A stretch of 64,000 nt of DNA, taken from positions 18,731,574 through 18,795,573 of the forward strand of contig OZ025248.1 of assembly GCA_964019135.1 (NCBI GenBank), in the 5' to 3' direction. Positions 1-64,000 of this stretch are shown here, piece by piece. Source of the DNA: Arenicola marina. Its lineage: Eukaryota; Annelida; Polychaeta; Arenicolidae. The translations under genes were made by a program, and so were the position numbers. The notes below the pieces were generated by a model, which saw nothing but the letters and a program-made list of their open reading frames with translations, was not told the DNA's origin and made no database searches. The stretch's first letter is position 1. Each line of letters starts with the position of its first letter.

Positions 1-624
1 GCTGTGCAATGGTAACAAATTGTTGTTCCTCAACTGTTGTTCAATTTGGTGCAATGTTCACCCTAGATTTTGAACTGATGTAGCCCGCACGCTACTGAGA
101 AACTCAAAGTCCAGCGTTTGATACGCACACCTATTTATTTATTTACTATGTATGTAACCTATGTATGTGGTTCAAACTGCATTAGCAAATAAGCCGATAT
201 TAATGATAAGAAATTATAAAATTCGCTACCTCAAGCTGATAACGAGTACCTAACGTGATGTAAACAACCAAAATTAGGCTAGGCTTTGAAATCTACTGTA
301 TAGCCAATACTTTTGACAAAAGTTTCCCCCCTTTTGTTCAGCACGCATAATCAAATCACTCATCCACCTCTGTTCTTAATTCTCTAATTACAGTTATCTT
401 ATAAGGTGACAGACTAAACGAACGTATATAGAAGCACAGAAGAGTAACACTACATTAGAACATACTTACATCGTTCAAAAACGTTGGAAGTCAGGCATTT
501 ACGTCCAATTTACTCGTTCGCTGTCGTCATACGGTTTTCCACTCGCACACGCTGGCGGCATAACCATAGCACCTGTTTCAGCTTCTAAAACGCTACATCC
601 CGACCGCACAACAATACAACTAGT
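1..624. other. No recognisable gene
   Basis: AT-rich unique sequence. I see no exon, RNA gene or repeat array here. It would hold downstream exons of the minus-strand THAP-like ORF if that gene continues, but none could be picked out. Confidence 0.5.
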
Positions 625-918
625 TTAAGCTTCTTGAACTTTACAGGGAAGTGTATTATTAACCCATAATTTTTTTTTGATATATGAGGTATAAGGTGAT
701 ATATCTATGTCAGATATAAACCTATTGTAAGACCGCGTATATCGGCAGAATTTACCTTTGTGAAAGTGAACATTTTCCGATTTTCCTTTTCGTCTCCTCT
801 CAGATAGATTCTGCGTTTTCTGGCCTTGGTGCGTTATTATTGTCGGCAGTCGATAAAAATGTTTGTCATCCCGTTTACCTTGATCGCAGCAAGAAACAAC
901 AGCACAAAAATTAGGCAT
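625..918 (-). CDS. THAP-like zinc finger, first-exon-like ORF
   Basis: The start reads MPNFCAVVSC, the usual opening of a THAP DNA-binding domain, with the first zinc pair as C5-x4-C10. It is followed by FYRLPTIITHQG and LSERRRK, the loop typical of many invertebrate and fish THAP proteins. THAP domains bind DNA through a C2CH zinc module of about 80-90 residues. Here the expected second pair (C-x2-H, usually before FISG) is not evident: residues around FISD read RSYNRFISD, with no Cys or His in place. A donor-like GTAAAT lies at 755-750, so a real exon could be 918-756 with the second pair in a later exon. Otherwise this is a decayed THAP gene, possibly left by a P-element-like transposase. 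The ATG at 918 is the natural THAP start. Confidence 0.5.
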   Translation of the reverse strand: MPNFCAVVSCCDQGKRDDKHFYRLPTIITHQGQKTQNLSERRRKGKSENVHFHKGKFCRYTRSYNRFISDIDISPYTSYIKKKLWVNNTLPCKVQEA

Positions 919-1012
919 GTTGCACGCAAAGAATAGGAACTGTGTTGCATGTACAGGGAGGCGTATGTTAGAACGTGCAGCACTGGCCGGTTACCAGGCG
1001 CTTGTTTGTCAT

Positions 1013-1080
1013 CCAACATGGCGGACGACCTGTTTCTAGTGTATTCGTGACGTCACGCTAGAGGCCTATATACCCGATCC
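1013..1080. promoter_or_regulatory. Promoter-like stretch upstream of the THAP-like ORF
   Basis: It holds a perfect CRE palindrome TGACGTCA (1048-1055), an ATGGCGG box (1018-1024, the YY1-type core often found near start sites) and a TATA-like CTATATA near 1066-1072. It lies 95-160 bp upstream of the minus-strand ATG at 918. The ATGGCGG box is in plus orientation, so it could equally mark a plus-strand start. Motif content is direct; promoter activity is inferred. Confidence 0.4.
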
Positions 1081-2899
1081 CTCATTCTCTGGAAAGCAGA
1101 TGGAACGTTTACTAAGCCAAATGGTCTTTTAGTGAACTCGTTATGACCATTCTGACACATTATGTACACTCGCCCATTTGGTCAAACATGCCTTGGATTT
1201 GTAGAAGGTGGTATAGGTTTTCAAAGTGGCGTTATTTATTTTTCTATATTGTGGTTCTGTCTTTCGTTGGACCGAGAGGGATGGGTTTTGTCAATTTGTT
1301 AGAGGCATGGTTTATGCTTTTGACTGCTCGATGTCTGGCTTGACTGATCCATTGTTCGGATCAAGCGTCCGAACTGCGTGAAGGCTGCTCGCCGACTGGA
1401 CTTTTCACCTCACCCTCCAGCCAGCGCCATCCTCGCTTGATTCTGCATAGAAAGGGGTTATCCCCAGTTGACCGCGACCCTACAATAGGCCTTTGGTCCG
1501 GCTACAACAAAATACAGAGAAGTGGGGCCTCTACCCTCCCCACCCACCCCCCCCCCCCCCCTTCGGGGTCAAAAGTTTAGAGCACATTATACATAGTCGG
1601 AAGGTGGGTTACCGTAGACTCTGGGTCACCGCGTTTCGGAGTCCCTGCAGGTCCTAAGTCATGCCGTCGAGGGAAATACCTGCTGCTACAGACCCTCAAA
1701 GTTTCACAGGCTGCGATAGCTTATACCCTCTTTTCCTGCCTTCACCACATGGCCACACTCACACCGACTCTTGGCTTGCGCAGCAGCGAACAACACCTCT
1801 AGTGTGGGCGCCTCTAGTTTGGGATCATTCACCCCTCGTAGACAAAATCTGTGAGGTACACGGCGGCGGGGAACAACCTGTCCAGCTTCCATAGACAATA
1901 AGCGGGGGATTAACTTGGAACATAGGCTCACCAAGGCTTGTGGCGAGTTATGCTGCGTCAAGCGCGGAGGATTCTGACCTATTACATAGACCTGTGTTAG
2001 GGCGGATGCCCGTGGCTAAAGCGTTGAGCGTGTCGCGGTCGTATGTAAGGAGGCGAGGGCATCCCTGACGGATGTCGTAAGTGTGACTGTCCATGGGTAA
2101 GGCCGGTGAACAATGCTTCTTCACCAAACCCAGCAAACAAATGAATGCCACAAATGGCCTTCAATAATACGCCTATATATGGAAGTTATAAAACAACAAA
2201 CCTGCGCACGATTTAAAAAAAAATAATGAAACACGTCCTACAAAAATATGCATAGTATAAAAATACGATAAAGGTGGAATTTTTTCACCGGGCGTCTAAT
2301 TCCCGTCCTCTCTGGAATGTTCTCCCCTAGACAAATTTTGGTTGGAGTGATGCGTCTAAGTGTAATGCAGCACGATGCTGTACTATTAAGGGGATTTATT
2401 TCAGGGATTACATGTCTACGTGCTATGGGGCTCTTATTTCACTAGTTTTGGTAACGAAAACTTTGTCAGTTTAATGTCTTTCACAAGTGGGCCTGTCGGT
2501 ATGTCACGTGACCCGTGCTGTCCAATGGAATCGGTACGCCGATAGTTGTGGCGTACTGTTGACGGGACCCATGTTATAGTGTATCTTCTGGCGTACGGAA
2601 AGAAACGCTGCAATCTACATGCAATCGTTGGAGAGTACAGTCACCAGTCTTCAGAGCTTCAATCGAAACTACCGCTATGTTGCGACAATAATCAATAAAC
2701 GCTTCAATATAGACATCCGTCTTGTCTAAAAGACAGCCTGGTGTCTTCTGTTTCAATGCATTTATTCGGAAATTTCCAGTCTTGTCACCAATTGATGTTG
2801 CAACCCGTTTCGAGGGAGCTAACTTAAAGTGGATCTTGTAACATACTTTGGTTAAGCACGCGGAAATGTTTTTCTGCTAACGCCGTGGAAGCATACTTC
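1081..2899. other. Intergenic, nothing coding seen
   Basis: Contains a C-run near 1546-1561 and otherwise unique sequence. A 30-bp stretch near 2625-2655 (GGAGAGTACAGTCACCAGTC and flanks) matches the 82-bp unit that is tandemly repeated from 6.2 kb on, so it is an isolated monomer fragment. No exon with good splice sites was found. Confidence 0.5.
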
Positions 2900-5800
2900 G
2901 TCTGAACGCCCCGTACGACATCGTGTTGTCTAGATCCGATTTCGCATACGTTTCGTATGAGAGATTATGCTTTATTTCCACTTTCATTACCAATTTATGT
3001 TAATTAACTCGTACAGCATCGTGTTGTCTAGATCCGATTTCGCACATACGTTTCGTATTAGAGATCATGCTTCATTTGCACCCTCGTTACCAATTTATGT
3101 TAACTCATACTTAGTCTGAACGTACCGGAGAGCATCGTGTTGTCTACATCCGATTTCGCATACGTTTCTTATAAGAGATTCCACTTTCGTTACCAATTTA
3201 TGTTAACTCATACTTGGTCTGAACGTACCGGACAGCATCGTGTTGTCTAGATCCGATTTCGCATACGTTTCTTATAAGAGATTCCACTTTCGTTACCAAT
3301 TTATGTTTACTCATATTAGTCGGAACGTACCGGACAGCATCGTGTTGTCTAGTGCCGATTTCGCATACGTTTCGTATAAGAGATCATGCTCCATTTCCAC
3401 TTTCGTTGCCTATTTATGTTAATTAACTCCTACTTAGTCTGAACATACTGTACAACATCGTTTGGTCTAGATCCGATTTCGCATACGTTTCGTATAAGAG
3501 TTCATGCTTCATTTCCACTCGTTACCAATTTATGTTAACTCATGCTTAGTCGGAACGTACCGGACAGCATCGTGTTGTCTAGATCCGATTTCGCATACGT
3601 TTCTTATAAGAGTTCATGCTTCATTTGCACCCTCGTTACCAATTTATGTTAACTCATACTTGGTCTGAACGTACCGGACAGCATCGTGTTGTCTAGATCC
3701 GATTTCGCACATACGTTTCGTATTAGAGATCATGCTTCATTTGCACCCTCGTTACCAATTTATGTTAACTCATACTTAGTCTGAACGTACCGGAGAGCAT
3801 CGTGTTGTCTACATCCGATTTCGCATACGTTTCTTATAAGAGATTCCACTTTCGTTACCAATTTATGTTAACTCATACTTGGTCTGAACGTACCGGACAG
3901 CATCGTGTTGTCTAGATCCGATTTCGCATACGTTTCTTATAAGAGATTCCACTTTCGTTACCAATTTATGTTTACTCATATTAGTCGGAACGTACCGGAC
4001 AGCATCGTGTTGTCTAGTGCCGATTTCGCATACGTTTCGTATAAGAGATCATGCTCCATTTCCACTTTCGTTGCCTATTTATGTTAATTAACTCCTACTT
4101 AGTCTGAACATACTGTACAACATCGTTTGGTCTAGATCCGATTTCGCATACGTTTCGTATAAGAGTTCATGCTTCATTTCCACTCGTTACCAATTTATGT
4201 TAACTCATGCTTAGTCGGAACGTACCGGACAGCATCGTGTTGTCTAGATCCGATTTCGCATACGTTTCTTATAAGAGTTCATGCTTCATTTGCACCCTCG
4301 TTACCAATTTATGTTAACTCATACTTGGTCTGAACGTACCGGACAGCATCGTGTTGTCTAGATCCGATTTCGCACATACGTTTCGTATTAGAGATCATGC
4401 TTCATTTGCACCCTCGTTACCAATTTATGTTAACTCATACTTGGTCTGAACGTACCGGACAGCATCGTGTTGTCTAGATCCGATTTCGCACATACGTTTC
4501 GTATTAGAGATCATGCTTCATTTGCACCCTCGTTACCAATTTATGTTAACTCATACTTGGTCTGAACGTACCGGACAGCATCGTGTTGTCTAGATCCGAT
4601 TTCGCATACGTTTCTTATAAGAGATTCCACTTTCGTTACCAATTTATGTTAACTCATATTAGTCGGAACGTACCGGACAGCATCGTGTTGTCTAGTGCCG
4701 ATTTCGCATACGTTTCGTATAAGAGATCATGCTCCATTTCCACTTTCGTTGCCTATTTATGTTAATTAACTCCTACTTAGTCTGAACATACCGTACAACA
4801 TCGTTTGGTCTAGATCCGATTTCGCATACGTTTCGTATAAGAGTTCATGCTTCATTTCCACTCGTTACCAATTTATGTTAACTCATGCTTAGTCGGAACG
4901 TACCGGACAGCATCGTGTTGTCTAGATCCGATTTCGCATACGTTTCTTATAAGAGTTCATGCTTCATTTGCACCCTCGTTACCAATTTATGTTAACTCAT
5001 ACTTGGTCTGAAGTACCGGACAGCATCGTGTTGTCTAGATCCGATTTCGCACATACGTTTCGTATTAGAGATCATGCTTCATTTGCACCCTCGTTACCAA
5101 TTTATGTTAACTCATACTTGGTCTGAACGTACCGGACAGCATCGTGTTGTCTAGATCCGATTTCGCATACGTTTCTTATAAGAGATTCCACTTTCGTTAC
5201 CAATTTATGTTAACTCATATTAGTCGGAACGTACCGGACAGCATCGTGTTGTCTAGTTTCCCATTTCTCATACGTTTCGTATAAGAGATCATGCTCCATT
5301 TCCACTTTCGTTGCCTATTTATGTTAATTAACTCCTACTTAGTCTGAACATACCGTACAACATCGTTTGGTATAGATCCGATTTCGCATACGTTTCGTAT
5401 AAGAGTTCATGCTTCATTTCCACTCGTTACCAATTTATGTTAACTCATGCTTAGTCGGAACGTACCGGACAGCATCATGTTGTCTAGATCCGATTTCGCA
5501 TACGTTTCTTATAAGAGTTCATGCTTCATTTCGACTCTCGTTTCCAATTTGTTAATTCACTCATACTTAGTCTGAACGTCCCGGACAACATCGTGTTGTC
5601 TAGATCCGATTTCGCATACGTTTCTTATATGAGATTCCACTCTCGTTACCAATTTATGTTAACTCGTACCTGGTCTGAACGTACCGGACAGCATCGTGTT
5701 GTCTAGATCCGATTTCGCATACGTTTCGTATAAGAGATCATGCTTCATTTCCACTCTCGTTTCCAATTTGTTAATTCACTTAGTCTGAACGTCCCAGACA

Positions 5801-5965
5801 ACATCGTGTTGTCTAGATCCGATTTCGCATACGTTTCTTATAAGAGATTCCACTTTCGTTACCAATTTATGTGAATTCATATTAGTCTGAACGTACCGAA
5901 CAGCATCGGGTTGTCTAGATCCGATTTCGCATACGTTTCGTATAAGATTTCCACTCTCGTTACGT
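2900..5965. repeat. Satellite-like array, unit about 100-120 bp, with six-unit higher-order period
   Basis: About 27 units built on GCATCGTGTTGTCTAGATCC, GATTTCGCATACGTTTC, a variable middle and ACCAATTTATGTTAACTCAT. Unit length differs by deletion of the middle block. The segment beginning near 3240 recurs at 3905 and 4583 almost unchanged (spacing 665 and 678 bp), so six monomers form a higher-order repeat. Small 60-residue ORFs in it are copies of each other and are not genes. Confidence 0.9.
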
Positions 5966-6195
5966 TAGTCTGAACGTACCGTACAACATCTTGTTGTGTC
6001 CTGGGTGGAAAACCCTCTGTCCATAGTCTGAACGTACCGTACAACATCTTGTTGTGTCCTGGGTGGAAAACCCTCTGTCCATAGTCTGAAGGACCGTACA
6101 ATATCTTGTTGTGTCCTGGGTGGAAAACCCTCTGTCCATAGTCTGAACGTACCGTACAAGACCTTGTGTCCTGGGTGGAAGACCCTATATTGCTG
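5966..6195. repeat. 58-bp array, first block
   Basis: Units of GTCCTGGGTGGAAAACCCTC, TGTCCATAGTCTGAACGTAC, CGTACAACATCTTGTTGT. The TCTGAACGTACCG part is shared with the preceding 100-120 bp satellite, so this array seems to have grown from its edge. Confidence 0.85.
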
Positions 6196-6229
6196 TACCG
6201 GTCGCTCCTCACGACCACCGTCCGCTTGC

Positions 6230-7125
6230 CTTCGTTGGAGAGTACAGTCACCTGTCTTCAGAGCGGCTGGCCGACCAGCTGTAGATTGCTGGACCACTGT
6301 GTGATGTGGATCATAATAGGAGAGTACAGTCACCTGTCTTCATAACGGCTGGCCGACCAGCTGTAGATTGCTGGACCACTGTGTGACGTGGATCATAATA
6401 AGAGAGTAAAGTCACCGGTTTTCATAACGGCTGGCCGACCAGCTGTAGATTGCTGGACCACTGTGTGATGTGGATCATAATAGGAGAGTACCGTCACCAG
6501 TCTTCATAACGGCTGGCCGACCAGCTGTAGATTGCTGGACCACTGTGTGATGTGGATCATAATAGGAGAGTACAGTCACCAGTCTTCAGAGCGGCTGGCC
6601 GACCAGCTGTAGCTTGCTGGACCACTGTGTGATGTGGATCATAATAGGAGAGTACCGTCACCAGTCTTCATAACGGCTGGCCGACCAGCTGTAGATTGCT
6701 GGACCACTGTGTGATGTGGATCATAATAGGAGAGTACCGTCACCAGTCTTCATAACGGCTGGCCGACCAGCTGTAGCTTGCTGGACCACTGTGTGATGTG
6801 GATCATAATAGGAGAGTACCGTCACCAGTCTTCATAACGGCTGGCCGACCAGCTGTGGATGGCTGGACCACTGTGTGATGTGGATCATAATAGGAGAGTA
6901 CCGTCACCAGTCTTCATACCGGCTGGCCGACCAGCTGTGGATGGCTGGACCACTGTGTGATGTGGATCATAATAGGAGAGTACCGTCACCAGTCTTCATA
7001 ACGGCTGGCCGACCAGCTGTAGCTTGCTGGACCACTGTGTGATGTGGATCATAATAGGAGAGTACCGTCACCAGTCTTCATAACGGCTGCCCGACCAGCT
7101 GTAGATTGCTGGACCACTGTGTGAT
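6230..7125. repeat. 82-bp array, first block
   Basis: About eleven units of GGCTGGCCGACCAGCTGTAG, ATTGCTGGACCACTGTGTGA, TGTGGATCATAATAGGAGAG, TACCGTCACCAGTCTTCATA, AC. Units differ by a few substitutions (GATTGC/GCTTGC/GATGGC). Confidence 0.9.
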
Positions 7126-7550
7126 TGTTGTGTCCTGGGTGAAAAACCCTCTGTCCATAGTCTGAACGTACCGTACAACATCTTGTTGTGTCCTGGGTGG
7201 AAAACCCTCTGTCCATAGTCTGAACGTACCGTACAACATCTTGTTGTGTCCTGGGTGGAAAACCCTCTGTCCATAGTCTGAACGTACCGTACAACATCTT
7301 GTTGTGTCCTGGGTGGAAAACCCTCTGTCCATAGTCTGAACGTACCGTACAACATCTTGTGTCCTGGGTGGAAAACCCTCTGTCCATAGTCTGAACGTAC
7401 CGTACAACATCTTGTTGTGTCCTGGGTGGAAAACCCTCTGTCCATAGTCTGAACGTACCGTACAACATCTTGTTGTGTCCTGGGTGGAAAACCCTCTGTC
7501 CATAGTCTGAACGTACCGTACAAGATCTTGTGTCCTGGGTGGAAGACCCT
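7126..7550. repeat. 58-bp array, second block
   Basis: About seven more units of the 58-bp repeat of 5966-6195, joined directly to the 82-bp array at both sides. The block end (about 7540-7600, including GGTCGCTCCTCACGACCACC) matches 6180-6235, so a larger segment was duplicated. Confidence 0.85.
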
Positions 7551-8335
7551 ATATTGCTGTACCGGTCGCTCCTCACGACCACCGTCCGCTTGCCTTCGTT
7601 GGAGAGTACAATCACCTGTCTTCAGAGCGGCTGGCCGACCAGCTGTAGATTGCTGGACAACTGTGTGATGTGGATCATAATAGGAGAGTACCGTCACCAG
7701 TCTTCATAACGGCTGGCCGACCAGCTGTAGATTGCTTGTGATTACTGTAGATTACTGTGTGATGTGGATCTTAATAATAATAAAGACCGCCGGAGCTTGC
7801 GTAGACGGTTCTCGGGCCGTAAGGACGGCCGGAGCTTGCGTAGACGGTTCTCGGGCCGTAAGGACGGAGAATATTTAAGGCGAATTAGCACGTTTTAACA
7901 ACTTGAACACTGCGCACCCGCACGGTGTAATCGTTGGAGAGTACAGTCACCAGTCTTCAGAGCGGCTGGCCGACCAGCTGTGGATGGCTGGACCACTGTG
8001 TGATGTGGATCATAATAGGAGAGTACAATCACCAGTCTTCATAACGGCTGGCCGACCGGCTGTAGATTGCTGGACCACTGTGTGACGTGGATCATAATTA
8101 TAATAAAGACCGCCGGAGCTTGCGTAGACGATTCTCGGGCCGTAAAAACGACCGGAGCTTGCGTAGACGGTTCTGGGGCCGTAAGGACGGAGAATATTTA
8201 ATGCGAACTAGCACGTTTTAACAACTTGAACACTGCGCACCCGCACTGTGTAATCGTTGGAGAGTACAGTCACCAGTCTTCAGAGCGGCCGGCCGACCAG
8301 CTGTAGATTGCTGGTCCACAGTGTCTTCAGCGATA
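7551..8335. repeat. Mixed 82-bp units and a duplicated segment of about 325 bp
   Basis: Units of the 82-bp repeat alternate with a segment containing CCGGAGCTTGCGTAGACGGT and AGCACGTTTTAACAACTTGA. The stretch from about 7783 recurs from about 8104, with the AGCACGTTTTAAC part at 7886 and 8209. The CCGGAGCTTGCGTAGACG motif is itself doubled inside each copy. Confidence 0.8.
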
Positions 8336-8439
8336 TACACAGCTTGTCATATTTCCATTATTTTGGCAAATAATTGATGTGACGCGGGCAAAGAGAGAAG
8401 TGAACGTTGGCACTACATGCCTGGGGCTAGGGTTAAAAC

Positions 8440-8875
8440 AAACCATGGGCTCTATTTACTCTGACGGCCTGTCGTTGTGACTGCTACGAGTAACGCTTCG
8501 GGATGGATTTCCATCAAAGGCTGTCAATTCCACTCTTGGTAGCTGTATTGCTTGGAGTAATTTGTGTTGCTGTTGTGGTCCACTAGCGATGAGTTGAAGC
8601 AAAGACACATAAGGAGATGATATGCCTCCTTGATTACCAGGGTTGACAAACTCATTGGCTAAAGGGTTCAAGCTTGACTGCACCTGTTGTACTGGGTCAA
8701 TTAATGCATCATTGATTCTGGGATTAGCATTGGGATTAGACTGCAATGTATCATTATCTGCCACCCAAGTGGCCACTTGTTCCATTTTCTGTCGCGGCAA
8801 TGGTGCTGGTATTTGAAGATCTTGAGTATCCTGTACTGTATTTTCCTTCAAATAACCACTCATGCCATCTTATAC
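8440..8875 (-). mobile_element. Fragment of a Bel/Pao-like LTR retrotransposon (gag-proximal part)
   Basis: The minus-strand product carries QLPRVELTAFDGNPSR, close to the LP-x-I/V-E-L-x-x-FDG-N-P signature of the DUF1759 region near the start of many Bel/Pao-type polyproteins. It is preceded by a Gln/Asn-rich stretch. Only a short piece is present, with no pol part and no recognisable LTRs nearby. It is a broken fossil. Family call rests on this one motif. Confidence 0.5.
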
Positions 8876-9189
8876 CTCAGCATATATCATTTCTTCAGCG
8901 GTTGCTTTAGCAATGTAGGTTGTCTATAATCTCATGTCATAAATTAAACACGTGTGATTTTTTTTGGATTCCTATTACACGGTTTAATCTGCAATAACAA
9001 ATAAACAGCTTGACAATAATAATTGACACATCGCTTGGGCCCCTTGGCTCTTCACACATTTGGTTTGTTCCTGAGCGAAAAAAAAGAGGACTTTACATGC
9101 GGCTTCATAATATAAGGTCTATGAGTGGGTAATACTTGGTGTCAGGTGCCTGCTGTAGAACACGTTGAGCAAGATCGCGCGAGACCAGG
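8876..9189. other. No feature seen
   Basis: Unique AT-rich spacer between the retroelement fragment and the 24-bp array. No coding or RNA signal recognised. Confidence 0.4.
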
Positions 9190-9345
9190 GGCAGCATCGA
9201 TCCTTAAGCATCAAGCAGCATCGGCACTTAAGCATCAAGCAGCATCGACATTTAAGCATCAAGCCGCATCGAAACTTAAGCATCAAACAGCATCGGCACT
9301 TAAGCATCAAACAGCATCGGCACTTAAGCACCAAGCACCCGGTTG
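9190..9345. repeat. 24-bp minisatellite
   Basis: Six to seven units of GCATCAAGCAGCATCGGCAC TTAA. The unit length is a multiple of three, so several frames stay open by chance. Confidence 0.9.
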
Positions 9346-9552
9346 TCGTTCATCATCCTCATGATCGGCTGTCGCAGTGTTAAAAATGTTCTGTAGAAAG
9401 TTATCCGTGCACTTTTACTGGGCAATTAAATGTTCCATGTTGAAAGAGTAAGCTGGTTTCTCCGGTGATTGGTGTCGCAGGGAGGATAGCTGGTTGGTTC
9501 CTATTCATCGGAGTCCACAGGGACAAGGCCAGTGGTCGTGACTAAGCCTCAA

Positions 9553-10140
9553 GGCACCGCAGCCCGCCATCAGATTACAACCCGCCATCAGATTACAGCC
9601 CGCCATCAGATTACAGCCCCGCCATCAGATTATAACTCGCCATCAGATTACAGCCCGCCGTCAGATAATAACTCGCCATCAGATTACAGCCCGCCATCAG
9701 ATTACAGCCCGCCATCAGATTATAACCCGCCATCAGATTACAGCCTGCCATCAGATTACAGCCCGCCATCAGATTACAGCCTGCCATCAGATTACAGCGC
9801 GCAATCAGATTATAACCCGCCATCAGATTACAGCCTGCCATCAGATTACAGCCCGCCATCAGATTACAGCCTGCCATCAGATTACAGCGCGCAATCAGAT
9901 TATAACCCGCCATCAGATTACAGCCTGCCATCAGATTACAGCCTGCCATCAGATTACAGCCCGCCATCAGATTACAGCCCGCCATCAGATTACAGCCCGC
10001 CTTCAGACGATAACCCGCCATCAGAAGACAGCCCGCCATCAGATTACAGCCTGCCATCAGATTACAGCCCGCCATCAGATTACAGCCCGCCATCAGATGA
10101 TAACCCGCCATCAGAAGACAGCCTGCCATCAGCTTATCGC
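9553..10140. repeat. 18-bp minisatellite
   Basis: About 32 units of CAGATTACAGCCCGCCAT, with variants (CCTGCCAT, TATAACCCGCCAT, GATGATAACC). A six-unit block ending in GCGCGCAATCAGATTATAAC occurs twice. The period is a multiple of three, which yields a 204-codon plus frame (PPSDYS repeats) and a 200-codon minus frame. Neither has any other sign of being a gene. Confidence 0.9.
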
Positions 10141-10625
10141 TCTTAATATCTGGGCTGTCTGGGTTGATCTGTCTGACGGCTGATAGTGGAGTGTACCCTG
10201 GGGCATTCGTCAAGTATTTGATTTCTCAGGAAGCCAAATCGTTTTTCAGTAGATACGCTGACTGATGTATGAACTTCATTGACTAACAATTTTATCTGTG
10301 ATGGCAAACACTGTTCCTGGTGGTACATACCTTTTTGTAATCGTTATCGGATGAATGCTTACTTTCAGGGTGTCGGCTGTTACGGCCACAATGAGAACTT
10401 ACCGTTCATCACAATGGCTTTTACTGACGACTCCTAGCTATTTTACATCTGTCGGCTTTTTTTGTTTGAGTAGTTACGCTTGAACATTGACCACTTGAGT
10501 TTTACTGCTTTGGCCAACTAGACCAACCGGTACGGCGCGATATATCCTACCAGTCTATGCTGTTAAGCTCCGTTAACAAGCAGTCTAATTCAATCCACGA
10601 TTCCCAAGATCTCCCCCGAGACAGT

Positions 10626-10678
10626 ATGTCGCCCACATCGGCCCTCGGCCCTTACAGCGCGCCGTTCACCATGGAGAG
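10626..10678 (+). other. Possible isolated coding exon
   Basis: An ATG (10626) opens MSPTSALGPYSAPFTMER with exon-like GC-rich codons, ending exactly at AG|GTGGGT (10679). It could be a 5' exon of the POMGNT1-like gene that starts being readable 5.3 kb downstream, but no family match was recognised and no partner exon found. Weak call. Confidence 0.2.
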
Positions 10679-10799
10679 GTGGGTGGGGGGCGTCTTGTTG
10701 TCCAGGTTACTTGGTGTTCATGGAATCTGTGGCAGTCTTGGTCCTGATCGCACCCCATACGTGTACATCGCCTGGCGGTAACCATGGCGCTGGTGGGAT

Positions 10800-11439
10800 G
10801 TCGTTGTAATGCCGATCTGCACGCAATAACCCTGTGTATTACAGTAGTGTTTTAGTGCAATCTAACACCGGTGGAAGTGCAAGACTCGCTGGCAAGATGT
10901 GCGGCAGTTCAGTGGATATAGTTGATGTAATTGTCATCAACATTCGTTACTTAACATCCCCCTGTGATGGCGAACCCTTTATGGCTCTTACAAATTCAAA
11001 ATATTATGTCATCCTTATCTTAGTGACAAGTATACATCAATTAATATAATTATAACAATAAGTCCTCCCAGTGTTCCTTCTATTTCTTTCCAGACATCAG
11101 ACCATTACTTGTTAACTTCAACACAATTCCAAAACAATTTATATACATCTTTCAAAATATCCAAGAGACCATACATGAGGTGGATAAAAAGTAAGTAATA
11201 GCTAACTGAACCAGAGATGACAGGTACCTGTCAGACAAAAAAATATCGACAAGAAAACTGTTGTCTTATATAATACAAGAAAACGCTTAACGTCAGCAAA
11301 TACGTTTCGACATACGAAAGGGCTTCACCAAAGTAAATCATACCGAACTCACAGATGAGTGAGATACTCTAAGGAGACTCGCGGAAACCCGTGCAAGAGG
11401 CGTCCGGCGACGAACAGTTCGTCCTGGTCATGTTCACAA
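10800..11439. other. No gene seen
   Basis: AT-rich unique sequence leading into the 37-bp array. No splice-bounded exon or RNA gene recognised. Confidence 0.4.
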
Positions 11440-14127
11440 CACATGATTGCACACCGACACGGCGCCATGTGCACAACACGTGATGGCACACCGACACGGC
11501 GCCATGTGCACAACACGTGATGGCACACCGACACGGCGCCATGTCCACAACACACGGTGGCACACCGACACGGTGCCATGTGCACAACACGTGATGGCAC
11601 ACCAACACGGTGGCATGTGCACAACACAGGATGGCACACCGACACGGTGCCATGTGCACAACACGTGATGGCACACCGACACGGCGCCATGTGCACAACA
11701 CATGATGGCACACCGACACGGTGCCATGTGCACAACACATGATTGCACACCAACACGGTGGCATGTGCACAACACAGGATGGCACACCGACACGGTGGCA
11801 TGTGCACAACACAAGATGGCACACCGACACGGCGCCATGTGCACAACACATGATGGCACACCGACACGGTGCCATGTGCACAACACGTGATGGCACACCG
11901 ACACGGCGCCATGTGCACAACACGTGATGGCACACCGACACGGCGCCATGTGCACAACACATGATGGCACACCGACACGGTGCCATGTGCACAACACGTG
12001 ATGGCACACCGACACGGTGCCATGTGCACAACACGTGATGGCACACCGACACGGCGCCATGTGCACAACACATGATGGCACACCGACACGGTGCCATGTG
12101 CACAACACGTGATGGCACACCGACACGGCGCCATGTGCACAACACGTGATGGCACACCGACACGGTGCCATGTGCACAACACATGATGGCACACCGACAC
12201 GGCGCCATGTGCACAACACATGATGGTACACCGACACGGTGCCATGTGCACAACACGTGATGGCACACCGACACGGTGCCATGTGCATAACACGTGATGG
12301 CACACCGACACGGCGCCATGTGCACAACACGTGATGGCACACCGACACGGCGCCATGTGCACAACACGTGATGGCACACCGACACGGTGCCATGTGCACA
12401 ACACATGATGGCACACCGACACGGTGCCATGTGCACAACACATGATGGTACACCGACACGGTGCCATGTGCACAACACGTGATGGCACACCGACACGGTG
12501 CCATGTGCATAACACGTGATGGCACACCGACACGGCGCCATGTGCACAACACGTGATGGCACACCGACACGGCGCCATGTGCACAACACAGGATGGCACA
12601 CCGACACGGTGCCATGTGCATAACACGTGATGGCACACCGACACGGCGCCATGTGCACAACACAGGATGGCACACCGACACGGTGGCATGTGCACAACAC
12701 GTGATGGCACACCGACACGGCGCCATATGCACAACACAGGATGGCACACCGACACGGCGCCATGTGCACAACACAGGATGGCACACCGACACGGTGGCAT
12801 GTGCACAACACAGGATGGCACACCGACATGGTGGCATGTGCACAACACGAGATGGCACACCGACACGGCGCCATGTGCACAACACAGGATGGCACACCGA
12901 CACGGCGCCATGTGCACAACACAGGATGGCACACCGACACGGTGGCATGTGCACAACACAGGATGGCACACCGACACGGTGGCATGTGCACAACACAAGA
13001 TGGCACACCGACACGGCGCCATGTGCACAACACATGATGGCACACCGACACGGTGCCATGTGCACAACACGTGATGGCACACCGACACGGCGCCATTTGC
13101 ACAACACGTGATGGCACACCGACACGGCGCCATGTGCACAACACATGATGGCACACCGACACGGCGCCATGTGCACAACACGTGATGGCACACCGACACG
13201 GCGCCATGTGCACAACACGTGATGGCACACCGACACGGTGCCATGTGCACAACACATGATGGCACACCGACACGGCGCCATGTGCACAACACATGATGGT
13301 ACACCGACACGGTGCCATGTGCACAACACGTGATGGCACACCGACACGGTGCCATGTGCATGACACGTGATGGCACACCGACACGGCGCCATGTGCACAA
13401 CACGTGATGGCACACCGACACGGCGCCATGTGCACAACACGTGATGGCACACCGACACGGTGCCATGTGCACAACACATGATGGCACACCGACACGGTGC
13501 CATGTGCACAACACATGATGGTACACCGACACGGTGCCATGTGCACAACACATGATGGTACACCGACACGGTGCCATGTGCACAACACGTGATGGCACAC
13601 CGACACGGTGCCATGTGCATAACACGTGATGGCACACCGACACGGCGCCATGTGCACAACACGTGATGGCACACCGACACGGCGCCATGTGCACAACACA
13701 GGATGGCACACCGACACGGTGCCATGTGCATAACACGTGATGGCACACCGACACGGCGCCATGTGCATAACACGTGATGGCACACCGACACGGCGCCATG
13801 TGCACAACACGTGATGGCACACCGACACGGCGCCATGTGCACAACACAGGATGGCACACCGACACGGCGCCATGTGCACAACACAGGATGGCACACCGAC
13901 ACGGTGGCATGTGCACAACACAGGATGGCACACCGACACGGTGGCATGTGCACAACACGAGATGGCACACCGACACGGCGCCATGTGCACAACACAGGAT
14001 GGCACACCGACACGGCGCCATGTGCACAACACATGATGGCACACCGACACGGTGGCATGTGCACAACACAGGATGGCACACCGACACGGCGCCATGTGCA
14101 CAACACAGGATGGCACACCGACACGGT
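11440..14127. repeat. 37-bp minisatellite, about 72 units, rich in CACGTG
   Basis: Unit GATGGCACACCGACACGGCG CCATGTGCACAACACGT. Variation sits mainly at two places: GGCGCC/GGTGCC/GGTGGC and CACGTG/CACATG/CACAGG. Unit length is 37 (1 mod 3), so an open unit is open in all frames it cycles through. This produces three overlapping minus-strand frames of 896-1002 codons that are artefacts. Confidence 0.95.
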
Positions 14128-14377
14128 GGCACCGATACATCACGTATTGGTAGTATGCGTGGTGTCCTAGTTCGCGGTTGGTGTATGGCGGCTGGTCCAC
14201 GCGTAGGTCGCAGCGCGCATTAATGGCCGTCGCGACTGTCGGGTCCACACTGTAGCATGTCTGGTCTCTCCCCTCAGCACTTCCTCTCACCACAGCACGT
14301 CCCTGTGGTGCCGCGCCGTCACCCTCCTCAGAGCCATGCTGCCTGATCGCTTCCAGAACCTCTGGCTTCTCACTCAC
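14128..14377 (-). other. Exon-like open stretch next to the 37-bp array, unassigned
   Basis: On the minus strand it reads with non-repetitive, varied composition (SEKPEVLEAIRQHGSEEGDG at its start, then DQTCYSVDPTVATAINARCD). No stop occurs until the array begins. No family recognised and no clear splice sites at either end. It may be a piece of an unseen minus-strand gene or mobile element. Confidence 0.2.
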
Positions 14378-15943
14378 GACGTGTTCTAGGAAGACTCAGT
14401 GTCCGTGATGTGATGTCCGTGATACCGGGGGTATTGACAGCACCATTACATGCTTGGTTAAAATACTTTGCAGTTTAGACCTATTCATGTTTGACCCACA
14501 AGAAGTGCCGACATACGTAGTTGAGTTTTCCATATGTTGCTTACTTTTTGCAAGAAATGCATTAAATGTTCAACGCTTTGGTTCTTTGTGCTTAAAATCA
14601 CTGTAAAAATCCCAAATGTTGTTTATAAAATAATTACTGAATTTTCTTATGATTTTGTGACGTAATTCAAGTTTCTTTGAGCCGATGAATAAAACGCTTG
14701 TGTTTTTCAGTTGCTAGTCTCGCTCTATCGTCACGCATTTCCGGCTTCTCTCCTATATAGCGTGTCGGGTTGTAGCTATACAACACACACACACTTTGAA
14801 GACTTCCACTATATTTATTATCAGGAAGGTACAGGAGATGGCTCAAAAGAGAAGTTGTTGAAGTAGACGAGCGGTAGAACTGACCCGGGCCGTCCGGACA
14901 CGCTTATATATGGCAGTCCCGGCGGCGATATACAAGTTATACAATGTTAATGAAGAACCCCAGCGGCGGAGCCAGCGGTTGCTGGAGACTGCGTCGCTGG
15001 GCGCCGAGGTGTCTATCGATCGGCGGTGGCCATGGGCGCGAGTCTGCAGCGGAACCCTGTTATAGTCTATGCAGGCAACATATAAATTATACACATATTT
15101 TATGGGAAAATAGTAAGCACAGCTGATGTAATTTACGATAAAATACGATAACGGTAAAATACGACTCGATGGGACTAATGCTACATGACACTTCCACTGT
15201 TTTAGGGATACAAGATATTAGACTATGGAACTCAGCAAAATTTTGTTGAATTAAACACCGGATCTGAGTTCTGACTCTCAGGGCTTATTGGCGTCTGTCG
15301 TTTCTTAAATTTGCTTACTTTCAGGGTTTCACGGATGTCTTTTCACCTTCACTATCGACCCGTTATCATTGGATATAGATGCCCAGTGTAAACCAGTGGC
15401 GACAATGCCAGTGTGCTGGTATTCTATAAAATACATAGACATGTATGTAGAAATTGTCCGTCCGGAGCCAGTTTTCATTATCCGGTCGAGGCCACTTGGC
15501 TGGTATTGCTCTAGTGGTGATGCTAACTCAGCATCTCCGCTGACCCATCCCTTCACGTACAAGTCTGTCGTCTCTGTGATTTAAAGTAATTTTGGCCATG
15601 AAATCTGTCGGTCGTCCCGGTCTATTTTCACGATTATGTCGGCCATAATATAACTGGGCACTTTGTGGGGAACGATTAGGTGAAGTTCTGACAAGGCAGT
15701 AGTCTGTCCGTTTTCACCGTTAGGTCGGCCATATAACATGTGAGCCTGGGCACACGTCGGGCGTGATCACTGGATGCATGCGAGTCACGCCCACACCGCC
15801 ATGCGCGTGTGATCTAAAAATATAACATCCTGGTTAATGTGATACGCTGGCGTACACTGATAGGCTAGGATACGGAAACCCCACCGGGAACGGAATTGTA
15901 ATTTGATGTCGATATTGAGGGGATGTTTTTTTTACTCCCCCAG
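14378..15943. other. Non-coding; expected upstream exons of the POMGNT1-like gene not found
   Basis: The first recognised exon (15944) begins inside a FAM3-type domain and needs a phase-1 exon upstream encoding the start of that domain. I searched this stretch for the C-x-G-P-x-I-C / GRG-x-N-V pattern and did not find it. A CA microsatellite lies near 14785-14794. Confidence 0.4.
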
Positions 15944-15994
15944 ATAAGACGTTGGCATTGGAAGAGGTGCGCAACTTCGACGTATATCAAGAAG
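15944..15994 (+). CDS. POMGNT1-like: POMGNT1-like exon 1 (first one found): FAM3 domain 1
   Basis: After a strong polypyrimidine/CAG acceptor (15928-15943) it encodes KTLALEEVRNFDVYQE and ends GAA G|GTAAGA. The end aligns with DVVRVGHFDTYAE of domain 2, with the same phase-1 donor. Starts with two bases of a split codon, so an upstream exon must exist. An intron at this point is absent in domain 2. Confidence 0.75.
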
Positions 15995-18900
15995 GTAAGA
16001 CTGGTGTATATTATTCCCATATACAGGGATGGCGTGTGTTTACCAAGCAACGCAGTTCAAATATCATAAAATATTTGCCAACTGTTATATAATGTTTTTG
16101 GTATGTGCCTTTAATCTACTGTATCATTTTACGATGCGTGCATGATTACTTTCAATCAGTTTCAGTGAAACGCTAAATATTTACCAATTTTGGTCACACA
16201 CGTATTGCATGATATAGACTCAAAGGTTAAAGGGGGGCATTAGACTCTATGACATAACTGAGTGTTGATCGTCTCTGTCAGATGCGGTGCTGCTGCGGTA
16301 CCTGAAGCTGGGGGTGCAGGACCACCACATTATACTGGCCGCCAGCCAGGATGAAGCCAGCTTCAAGTGAGTGACAGTCGCCAGTTCAGTCGTCATTGTG
16401 AAGCACGTATAGGTTTGGAAACTTTATGGTAAAGCAGCTTATCTTATCTTGTCTTGCACAATCTTATACCAGAAAACACGTGTTTTATTTACCCGTACGA
16501 AGGTTTGTTCAATTACCTGGCCATTGTTTTGATATTCATGGAATACAACGTTAGACTTTCGATTTAATATTGATGCGTTCAACTTAAGATCAATATATTG
16601 CGATAGTTGCATTTTGCAAGGATTTACATTATTTCTTGCAGCTTAAAAGGAGAAAGCAAGATGTGGATGAATCGATACGGCAGCTCCGTCATAGACAAGT
16701 TGAAGTTCCGAGATGGCTTCATTATTATAGGACAGCGGGGACTGGCTCACGGCAGTGCCGTCGAGAAGGTAAGATGGCTTCATTATTATAGGACAGCGGG
16801 GACTGGCTCACGGCAGTGTCATCGAGAAGGTAAGATGGCTTCGTTACTATAGGACAGCGGGGACTGGCTCACGGCAGTGTCACCGAGAAGGTAAGATGGC
16901 TTCATTATTATAGGACAGCGTGGACTGGCTCACGGCAGTGTCATCGAGAAGGTAAGATGGCTTCATTATTATAGGACAGCGGGGACTGGCTGACGGCAGT
17001 GTTATCGAGAAGGTAAGATGGCTTCATTATTATAGGACAGCGTGGACTGGCTCACGGCAGTGTCATCGAGAAGGTAAGATGGCTTCATTACTATAGGACA
17101 GCGGGGACTGGCTCACGGCAGTGTCATCGAGAAGGTAAGATGGCTTCATTATTATAGGACAGCGGGGACTGGCTGACGGCAGTGTTATCGAGAAGGTAAG
17201 ATGGCTTCATTATTATAAGACAGCGGGGACTGGCTCACGGCAGTGTTATCGAGAAGGTAAGATGGCTTCATTATTATAGGACAGCGGGGACTGGCTCACG
17301 GCAGTGTCATCGAGAAGGTAAGATGGCTTCATTATTATAGGACAGCGGGGACTAGCTCACGGCAGTGTTATCGAGAAGGTAAGATGGCTTCATTATTATA
17401 GGACAACGTGGACTGGCTGACGGCAGTGTCATCGAAAAGGTAAGATGGCTTCATTACTATAGGACAGCGGGGACTGGCTCACGGCAGTGTCATCGAGAAG
17501 GTAAGATGGCTTCATTATTATAGGACAGCGGGGACTGGCTGACGGCAGTGTTATCGAGAAGGTAAGATGGCTTCATTATTATAAGACAGCGGGGACTGGC
17601 TCACGGCAGTGTTATCGAGAAGGTAAGATGGCTTCATTATTATAGGACAGCGGGGACTGGCTCACGGCAGTGTCATCGAGAAGGTAAGATGGCTTCATTA
17701 TTATAGGACAGCGGGGACTGGCTCACGGCAGTGTTATCGAGAAGGTAAGATGGCTTCATTATTATAGGACAACGTGGACTGGCTGACGGCAGTGTCATCG
17801 AAAAGGTAAGATGGCTTCATTATTATAGGACAGCGTGGTCTAGCTCACGGCAGTGTTATCGAGAAGGTAAGATGGCTTCATTACTATAGGACAACGTGGA
17901 ATAGCTAACGGCAGTGCTCTCGAGAAAGTAACTTGACCATTTTATAATAACCGATAATACGTGAATTTTTATCGTTGTCCTGTCGCCCTTATGCATGTAG
18001 ATGAGATAGTCTTCTGGCGTAAAGAGTCTAGTTGTTATATAGTTTTGTTGGTGCCGGATCCCTCAATGTGCCATGTGTTTACCTCCACGCCGTCCCTGGT
18101 CCTTGCAGCACCAGTCGCGGGGCAGCAATGAGTTCGCCGAGCCCACCGAGATGAAGGGATGTCTCCCCGTGCCACGTCAGTTACACGCCGTCTTACCTTC
18201 AAATACAGTATCAGAATTATCAATATCAATTAAAACTCATAGCATAAAAAGATAATTAATTCAGGGTAAAAGTCTCACGCCCTTGATGCTGATATATAGT
18301 TGTTTATATGAACTGATATTAATTCTAGATCTCGTTTAGCTAATGTTTGGTGAGAAAAACGTTATTATAAGGCTTAAAATAATATAGGAACTTAACCAGT
18401 GTGGCACGATATAGCCTTACAACCAAATCTAATAATATAGCGCAATTTAAGCAGTCACACCTTGCCCCCTTCGACCATTGAGACATCTAGTTATATTGCT
18501 GTGCGTCCCGTTGACGTGTAGTGGGCAAGCTGGAGGAGCTTCCGGTGGAGAAGGCTGAGGTGGAGGCCAACCCCAACCTGAAGGTGGGCGAGGAGCTGCC
18601 TAACTGCGGCGTGGGCCAGGCCTGCGGGTCCAACAGCTTCGCTGTCCACCTCTACACCGGCAAGGAGAACAAGGAGGGGCCCAAGATCTGCGTCAACGGC
18701 AAATAGTGAGTAGTATAGTATAGTGGAATAACATTCCTGTGGGAAGCTGAGGACACTGTCATTGTACGTGTTAAGGAACGTTTTCTGGGTATAATTCCAT
18801 ACATGCGGTATATTCATCTCTCCAGTGTTGCGCTGTATGTTTCCTTCGCCCACACAGTCCGGTGTATGTTTCAGCGTGCTGGCCAAGGGTTTGAATGACG

Positions 18901-21900
18901 GCGGCCGAGGGTTCAATGTGGCCATCATCGACCCCAAGACTAAGGACGTCGTGCGAGTGGGACACTTCGACACGTACGCTGAAGGTAAGCCGTGCTGAAA
19001 TCATGCATCCACTGCTGGAGCCATGCTACCACTGCTGTAGCCTGGATCCATGCAACCATGGAGCCATGCTACCACTGCTGGAGCCATGCAACCATGGAGC
19101 CATACAACCATGGAGCCATGCTACCACTGCTGGAGCCATGCAACCATGGAGCCATACAACCATGGAGCCATGCTACCACTGCTGGAGCCTGGAGCCATGC
19201 TACCACTGCTGGAGCCATGCAACCACTGCTGTAGCCTGGATCCATGCAACCATAGAGCCATGCTACCACTGCTGGAGCCATGCAACCATGGAGCCATACA
19301 ACCATGGAGCCATGCTACCACTGCTGGAGCCTGGAACCATGCTACCACTGCTGGAGCCTGGAACCATGCTACCACTGCTGGAGCCTGGAGCCATGCTACC
19401 ACTGCTGGAGCCTGGAACCATGCAACCACTGCTGGAGCCTAGAGCCATGCTACCACTGCTGGAGCCTGGAGCCATGCTACCACTGCTGGAGCCTGGAGCC
19501 ATGCTACCACTGCTGGAGCCTGGAACCATGCTACCACTGCTGGAGCCTGGAACCATGCTACCACTGCTGGAGCCTGGAACCATGCTACCACTGCTGGAGC
19601 CTGGAACCATGCTACCACTGCTGGAGCCTAGAGCCATGCTACCACTGCTGGAGCCTGGAACCATGCTACCACTGCTGGAGCCTGGAGCCATGCTACCACT
19701 GCTGGAGCCTGGAACCATGCTACCACTGCTGGAGCCTGGAGCCATGCTACCACTGCTGGAGCCTGGAACCATGCAACCACTGCTGGAGCCTAGAGCCATG
19801 CTACCACTGCTGGAGCCTGGAGCCATGCTACCACTGCTGGAGCCTGGAGCCATGCTACCACTGCTGGAGCCTGGAGCCATGCTACCACTGCTGGAGCCTA
19901 GAACCATGCTACCACTGCTGGAGCCTAGAGCCATGCTACCACTGCTGGAGCCTGGAGCCATGCTACCACTGCTGGAGCCTGGAGCCATGCTACCACTGCT
20001 GGAGCCTGGAACCATGCTACCACTGCTGGAGCCTGGAACCATGCTACCACTGCTGGAGCCTGGAGCCATGCAACCATAGAGCCATGCTACCACTGCTGGA
20101 GCCATGCAATCATGGAGCCATACAACCATGGAGCCATGCTACCACTGCTGGAGCCTGGAGCCATGCTACCACTGCTGGAGCCTGGAGCCATGCTACCACT
20201 GCTGGAGCCTGGAGCCATGCTACCATGGAGCCATACAACCACTGCTGGAGCCATGCGACCATGGAGCCATGCTACCACTGCTGGAGCCTGGAACCATGCA
20301 ACCATGGAGCCATACAACCACTGCTGGAGCCATGCAACCATGGAGCCATGCAACCACTGCTGGAACCATGCAACCATGGAGCCATGCAACCACTGCTGGA
20401 ACCATGCAACCATTGCTGGAACCATGCAACCATTGCAGGAGCCATGCAACCACTGTTGGAGCCATGCAACCACTGCTGGAGCCATGTAACCACTGCTGGA
20501 GCCATGCAACCACTGCTGGAGCCTAGAGCCATGCAACCACTGCTGGAGCCATGCAACCACTGCTGGAGCCATGCAACCACTGCTGGAGCCTGGAGCCATG
20601 CAACCACTGCTGGAGCCTAGAGCCATGCAACCACTGCTAGAGCCATGCAACCACTGCTGGAGCCATACAACCACTGCTGGAACCATGCAACCACTGCTGG
20701 AGCCGCAGCTGGAGTAGTGGTGCCCTTTAATTATGTATAATGAATAATGTTGGTTTGAGTAGGACGCTTTGCTGACCTCTGTAAGTCATACCGCGAGAAT
20801 GAGAAGGGTCAAGGTCGCAAGGAGCCATGTGTCCGGGAGACATTTGCGTGTGTTGAGCTCGAACGACCCACCGACTTGTGTGTATGACGAATAAGACGCT
20901 TATAGTAATAACAGTAATGGTTTATTTAAAGCTACAAATGGTTGGTGTCGATACAACATGTGTTTCCCTTTGTTTCTGTTCGCAGATAGTAGCAATCTGG
21001 AAATCTTCATTGAAATGATGAATGACAATGAAATCCTGTTGGCCGTATCCCATGACGACGCCTCCAAGAAGTATGTTTTCTCCTTATTCGCATTATTACT
21101 CTCCCGATAAGTTAGTTCTATGTAGAATTGTAATTGTTGGTTGTAACGTCGGTTTCATTGATAAATTATCTTAGTGTCTAACCGAGGGTACTCATTTCCG
21201 CGTCATTTATTGTATCTAGTACTTAGAGGAATACTCTTGTCAATGATGACGTCATCAGGGGCTGTCAATGGCGTTATCGGGGTGTCACTATGACCTCGCG
21301 GTCTGAACGCACTCAAGGTCACCCGATTAATTATACATAAATTATACATTAAGTCCTGTTGTTGACGTTGCCTGTATATGATGGTGCAATACGTAACCAT
21401 TGTTTTTCAAACTGAAGATATTTTATGATGTTTAAATGTTAAGTCCTGCAATTATAAAAGTTAAATTTTGCGACGAGTGTTGGAGATTGTGTTAGACTTC
21501 GTGTTTAACTTTTTTGTTTACCATGTTTTTCACACAAAACACGTGCGTGACATCACTTTTGTTTGGCTTGGAGCGGTCCAGAAGTGGCTAACGACACTTC
21601 ACTTTGTATGTTTGTAGCCTGAACGTGCATGCCACAAAGATATTTGAGTCCCTGGGGTCAACCATGTTGTCGAAAATGTCGTTCCGTGACGTGTGGGCCT
21701 TTGTGGGCCAGAAGGGACTGACCGGCCATAGCACGATCGAGGAGGTAGTGCCCGGTGGCTGTGTGGGGGGCGGGGGTACTTCGGGGTGGTGGTGTACCGT
21801 TACGGGGGCCCGTAGCGACGCAAGGCCTCACATCCAGCATTCGCTTGGCTTGTAATCCTTATTCATCATTTTCTTTCTTTCCTTTATAACCTTATTAATC

Positions 21901-24900
21901 TCAACTTGCTGATTCCTTGGAGCGCGCAATGTGAGCAATAAACACGGGCTTATATGGCTTGGTTTCGGGATTTCATTTGGAAAATAAAAAAAAAAAGTAT
22001 TGTTATTAAAATAGATTAAAAAGATGAACGGCATGAGGGTTTCAAGGATTCATTATTTTAATATGTTGATTTTGTACAGTTCAAGACGGTGCCATGGTTC
22101 GCCATCTCATGCTTGTTGCTTCGTATTTCCAATCGCAACGCTTAGTTTCCCGCCCATATGCATAAATTAAAGCACTCAATGACTAACTGTTTATTAATTA
22201 CGACCGATGTACGATTACTTCGTCATAATGGTATCTAATAATTCTGATCACGTTGTCAGTCAGTCAAGTCATTGAGGTTAATGTGCAACGGAGGCACCCA
22301 ATTGTACCAAGAGTTTTTGTCGTCTGATGCCTTGTTAATATATTGACTGATCAAATTATGTCAATATTTTAAAACACGTAAATCATTAAATTGTATGCAC
22401 ATATATCAATCTTTATCTTTTTCTCTCATATTTCTTTCTTGTTTTGGTCAATTGCACTATGTCCAACATTGTTTGCCTTGCAATAAACTTTTGTGACCTC
22501 TTATTGCTCGTAACTGAGCAAACGTTTTTGGGCTGGATGCCACGCCAGATCCCGCCCCCCCCCCCCCGTTCTCCCCCACTTCCCAAACATCAAGGTAAAA
22601 TGTTTCACTTGAGTGCAGCAAATAAAAGCAAATGGTGCTACAAGAGCTGTGTTTGTTTGAGCCCTGTCGCATTCAGGGAGTGTTGATGCTGTGCGGTAAT
22701 CGTCCCTAGGATTGTCTTCATAGTGGTGTCCCCAGTGTCCTTTCTTCACCCTGCTACCGACCGACACATCACCGCCCACACCCCACACCCCACCCCCACC
22801 GCCCACCCCCCACCCACCAACCCCACCGCCCACACCCCGAGCAGCAGTATCTGGGGCATGTTTGACCCATGCCCATCCCATAGTCGCCGCAGGTTCCTGG
22901 ACCAAAATCTAAACCTCGACGATGACCCAAAAGCGCCACCTTTTTACTTGCCACATCCGCGTCTCTTTGCGTGTAGATATCAGCGTGCACTGTGACTAAT
23001 GTTGGCGCCTACTTGCTCCCCGCCACTGGGCTGTAGACTGTCTGACCACGCCAAGCAGCTGCTCAGTGACCTCGGCAGCGGCATGGTCCAGAACGTCAAG
23101 TTTCGCGACGTCTGGGCATTTGTAGGGCAAAAGGGAATCAAGGGATTCGGTGATCTGGAGCAGGTGACTGGCGGACCCTGGCGATGTGTGTCACGTGATC
23201 CCGCGTCCGTCCTGGCGTGTCCGTGTTGTGGAGTGCTCCCTGCCCCCCCCCCCACTCCTCGCTGTCTAGCGCCCTGCCTGGCGTAGGTCCCGTCGCCCGC
23301 CTGCTGTATGTGACCTGGCATGCTTAGGACCTTCGTCTGGTGGTCGTTATCACTTCTGTTGCTCTTTGTCGTTCACGTAGAGTGTCGTTATGTCGTTATA
23401 TTGGCGGCGTTTGTGGCTTCTTGTTGGCCGAGCGCTGGTTTTTGCGGAAGTTTATTTGTGTAGTTTTGATGCTTCTGTACTATTTGTAAATTAAATTTTG
23501 CATGTTCACGCATGTTATGTTTATTTTTGTAAAGTGCTTGCGCCCCCGAAAAGGCAGCCTTTACTAACGCTGTTTGATGGTGTGAAGTTTGGTTCTGTTG
23601 TGTTTTCCGATCCACAGTTGTAGCTTAGGATAAGGTGTATGCCATTGTTCGTTCGCATATTGTTGTTGTTTTCCTAATGTTATGGGTCCCAGTTGCCCTC
23701 GCCTCCCCTCCCCTCCCCTCCCGAGCCCTGACTGTTAGACATATTTAGCTATTATGTAGGACTATTTGTTGGCTCGCGTGTTAGCCTGTATATCTCTACC
23801 CAATGCACCATGCTTATTGACCATTTCTTTACGTCACTTTGACTATTTCAGTTACCTCATCGCTCACGTAATACTTGGTTAACTAACACATGCTTCTCTT
23901 GCTCTGTTTCGTATCACGTGACGTTCTTGACGACCTTGACCTTGCTTCCACGCCAGCCAATGACGCGCTGTCCCTGAATGTTACACCGCAATATTATTAA
24001 CATATACTTCCTTGTTATGTTAGTTTTGTGACCTACGGTGAAATCTCATTAAGTCATATCCCATCCTGTCTCGAAAACCGATGCGACAAAAGCGCAATGA
24101 GCGTTACAAACTTTGTTGAGCGCAGCATTGTGTGTACACTGCTCACTTCCTATGACTTCACGAGGTTTCACTGGACATAGTGTTGTGGCTGTCACGTGAC
24201 CCCTGTAGTTGCCGCCATTAACTCTTCCAATATTAATCTTTAGTGAATCTGGTCAAGTTGTAGCACATACGGGTTCTTTGTAAACAACAGGTTGCATCCT
24301 ATTTGGATTTACCCGCTGACAGGATTTTATTCACATACGCTTTGTATGATATTTATATCTTACTATTGGGACTTTCAATTTGTAATTTATAAGTCGTTGG
24401 TAGTCATGTGTTTTTTCCAGTTTAAACTAGATTTTTTCACTTTTGTCAGATGTTTACTGATGGAATGACATGGTAATTTTGCTGGTAGAATGTGGTTTTT
24501 GAGCGCGAAAATTGCACCTGTGTGATTTTGTGTAGTAGTATTATTATAAAGAGAACGTTAACGTTGCAGATCGAGTTTGCTGGCACCGGGAGCGCGTGGC
24601 CCAGACCCATAGACCGCAAGCTGTGTGTGCCGACTGAACGTAAGTGTACAGTACATAGCCCACAAGTTGTGTGTGCCGACTGAACGTAAGTGTACAGTAC
24701 ATAGACCCCAAGCTGTGTGTCCACTGAACGTAAGTGTACAGTACATAGACCACAAGCTGTGTGTGCCGACTGAACGTAAGTGTACAGTACATAGACCACA
24801 ATCTGTGTGCCCACTGAACGTACGTGTACAGTACATAGACCCCAAGCTGTGTGTCCACTGAACGTAAGTGTACAGTACATAGACCACAAGCTGTGTGTCC

Positions 24901-27900
24901 ACTGAACGTAAGTGCACAGTACATAGACCACAAGCTGTGTGTCCACTGAACGTAAGTGTACAGTACATAGACCACAAGCTGTGTGTCCACTGAACGTAAG
25001 TGCACAGTACATAGACCACAAGCTGTGTGTCCACTGAACGTAAGTGTACAGTACATAGACCACAAGCTGTGTACCCACTGAACGTACGTGTACAGTACAT
25101 AGACCGCAAGCTGTGTGTGCCGACTGAACGTAAGTGTACAGTACATAGACCACAAGCTGTGTGCCCACTGAACGTAAGTGTACAGTACATAGAGCGCAAG
25201 CTGTGTGTGCCGACTGAACGTAAGTGTACAGTACATAGACCACAAGCTGTGTGTCCACTGAACGTAAGTGTACAGTACATAGACCACAATCTGTGTGTGC
25301 CGACTGAACGTAAGTGTACAGTACATAGACCACAATCTGTGTGCCCACTGAACGTACGTGTACAGTACATAGACCCCAAGCTGTGTGTCCACTGAACGTA
25401 AGTGTACAGTACATAGACCACAAGCTGTGTGTCCACTGAACGTAAGTGCACAGTACATAGACCACAAGCTGTGTGTCCACTGAACGTAAGTGTACAGTAC
25501 ATAGACCACAAGCTGTGTGTCCACTGAACGTAAGTGCACAGTACATAGACCACAAGCTGTGTGTCCACTGAACGTAAGTGTACAGTACATAGACCACAAG
25601 CTGTGTACCCACTGAACGTACGTGTACAGTACATAGACCGCAAGCTGTGTGTGCCGACTGAACGTAAGTGTACAGTACATAGAGCGCAAGCTGTGTGTGC
25701 CGACTGAACGTAAGTGTACAGTACATAGACCACAAGCTGTGTGTCCACTGAACGTAAGTGTACAGTACATAGACCACAAGCTGTGTGTGCCGACTGAACG
25801 TAAGTGTACAGTACATAGACCACAAGCTGTGTGTGCCGACTGAACGTAAGTGTACAGTACATAGACCACAAGCTGTGTGTTCACTGAACGTAAGTGTACA
25901 GTACATAGACCGCAAGCTGTGTGTCCACTGAACGTAAGTGTACAGTACATAGACCACAAGCTGTGTGTCCACTGAACGTAAGTGTACAGTACATAGACCA
26001 CAAGCTGTGTACCCACTGAACGTACGTGTACAGTACATAGACCGCAAGCTGTGGGTGCCGACTGAACGTAAGTGTACAGTACATAGACCGCAAGCTGTGT
26101 GTGCCGACTGAACGTAAGTGTACAGTACATAGAGCGCAAGCTGTGTGTGCCGACTGAACGTAAGTGTACAGTAAATAGAGCGCAAGCTGTGTGTCCACTG
26201 AACGTAAGTGTACAGTACATAGACCGCAAGCTGCGTGTGCCGACTGAACGTAAGTGTACAGTACATAGAGCGCAAGCTGTGTGTCCACTGAACGTAAGTG
26301 TACAGTACATAGACCACAAGCTGTGTACCCACTGAACGTACGTGTACAGTACATAGATCGCAAGCTGTGTGTGCCGACTGAACGTAAGTGTACAGTACAT
26401 AGCCCACAAGTTGTGTGTGCCGACTGAACGTAAGTGTACAGTACATAGACCACAAGCTGTGTGCCCACTGAACGTAAGTGTACAGTACATAGACCACAAG
26501 CTGTGTGTCCACTGAACGTAAGTGTACAGTACATAGACCGCAAGCTGCGTGTGCCGACTGAACGTAAGTGTACAGTACATAGACCACAAGCTGTGTGCCC
26601 ACTGAACGTAAGTGTACAGTACATAGACCGCAAGCTGCGTGTGCCGACTGAACGTAAGTGTACAGTACATAGAGCGCAAGCTGTGTGTCCACTGAACGTA
26701 AGTGTATTAGATATGAGATACTGTTTCCTGCGTTTGGTAACATTAATGGAACGTAGTATGTTGTTTGAATTTGCTGTAAGGGTTTAATATATTGATTAAA
26801 GTAATAATAATTATAATGAGTTTATTAGCGTATTTTACGCACAACGCCCATGGTACATATACACTTTTCAAAAATATGTGCAAATATATACATGTGTCAC
26901 AGGTTTTCTTAAGCTAAATATATCTGAGCGCCGGCTTCATATACTGGTTCTTAGTAATCAGTGGGTCCATACTGCACATCAGCTCAATAAAGTTAATACT
27001 CGTGGAATATTTGACGCGGTTTCTTGGAAGGAGTTCTTATCTAGACTCTATAAAGTATCAGGGGCAACTCATTATTAAATTGATGGAAGTGCTTTCTGAC
27101 CGTGTGTGATTGCTACCTTGTTGTTTGCTGCAGTGAAGGGCAGTCAGATAAAGCCAGACCCTCTCGCCAACAAAAACGAAAAGCGACGGAAATTCTGCGC
27201 TAAATTCGATGGGTATGGAGACTTCTGCGAGAGTAAGTATCAATTGTCACTTCGGTTTGCGTTGGTCTGCACTGGAAACGTCAATAAAGCGGAACAAATT
27301 ATGCGGTATATTAAATTTGATAACGACGAGAGATTAATTAGCTGGAAAGTGTCATACCTATGTATAGTGAGGAATGGTCCCATAGAAGGACATATATTCT
27401 AAATTCTTTTGTGAGATTGATTAAATATTCACAATTAGTATAATTTAATTATACAATTGTAATTATGATTGTCCATTGCTTGACGTAGACACAGTAATAA
27501 TGCCTGTCCATTGCTTGGTCTAGACACGGTTATGATGCCTGTCCACGGCTTGGTGTAGACACGGTAATGATGCATGTCCGTTGCTTGGCGTAGATACGGT
27601 AATGTTGCCTGTCCATTGCTTGGCGTAGACACGGTAATGATGCCTGTCCACTGCTTGGCGTAGATACGGTAATGTTGCCTGTCCATTGCTTGGCGTAGAC
27701 ACGGTAGTGATGCCTGTCCACTGCTTGGCGTAGATACGGTAATGTTGCCTGTCCATTGCTTGGCGTAGACACGGTAGTGATGCCTGTCCACTGCTTGGCG
27801 TAGATACGGTAATGATGCCTGTCCATTGTTTGGCGTAGACACGGTAGTGATGCCTGTCCACTGCTTGGCGTAGATACGGTAATGTTGCCTGTCCATTGCT

Positions 27901-30900
27901 TGGCGTAGACACGGTAGTGATGCCTGTCCACTGCTTGGCGTAGATACGGTAGTGATGCCTGTCCATTGCTTGGTCTAGACACGGTAATGATGCCTGTCCA
28001 CGGCTTGGTGTAGACACGGTAATGATGCATGTCCGTTGCTTGGCGTAGATACGGTAATGTTGCCTGTCCATTGCTTGGCGTAGACACGGTAATGATGCCT
28101 GTCCACTGCTTGGCGTAGATACGGTAATGTTGCCTGTCCATTGCTTGGCGTAGACACGGTAGTGATGCCTGTCCACTGCTTGGCGTAGATACGGTAATGA
28201 TGCCTGTCCATTGTTTGGCGTAGACACGGTAGTGATGCCTGTCCACTGCTTGGCGTAGATACGGTAATGTTGCCTGTCCATTGCTTGGCGTAGACACGGT
28301 AGTGATGCCTGTCCACTGCTTGGCGTAGATACGGTAATGATGCCTGTCCATCGTTTGGCGTAGACACGGTAATGATGCCTGTCCATCGCTTGGCGTACAC
28401 ATGGTAATGATGCCTGTCCATTGCTTGGCGTAGACACGGTAGTGATGCCTGTCCACTGCTTGGCGTAGACACGGTAATGATGCGTGTCCACTGCTTGGCG
28501 TAGACACGGTAGTGATGCCTGTCCACTGCTTGGCGTAGATACGGTAATGTTGCCTGTCCATTGCTTGGCGTAGACACGGTAGTGATGCCTGTCCACTGCT
28601 TGGCGTAGATACGGTAATGTTGCCTGTCCATTGCTTGGCGTAGACACGGTAGTGATGCCTGTCCACTGCTTGGCGTAGATACGGTAATGATGCCTGTCCA
28701 TTGTTTGGCGTAGACACGGTAGTGATGCCTGTCCACTGCTTGGCGTAGATACGGTAATGTTGCCTGTCCATTGCTTGGCGTAGACACGGTAGTGATGCCT
28801 GTCCACTGCTTGGCGTAGATACGGTAATGATGCCTGTCCATCGTTTGGCGTAGACACGGTAATGATGCCTGTCCATCGCTTGGCGTACACATGGTAATGA
28901 TGCCTGTCCATTGCTTGGCGTAGACACGGTAGTGATGCCTGTCCACTGCTTGGCGTAGACACGGTAATGATGCGTGTCCATCGCTTGGCGTACACATGAT
29001 AATGATGCCTGTCCATTGCTTGGCGTAGACACGGTAGTGATGCCTGTCCACTGCTTGGCGTAGACACGGTAGTGATGCCTGTCCACTGCTTGGCGTAGAT
29101 ACGGTAATGTTGCCTGTCCATTGCTTGGCGTAGACACGGTAGTGATGCCTGTCCACTGCTTGGCGTAGATACGGTAATGTTGCCTGTCCATTGCTTGGCG
29201 TAGACACGGTAGTGATGCCTGTCCACTGCTTGGCGTAGATACGGTAATGATGCCTGTCCATTGTTTGGCGTAGACACGGTAGTGATGCCTGTCCACTGCT
29301 TGGCGTAGATACGGTAATGTTGCCTGTCCATTGCTTGGCGTAGACACGGTAGTGATGCCTGTCCACTGCTTGGCGTAGATACGGTAATGATGCCTGTCCA
29401 TCGTTTGGCGTAGACACGGTAATGATGCCTGTCCATCGCTTGGCGTACACATGGTAATGATGCCTGTCCATTGCTTGGCGTAGACACGGTAATGATGCCT
29501 GTCCACTGCTTGGCGTAGACACGGTAGTGATGCCTGTCCACTGCTTGGCGTAGATACGGTAATGTTGCCTGTCCATTGCTTGGCGTAGACACGGTAGTGA
29601 TGCCTGTCCACTGCTTGGCGTAGATACGGTAATGTTGCCTGTCCATTGCTTGGCGTAGACACGGTAGTGATGCCTGTCCACTGCTTGGCGTAGATACGGT
29701 AATGATGCCTGTCCATTGTTTGGCGTAGACACGGTAGTGATGCCTGTCCACTGCTTGGCGTAGATACGGTAATGTTGCCTGTCCATTGCTTGGCGTAGAC
29801 ACGGTAGTGATGCCTGTCCACTGCTTGGCGTAGATACGGTAATGATGCCTGTCCATCGTTTGGCGTAGACACGGTAATGATGCCTGTCCATCGCTTGGCG
29901 TACACATGGTAATGATGCCTGTCCATTGCTTGGCGTAGACACGGTAGTGATGCCTGTCCACTGCTTGGCGTAGACACGGTAATGATGCGTGTCCATCGCT
30001 TGGCGTACACATGATAATGATGCCTGTCCATTGCTTGGCGTAGACACGGTAGTGATGCCTGTCCACTGCTTGGCGTAGATACGGTAATGATGCCTGTCCA
30101 TCGTTTGGCGTAGACACGGTAATGATGCCTGTCCATCGCTTGGCGTACACATGGTAATGATGCCTGTCCATTGCTTGGCGTAGACACGGTAGTGATGCAT
30201 GTCCGTTGCTTGGCGTAGATACGGTAATGATGCCTGTCCACTGCTTGGCGTAGATACGGTAATGATGCCTGTTCATCGCTTGGCGTACACATGGTAATGA
30301 TGCCTGTCCATTGCTTGGCGTAGACACGGTAATGATGCCTGTCCACTGCTTGGCGTAGATACGGTAATGATGCCTGTCCACTGCTTGGCGTAGACACGGT
30401 AATGATGCCTGTCCACTGCTTGGCGTAGATACGGTAATGATGCCTGTTCATCGCTTGGCGTACACATGGTAATGATGCCTGTCCATTGCTTGGCGTAGAC
30501 ACGGTAATGATGCCTGTCCACGGCTTGGTGTAGACACGGTAATGATGCCTGTCCACTGCTTGGCGTAGACATGGTAATGATGCATGTCCGTTGCTTGGCG
30601 TAGATACGGTAATGATGCATGTCCATTGCTTGGCGTAGACACGGTAGTGATGCCTGTCCACTGCTTGGCGTAGATACGGTAATGATGCCTGTCCACTGCT
30701 TGGCGTAGATACGGTAATGATGCCTGTTCATCGCTTGGCGTACACATGGTAATGATGCCTGTCCGTTGCTTGGCGTAGACACGGTAATGATGCCTGTCCA
30801 CTGCTTGGCGTAGATACGGTAATGATGCCTGTCCACTGCTTGGCGTAGATACGGTAATGATGCCTGTTCATCGCTTGGCGTACACATGGTAATGATGCCT

Positions 30901-33900
30901 GTCCATTGCTTGGCGTAGACACGGTAATGATGCCTGTCCACTGCTTGGTGTAGACACGGTAATGATGCCTGTCCATCGCTTGGCGTACACATGGTAATGA
31001 TGCCTGTCCATTGCTTGGCGTAGACACGGTAATGATGCCTGTCCACTGCTTTGCGTAGACACGGTAATGATGCCTGTCCATCGCTTGGCGTACACATGGT
31101 AATGATGCCTGTCCATTGCTTGGCGTAGACACGGTAATGATGCCTGTCCATCGCTTGGCGTAGACACGGTAATGATGCCTGTCCACTGCTTGGCGTAGAC
31201 ACGGTAGTGATGCCTGTCCACTGCTTGGCGTAGATACGGTAATGTTGCCTGTCCATTGCTTGGCGTAGACACAATAGTGATGCCTGTCCACTGCTTGGCG
31301 TAGATACGGTAATGTTGCCTGTCCATTGCTTGGCGTAGATACGGTAATGATGCCCGTCCATAGCTTGGCGTAGACATGGTAATGATGCATGTCCATTGCT
31401 TGGCGTAGACACGGTAGTGATGCATGTCCGTTGCTTGGCGTAGACACGGTAATGATGCATGTCCATTGCTTGGCGTAGACACGGTAATGATGCCTGTCCA
31501 CTGCTTGGCGTAGATACGGTAATGATGCCTGTCCATCGTTTGGCGTAGACACGGTAATGATGCCTGTCCACCGCTTGGCGTAGACACGGTAGTGATGCCT
31601 GTCCATCGCTTGGCGTACACATGGTAATGATGCCTGTCCATCGTTTGGCGTAGACACGGTAGTGATGCCTGTCCACTGCTTGGCGTAGATACGGTAATGA
31701 TGCCTGTCCATCGTTTGGCGTAGACACGGTAGTGATGCCTGTCCACGGCTTGGCGTACACATGGTAATGATGCCTGTCCGTTGCTTGGCGTACACATGGT
31801 AATGATGCCTGTCCATCGCTTGGCGTACACATGGTAATGATGCCTGTCCATCGCTTGGCGTACACATGGTAATGATGCCTGTCCATTGCTTGGCGTAGAT
31901 ACGGTAATGATGCATGTCCATCGCTTGGCGTAAACACGGTAATGATGCCTGTCCATCGCTTGGCGTACACACGGTAATGATGCCTGTCCACTGCTTGGCG
32001 TAGATACGGTAATGATGCCTGTCCATCGCTTGGCGTACACATGGTTATGATGCCTGTCCATCGCTTGGCGTACACATGGTAATGATGCCTGTCCATCGCT
32101 TGGCGTAGACATGGTAATGATGCCTGTCCATTGCTTGGCGTAGACACGGTAATGATGCATGTCCATCGCTTGGCGTAAACACGGTAATGATGCCTGTCCA
32201 TCGCTTGGCGTAGACACGGTAATGATGCCTGTCCATTGCTTGGCGTAGACACGGTAGTGATGCATGTCCATCGCTTGGCGTAAACACGGTAATGATGCCT
32301 GTCCATTGCTTGGCGTAGACACGGTAGTGATGCATGTCCGTTGCTTGGCGTAGATACGGTAATGATGCCTGTCCACTGCTTGGCGTAGATACGGTAATGA
32401 TGCCTGTCCATCGCTTGGCGTAGACATGGTAATGATGCCTGTCCGTTGCTTGGCGTACACATGGTAATGATGCCTGTCCATCGCTTGGCGTACACACGGT
32501 AATGATGCCTGTCCATCGCTTGGCGTACACACGGTAATGATGCCTGTCCACTGCTTGGCGTAGATACGGTAATGATGCCTGTCCACTGCTTGGCGTAGAT
32601 ACGGTAATGATGCCTGTCCATCGCTTGGCGTAGACATGGTAATGATGCCTGTCCGTTGCTTGGCGTACACATGGTAATGATGCCTGTCCATCGCTTGGCG
32701 TACACACGGTAATGATGCCTGTCCATCGTTTGGCGTAGACACGGTAATGATGCCTGTCCATCGCTTGGCGTAGACATGGTAATGATGCCTGTCCGTTGCT
32801 TGGCGTACACATGGTAATGATGCCTGTCCATCGCTTGGCGTACACACGGTAATGATGCCTGTCCATCGCTTGGCGTAGACATGGTAATGATGCCTGTCCG
32901 TTGCTTGGCGTACACATGGTAATGATGCCTGTCCATTGCTTGGCGTACACACGGTAATGATGCCTGTCCATCGCTTGGCGTAGACATGGTAATGATGCCT
33001 GTCCGTTGCTTGGCGTACACATGGTAATGATGCCTGTCCATCGCTTGGCGTACACACGGTAATGATGCCTGTCCATCGCTTGGCGTAGACATGGTAATGA
33101 TGCCTGTCCGTTGCTTGGCGTACACATGGTAATGATGCCTGTCCATCGCTTGGCGTACACATGGTAATGATGCCTGTCCATCGCTTGGCGTACACATGGT
33201 AATGATGCCTGTCCGTTGCTTGGCGTAGACACGGTAATAATGTCTGTTTTGTTTGTCTACCAGCGGAGCACATAGACGAGTCGCTGACACCCGCGCCGCT
33301 CACGGACAAAGCGTTGGAGAACCACTCCATCTTCCTGGTGCCCATCATTGTTATTCCAGGTACCGACCCTTCCGCTCAATAATCCTGGTTATCCCAGGTA
33401 CCGACCCCTCCGCTCAATAATCCTTGTTATCCCAGGCAACGACCCCTCCGCTCAATAATCCTTGTTATCCAAGGTACCGACCCCTCCGCTCAATAATCCT
33501 GGTTATCCCAGGCACCGACCCTTCCGCTCAATAATCCTTGTTATCCCAGGTACCGACCCCTCCGCTCAATAATCCTTGTTATCCCAGGTACCGACCCCTC
33601 CTCTCAATAATCCTTGTTATCCCAGGTACCGACCCCTCCGCTCAATAATCCTTGTTATCCCCGGCACCGACCCCTCCGCTCAATAATCCTTGTTATCCAA
33701 GGTACCGACCCTTCCGCTCAATAATCGTTGTTTTCCCAGGTACCGACCCTTCCGCTCAATAATCCTTGTTATCCCAGGTACCGACCCCTCCGCTCAATAA
33801 TCCTTGTTATCCCAGGTACCGACCCCTCCGCTCAATAATCCTGGTTATCCCAGGTACCGACCCCTCCGCTCAATAATCCTTGTTATCCCAGGTACCGACC

Positions 33901-36900
33901 CTTCCGCTCAATAATCCTTGTTATCCCAGGCACCGACCCTTCCGCTCAATAATCCTTGTTATCCCAGGCACCGACCCCTCCGCTCAATACACCTTGTTAT
34001 CCCAGGTACCGACCCTTCCGCTCAATAATCCTTGTTATCCCAGGCACCGACCCTTCCGCTCAATAATCGTTGTTATCCCAGGCACCGACCCCTCCGCTCA
34101 ATAATCCTTGTTATCCCAGGTACCGACCCCTCCGCTCAATAATCCTTGTTATCCCAGGTACCGACCCCTCCGCTCAATAATCCTTGTTATCCCAGGTACC
34201 GACCCCTCCGCTCAATAATCCTGGTTATCCCAGGCACCGACCCCTCCGCTCAATAATCCTGGTTATCCCAGGTACCGACCCCTCCGCTCAATAAACCTGG
34301 TTATCCCAGGTACCGACCCCTCCGCTCAATAATCCTGGTTATCCCAGGCACCGACCCCTCCTCTCAATAATCCTGGTTATCCCAGGTACCGACCCCTCCG
34401 CTCAATAAACCTGGTTATCCCAGGTACCGACCCCTCCGCTCAATAATCCTTGTTATCCCAGGTACCGACCCCTCCGCTCAATAAACCTGGTTATCCCAGG
34501 CACCGACCCCTCCGCTCAATAATCCTGGTTATCCCAGGCACCGACCGCTCCCCCCAATAATCCTGGTTATCCCAGGCACCGACCCTTCCGCTCAATAATC
34601 CTGGTTATCCTAGGTACCGACCCTTCCGCTCAATAAACCTGGTTATCCCAGGTACCGACCCCTCCGCTCAATAATCCTGGTTATCCCAGGCACCGACCCT
34701 TCCGCTCAATAATCCTGGTTATCCTAGGTACCGACCCATCCGCTCAATAATCCTTGTTATCCTAGGTACCGACCCATCCGCTCAATAATCCTGGTTATCC
34801 CAGGCACCGACCCTTCCGCTCAATAATCATTGTCATCCCAGGTACCGACCCCTCCGCTCAATAATCCTTGTTATTCCAAGCACCGACCGCTCCCCCCAAT
34901 AATCCTTGTCATCCCAGGTACCGACCCTTCCGCTCAATAATCCTTGTTATCCAAGGTACCGACCCTTCCGCTCAATAATCCTGGTTAACCCAGGTACCGA
35001 CCCTTCCGCTCAATAATCCTTGTTATTCCAGGTACCGACCCTTCCGCTCAATAGTCCTTGTTATCCCAGGTACCGACCCCTCCGCTCAATAATCCTTGTT
35101 ATCCCAGGTACCGAACCTTCCGCTCAATAATCCTTGTTATACCAGGTACCGACCCCTCCGCTCAATAATCCTGGTTATCCCAGGCACCGACCCCTCCGCT
35201 CAATAATCCTTGTTATCCCAGGTACCGACCCTTCCGCTCACTAATCCTTGTTATCCCAGGTACCGACCCCTCCGCTCAATAATCCTTGTTATCCCAGGTA
35301 CCGACCCCTCCGCTCAATAAACCTGGCTATCCCAGGTACCGACCCCTCCGCTCAATAATCCTGGTTATCCCAGGCACCGACCCCTCCGCTCAATAATCCT
35401 GGTTATCCCAGGCACCGACCCCTCCGCTCAATAATCCTGGTTATCCCAGGTACCGACCCCTCCGCTCAATAAACCTGGTTATCCCAGGTACCGACCCCTC
35501 CGCTCAATAATCCTGGTTATCCCAGGCACCGACCCCTCCTCTCAATAATCCTGGTTATCCCAGGTACCGACCCCTCCGCTCAATAAACCTGGTTATCCCA
35601 GGTACCGACCCCTCCGCTCAATAATCCTTGTTATCCCAGGTACCGACCCCTCCGCTCAATAATCGTTGTTATCCCAGGTACCGACCCCTCCGCTCAATAA
35701 TCCTTGTTATCCCAGGTACCGACCCTTCCGCTCAATAAACCTGGTTATCCCAGGTACCGACCCCTCCGCTCAATAATCCTTGTTATCCCAGGCACCGACC
35801 CTTCCGCTCAATAATCCTTGTTATCCCAGGTACCGACCCTTCCGCTCCATAAACCTGGTTATCCCAGGTACCGACCCCTCCGCTCAATAAACCTGGTTAT
35901 CCCAGGTACCGACCCCTCCGCTCAATAATCATTGTCATCCCAGGTACCGAACCTTCCGCTCAATAATCCTTGTTATCCCAGGTACCGACCCCTCCGCTCA
36001 ATAAACCTGGTTATCCCAGGTACCGACCCCTCCGCTCAATAAACCTGGTTATCCCAGGTACCGACCCCTCCGCTCAATAATCCTGGTTATCCCAGGCACC
36101 GACCCCTCCGCTCAATAATCCTTGTTATCCCAGGTACCGACCCCTCCGCTCAATAAACCTGGTTATCCCAGGTGCCGACCCCTCCGCTCAATAATCCTTG
36201 TTATCCCAGGTACCGACCCCTCCGCTCAATAAACCTGGTTATCCCAGGTACCGACCCCTCCGCTCAATAATCCTTGTTATCCCAGGTACCGACCCCTCCG
36301 CTCAATAAACCTGGCTATCCCAGGTACCGACCCTTCCGCTCAATAATCCTGGTTATCCCAGGCACCGACCCCTCCGCTCAATAATCCTGGTTATCCCAGG
36401 CACCGACCCCTCCGCTCAATAATCCTGGTTATCCCAGGTACCGACCCCTCCGCTCAATAAACCTGGTTATCCCAGGTACCGACCCCTCCGCTCAATAATC
36501 CTGGTTATCCCAGGTACCGACCCCTCCGCTCAATAAACCTGGTTATCCCAGGTACCGACCCCTCCGCTCAATAATCCTTGTTATCCCAGGTACCGACCCC
36601 TCCGCTCAATAAACCTGGCTATCCCAGGTACCGACCCCTCCGCTCAATAATCCTGGTTATCCCAGGCACCGACCCCTCCGCTCAATAATCCTGGTTATCC
36701 CAGGCACCGACCCCTCCGCTCAATAATCCTGGTTATCCCAGGTACCGACCCCTCCGCTCAATAACCCTGGTTATCCCAGGCACCGACCCCTCCTCTCAAT
36801 AATCCTGGTTATCCCAGGTACCGACCCCTCCGCTCAATAAACCTGGTTATCCCAGGTACCGACCCCTCCGCTCAATAATCCTTGTTATCCCAGGTACCGA

Positions 36901-39900
36901 CCCCTCCGCTCAATAAACCTGGTTATCCCAGGCACCGACCCCTCCGCTCAATAATCCTGGTTATCCCAGGCACCGACCGCTCCCCCCAATAATCCTGGTT
37001 ATCCCAGGCACCGACCCTTCCGCTCAATAATCCTGGTTATCCTAGGTACCGACCCTTCCGCTCAATAAACCTGGTTATCCCAGGTACCGACCCCTCCGCT
37101 CAATAATCCTGGTTATCCCAGGCACCGACCCTTCCGCTCAATAATCCTGGTTATCCTAGGTACCGACCCATCCGCTCAATAATCCTTGTTATCCTAGGTA
37201 CCGACCCATCCGCTCAATAATCCTGGTTATCCCAGGTACCGACCCTTCCGCTCAATAATCATTGTCATCCCAGGTACCGACCCCTCCGCTCAATAATCCT
37301 TGTTATTCCAAGCACCGACCGCTCCCCCCAATAATCCTTGTCATCCCAGGTACCGACCCTTCCGCTCAATAATCCTTGTTATCCAAGGTACCGACCCTTC
37401 CGCTCAATAATCCTGGTTAACCCAGGTACCGACCCTTCCGCTCAATAATCCTTGTTATTCCAGGTACCGACCCTTCCGCTCAATAGTCCTTGTTATCCCA
37501 GGTACCGACCCCTCCGCTCAATAATCCTTGTTATCCCAGGTACCGAACCTTCCGCTCAATAATCCTTGTTATACCAGGTACCGACCCCTCCGCTCAATAA
37601 TCCTGGTTATCCCAGGCACCGACCCCTCCGCTCAATAATCCTTGTTATCCCAGGTACCGACCCTTCCGCTCACTAATCCTTGTTATCCCAGGTACCGACC
37701 CCTCCGCTCAATAATCCTTGTTATCCCAGGTACCGACCCCTCCGCTCAATAAACCTGGCTATCCCAGGTACCGACCCCTCCGCTCAATAATCCTGGTTAT
37801 CCCAGGCACCGACCCCTCCGCTCAATAATCCTGGTTATCCCAGGCACCGACCCCTCCGCTCAATAATCCTGGTTATCCTAGGTACCGACCCCTCCGCTCA
37901 ATAAACCTGGTTATCCCAGGTACCGACCCCTCCGCTCAATAATCCTGGTTATCCCAGGCACCGACCCCTCCTCTCAATAATCCTGGTTATCCCAGGTACC
38001 GACCCCTCCGCTCAATAATCCTTGTTATCCCAGGCACCGACCCCTCCTCTCAATAATCCTGGTTATCCCAGGTACCGACCCCTCCGCTCAATAATCCTGG
38101 TTATCCCAGGCACCGACCCCTCCTCTCAATAATCCTGGTTATCCCAGGTACCGACCCCTCCGCTCAATAATCCTGGTTATCCCAGGTACCGACCCCTCCG
38201 CTCAATAATCCTTGTTATCCCAGGCACCGACCCCTCCTCTCAATAATCCTGGTTATCCCAGGTACCGACCCCTCCGCTCAATAAACCTGGTTATCCCAGG
38301 CACCGACCCTTCCGCTCAATAATCCTTGTTATCCCAGGTACCGACCCTTCCGCTCACTAATCCTTGTTATCCCAGGCACCGACCCCTCCTCTCAATAATC
38401 CTGGTTATCCCAGGTACCGACCCCTCCGCTCAATAATCCTGGTTATCCCAGGCACCGACCCCTCCGCTCAATAATCCTGGTTATCCCAGGTACCGACCCC
38501 TCCGCTCAATAAACCTGGTTATCCCAGGTACCGACCCCTCCGCTCAATAATCCTGGTTATCCCAGGCACCGACCCCTCCTCTCAATAATCCTGGTTATCC
38601 CAGGTACCGACCCCTCCGCTCAATAATCCTTGTTATCCCAGGCACCGACCCCTCCTCTCAATAATCCTGGTTATCCCAGGTACCGACCCCTCCGCTCAAT
38701 AATCCTGGTTATCCCAGGCACCGACCCCTCCGCTCAATAATCCTGGTTATCCCAGGTACCGACCCCTCCGCTCACTAATCCTTGTTATCCCAGGTACCGA
38801 CCCCTCCGCTCAATAATCCTGGTTATCCCAGGCACCGACCCCTCCGCTCAATAATCCTTGTTATCCCAGGTACCGACCCCTCCGCTCACTAATCCTGGTT
38901 ATCCCAGGTACCGACCCCTCCGCTCAATAATCCTGGTTATCCCAGGCACCGACCCCTCCGCTCAATAATCCTGGTTATCCCAGGCACCGACCCCTCCGCT
39001 CAATAATCCTGGTTATCCCAGGTACCGACCCTTCCGCTCAATAAACCTGGTTATCCCAGGTACCGACCCCTCCGCTCAATAATCCTTGTTATCCCAGGTA
39101 CCGACCCCTCCGCTCAATAAACCTGGTTATCCCAGGCACCGACCCCTCCGCTCAATAATCCTGGTTATCCCAGGCACCGACCGCTCCCCCCAATAATCCT
39201 GGTTATCCCAGGCACCGACCCTTCCGCTCAATAATCCTGGTTATCCTAGGTACCGACCCTTCCGCTCAATAAACCTGGTTATCCCAGGTACCGACCCCTC
39301 CGCTCAATAATCCTGGTTATCCCAGGCACCGACCCTTCCGCTCAATAATCCTGGTTATCCTAGGTACCGACCCATCCGCTCAATAATCCTTGTTATCCTA
39401 GGTACCGACCCATCCGCTCAATAATCCTGGTTATCCCAGGCACCGACCCCTCCGCTCAATAATCCTTGTTATCCCAGGTACCGACCCTTCCGCTCACTAA
39501 TCCTTGTTATCCCAGGTACCGACCCCTCCGCTCATAAATCCTTGTTATCCAAGGTACCGACCCTTCCGCTCACTAATCCTTGTCATCCCAGGTACCGACC
39601 CCTCCGCTCAATAACCCTGGTTATCCCAGGCACCGACCCCTCCGCTCAATAATCCTGGTTATCCCAGGTACCGACCTCTCCGCTCAATAAACCTGGTTAT
39701 CCCAGGTACCGACCCCTCCGCTCAATAACCCTGGTTCTCCCAGGCACCGACCCCTCCGCTCAATAATCCTGGTTATCCCAGGTACCGACCCCTCCGCTCA
39801 ATAATCCTTGTTATCCCAGGTACCGACCCTTCCGCTCAATAATCCTGGTTATCCCAGGTACCGACCCCTCCGCTCAATAAACCTGGTTATCCCAGGCACC

Positions 39901-42900
39901 GACCCCTCCGCTCAATAATCCTTGTTATCCCAGGTACCGACCCCTCCGCTCAATAATCCTTGTTATCCCAGGTACCGACCCTTCCGCTCAATAATCCTGG
40001 TTATCCCAGGTACCGACCCCTCCGCTCAATAAACCTGGTTATCCCAGGCACCGACCCTTCCGCTCAATAATCCTTGTTATCCCAGGTACCGACCCTTCCG
40101 CTCACTAATCCTTGTTATCCCAGGCACCGACCCCTCCGCTCAATAATCCTTGTTATCCCAGGCACCGACCCTTCCGCTCAATAATTCTGGTTATCCCAGG
40201 TACCGATCCCTCCGCTCAATAATCCTTGTTATCCCAGGTACCGACCCTTCCGCTCAATAATCCTTGTTATCCCAGGCACCGACCCTTCCGCTCAATAATC
40301 CTGGTTATCCCAGGCACCGACCCTTCCGCTCAATAATCCTGGTTATCCCAGGTACCGACCCTTCCGCTCAATAATCCTTGTTATCCCAGGTACCGACCCC
40401 TCCGCTCAATAATCCTTGTTATCCCAGGCACCGACCCCTCCGCTCAATAATCCTGGTTATCCCAGGCACCGACCCTTCCGCTCAATAATCCTGGTTATCC
40501 CAGGTACCGACCCCTCCGCTCACTAATCCTTGTTATCCCAGGTACCGACCCCTCCGCTCACTAATCCTTGTTATCCCAGGTACCGACCCCTCCGCTCAAT
40601 AATCCTGGTTATCCCAGGTACCGACCCTTCCGCTCAATAATCCTTGTTATCCCATGCACCGACCCTTCCGCTCAATAATCCTTGTTATCCCAGGCACCGA
40701 CCCTTCCGCTCAATAAACCTGGTTATCCCAGGCACCGACCCTTCCGCTCAATAATCCTTGTTATCCCAGGCACCGACCCCTCCGCTCAATAAACCTGGCT
40801 ATCCCAGGTACCGACCCTTCCGCTCAATAATCCTTGTTATCCAAGGTACCGACCCTTCCGCTCACTAATCCTTGTTATCCCAGGCACCGACCCTTCCGCT
40901 CAATAATCCTGGTTATCCCAGGTACCGACCCTTCCGCTCAATAATCCTGGTTAACCCAGGTACCGACCCTTCCGCTCGATAATCCTGATATATATATGTA
41001 TATGTATATATAATCCTGTATATGGATATGTTGAGGTTTATTTCATAGGCCTGTGTGTTTTGTGGGTTTAAGGTTTGAACCATAATGCCGTGAGGATGCA
41101 GCTGGAAACCCTCATCATGAACCCGGGAATAAGTCCACAGATGGTCACCGTGAGTATGAGTTCAATGGTCGTCATGGTCACCGTGGTATGAGTTCAATAG
41201 TCGCCATGGTCACCGTGGTAGGAGTTCAATAGTCGCCATGGTCACCGAGTTCAGTGGTCAGTTCCAATAAACCAATGTACCAATAAACTACCGATAATGT
41301 CGTATCAGATAAGGAATGAGTTGTAGGTCATTATTGGGATCGAAGAACTTCGATGCGTAGCCGAGAAGTTGTGAGATCCCAATGGCTTAATGGCTTAATG
41401 CATACTTCTATTGTTTCCTCCGAGGAGGCGGCGATGGCATGGAGTATGTGAGCGAGGGGTCATTATTGTGACCGAACTACAATGACCCGCTCTGGTACAA
41501 TAATGACCTCCTGCTCACGGTCCGCAGGTCCTTACCGGCAAAACACCGAGGAAACAATAGATGTATGCATTAAAGACAGGTCTTGACTTATAACTGATTT
41601 GCATGCCTGTATATTTGTACTTTTTGTGACATCTCTCGTACTATAAAAAAATATTGTAATCGCATCTACCGCTGATAACAACATAACAGGCCAAAACGGC
41701 GTTTGGGGGATTTATTACTCGACGGTTGTGTGTGTTCTGCACCATATAATGACATGTGTTTGGTTGCTGCCAGGTCATGTATGACGAGAAGTTTGACGAG
41801 CCCGCCGCCCTGGCCGAGCTGTTCAACTTCAAGACTGCCAAGATGGTTGGCAGCACGAAATACGTGTGTAAGTCGCTCACAGAACCTCTTATCTCCATGT
41901 AATAAATAAAATACTAATAAAAAGAAAAACCTATAATTATATTGCTGTTCGTTTTTAACAAGCTTACTTATAATATAACAACTCTAATCATATTAGACAC
42001 AAAATGGATTGTTTTTAATAATTACAATAATTGTTTTAATAATGACAGCTTTTGTTATTAATAACAATCATAAAGAATTAGCAATTGTTTCATCACTAAT
42101 TATAATGAATACTATTTATTTATAATATATATATATATGACATACACCCATTTTGGTTTTCAGATCAAGTGGAGAAGGCCCTGGAGAAAGTGTGGGAACT
42201 CTTCCCTGAAGCGGTCAGTCGGTGTTCTGCTTCTCATCTCATCTCACCCTGTCATGTTACGTGATACTTTATGCATACGAGATTGATTCCTCACTGATGG
42301 TATATCTATATCTGATGTATGTGTCTGCCAGAAGAATACGTTCATAGAAGGTATAATGTTGGTGTGTAGGACGCTGTAACACCTTGGCATGGTTACATGG
42401 TGACTGGGCCGTGACGGGCTGGCATGGTTACATGGTGACTGGGCCGTGACGGGCTGGCATGGTTACATGGTGACTGGGCCATGACGGGCTGGCATGGTTA
42501 TACGATGACTGGGCCGTGACGGTCTGGCATGGTTACGAGATGCCTGGGCCGTGACGGGCTGGCATGTTTACATGATGTTGGGCCGTGACGGACTGGCATG
42601 GTTACATGATGACGGTGACATGATGCCCTGACGGGCTAGCCACGAAATCGATTATAATTAATAGATTGTATGCGTGAGTAATACGTGAGCTATGCTGATG
42701 GAAGATGGTTGGTGTTCCAGAAGCACGTGTTGGTGCTGGAGGAGGAGGTGATCCTGGGGCCGGACTTCCTGTACTTCATGTCTCAGTGCCTCACGGCCGC
42801 CAACTCCGACGACTCCATCATAGGCGTGTCGGCCTTCAACGAGAACGGTCAGTCCACACAGGGTATCCGGCAAATAAAGGAAAAGAAAATTGATAGAAAT

Positions 42901-45900
42901 GATTATAGTCATAAAATAAAATAATTTTATATATTATTGAATATAATAAGTAATTAAATGTTGTGTTTTTGTACGACGATCAAATTTCCGCTTGGAGTGT
43001 ATGGGATCACGATATCGATCATTTAGTTAGGCTTGAGTAATACGTGGGCTATGACAGTCTCTCATTCCAATGTACGATATGGACCTCCTTATTATGTTGA
43101 TATGTGGCCGGACGGCCGTGTTTGTCAAATAACTATACTTGTGTTAAAACGCTCAATTATGTTTGAATCTGCTATGCTTAATAATTGGTGGAGTGTGTTG
43201 TTAACGAGTGAATGAGTAACCTGTACAAAGAGGGTGGCTCTCTTCGCCGGTGGACGCGCTGCACCTGTAGCCTGCACCACTGTCTACATATCAACATAAT
43301 AAGGAGGCCCATATCGTACATTGGAATGAGAGACTGTCATAGCCCACGTATTACTCAAGCCTAACTAAATGATCGATATCGTGATCCCGTACACTCCATA
43401 CACTGTCTACAGTGGTGCAGGTGACCATTTGCGCGGAAGCACAATTCCAGTGGTGCCGTTGGCGTGGTGCCGTTGGGGTGGTGCCGTTAGGGTGGTGCCG
43501 TTGGGGTGGCACCGTTGGGCTGGCGCCGTGGGGCTGGCGCCGTCGGGGTGGCGCCGGTTGGGTGGCGCCGTTAGGGTGGCGCCGTCGGGGTGGCGCCGGT
43601 GGGGTGGCGCCTTTCGGGTGGCGCCGTTGGCCTGGCCGCGTTCGGGTGGTGCTGTTGGGCTGGCGCCATTGAGGTGGCGCCATTGGGGTGGCGGCGTTAG
43701 GGTGGCGCCGTTGGCCTGGCCGCGTTGGGGTGGTGCTGTTCGGCTGGCGCCATTGAGGTGGCGCCTTTGGGGGGGTGCCGTTGGGGTGGCACCGTTAGGG
43801 TGGCGCCGTGGGAGTGGTGCCATTAGGGTGGCGCCGATGGGGTGGCGCCGTGGGAGTGGCGCCGTTGCGGTGGCGCCGTTGTGGTGGCGTTGTCAAGTGG
43901 TCTGCCTGGGTTATTTGTCTCCGATCTGCGGGGTAATGATAGATACGAGTAGACCTGTGGCGCGGAGTCCCCGACACAGGAAGGCGACCCTAAATCCTAC
44001 TTCCGACCTTCAGCTTTCAGGCCTGGCATAATGACACCGGATGTATGTCGTTTCGACTGTCGCCTGGGGGGGTGGGGGGTGGGAGGGGGTACTGTGACTT
44101 GGTGGGGAGACAGGGCGGTACTGTCACTTGGGGAGGCGATACTGTCACTCAGGGGGTGGGTACTGTGGGGGAGGGGTGCATCGTTGATTAAGCGGGGGCG
44201 GGAGATGTGGGGGCGGGCTCACCGGAAAGGGGTGGGGAGGGGTGTGTGTGGGGGGGGGGGGGGTAGGGACCTGGTTGTTACCTGGTAACATTCAAAGAGT
44301 GCGCACAGAGCTATTTCTATTTCGTCACCGATATGTTATGTTGGCAAATGATGATAGGTATCCCCTCAGGCAGAACGATGGTGTGGGAGATCGGGGCGGG
44401 GGGGAGGCGGACTGACGAGCCGCTATAGTGGCTAGACGTGGGCTGACGGGACAGACACCCCCCCCCGTCCGATGGTGTGGGAGGTAGGGGGGGGGGGGTG
44501 GTAGGAGGATTGACCAGCCCCCCTGATGGCCCAGTGGGTTAAGTGCACGACCACTGTAGACCCAAGATCGTCCATTCATCTCTTGTTAATCAGTTCTGAG
44601 AGCTTTCCTGTGATATTCTGGTTCTGTATGTTCTGTATGCTGTGAGGACTGTCAGCCGAGTGGCCTGTTCTGTGGGCAGCCCGTTGATCTGGTGTTGTCG
44701 CTGCAGGTTACCAGGGCTTCTCGACCAACCCGGGCCTGGCGTACCGCGTGGACACCTTCCCCGGCCTCGGCTTCCTCCTCAAGAAGGCATTCTATGACGA
44801 GCACATGAAGGGACACATGAACGAATGTTGTCTCAAGAGGTAAACTAGAGACAAACTAGAGCGCAAGTCTTTCTGTTTACTGGCTGGTTACCGCGTTAGC
44901 TTGTTTACCGAGTCCGACTGATTGGCGTTTTATGGTTGTTTGAGTGTGCGGTGTGTTTTCCAGGTCCTGGGAGTCGTGGTTCGGCCGTAAGCTGGGCGGC
45001 AAGGAGATGATTGTTCCCGATGTGTCACGTGTCTATCGCCGGCCCTACGAGGGGCTCTCGGAAATGGCCGACTTCCTGAAGGAACTCTTCAACAGGGACC
45101 GCGTCACCAACCTGTGAGTCTGGCTATTCCATTCTACGCCCCCCCTCACTTCAACAGGGACCGCGTCACCAACCTGTGAGTCTGGCTAGTCCATTCTACC
45201 GCCCCTCCCCTCTCACTTCTACAGGGACCGTGTCACCAACCTGTGAGTCTGGCTATTCCATTCTACCGCCCCCCCTCTCAATTCGGCTATTCCATTCTAC
45301 CGCCCCCCCCCTCTCAATTCTACAGGGACCGCGTCAACAACCTGTCAGTGGCTGTTCCACATTCCTCCCCCTGTTGACGAATGTTGCTTACACGTGTTTA
45401 ATGTCATAGATGGTGTGACCTACCCCGGATCGTGGCTCTCGGCTTTCCCATTGAGACTAACTTCCCTTTAAGATGTGTTATACTAAAGCAAAACGCACCT
45501 GATAACGATAATAACTCATGTTGAATATAGTCATTTATAAGGTTGTGTGGCCCGTTAAGAAGATCGTATCTGATAGATTTTGTTTATCTTCTATATCTTA
45601 TATCACTACCGATACTGCACAATATGACGTCAACATGCCCGTCTTGTCATCGACATACTAATGATTGTGCCCCCCCCCCCCCCCCCGTCCTTCACCCAGG
45701 GAGGCCAGGCCGAAGCTGACGAACGCGGACAACCTGACCAAGTACAAGTACGAGGAGGAGCTAAGCGAGCTGCTGCGGGCCAGCGCCGCCCTGGACACAG
45801 CCAACGTGGCGGACTGTCTGCAGGGGCGCGGCCTGGGCTTCTACATCCCCGAGACGGCAGGGTAAGCGTGCCTACCCCCCCCCCCCCCCCTCCTCTGTAA

Positions 45901-46911
45901 CCCTTCTACATCCCCGAGACGGCAGGGTGAGCCCCCCTACCCCCACTCCTCTGTAACCCTTCTATATCCTCGAGACGGCAGGGTAAGCGTGCCTACCACC
46001 CCCCCCCCTCTGTAACCCTTCCCCGAGACCGCAGGGTGAGCCCCCCTACCCCCCCCCCCCACCCTGTAACCCTTCTACATCCCCGAGACGGCAGGGTGAG
46101 TGTGCCTACCCCCCCCGCCCCCCTCTGTAACCCTTCCCCGAGACCGCAGGGTCAGCCCCCCTACCCCCCCCCCCACCCTGTAACCCTTCTACATCCCCGA
46201 GACGACAGGGTCAGCCCCCCCTCCCCGCCTGTAACCCTTCCCCGAGACTGCAGAGTCAGTCTGCCTCTTCCACCCCCCCCCCCCCACCCCCTCTCTCTCT
46301 CTCTTTAGGCCAGTTTTATACTGTATCCAGTTATTATTGTGCTGATCTAACGGCGGGAGGCTGCTCTCTTGCAGGAAGAGCCTGTCGGTGTACTACGAGC
46401 AGCAGGCGGCCTCGGACTTCACCGTGCTGTCCGCGCTCACACGCTGCTTCAAGCTCTTCCACGTGGAGGGGTACCGACCACGTGGTCTGCACAACGGACT
46501 GCTCAGGTAAGTCACGTTATCGCGAGATCTGGGCACGCGGGATGTCGCGAGAAGGAGGGTCGCGAGGACGACGCCGTGCGGCAGGGTGTGTGTATACCGG
46601 GGCCATCTCTTACAAGTACAATATCTCATCGATTATTGTCCTTACTGACAGATAATAATAATAATAATAATAATGTTACATAATAATAATGTTACATAAC
46701 AATAATGTTACATAATAATAATAACAATGTTACATAATAATAATGTTACATAATAATATCTCCCTTGCTGAGTGGTGTGTGTCATGGTTGCAGGTTCACC
46801 TACAAGGGCAACACTGTCCTGTTGGTCGGGTCCGAGTCGCCCTACGCCAAGTTCATGCCCAAGTCCTACAAGATGGTGCAGCGATCACAGCTACCGCCGG
46901 CAGGATCCTGA
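15944..46911 (+). CDS. POMGNT1-like: POMGNT1-like glycosyltransferase with two FAM3/ILEI-type domains (5' end missing)
   Basis: Exons: 15944-15994, 16282-16366, 16642-16768, 18109-18175, 18522-18705, 18875-18984, 20986-21070, 21618-21744 (or 23037-23163), 24570-24639, 27134-27232, 33264-33359, 41073-41149, 41774-41867, 42164-42213, 42721-42847, 44707-44839, 44964-45113, 45700-45861, 46375-46506, 46794-46911. All have AG/GT borders and matching phases; the sum closes at TGA after 713 residues. Residues 1-109 are the back half of a FAM3/ILEI domain. Residues 138-301 are a full one (C138, C144, KICVNGK, GRGFNVAI, FDTYAE, HDDAS, RDVWAFVGQKG, LCVP). Residues about 345-713 match the GT13 domain of POMGNT1 (RRKFC..GYGDFC, VPIIVI, ISPQMVT, WELFPEA, LVLEEE, YRVDTFPGLGFLL, IVPDVSR). 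Human POMGNT1 adds GlcNAc beta-1,2 to O-mannose on alpha-dystroglycan in the Golgi; its stem is one FAM3-like lectin domain. Here the metal motif is EEE (human EED) and the W-D motif is W-E, so activity and acceptor may differ. Confidence 0.9.
16282..16366 (+). CDS. POMGNT1-like: POMGNT1-like exon 2: FAM3 domain 1
   Basis: 85 nt, phase 1 in and phase 2 out, the same size and phases as exon 7 (20986-21070) of domain 2. Encodes HHIILAASQDEASF, with the D-E/D-x-S motif of the FAM3 fold retained. Confidence 0.9.
16642..16768 (+). CDS. POMGNT1-like: POMGNT1-like exon 3: FAM3 domain 1
   Basis: 127 nt, identical in length and phase to exons 8A and 8B of domain 2. Encodes KLKFRDGFIIIGQRGLAHGS: the RD pair is kept but the usual W-x-F after it is replaced by F-I-I. 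The last 54 nt and the donor are the seed of the 61-bp array that follows. Confidence 0.92.
16769..17935 (+). repeat. 61-bp donor-anchored minisatellite, 19 units without length change
   Basis: Each unit is GTAAGAT plus a copy of the last 54 nt of exon 3. Copies of the donor fall at 16769 + 61n up to 17928 with no indel at all. A variant unit with TATAAGACAG recurs exactly 366 bp (six units) apart, showing block duplication. The first GTAAGA is taken as the true donor because it gives phase 0 into exon 4. Each unit also contains TATTATAG before GACAGC, an acceptor-like AG. Confidence 0.95.
18109..18175 (+). CDS. POMGNT1-like: POMGNT1-like exon 4: end of FAM3 domain 1
   Basis: 67 nt, phase 0 in, phase 1 out. 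Encodes SNEFAEPTEMKGCLPVP; the GCLP end corresponds to the E-G-C-I-P terminus of FAM3 proteins. Its counterpart in domain 2 is exon 9 (24570-24639). Confidence 0.88.
18522..18705 (+). CDS. POMGNT1-like: POMGNT1-like exon 5: linker and start of FAM3 domain 2
   Basis: 184 nt. An acidic linker (KLEELPVEKAEVEANP) is followed by CGVGQACGSNSFAVHLYTG and GPKICVNGK. The spacing of the Cys residues and the GPKIC block match the start of FAM3A/C-type domains. Confidence 0.93.
18875..18984 (+). CDS. POMGNT1-like: POMGNT1-like exon 6: FAM3 domain 2
   Basis: 110 nt. Encodes VLAKGLNDGGRGFNVAIIDP then GHFDTYAE. GRG-x-N-V-A is a hallmark strand of the fold. Donor GTAAGC at 18985 opens the intron with the 18-27 bp array. 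Confidence 0.95.
19010..20705 (+). repeat. Compound 18/24/27-bp minisatellite in intron 6
   Basis: Built from two modules: CTACCACTGCTGGAGCCTGG AGCCATG (27 bp) and shorter ones such as CAACCATGGAGCCATA or CAACCACTGCTGGAGCCATG. The centre (about 19330-20060) is homogeneous 27-mer; the edges mix modules. The mostly triplet period leaves several frames open (up to 446 codons), all repeat artefacts. Not anchored on a splice site, unlike several other arrays in this gene. Confidence 0.92.
20986..21070 (+). CDS. POMGNT1-like: POMGNT1-like exon 7: FAM3 domain 2
   Basis: 85 nt, encoding SSNLEIFIEMMNDNEILLAV then SHDDAS. Matches the helix plus strand before the D-D motif in FAM3C. Ends on two bases (AA) of a codon, so the next exon fixes the residue: N with exon 8A, K with exon 8B. 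Confidence 0.95.
21618..21744 (+). CDS. POMGNT1-like: POMGNT1-like exon 8A: FAM3 domain 2, alternative copy A
   Basis: 127 nt. Encodes LNVHATKIFESLGSTMLSKM then SFRDVWAFVGQKGLTGHS. Phase 2 in, phase 0 out. Shares 21 of 43 residues with exon 8B, including the unbroken FRDVWAFVGQKG. Donor GTAGTG is weak compared with others in the gene. Confidence 0.93.
21745..23036. other. Intron between the two alternative exons
   Basis: No third exon copy found. Holds a C-run with poly-CCCCG near 22550-22570 and a CACCCCAC-rich stretch at 22770-22840. Otherwise AT-rich unique sequence. Confidence 0.5.
23037..23163 (+). CDS. POMGNT1-like: POMGNT1-like exon 8B: FAM3 domain 2, alternative copy B
   Basis: 127 nt, same phases as 8A. 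Encodes KLSDHAKQLLSDLGSGMVQN then FRDVWAFVGQKGIKGFG. This copy looks closer to FAM3C (KL-x-x-x-A, DLGS, FRD-x-W, KGIK, EQ). Reading it after 8A gives ACT GTC TGA at once, so both cannot be kept in one functional mRNA. Confidence 0.92.
23164..24569. other. Intron 8, unique sequence
   Basis: No exon or array recognised. A CCCCTCCCCTCCC run lies near 23703-23722. Confidence 0.5.
24570..24639 (+). CDS. POMGNT1-like: POMGNT1-like exon 9: end of FAM3 domain 2
   Basis: 70 nt, phase 0 in, phase 1 out; counterpart of exon 4. Encodes IEFAGTGSAWPRPIDRKLCV PTE in two parts; LCVP parallels GCLP of exon 4 and the C-I-P end of FAM3 proteins. It supplies the one base needed by exon 10 (C|TG). Its last 32 nt plus GTAAGT seed the array that follows, so the true donor is one among about 46 near-identical ones. 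Confidence 0.85.
24640..26710 (+). repeat. 44/46-bp donor-anchored minisatellite, about 46 units
   Basis: Unit: GTAAGTGTACAGTA, then a copy of the last 32 nt of exon 9 (CATAGACCGCAAGCTGTGTG, TGCCGACTGAAC). Two length classes: TGTGTGCCGACTGAAC (46 bp) and TGTGTCCACTGAAC (44 bp). Almost every unit keeps a perfect GTAAGT; a minority read GTACGT. Long minus-strand frames (up to 765 codons) are artefacts. Confidence 0.95.
26711..27133. other. End of intron 9, unique
   Basis: AT-rich, with a good acceptor for exon 10 (TTGTTTGCTGCAG ending 27133). Nothing else seen. Confidence 0.6.
27134..27232 (+). CDS. POMGNT1-like: POMGNT1-like exon 10: neck between stem and catalytic domain
   Basis: 99 nt, encoding KGSQIKPDPLANKNEKRRKF then CAKFDGYGDFCE. 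The basic run and C-x-K-x-x-GYG-x-x-C match human POMGNT1 just before the GT13 domain (RRRRRFCSKVEGYGSVC). Donor GTAAGT. Confidence 0.95.
27475..33240. repeat. 35-bp minisatellite, about 165 units, filling intron 10
   Basis: Unit TGATGCCTGTCCATTGCTTG GCGTAGACACGGTAA. Variants: CTGC/TTGC/TCGC/TCGT, TAGACACGG/TAGATACGG/TACACATGG, ATGATG/ATGTTG. Marker variants (CATCGTTTGGCG) repeat at 28351, 28841, 29401 and 29856, i.e. spaced by exact multiples of 35 (14, 16 and 13 units), showing block duplications. The right third uses mostly TCGC/TACACATGG units and is more uniform. Open minus frames of up to 1,043 codons are artefacts. Confidence 0.95.
33264..33359 (+). CDS. POMGNT1-like: POMGNT1-like exon 11: start of GT13 domain
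   Basis: 96 nt, encoding EHIDESLTPAPLTDKALENH then SIFLVPIIVIPG. VPIIVIPG aligns with VPVAVIAGN of human POMGNT1, the first strand of the nucleotide-sugar fold. The N of the human AGN motif is supplied as GLN by exon 12. Last bases TTGTTATTCCAG and the donor seed the 38-bp array. Confidence 0.95.
33360..40986 (+). repeat. 38-bp donor-anchored minisatellite, about 200 units (7.6 kb)
   Basis: Unit GTACCGACCCCTCCGCTCAA TAATCCTTGTTATCCCAG; it starts at the exon 11 donor and ends with a copy of the exon's last 12 nt. Many units read CCCAG|GTACC, others CCCAG|GCACC. A marked block (CCGACCGCTCCCCCCAATAA) occurs at 34541, 36973 and 39177, spaced 64 and 58 units exactly, with flanking variants shared. 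The array ends in a short TATATGTATA stretch (40987-41035). Confidence 0.96.
41073..41149 (+). CDS. POMGNT1-like: POMGNT1-like exon 12: GT13 domain
   Basis: 77 nt, encoding LNHNAVRMQLETLIMNPGIS then PQMVT. Matches human YRMLRSLLSAQGVSPQMIT. Ends phase 0 at ACC|GTGAGT. Confidence 0.95.
41141..41260 (+). repeat. Short donor-anchored repeat (about 35-38 bp, 3-4 units)
   Basis: CATGGTCACCGTGGTATGAG TTCAATAGTCGC repeated after the exon 12 donor. Each copy carries ATGGTCACC|GTG from the exon end, but the later copies have poor donor consensus (GTGGTA). A small example of the same process as the big arrays. Confidence 0.8.
41261..41773. other. Rest of intron 12
   Basis: Unique sequence apart from a rough inverted repeat: GTCATTATTGGGATCGAAG (41330) and CATACTTCTATTGTTTCCTC (41401) are echoed in reverse by GAGGAAACAATAGATGTATG (41549). 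Confidence 0.4.
41774..41867 (+). CDS. POMGNT1-like: POMGNT1-like exon 13: GT13 domain
   Basis: 94 nt, encoding VMYDEKFDEPAALAELFNFK then TAKMVGSTKYV. Corresponds to the human [20 protein letters not shown] segment, which follows the first strands of the fold. Confidence 0.94.
42164..42213 (+). CDS. POMGNT1-like: POMGNT1-like exon 14: GT13 domain
   Basis: 50 nt, encoding YQVEKALEKVWELFPEA. Aligns with the helix HYKASLTATFNLFPEAK of human POMGNT1. Phase 1 in, phase 0 out. Confidence 0.94.
42375..42640. repeat. 35-bp minisatellite in intron 14, about 7 units
   Basis: Unit CATGGTTACATGGTGACTGG GCCGTGACGGGCTGG. Units decay toward the right end. Not anchored on a splice site. Confidence 0.88.
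42721..42847 (+). CDS. POMGNT1-like: POMGNT1-like exon 15: metal-motif exon
   Basis: 127 nt, encoding KHVLVLEEEVILGPDFLYFM, then SQCLTAANSDDSIIGVSAFN, ENG. The LEEEV stretch (residues 447-449 of the visible protein) stands where human POMGNT1 has EED and MGAT1 has EDD, the Mn2+/UDP-binding motif; the metal-binding Asp is replaced by Glu. Confidence 0.95.
42994..43397. repeat. Long inverted repeat (about 112-bp arms, 180-bp spacer) in intron 15
   Basis: Left arm 42994-43105 and right arm 43286-43397 are reverse complements with few mismatches (for example GATCACGATATCGATCATTT against AAATGATCGATATCGTGATC). A short flanking pair (CCTGCACCACTGT near 43271 and ACAGTGGTGCAGG near 43409) adds a second nested fold. 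It may be a foldback/MITE-type insertion or a tail-to-tail duplication. The intron RNA would form a strong hairpin. Confidence 0.85.
43440..43890. repeat. 15-bp GC-rich minisatellite
   Basis: About 30 units of GGTGGCGCCGTTGGG with variants. Period 15 leaves frames open on both strands (up to 220 codons); no gene evidence. Confidence 0.9.
43891..44706. other. G-rich remainder of intron 15
   Basis: Plus strand carries many runs of four or more G at 44055-44265 and again at 44395-44510, with one C-run at 44458-44466. G-quadruplex potential is high by inspection. No exon until the acceptor at 44706. Confidence 0.6.
44707..44839 (+). CDS. POMGNT1-like: POMGNT1-like exon 16: GT13 domain
   Basis: 133 nt, encoding GYQGFSTNPGLAYRVDTFPG, then LGFLLKKAFYDEHMKGHMNE, CCLKR. 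YRVDTFPGLGFLLKK aligns with YRVETMPGLGWVLRR of human POMGNT1, part of the donor and acceptor site. Confidence 0.96.
44964..45113 (+). CDS. POMGNT1-like: POMGNT1-like exon 17: catalytic-base region
   Basis: 150 nt, encoding SWESWFGRKLGGKEMIVPDV, then SRVYRRPYEGLSEMADFLKE, LFNRDRVTNL. IVPDVSR is shared with human POMGNT1 (IIPDVSR). The W-D-x-W of GT13 enzymes, which carries the catalytic Asp, reads W529-E530-S-W. The last 18 nt and the donor recur three times downstream. Confidence 0.95.
45114..45345 (+). repeat. Donor-anchored repeat with acceptor, microexon and donor in each unit
   Basis: Three further copies of AG|GGACCGCGTCACCAACCT|GTGAGT follow exon 17, with GT at 45177, 45242 and about 45341 (the last GTCAGT). 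Each is preceded by a C/T-rich tract ending in CAACAG or CTACAG. The core is 18 nt, a multiple of three. Confidence 0.88.
45346..45699. other. Rest of intron 17
   Basis: Unique sequence, ending in a long C-run (45670-45686) and the acceptor for exon 18. Nothing else recognised. Confidence 0.5.
45700..45861 (+). CDS. POMGNT1-like: POMGNT1-like exon 18: C-terminal part of GT13 domain
   Basis: 162 nt, encoding EARPKLTNADNLTKYKYEEE, LSELLRASAALDTANVADCL, QGRGLGFYIPETAG. Corresponds to the human [20 protein letters not shown] region through the DTEG turn. The end (CTACATCCCCGAGACGGCAG) and donor seed a decaying repeat. Confidence 0.94.
45862..46262 (+). repeat. Donor-anchored, decaying repeat of about 55-65 bp, 7-8 units
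   Basis: Copies of CTTCTACATCCCCGAGACGG CAGG|GTAAGC separated by C-runs of varying length. Donor versions run GTAAGC, GTGAGC, GTAAGC, GTGAGC, GTGAGT, GTCAGC, GTCAGC, GTCAGT from left to right, so consensus quality falls with distance from the exon. Confidence 0.88.
46375..46506 (+). CDS. POMGNT1-like: POMGNT1-like exon 19
   Basis: 132 nt, encoding KSLSVYYEQQAASDFTVLSA, then LTRCFKLFHVEGYRPRGLHN, GLLR. Matches human [20 protein letters not shown] through NHRGLWRL. Donor GTAAGT. Confidence 0.95.
46640..46765. repeat. AT-rich microsatellite in intron 19
   Basis: Runs of ATA and of ATAATAATGTTACATA repeats just upstream of the last acceptor. Confidence 0.9.
46794..46911 (+). CDS. POMGNT1-like: POMGNT1-like exon 20: C-terminus and stop
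   Basis: 118 nt, encoding FTYKGNTVLLVGSESPYAKF, then MPKSYKMVQRSQLPPAGS and TGA at 46909-46911. Matches the human end FRKKNHFLVVGVPASPYSVK and stops soon after, without the Pro-rich human tail. Confidence 0.94.
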
Positions 46912-47274
46912 TGAATCCACTTACCGCTCACCCACCCACCCACCCTCTCACAGCTACCGCCGACAGGCTACTGATGCACCTACTCACCGTCCACCCTCTC
47001 CTCTTGGCCGTCCTCCCTCCTCCTCACCTTTAGTCGACTAAGCCCCCCCCCCCCTATGCCGCTCCCCCGCCACTCACCCATGATATTACGACCCGAAACC
47101 TGTCGTGTTGCTGTTTCGTGGCCTTGCCACCCCCCCCCCTCCCCCCCCCCCCCCCCCATTTGTCGGCGGCGTCAGCATCTTTATTGGCAGAGGATATCCC
47201 GTATAACATCATGTTATACATAATATAGAATCCGGCGTCACGTCAGGTGCCGTGTTGAGGGTGTGTTTTCTTGG
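46912..47274 (+). other. Likely start of the 3' UTR
   Basis: A 60-bp piece containing CACAGCTACCGCCGGCAGG around the stop codon is repeated once at about 46950-46970. C-runs at 47044-47054 and 47130-47157 follow. No clear AATAAA was found close to the stop; the polyadenylation site is unknown. Confidence 0.4.
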
Positions 47275-50200
47275 CGTCAGTCTGTACAACCCTGAGCTAG
47301 CTACCCTCTGTCAGCACTACCAGAGGGTACAGAGTGGGAGTCTCTGGTGGGATGATGTCTGTGTGTCAGTCAGTCTGTACAACCCTGAGCTAGCTACCCT
47401 CTGTCAGCACTACCAGGGGGTACAGAGTGGGAGTCTCTGGTGGGATGATGTCTGTGTGTCAGTCAGTCTGTACAACCCTGAGCTAGCTACCCTCTCTCAG
47501 CACTACCAGAGGGTACAGAGTGGGAGTCTGGTGGGATGATGTCTGTGTGTCAGTCAGTCTGTACAACCCTGAGCTAGCTACCCTCTCTCAGCACTACCAG
47601 AGGGTACAGAGTGGGAGTCTGGTGGGATGATGTCTGTGTGTCAGTCAGTCTGTACAACCCTGAGCTAGCTACCCTCTGTCAGCACTACCAGGGGGTACAG
47701 AGTGGGAGTCTCTGGTGGGATGATGTCTGTGTGTCAGTCAGTCTGTACAACCCTGAGCTAGCTACCCTCTCTCAGCACTACCAGAGGGTACAGAGTGGGA
47801 GTCTGGTGGGATGATGTCTGTGTGTCAGTCAGTCTGTACAACCCTGAGCTAGCTACCCTCTGTCAGCACTACCAGGGGGTACAGAGTGGGAGTCTCTGGT
47901 GGGATGATGTCTGTGTGTCAGTCAGTCTGTACAACCCTGAGCTAGCTACCCTCTGTCAGCACTACCAGAGGGTACAGAGTGGGAGTCTCTGGTGGGATGA
48001 TGTCTGTGTGTCAGTCAGTCTGTACAACCCTGAGCTAGCTACCCTCTGTCAGCACTACCAGAGGGTACAGATTGGGAGTCTCTGGTGGGATGATGTCTGT
48101 GTGTCAGTCAGTCTGTACAACCCTGAGCTAGCTACCCTCTCTCAGCACTACCAGAGGGTACAGAGTGGGAGTCTCTGGTGGGATGATGTCTGTGTGTCAG
48201 TCAGTCTGTACAACCCTGAGCTAGCTACCCGCTGTCAGCACTACCAGAGGGTACAGAGTGGGAGTCTCTGGTGGGATGATGTCTGTGTGTCAGTCAGTCT
48301 GTACAACCCTGAGCTAGCTACCCTCTGTCAGCACTACCAGGGGGTACAGAGTGGGAGTCTCTGGTGGGATGATGTCTGTGTGTCAGTCAGTCTGTACAAC
48401 CCTGAGCTAGCTACCCTCTGTCAGCACTACCAGAGGGTACAGAGTGGGAGTCTGGTGGGATGATGTCTGTGTGTCAGTCAGTCTGTACAACCCTGAGCTA
48501 GCTACCCTCTCTCAGCACTACCAGAGGGTACAGAGTGGGAGTCTGGTGGGATGATGTCTGTGTGTCAGTCAGTCTGTACAACCCTGAGCTAGCTACCCTC
48601 TGTCAGCACTACCAGGGGGTACAGAGTGGGAGTCTCTGGTGGGATGATGTCTGTGTGTCAGTCAGTCTGTACAACCCTGAGCTAGCTACCCTCTCTCAGC
48701 ACTACCAGAGGGTACAGAGTGGGAGTCTGGTGGGATGATGTCTGTGTGTCAGTCAGTCTGTACAACCCTGAGCTAGCTACCCTCTGTCAGCACTACCAGA
48801 GGGTACAGAGTGGGAGTCTCTGGTGGGATGATGTCTGTGTGTCAGTCAGTCTGTACAACCCTGAGCTAGCTACCCTCTGTCAGCACTACCAGGGGGTACA
48901 GAGTGGGAGTCTCTGGTGGGATGATGTCTGTGTGTCAGTCAGTCTGTACAACCCTGAGCTAGCTACCCTCTGTCAGCACTACCAGGGGGTACAGAGTGGG
49001 AGTCTCTGGTGGGATGATGTCTGTGTGTCAGTCAGTCTGTACAACCCTGAGCTAGCTACCCTCTGTCAGCACTACCAGAGGGTACAGAGTGGGAGTCTCT
49101 GGTGGGATGATGTTTGTGCGTCAGGCAGTCTGTACAACCCTGAGCTAGCTACCCTCTGTCAGCACTACCAGAGGGTACAGAGTGGGAGTCTCTGGTGGGA
49201 TGATGTCTGTGTGTCAGTCAGTCTGTACAACCCTGAGCTAGCTACCCTCTGTCAGCACTACCAGAGGGTACAGAGTGGGAGTCTCTGGTGGGATGATGTT
49301 TGTGCGTCAGGCAGTCTGTACAACCCTGAGCTAGCTACCCTCTGTCAGCACTACCAGAGGGTACAGAGTGGGAGTCTCTGGTGGGATGATGTCTGTGTGT
49401 CAGTCAGTCTGTACAACCCTGAGCTAGCTACCCTCTGTCAGCACTACCAGGGGGTACAGAGTGGGAGTCTCTGGTGGGATGATGTCTGTGTGTCAGTCAG
49501 TCTGTACAACCCTGAGCTAGCTACCCTCTGTCAGCACTACCAGAGGGTACAGAGTGGGAGTCGCTGGTGGGATGATGTTTGTGCGTCAGGCAGTCTGTAC
49601 AACCCTGAGCTAGCTACCCTCTGTCAGCACTACCAGAGGGTACAGAGTGGGAGTCTCTGGTGGGATGATGTCTGTGTGTCAGTCAGTCTGTACAACCCTG
49701 AGCTAGCTACCCTCTGTCAGCACTACCAGGGGGTACAGAGTGGGAGTCTCTGGTGGATGATATCTGTGTGTCAGTCAGTCTGTACAACCCTGAGCTAGCT
49801 ACCCTCTGTCAGCACTACCAGAGGGTACAGAGTGGGAGTCTCTGGTGGGATGATGTCTGTGTGTCAGTCAGTCTGTACAACCCTGAGCTAGCTACCCTCT
49901 GTCAGCACTACCAGGGGGTACAGAGTGGGAGTCTCTGGTGGGATGATGTCTGTGTGTCAGTCAGTCTGTACAACCCTGAGCTAGCTACCCTCTGTCAGCA
50001 CTTCCAGAGGGTACAGAGTGGGAGTCTCTGGTGGGATGATGTCTGTGTGTCAGTCAGTCTGTACAACCCTGAGCTAGCTACCCTCTGTCAGCACTACCAG
50101 GGGGTACAGAGTGGGAGTCTCTGGTGGGATGATGTCTGTGTGTCAGTCAGTCTGTACAACCCTGAGCTAGCTACCCTCTGTCAGCACTACCAGAGGGTAC

Positions 50201-50690
50201 AGAGTGGGAGTCTCTGGTGGGATGATGTTTGTGCGTCAGGCAGTCTGTACAACCCTGAGCTAGCTACCCTCTGTCAGCACTACCAGAGGGTACAGAGTGG
50301 GAGTCTCTGGTGGGATGATGTCTGTGTGTCAGTCAGTCTGTACAACCCTGAGCTAGCTACCCTCTGTCAGCACTACCAGGGGGTACAGAGTGGGAGCTTC
50401 TGGTGGATGATATCTGTGTGTCAGTCAGTCTGTACAACCCTGAGCTAGCTACCCTCTGTCAGCACTACCAGAGGGTACAGAGTGGGAGTCTCTGGTGGGA
50501 TGATGTCTGTGTGTCAGTCAGTCTGTACAACCCTGAGCTAGCTACCCTCTGTCAGCACTACCAGGGGGTACAGAGTGGGAGTCTCTGGTGGGATGATGTC
50601 TGTGTGTCAGTCAGTCTGTACAACCCTGAGCTAGCTACCCTCTGTCAGCACTTCCAGAGGGTACAGAGTGGGAGTCTCTGGTGAGATGAT
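47275..50690 (+). repeat. 93-bp minisatellite (89-bp variants), about 37 units
   Basis: Unit TCTGTACAACCCTGAGCTAG, CTACCCTCTGTCAGCACTAC, CAGAGGGTACAGAGTGGGAG, TCTCTGGTGGGATGATGTCT, GTGTGTCAGTCAG. The 93-bp unit reads as 31 codons (SLYNPELATLCQHYQRVQSG...), so open frames reach 359 codons. Units lacking CTCT (89 bp), and two with GGTGGATGATAT, break the frame. It lies just past the stop of the POMGNT1-like gene, probably in its 3' UTR or intergenic. Confidence 0.94.
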
Positions 50691-52139
50691 GTCTGTACAT
50701 CTCATCAGATATATCTTATATTGGATCCATATTCAAGTTTCTGTGATTCCAGTAATTGTGTGCTTGCATGGGGCATCGGTGCCAATAACGTGTCGTGGTA
50801 GTTTTCTTTTATATTCTGTGTGAGTGCTCAGCATTGGCCAAGCAATAAATAATGCTACAGTGGCGACCAAGTCCAGCTTACTGTGTGTACTGACGGGCTC
50901 CAGGTCTTCATAATGCAACAAGTCATGTTTGCGCCTAGTTATGTTATTAGTAATGGAAGGGGATCTCAATAGCGATGACCATTGTCCCCTCAAACCGCGT
51001 GACGGAAAGACGATGTTCCTCAAAGTGGATCTGGTGAGTCTTGTCATAGGGGGAGGGTTGGGGTTCCTGGTCGTGGGGATAGGGTGGGTGTTAGCGGGCG
51101 GAAGAGGGTGGGGACTGGGGGGAGGGGGGAGGGCGCACCGGTACATACACCGACCGAGCCAATGGCATTAATGCGGAAGTGTTGCCCAAGCGCACGCGTG
51201 ACGTCACGAGCGGGCTTCTCAATGGCTAATGGCGGGACATGGCTTCCACCGTGTGGGCGATAATAGATAGTGTTAGACTTAGAAGTATGATACTTCCATC
51301 AAGGCGTACATGTTCGTGTATGTTTGGAGAGAGTTACGTCATTCGACTTCACCGTTTGGTGGGGGGGCGGAGGGGGTCGGGGGACTTGTTCCTTTCATGA
51401 TCAATGCATCAAGAATGAAATTAACGATGCGGAGAAATAATATGTAGTCCGCTTTCCTGAAATACCTCTCAATCGTTAGGTTAAGCTTCATGCGATGGTT
51501 AAAGGGAAACACTTGTTTTATATGCTCATTAAATGTGTTGCTGTAAGTGTTAATGTACGGCGAGATGGCATAGCACCACTGTGGCGTGCGCTGCAATACC
51601 GTTATTACTGTATGTGTAGGTCCTGATACTTAACGTACCTTATTAGCGCTGTTACACCGGCGCAGGTATGGCCCGAATGTTAACTTGTTGCCTAATTCAT
51701 TCTGCCACAATGTTCAAGCACATTGTACATTGCCGTGTACACTTTGTCTGGCACATTTCAGTCTGATGCAACATTTTTTGACAAGATGTGCTTAGCGCTC
51801 GCAAATAGTTTGTCTTGTGAATGAGACTGGTACTTCATGACTAGTGGTGAAACTATCATACTGACGGCGGGACCCGAGAGGATAGGCCACTTCAACAAAA
51901 CGGCGACTGGGGGCGCCACTGTACGAGGAGGAGAATGCAACTTCGCTCGCCTAACTGTCTGTTGTGTCTTTCATTCGTAATTTCTGCGTGTGTGATGAGC
52001 GTGAGAGGTATATGACGTCACTAACGGTCTTTGGTATTACGTCATTATTTAAAAGGAGAACCTGTTTGCTTTGTAAATTACGCACGCGCTGTAACGTCTG
52101 GTCTTATACCATTCCACTTTGTCTAGATATAGAGAGAGG
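50691..52139. other. Unique region, one doubtful exon
   Basis: AATAAATAA at about 50845 could be a polyadenylation signal for the gene upstream. A splice-bounded open stretch at 50951-51033 (ends AAAGTGGATCTG|GTGAGT; reads MEGDLNSDDHCPLKPRDGKT then MFLKVDL) is a possible exon of an unseen plus-strand gene. A G-rich stretch lies at 51040-51135. Otherwise nothing recognised. Confidence 0.3.
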
Positions 52140-52450
52140 GATATCTGGTGACTCATGATTGTGTACAACAATATGTATATCTGGTGATTCACTATTGGGT
52201 ACAATATGTTTGACTGATGATTCACTATTGTCTAAAACAATATGTTTGTCTGATGATTCATTATGTGTGCAAAACTATGTATGTCTGGTGATTCACTTGT
52301 GTACAACAATATGTATGTCTGGTGGTTCATTGTATGCAACAATATATATGTCTGGTGATTCATTGTATGCAACAATATGTATGTCTGTTGATTTACTATT
52401 GTGTACAACAATATTTATGTTAGGTGGATCATTGTTGTGTGGGACTATTA
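52140..52450. repeat. About 36-bp AT-rich minisatellite, 8-9 units
   Basis: Degenerate units of TCTGGTGATTCACTATTGTG TACAACAATATGTATG with length differences. Confidence 0.85.
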
Positions 52451-52559
52451 TTGTTTGAATATGTATGATTCTGGCGAGATGGATGTGTATGTCGGACGCT
52501 TAAATAATGTGTATAGAAAAGCATTGCACAGAACGTTCGACTTGTTTAAGATTGATGAT

Positions 52560-52740
52560 AGCCGAAATCTCCACGAGAGCTTGTGTTACCAGATGGCTTA
52601 ACGTAAATCGAGGGCCGAGAACTCGACGAGAGTTTGTGTTACCAGATGGCTTAACGTAATCTGATGGCCGATAACTCGACGAGACCTCGTGCTACTAAGT
52701 TACTAAATGTACACTTTCGGCCGAGAACTGGACGAGATTT
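52560..52740. repeat. About 60-bp repeat, 3 units
   Basis: Degenerate copies of GGCCGAGAACTCGACGAGAG plus TTTGTGTTACCAGATGGCTT AACGTAA. Confidence 0.75.
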
Positions 52741-52780
52741 TTGACTGGTGTGAAACAAGTTTTTTATAGGGTTACTTACG

Positions 52781-53370
52781 CGTGCGTAACATTGCGGGTA
52801 GTTGTGCTATTCGTGTCAATGCGTGCGTAACGTTGCGGGTAGTTGTGCTATTCGTTTCAATGCGTGCGTAACATTGCGGGTAGTTGTGCTATTCGTGTCA
52901 ATGCGTGCGTAACATTGCGGGTAGTTGTGTTATTCGAGTCAATGCGTGCGTAACATTGCGGGTAGTTGTGCTATTCGTGTCAATGCGTGCGTAACATTGC
53001 GGGTAGTTGTGCTATTCGTGTCAATGTGTGCGTAACATTGCGGGTAGGTGTGCTATTCGTGTCAGTGCGTGCGTAACATTGCGGGTAGTTGTGCTATTCG
53101 TCTCAATGCGTGCGTAACATTGCGGGTAGTTGTGCTATTCGTGTCAATGCGTGCGTAACATTGCGGGTAGTTGTGCTATTTGTGTCAATGCGTGCGTAAC
53201 ATTGCGGGTAGTTGTGCTATTCGTGTCAGTGCGTGCGTAACATTGCGGGTAGTTGTGCTATTCCTGTCAATGCGTGCGTAACATTGCGGGTAGTTGTGCT
53301 ATTCCTGTCAATGCGTGCGTAACATTGCGGGTAGTTGTGCTATTCCTGTTAATGCGTGTGTAACATTGCT
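52781..53370. repeat. 41-bp minisatellite, about 14 units
   Basis: Unit CGTGCGTAACATTGCGGGTA GTTGTGCTATTCGTGTCAATG, with almost no length change; substitutions cluster at the TTCGTGTC segment. Confidence 0.93.
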
Positions 53371-55600
53371 AAGCGTGAATTTAATGTCTTAGATTAATCG
53401 CCGTTTACGTCTCCGCGTAAGGTTATTTAGCACTCGTTGTTTTTATATCAAACCTGAAAAGACCATTTCGTTGGTGGTGTTTATGTAAATAACATTTTTA
53501 TCGTTGTGTACAGACACAAGTTGTGTGTATCTTTGGCCTCACGATTGTCCAGATTGTCCGATGTGAGATAAATTGATGACCGCCAACCGCGTAGACACTC
53601 TCAGTGGCCGAGTTTGCTCGCTAGGTGGCGCCTGGTGACGGTGGACAGGCCGTTTCCTGGTGTGATGGTGCTACACTGGGGGTGGTCCAGACAGAGTCGT
53701 GCTGTATCAACACGAGGCCCAGCTTCACATGTGCGCGCCGCTCATTGGCTGCCATGCTGACAGCAACCAATCAATTAACCAATCAAAATCTGCCTTGCAT
53801 TCTGGCGCTGCTCGAAGGCAATTGCTCCATGATATGAACGTGTTTATACTTTGATCAAACAATTTGTGATGTTTTCTTGAACTTGCACGTTTTTTTTAGT
53901 TTTTGTCTTAATTCGTATTTAATTTTTTTACATGTGTTATTTCTCTTACATTTCCGTTACCCAATACGTGCATTCGGTTGTCAGTAATATATATATAAAT
54001 ACGCCTTCCTTAAAGAGATTTTTTTTTTATTTACTGGATATGCCATTTCATCACATTTCAATACTGCGTTATAATACATAATCGGATTTTAAGGTGTTTA
54101 TTGTATCACGGTATGTGGTGTGTTCGTGGGGTGTTTGCTAATTCCTCAATATGTATAGTGCGTTATCGTTCGAATCACATATCATAAACATTAACACTTG
54201 CTTGTGTGTGAAAGGTACATCATCATGTTGCCGATATAGACGTCAATCTGTCATTGTAATCAAACGCCTTTTCACACAAAAAAGGACATCTTCGGGTCAA
54301 TTTGCATGTGAGGGCGCGAGAGGTCAATGAGTGGGCTGCATGGGGAGTGTGAGCGATGTCGTTCGCACTGACAGGAAAGGACTACCCGTTGTCGTTTTGT
54401 GATGTGTTCTTGCGCTAGTTTCGCGGGCTAGCGTGTGCCTTATTTGGGTCTTTTACGGGAGCAAGAAAATCCCCTACATGTTTTGTATAGAGTTTTTGGG
54501 ATGAATTAAATACTATGGTCTAAATACTATCTCCTGGTCTTTGTGTGTTGCTTTCTGATACCGGTCTTGGACTGTCTCACCCCGACTCCTGGTGAACCCA
54601 GAGTAAGATCTCCTAGAATTCGACCTGCTCGTTTCCTGGTAAAACATTTCATACACCTTTTTCCGACCATATTTAGCACTATTATTTCCTGTTTGGGCAT
54701 AACTATTTATATGTTTTAGTTTATTATATGTGAAACAAATAATGGGTAATTCTTGGAAATGAAAACCCGAAATAATTTAATTGGTATAACTGACTCCCGA
54801 CTGTGCAAGAGCCGGCGCGGGATCGAAAATAATTTTTGTACGAGGGAATCTGCAATCAAAGCGCTTCCTACCACAGGCATATGAGGACCGTCCGCTTGGT
54901 CTGCTTCCGCCACCCCAGTTATACCCGCCTCAACTGGAGAAAACCCTTGACCTGGCGCCACCGAGTACGCGCCGACGACCGTGCGTGGACTAGGGCTACA
55001 GCTAGCCAGGCTCTTGGATGCGTGGCGGGGTGCATTTCAATTCTATTATCGAGGAACCGACTTGGGCGAGATTAATAATATTTGGCCATTATCAACCAGT
55101 TACTGCGTCAATAAACGAGGCTAATCGACAAAATGATTGGCATAAAACAATGCACCATCTACTCCTGTGATTTGTGTTTTCTTTATACTAGATTTTTGTT
55201 TGTTTGCGTACTTTGATGGATCTCTGGGAAATCAGTGAATAACACAGTAAGCAGTACAAAGTGAACGACGACATGTACCTGAGGCACGTTTCATCCCGCC
55301 TCATATCATTGCCCCGGGACATCTTGGCCCAAGTTAGCCTTCATGAGCACGACATTATTCCAAAGGGAATTTAAATGTTCCACTTACACTTGTGTGTATT
55401 GTCTGGAGGCTCTCGTCATCAAGGCGGATACGCCGCCCAGAAACCCTGACACACGTAATTGGTCGAAATGCCTGTCCTCCTTATTAGTGTCTGACGCACG
55501 ACTACTTACTCTAGTGGGGGTGGGGGGCGGGGGGCGGTACGGTCAGCTGCCCCCTGTTGAGTGGCGCTTTCGTCTGGCATAACGTAATCTCTGCCTCCGG
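53371..55600. other. Unique region without recognised genes
   Basis: AT-rich. Short open frames (for example 53625-53837 and 54716-54961) have no family resemblance I can see and no splice-site support. Confidence 0.4.
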
Positions 55601-55619
55601 GACCGGTAGGGAGTCGTGG

Positions 55620-55990
55620 ACGGGGCACTACCGCTCCACCCCCGCCACCACAAATATCTCTGTCTCCGCCCTGCACCGCCGCGATCGCTCCGTCCCCGCC
55701 AGCGCTCCACCCCCGCCCCCGCTCCACCGCTCCACCCCCGCTCCCCCCCCCCCCACCACCGCTCCACCCCCGCCCCCACTCCACCCACGCCACCGCTCCA
55801 CCCATGCCATCGCTCCACCCCCGCCACCGCTCCCGCTCCACCCTGCCACCGCTCCACCCCCGCCACGGGTCCACCCTCGAACCACCCGCTTCACCCACTC
55901 CATCCCGCCCCTCCCCTGACCCGCTTCGACTCCACTTCACCTCCGCCGCCCCCGCTCCAACCCCGCCACCCCCACTAACCACTGTAACCT
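55620..55990. repeat. Pyrimidine-rich GC minisatellite
   Basis: Imperfect 12-18 bp units of CGCTCCACCCCCGCCAC. Almost all pyrimidine on the plus strand over long runs, so triplex or i-motif structure is possible. Open frames on both strands are artefacts of composition. Confidence 0.85.
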
Positions 55991-56477
55991 CCACAACGAC
56001 TTGAATCATTTCTCGGTGATGGAGACTAATAATGGTTGCCTACGCGTTGCTAAGGTGTGTGTGAGAAAGCTTAGAGGTCTTCATCACAGGCCGGAGCCTC
56101 GAGTTATTACAGCTAAATATCTGTAATAACACCTACGGTAATATGCCCATTGTGATGAGTGGCGCAAGAACTGTCCGACAAATAATTCGATTCGATTATT
56201 CGTCACCAGAGGTCGCTACGACCGCTAGATGGCGCTTGCTCGGGACTTACTTTGCGGACCTCGCGGTTACCATGGTTCCCCCAGGTCTCAGGCCACGGCC
56301 GGGATATGCCACCCACGGCGACTGTCCCCGCGTGGCCGCCCCCCACGGCCGCCCCCCACGGTCACCCCCCGTGGTCACGCCCCCTGGCCGCCCCGTGGCG
56401 CGGTCCCCGGGTACCAATGCCTAAATGCTTGGAGAGACCACGGGTGTCTATACATCAAAGGTTACTTGGTATGTTAT
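55991..56477. other. No gene seen
   Basis: Includes a GC-rich stretch at 56330-56410 with CCCCACGG repeats. No exon recognised. Confidence 0.4.
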
Positions 56478-57290
56478 GTAATATATATCTTTATTCGTAC
56501 ACGGAGTACAGATGGCAGTCACAGAGAACAAAAAAAAAGGAGCAAAACATAGAAATTCAGAGAACAAAAAAAAAAACAAAAAAAACGAAAAACAACAACA
56601 ACAAAAACAGAACAGAAAGAAATTCAGAGGAACGTTTAGGTCTGTGCTACTCAGTGCATAAATACTCGATGATGTCAGTTATGCTTTCATTGTCGTCAGA
56701 ACCTGTATTTTGTGCCCTTAATTGCAAAAATTCTTTTATGGCACTGACACGCATTAAATCTCCTTCCGTGGCACGATCACAATGATTTAAGACGTGCTTC
56801 CTTAAGCGGCTGGCTGATAAAGCACTAAAATTGTACTTACTGATAAGATATTTGTCACATATAAAATTCACACTCTTACTCCCATTGGATTTGCTTCCCT
56901 TTAAGGATAACCGTGCACAGAAATTCGTGCAAGGGTTCTTACTTACCAGCATACTTTTTACGAAAACTATAAATCAATTGTGAAGTTGCACTTCAACAGC
57001 CAGGTCATTACACATAATTGGAAGAAATTTAGAGTGAGTTCGATAAGGTAAATCAAATAGTCTGCGTATCACCTTCCGCCAGGCTATATAAAACGATTGA
57101 CATGCCGTGGACGAGAAATCCCATAATTGGCACCCATAAGCCGACATACATAAAACCTTGAATAAATCATATTTAACGTTATGCGCCACATGTTTAAACT
57201 GAGCTATAAATACGCTTACTTTGCGATAGAATGCGTTGAGGGTGTTATGGACACCTCCATCGTCTTTAGTAGAGTTGTCTTACTAGTGAA
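56478..57290 (-). mobile_element. 3' end of a LINE (CR1/Jockey-type non-LTR retrotransposon)
   Basis: The minus strand reads FYRKVSVFIAQFKHVAHNVK then YDLFKVLCMSAYGCQLWDFS, FYIAWRKVIRRLFDLPYRTH, LPIMCNDLAVEVQLHN. YG-x-QLWD plus AWRK-x-x-RR-x-x-x-LPY-RTH is the thumb-like C-terminal signature of many CR1/Jockey-group reverse transcriptases. A TGA follows VQLHN and the same frame continues as MLVSKNPCTNFCARLSLKGS to YLCTE, so the copy is inactivated. The 3' side has A-rich runs (plus 56528-56615) and AATAAA in minus sense near 56490. It is 5' truncated, the usual state of LINE copies. Confidence 0.8.
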
Positions 57291-59150
57291 TGAAGCCTGG
57301 CTCGTGGGACATAAGTGGTGGCCGTTATTGCCTTATAAATACTAGGACTACGGGGGGGGGGGCGCCATTAAAGTTACAACCGATAGGCCACCATTACAAG
57401 GAACGCTCGCTGCCCTAGCCAATGTTAGCTTGTGGTTGATTGAATATTCAGGAGGCTTTAACCACTTTTGGTCATATCGCGGAGAGGGAAGGGAGAGTGG
57501 AGCCAAGTCACCGGGGGTAACCACCTACATGGGATCTTCATCCCACGGCCTCACAGACATGGCCACAGCGGGACGCGAGTCGCCGACCCACGTGCGGTTA
57601 GGGTTAGCTTGTGGGAGACAAGCTCCCATTCCCTAGGTGGTGCTACGCAAGCTCCGCTTTTACCGCTGCTGTCGGCCGGGGGAAAATTTCAAGATTCTTG
57701 ACAAACGGTCAAATCAGCTGTAATTTCTTGCAACACTATAATTTTCTCTGCGTATTTCATACAGCACAATACATCTTGTACCATTAAAAAAAAATTATAA
57801 TTGAAAGTAAATTTTTTTTTTCATCACCTGATACCGTGTGTTATTAGGCTCACGCGTGGGTACCCGGCACTAATTGGTACAAATACGCGACGCATTTGTC
57901 CTATCAATTTACCTTAGCGCCGCTCTGGCGAGCGAGTGTGAAAATGCAGCGAGGAAGTAGGCGACAAACAGAGATATAATGGAACCTATCGGGTTGAGTC
58001 GAAGGCAGCGAGTGTATGGTAGACTGCGTACATTACAAACAGCTGGTTCCATGATTCTCTTTGAGCTGGCTCTCGTAGTGTTCCACGAATAAGCGCACTA
58101 TTTAAAGACCCTGCCAAAAAGTGGACCGATAACTGTTGCCATCGTTGTTGGTATAGGGCTGTAAGTTCTCGCGGGTTCTGTTTCCGGTTTGTACGTGGAG
58201 AATCGAGTGAGTGTGAAACTATTTTTGTTTGCTTTGGTCCAAGCATTCCTAACTATACAATCATAATATAGTTAAAGATAGGACATTTATCTTTCCATAA
58301 GGCATGTGGTCCTTTCGATGAGACTGTTGGAAGCGTTGGAAGCGTAAGCGCAGTCTACGTTGCGTTGTATTGCCTCGTTTTCGTAGAAAATGCAAAAACA
58401 CGTTAGTTTCTCAGCCGTGTTGTCCCGTCGTAACACATATTCCTGATTGTAAATGGCGCAAAGGAATGAAAAATATGTCGTCTATCCGTTTTGTGCAGCT
58501 ATATTTCTTAAATATTCTTAATCACATCGCTAGGCCTTCCGCAATGGAACCACAACCCGGCGCCTGGCTCTTTCGCAGATAGTCTGGTTCCCAGTCTCTC
58601 TCTCTGTGCTTAACATACACGTCACGCCTACGTCACATATAGTCAGGATACCAGTGTGCGCAGAGATTCTAAACTCGTTCCGAACACGTGCTTCGTTTGT
58701 TTGTCCCCAAAATGAGTAAACCGGAAGTCTAGGCGAACGAGACTTTATAGCCCTATTACGTTACACGACATGGAAAATCCCGCAACAGATTCCTCTGATG
58801 ATATAATTCTGATATGTGCATTAAATTCAGAGAGAGAGTGAAGGCAAACAACCGGAAGGTAGGCAGCAGATACAGACTGTTGATGCTATTGACGTAGAGT
58901 ATAAGTATCCCTCGTGTAGTATGTCGTGAGGTCTCGATCAGATCGCGGAGTGTGTCTGCGCATTATTGCACCTGAAGCCAAGCGAGTGTCTCGTGTACAA
59001 CATGTGCGTGCCTTGGCGAGTTGCACGGGAACTATTTCTGAACAACAATCGGGGAATATGATACTCCCAGTTACCGTGTTGCAAACCAAATAATGAGCTC
59101 GTAGAATCCATACTGCGCCATACTGACCGATTCAAGTCTGTGTTAGGAAT
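57291..59150. other. Unique region without recognised genes
   Basis: Contains a G-run near 57350-57362. Small open frames (for example 58370-58582) lack family resemblance. Leads into the terminal 30-bp array. Confidence 0.4.
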
Positions 59151-62100
59151 GTGATGGTGTCATGCGGCGATATTAAGAATGTAATGACGTCGTGTGTCGG
59201 ATCGTCAGAATGTGATTGCGTCGTGTGGCGCTCTTAAGAATGTGACGGCGTCGTGTGTCTGCCTTAAGTGTGTGACGGCGTCGTGTGTCGGTCTTAAGAA
59301 TGTGATGGCGTCGTGTGTCTGTCTTAAGCCTGTGACGGCGTCGTGTGTCGGTCTTAAGAATGTGACGGTGTCGTGTGTCTGTCTTAAGAACGTGACGGCG
59401 TCGTGTGTCTGTCTTAAGCCTGTGACGGCGTCGTGTAGCGGTCTTAAGAATGTGATGGCGTCGTGTGTCCGTCTTAAGCCTGTTGCGGCTTCATGTGGCG
59501 GTCTTAAGAATGTGATGGCGTCGTGTAGCGGTCTTAAGAATGTGATGGCGTCGTGTGTCTGTCTTAAGCCTGTGACGGCGTCGTGTGTCGGTCTTAAGAA
59601 TGTGACGGCGTCGTGTGTCTGTCTTAAGCCTGTGACGGCGTCGTGTGTCGGTCTTAAGAATGTGATGGCGTCGTGTGTCGGTCTTAAGAATGTGATGGCG
59701 TCGTGTGTCTCTCTTAAGCATGTGACGGCGTCGTGTGTCGGTCTTAAGAATGTGACGGCGTCGTGTGTCGGCCTTAAGAATGTGACGGCGTCGTGTGTCG
59801 GTCTTTAGAATGTGACGGCGTCGTGTTTCGGTCTTTAGCCTGTGACGGCGTCGTGTAGCGGTCTTAAGCCTGTGACGGCGTCGTGTGTCCGTCTTAAGAA
59901 TGTGACGGCGTCGTGTGTCTGTCTTAAGCCTGTGACGGCGTCGTGTAGCGGTCTTAAGAATGTGATGGCGTCGTGTGTCCGTCTTAAGCCTGTTGCGGCT
60001 TCATGTGGCGGTCTTAAGAATGTGATGGCGTCGTGTAGCGGTCTTAAGAATGTGATGGCGTCGTGTGTCTGTCTTAAGCCTGTGACGGCGTCGTGTGTCT
60101 GTCTTAAAAATGTGACAGCGTCGTGTGTCGGTCTTAAGCCTGTGGCGGCGTCGTGTAGCGGTCTTAAGAATGTGATGGCGTCGTGTGTCTGTCTTAAGCC
60201 TGTGACGGCGTCGTGTGTCGGTCTTAAGAATGTGATGGCGTCGTGTGTCGGTCTTAAGAACGTGATGGCGTCGTGTGTCTGTCTTAAGCCTGTGACGGCG
60301 TCGTGTAGCGCTCTTAAGCTAGTGACGGCGTCGTGTGTCTGTCTTAAGAAAGTGGTGGCGTCATGTAGCGGTCTTAGGAATGTCATGGCGTCGTGTGTCT
60401 GTCTTAAGCCTGTGACGGCGTCGTGTAGCGGTCTTAAGAATGTGATGGCGTCGTGTGTCTGTCTTAAGCCTGTGACGGCGTCGTGTGTCGGTCTTAAGAA
60501 TGTGATGGCGTCGTGTGTCGGTCTTAAGAATGTGATGGCGTCGTGTGTCTGTCTTAAGCCTGTGACGGCGTCGTGTAGCGGTGTTAAGCCTGTGACGGCG
60601 TCGTGTGTCTGTCTTAAGAATGTGATGGCGTCGTGTGTCTGCCTTAAGCCTGTGACGGCGTCGTGTGTCGGTCTTAAGAATGTGATGGCGTCGTGTGTCG
60701 GTCTTAAGAATGTGATGGCGTTGTGTGTCTGTCTTAAGCCTGTGACGGCGTCGTTTAGCGGTCTTAAGCCTGTGACGGCGTCGTGTGTCTGTCTTAAGAA
60801 TGTGATGGCGTCGTGTGTCTGCCTTAAGCCTGTGACGGCGTCGTGTGTCGGTCTTAAGAATGTGATGGCGTCGTGTGTCGGTCTTAAGAATGTGATGGCG
60901 TTGTGTGTCTGTCTTAAGCCTGTGACGGCATCGTGTAGCGGTCTTAAGAATGTGATGGCGTCGTGTGTCTGCCTTAAGCCTGTGACGGCGTCGTGTGTCG
61001 GTCTTAAGAATGTGATGGCGTCGTGTGTCGGTCTTAAGAATGTGACGGTGTCGTGTGTCTGTCTTAAGAACGTGACGGCGTCGTGTGTCTGTCTTAAGCC
61101 TGTGACGGCGTCGTGTAGCGGTCTTAAGAATGTGATGGCGTCGTGTGTCCGTCTTAAGCCTGTTGCGGCTTCATGTGGCGGTCTTAAGAATGTGATGGCG
61201 TCGTGTAGCGGTCTTAAGAATGTGATGGCGTCGTGTGTCTGTCTTAAGCCTGTGACGGCGTCGTGTGTCGGTCTTAAGAATGTGACGGCGTCGTGTGTCT
61301 GTCTTAAGCCTGTGACGGCGTCGTGTGTCTGTCTTAAAAATGTGACGGCGTCGTGTGTCTGTCTTAAAAATGTGACAGCGTCGTGTGTCTGTCTTAAGCC
61401 TGTGACGGCGTCGTGTAGCGGTCTTAAGAATGTGATGGCGTCGTGTGTCCGTCTTAAGCCTGTTGCGGCTTCATGTGGCGGTCTTAAGAATGTGATGGCG
61501 TCGTGTAGCGGTCTTAAGAATGTGATGGCGTCGTGTGTCTGTCTTAAGCCTGTGACGGCGTCGTGTGTCGGTCTTAAGAATGTGACGGCGTCGTGTGTCT
61601 GTCTTAAGCCTGTGACGGCGTCGTGTGTCTGTCTTAAAAATGTGACGGCGTCGTGTGTCTGTCTTAAAAATGTGACAGCGTCGTGTGTCGGTCTTAAGCC
61701 TGTGGCGGCGTCGTGTAGCGGTCTTAAGAATGTGATGGCGTCGTGTGTCTGTCTTAAGCCTGTGACGGCGTCGTGTGTCGGTCTTAAGAATGTGATGGCG
61801 TCGTGTGTCGGTCTTAAGAATGTGATGGCGTCGTGTGTCTCTCTTAAGCATGTGACGGCGTCGTGTGTCGGTCTTAAGAATGTGACGGCGTCGTGTGTCG
61901 GCCTTAAGAATGTGACGGCGTCGTGTGTCGGTCTTTAGACTGTGACGGCGTCGTGTTTCGGTCTTTAGCCTGTGACGGCGTCGTGTAGCGGTCTTAAGCC
62001 TGTGACGGCGTCGTGTGTCTGTCTTAAGAATGTGACGGCGTCGTGTGTCTGTCTTAAGCCTGTGACGGCGTCGTGTAGCGGTCTTAAGAATGTGATGGCG

Positions 62101-64000
62101 TCGTGTGTCCGTCTTAAGCCTGTTGCGGCTTCATGTGGCGGTCTTAAGAATGTGATGGCGTCGTGTAGCGGTCTTAAGAATGTGATGGCGTCGTGTGTCT
62201 GTCTTAAGCCTGTGACGGCGTCGTGTGTCTGTCTTAAAAATGTGACAGCGTCGTGTGTCGGTCTTAAGCCTGTGGCGGCGTCGTGTAGCGGTCTTAAGAA
62301 TGTGATGGCGTCGTGTGTCTGTCTTAAGCCTGTGACGGCGTCGTGTGTCGGTCTTAAGAATGTGATGGCGTCGTGTGTCGGTCTTAAGAACGTGATGGCG
62401 TCGTGTGTCTGTCTTAAGCCTGTGACGGCGTCGTGTAGCGCTCTTAAGCTAGTGACGGCGTCGTGTGTCTGTCTTAAGAAAGTGGTGGCGTCATGTAGCG
62501 GTCTTAGGAATGTCATGGCGTCGTGTGTCTGTCTTAAGCCTGTGACGGCGTCGTGTAGCGGTCTTAAGAATGTGATGGCGTCGTGTGTCTGTCTTAAGCC
62601 TGTGACGGCGTCGTGTGTCGGTCTTAAGAATGTGATGGCGTCGTGTGTCGGTCTTAAGAATGTGGTGGCGTCGTGTGTCTGTCTTAAGCCTGTGACGGCG
62701 TCGTGTAGCGGTGTTAAGCCTGTGACGGCGTCGTGTGTCTGTCTTAAGAATGTGATGGCGTCGTGTGTCTGCCTTAAGCCTGTGACGGCGTCGTGTGTCG
62801 GTCTTAAGAATGTGATGGCGTCGTGTGTCGGCCTTAAGAATGTGACGGCGTCGTGTGTCGGTCTTTAGACTGTGACGGCGTCGTGTTTCGGTCTTTAGCC
62901 TGTGACGGCGTCGTGTAGCGGTCTTAAGCCTGTGACGGCGTCGTGTGTCTGTCTTAAGAATGTGACGGCGTCGTGTGTCTGTCTTAAGCCTGTGACGGCG
63001 TCGTGTAGCGGTCTTAAGAATGTGATGGCGTCGTGTGTCCGTCTTAAGCCTGTTGCGGCTTCATGTGGCGGTCTTAAGAATGTGATGGCGTCGTGTAGCG
63101 GTCTTAAGAATGTGATGGCGTCGTGTGTCTGTCTTAAGCCTGTGACGGCGTCGTGTGTCTGTCTTAAAAATGTGACAGCGTCGTGTGTCGGTCTTAAGCC
63201 TGTGGCGGCGTCGTGTAGCGGTCTTAAGAATGTGATGGCGTCGTGTGTCTGTCTTAAGCCTGTGACGGCGTCGTGTGTCGGTCTTAAGAATGTGATGGCG
63301 TCGTGTGTCGGTCTTAAGAACGTGATGGCGTCGTGTGTCTGTCTTAAGCCTGTGACGGCGTCGTGTAGCGCTCTTAAGCTAGTGACGGCGTCGTGTGTCT
63401 GTCTTAAGAAAGTGGTGGCGTCATGTAGCGGTCTTAGGAATGTCATGGCGTCGTGTGTCTGTCTTAAGCCTGTGACGGCGTCGTGTAGCGGTCTTAAGAA
63501 TGTGATGGCGTCGTGTGTCTGTCTTAAGCCTGTGACGGCGTCGTGTGTCGGTCTTAAGAATGTGATGGCGTCGTGTGTCGGTCTTAAGAATGTGGTGGCG
63601 TCGTGTGTCTGTCTTAAGCCTGTGACGGCGTCGTGTAGCGGTGTTAAGCCTGTGACGGCGTCGTGTGTCTGTCTTAAGAATGTGATGGCGTCGTGTGTCT
63701 GCCTTAAGCCTGTGACGGCGTCGTGTGTCGGTCTTAAGAATGTGATGGCGTCGTGTGTCGGTCTTAAGAATGTGATGGCGTTGTGTGTCTGTCTTAAGCC
63801 TGTGACGGCGTCGTTTAGCGGTCTTAAGCCTGTGACGGCGTCGTGTGTCTGTCTTAAGAATGTGATGGCGTCGTGTGTCTGCCTTAAGCCTGTGACGGCG
63901 TCGTGTGTCGGTCTTAAGAATGTGATGGCGTCGTGTGTCGGTCTTAAGAATGTGATGGCGTTGTGTGTCTGTCTTAAGCCTGTGACGGCATCGTGTAGCG
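59151..64000. repeat. 30-bp minisatellite, about 160 units, running off the window
   Basis: Unit TCTTAAGAATGTGACGGCGT CGTGTGTCGG, with two main classes (AAGAATGTGA and AAGCCTGTGA) and variants TGTCTG, TAGCGG, TGTCCG. There is almost no length change over 4.8 kb. Identical long blocks begin at 59835, 61965 and 62895, spaced 2,130 bp (71 units) and 930 bp (31 units). The period is a multiple of three, giving a plus frame of 698 codons of decapeptide repeats (ASCVCLKPVT) broken by TAG units; judged non-coding. Confidence 0.95.

Follow-up and report, generated by a model that had tools for sequence, protein, structure and literature searches.

Gene structure and tandem arrays in the window

The window, by which we mean the whole 64-kb stretch of DNA analyzed here, carries a POMGNT1-like gene on the forward strand (15944..46911), in which 21 exons (E1-E21) were found with the support of the spliced reading frame, homology and Pfam. 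When 20 of these exons are joined, with E8 or E9 taken alternatively, they form a single frame whose sole stop codon is the terminal one (46909-46911). E8 (21618..21744) and E9 (23037..23163), both on the forward strand, are each 127 nt long and encode ILEI domain sequence; because using both breaks the frame, they look like duplicated, mutually exclusive exons. All 20 donors carry GT and all 21 acceptors AG, once the E19/E20 border is moved a single base, a change without effect on the spliced product. A match to human POMGNT1 covers residues 164-701 (E 5.6e-73) and is gapless across the E10/E11, E12/E13, E13/E14 and E19/E20 borders, with a gap of one residue near E18/E19. The predicted protein also matches human FAM3C (E 8e-26), and Pfam recognizes two stretches of ILEI together with GNT-I. 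E3 lies outside the POMGNT1 match, and its end is backed by the paralogous exons E8 and E9 (all three are 127 nt long, and the phase of E3 is identical to that of E8). This model lacks the 5′ end of the gene, since E1 begins at an acceptor; tblastn searches with two protein stretches against both flanks in the window yielded no convincing hit, the best one having an E of 0.032 over 16 residues.

Six donors of this gene, those of E3, E10, E12, E13, E18 and E19, open directly into tandem arrays whose unit consists of the last 58, 32, 10, 9, 27 and 24 nt of the exon, respectively, plus the donor, such that copies resembling the true donor, from a few up to roughly 200 in number, come after it. 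All six lie on the forward strand and were delineated by TRF and unit alignment. The array at E3 (16711..17931; exon end 16768) has a 61-bp unit in 20 copies including the exon copy, the array at E10 (24608..26706; exon end 24639) has a 44/46-bp unit in 47 copies, and the largest, at E12 (33350..40987; exon end 33359), has a 38-bp unit in 201 copies. The E12 unit contains CAG|GT at the junction, preceded by a stretch judged by eye to be pyrimidine-rich, and it has no match among viral contigs. The remaining three arrays are short and degenerate, and the placement of a few of their copies is uncertain: a 32-bp unit in about four copies at E13 (41141..41247; exon end 41149), the weakest of the six; a unit of about 67 bp in three clear copies at E18 (45087..45320; exon end 45113), with degenerate copies reaching to about 45365; and a unit of about 56 bp with C runs in about seven or eight copies at E19 (45838..46226; exon end 45861).

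These results confirm both the exon ends and the central observation of the preliminary description, namely that six introns bear arrays seeded on the exon/donor junction, with the reservation that E13 is a weak case. Some particulars have changed. The exonic part of the unit, previously given as 9-54 nt, reaches 58 nt at E3, its lower end being correct. The junctions attributed to exons 3, 9, 11, 12, 17 and 18 are the same six under new numbers, since E8 and E9 are now both counted, and what had been six of 19 introns (the number in any single transcript of this stretch) becomes six of 20 donors.

Tandem repetition is widespread in this region. TRF returned 70 rows, or 32 arrays after merging, which together occupy about 38.3 kb of the 64 kb window (about 60%); 14 of the arrays are inside the gene span and 18 outside. 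The 14 are spread over 8,602 bases of unique intronic sequence and the 18 over 14,827 bases beyond the gene, and array sequence makes up approximately 20.1 kb of the gene's 31 kb span. Unique non-exonic sequence has a GC content of 0.445, and the CpG observed/expected ratio in unique sequence is 0.91. The first unit begins within an exon in six of the 14 merged intronic arrays, and the other eight are unanchored. The larger unanchored arrays, all on the forward strand and delimited by TRF, lie in intron 6 (19042..20704, starting 57 nt past the donor), intron 11 (27459..33247, starting 226 nt past the donor and ending 16 nt short of the acceptor), intron 15 (42385..42613) and intron 16 (43450..43889). 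They are the ones that had been assigned to introns 6, 10, 14 and 15 under the earlier numbering; four further, smaller TRF arrays occupy introns 8, 14, 16 and 20.

Several other features of the window deserve mention. Intron 16 also holds an inverted repeat (42993-43105 and 43286-43398) with 113-nt arms that are 98% complementary and separated by 180 nt, possibly a small transposon. Directly downstream of the stop codon, a 93-bp unit is repeated 36.9 times (47276-50696), and a 31-codon frame stays open through many of its copies, though indels interrupt it (the ORFs are 222, 359 and 231 aa long). At 9560-10136, 32 copies of an 18-bp unit form a 204-aa open frame of SPPSDY-like repeats. Minus-strand open frames at 8459-8869 and 56977-57279 resemble what we take to be retroelement remnants, and a Pfam search of these two frames gave nothing above cut-offs.

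Frequency of arrays at donor junctions

In a region so dense in arrays, some will cover a donor by accident, and the expected number can be estimated in several ways. If each array is collapsed to one unit and placed at random in its own intron, 1.19 anchored arrays are expected and six or more have a P of 3.7e-4; with placement in any intron, the expectation falls to 0.85 and P to 7.5e-5. Results of this placement test are similar at TRF cut-offs of 50-300, and at a TRF score of at least 1000, three of the five remaining arrays are anchored (P 0.012, own intron). Alternatively, the coverage of background sequence by seeds predicts 0.90 of the 20 donors, with a P of 1.9e-4 for the six observed, or 1.6e-3 if E13 is dropped to leave five. 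A background taken from intergenic arrays only predicts 1.15 donors (P 7.1e-4), a value that would be an overestimate if arrays outside the gene overlie splice sites of unseen genes, and one taken from unanchored intronic arrays only predicts 0.45 (P 3.6e-6). All of these P values are post hoc, in that the pattern was seen before it was tested and the window was picked for it, and they overstate the case. The original claim that six anchored introns are far beyond chance is thus right in direction but too strong: arrays are dense, 0.45-1.2 donors are expected, and P ranges from 4e-6 to 7e-4 depending on the background and reaches 0.012 at the strictest TRF cut-off.

Donors and acceptors were compared by a symmetric test, in which a 24-mer centered on each splice junction was used to find copies with at most five mismatches within 10 kb. 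Such copies occur at five of the 20 donors (18 at E3, 46 at E10, 200 at E12, two at E18 and six at E19) and at none of the 21 acceptors (Fisher P 0.0086). The absence of arrays from 21 acceptors is unremarkable by itself (P 0.38). The E13 donor yields no copies by this test, because its copies diverge directly after the GT and fail the cut-off. The donors of E8 and E9, which are homologous to that of E3, bear no array.

The six arrays appear to have separate beginnings. A seed family shared by all of them was considered and set aside, as comparison of one to three units per array revealed no convincing similarity (the best match is 10 nt long, E 0.12), and the reading of six independent, unrelated seeds in the preliminary description is a fair one. 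For two of the arrays, an upper limit on relative age can also be given. The ILEI module is duplicated within the gene (E2/E7, 85 nt; E3/E8/E9, 127 nt; E4, 67 nt, and E10, 70 nt; all with equal phases), and introns 3 and 8/9, like introns 4 and 10, occupy homologous positions in the two modules. Junction arrays are present in introns 3 and 10 but in none of their homologs, so both arrays are younger than the introns that hold them.

Origin and persistence of the junction arrays

Unit alignment gives 279 downstream copies in these arrays, of which 211 have GT. Of all 279, 184 come within 0.5 bit of the true donor's score, or above it, by a matrix built from the 20 donors of the gene itself. Approximately 18 copies of equal strength follow E3 and about 40 follow E10. 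If a downstream GT copy were used in place of the first donor, a premature stop would result in 210 of 211 cases, the exception being one weak copy in the E13 array; the reading frame therefore supports use of the first, 5′-most donor in each of the six introns.

The explanation that we favor as probable, although by no means certain, is that the arrays are mirage-type minisatellites, descended from duplications that happened to span a donor and kept since the 5′-most donor is the one used. In a minisatellite-rich genome, tandem duplications would by chance cover an exon/5′ splice-site junction from time to time and could then grow by repeated unequal exchange or slippage. If the splicing machinery picks the first donor by position, all later copies would be intronic and growth would be nearly neutral. 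Duplications within exons or across acceptors, by contrast, would alter the mRNA and presumably be removed; duplication of an acceptor would leave the extra units in the exon, provided that splicing picks the first AG downstream of the branch point. Tolerance of growth at donors had been among the mechanisms suggested at the outset, and it fits the anatomy.

Such a filter would account for the survival of the arrays but not for there being six. Perhaps, and here we are less sure, births at donor junctions are also raised several-fold by some unspecified cause; a bias of this kind may exist because tolerance alone predicts about one donor array, not six. The simplest alternative is that the filter was joined by luck, with arrays born anywhere, roughly one for each kb of unique sequence, donors merely permitting them, and an extreme gene having been noticed for being extreme. 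We regard this as a serious contender with somewhat less than an even chance of being right. It gains from the density of arrays both inside the gene and outside it, from the fact that P values of the size obtained could be reached somewhere among the many genes of a genome, and from the weakening of the signal among the highest-scoring arrays. What tells against it is the excess over every background used, which persists when E13 is left out.

A stronger version of birth bias is that exon/5′ splice-site junctions are hotspots of minisatellite birth, at roughly 5-13 times the local background, through something tied to the junction rather than through base skew, microhomology or hairpins. We consider this doubtful, though worth entertaining. 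GC skew of the unit is positive in three arrays (+0.29, +0.09 and +0.20) and negative in three (-0.43, -0.44 and -0.46). Microhomology, scored at the left boundary only, amounts to zero shared bases in all six arrays. Single units of the six anchored arrays fold no better than shuffled sequences (z from -0.97 to 1.06), and four unanchored units range from 0.56 to -2.40. If the hotspot exists, each array born there would offer a natural trial of competition among as many as dozens of equal donors, won by the first.

It might be argued instead that the arrays are selected for, whether as spare donors, as U1 sites that guard long introns against premature polyadenylation, or as recursive splice points, for which the CAG|GT of the E12 unit would be a candidate. 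Donor-like sites do remain intact in places, with GT in all copies of the E3 array and in 47 of 47 in the E10 array. However, of the 201 copies in the E12 array, 134 have T as the second donor base and 67 have C, so that one third carry GC, and the copies at E13 make weak donors. Moreover, the donor window is conserved no more than the rest of the unit, ranking 14 of 61 for variation at E3, 12 of 44 at E10 and 22 of 38 at E12, and when a single stretch of each was spot-checked, five of seven unanchored intronic arrays had no sense-strand site scoring above 5. We accordingly judge selection for the arrays improbable. Neither purging nor special upkeep of donors is clear among the copies of the E3, E10 and E12 arrays. 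In these same three arrays, constraint on the exonic part as coding sequence was not significant, with 11 of 34 columns variable at third positions versus 12 of 66 at the other two (Fisher P 0.14), and growth shows little polarity: copies become slightly less identical to the exon copy along the E3 array (r -0.48), but not along those at E10 (r 0.12) and E12 (r 0.10).

Seeding by R-loops or by transcription-linked slippage at the 5′ splice site, also raised in the preliminary description, would explain why seeds sit at the junction within a gene, and we find no more specific support for it. R-loops are expected on G-rich non-template strands, but the coding strand is G-rich in three units and C-rich in the other three, and none of the six single units folds beyond its shuffles. 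This explanation is quite unlikely, and slippage guided by microhomology fares no better, given the left boundaries.

Two further readings have very little to recommend them. The first is that the arrays created the introns, for which there is precedent: PMC3087553 proposes that mirages can yield new introns, and intron gain by tandem duplication is reported in PMC4974935. It is very improbable here in view of the array-free homologs of introns 3 and 10 in the duplicated module, an argument that concerns those two introns. The second, that exon ends are wrong or that the arrays are assembly artifacts, is no more credible: repeats are hard to assemble and our copy numbers come from one assembly, but the frame is free of stops, borders are GT-AG, homology spans the junctions, and copies in the three long arrays diverge by about 3-6% per column, which is not what one read pasted repeatedly would produce.

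The favored account, in which chance duplications over a donor persist through use of the first copy, would have consequences beyond this gene. If the first donor is indeed used, the arrays are natural experiments on the long-standing question of how the spliceosome chooses among 5′ splice sites of equal strength. Should an excess at donors prove general across the genome, gene structure would be tied to whether minisatellites arise or survive, and introns would have a simple route to lengthening. In the open-access literature, to which our survey was confined, we recognized no genome-wide survey of donor-anchored arrays.

Relation to mirages and other boundary duplications

The resemblance to amphioxus mirages noted in the preliminary description is borne out, in that the anatomy agrees with what PMC3087553 and PMC3902484 describe. 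In the former, mirages in the amphioxus globin genes BflGb6 and BflGb9 are tandem copies of intron-exon boundaries, found at both intron ends, that vary between haplotypes and leave splicing undisturbed. Mirage units there range from 10 to 160 bp, with units of 10-72 bp in Adh3 and of 150-160 bp in three to six copies in the globin genes. Because those globin genes bear acceptor mirages as well, arrays at acceptors are not always removed, which counts against the filter proposed above. In the case of lancelet PGBD5, repeats lie over splice sites, again with splicing undisturbed, according to PMC3902484.

By comparison, the annelid gene has boundary copies at six junctions (weakly at E13), with units of 32-67 bp by TRF that fall within the range of mirages. 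Judged by sequence anatomy, the arrays fit the definition of a mirage, and they stand out by how many there are, by their copy counts and by lying only at donors. Such arrays have been described in certain amphioxus genes; six within one gene is unusual.

Among the systems considered, amphioxus mirages are alike in being minisatellite-like boundary copies, most with splice signals, and the Adh3 units match ours in size. They differ in that the globin units are 150-160 bp long, number three to six copies and occur at both intron ends, whereas here arrays are found at donors only, at six donors of a single gene and in up to 201 copies. Lancelet PGBD5 (PMC3902484) is similar in that a single gene has repeats touching or covering the 5′ splice sites of more than one intron, with the frame continuing from the first copy; it is unlike our case in having two loci, with two to seven copies of 60 and 108 bp that vary between assemblies, and some repeats that cover 3′ splice sites. 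PMC4974935 reports the gain of introns through tandem duplication, which likewise takes place at an exon where splice signals are present. In that process, however, a new intron is the product, whereas in the gene described here introns 3 and 10, at least, predate their arrays.
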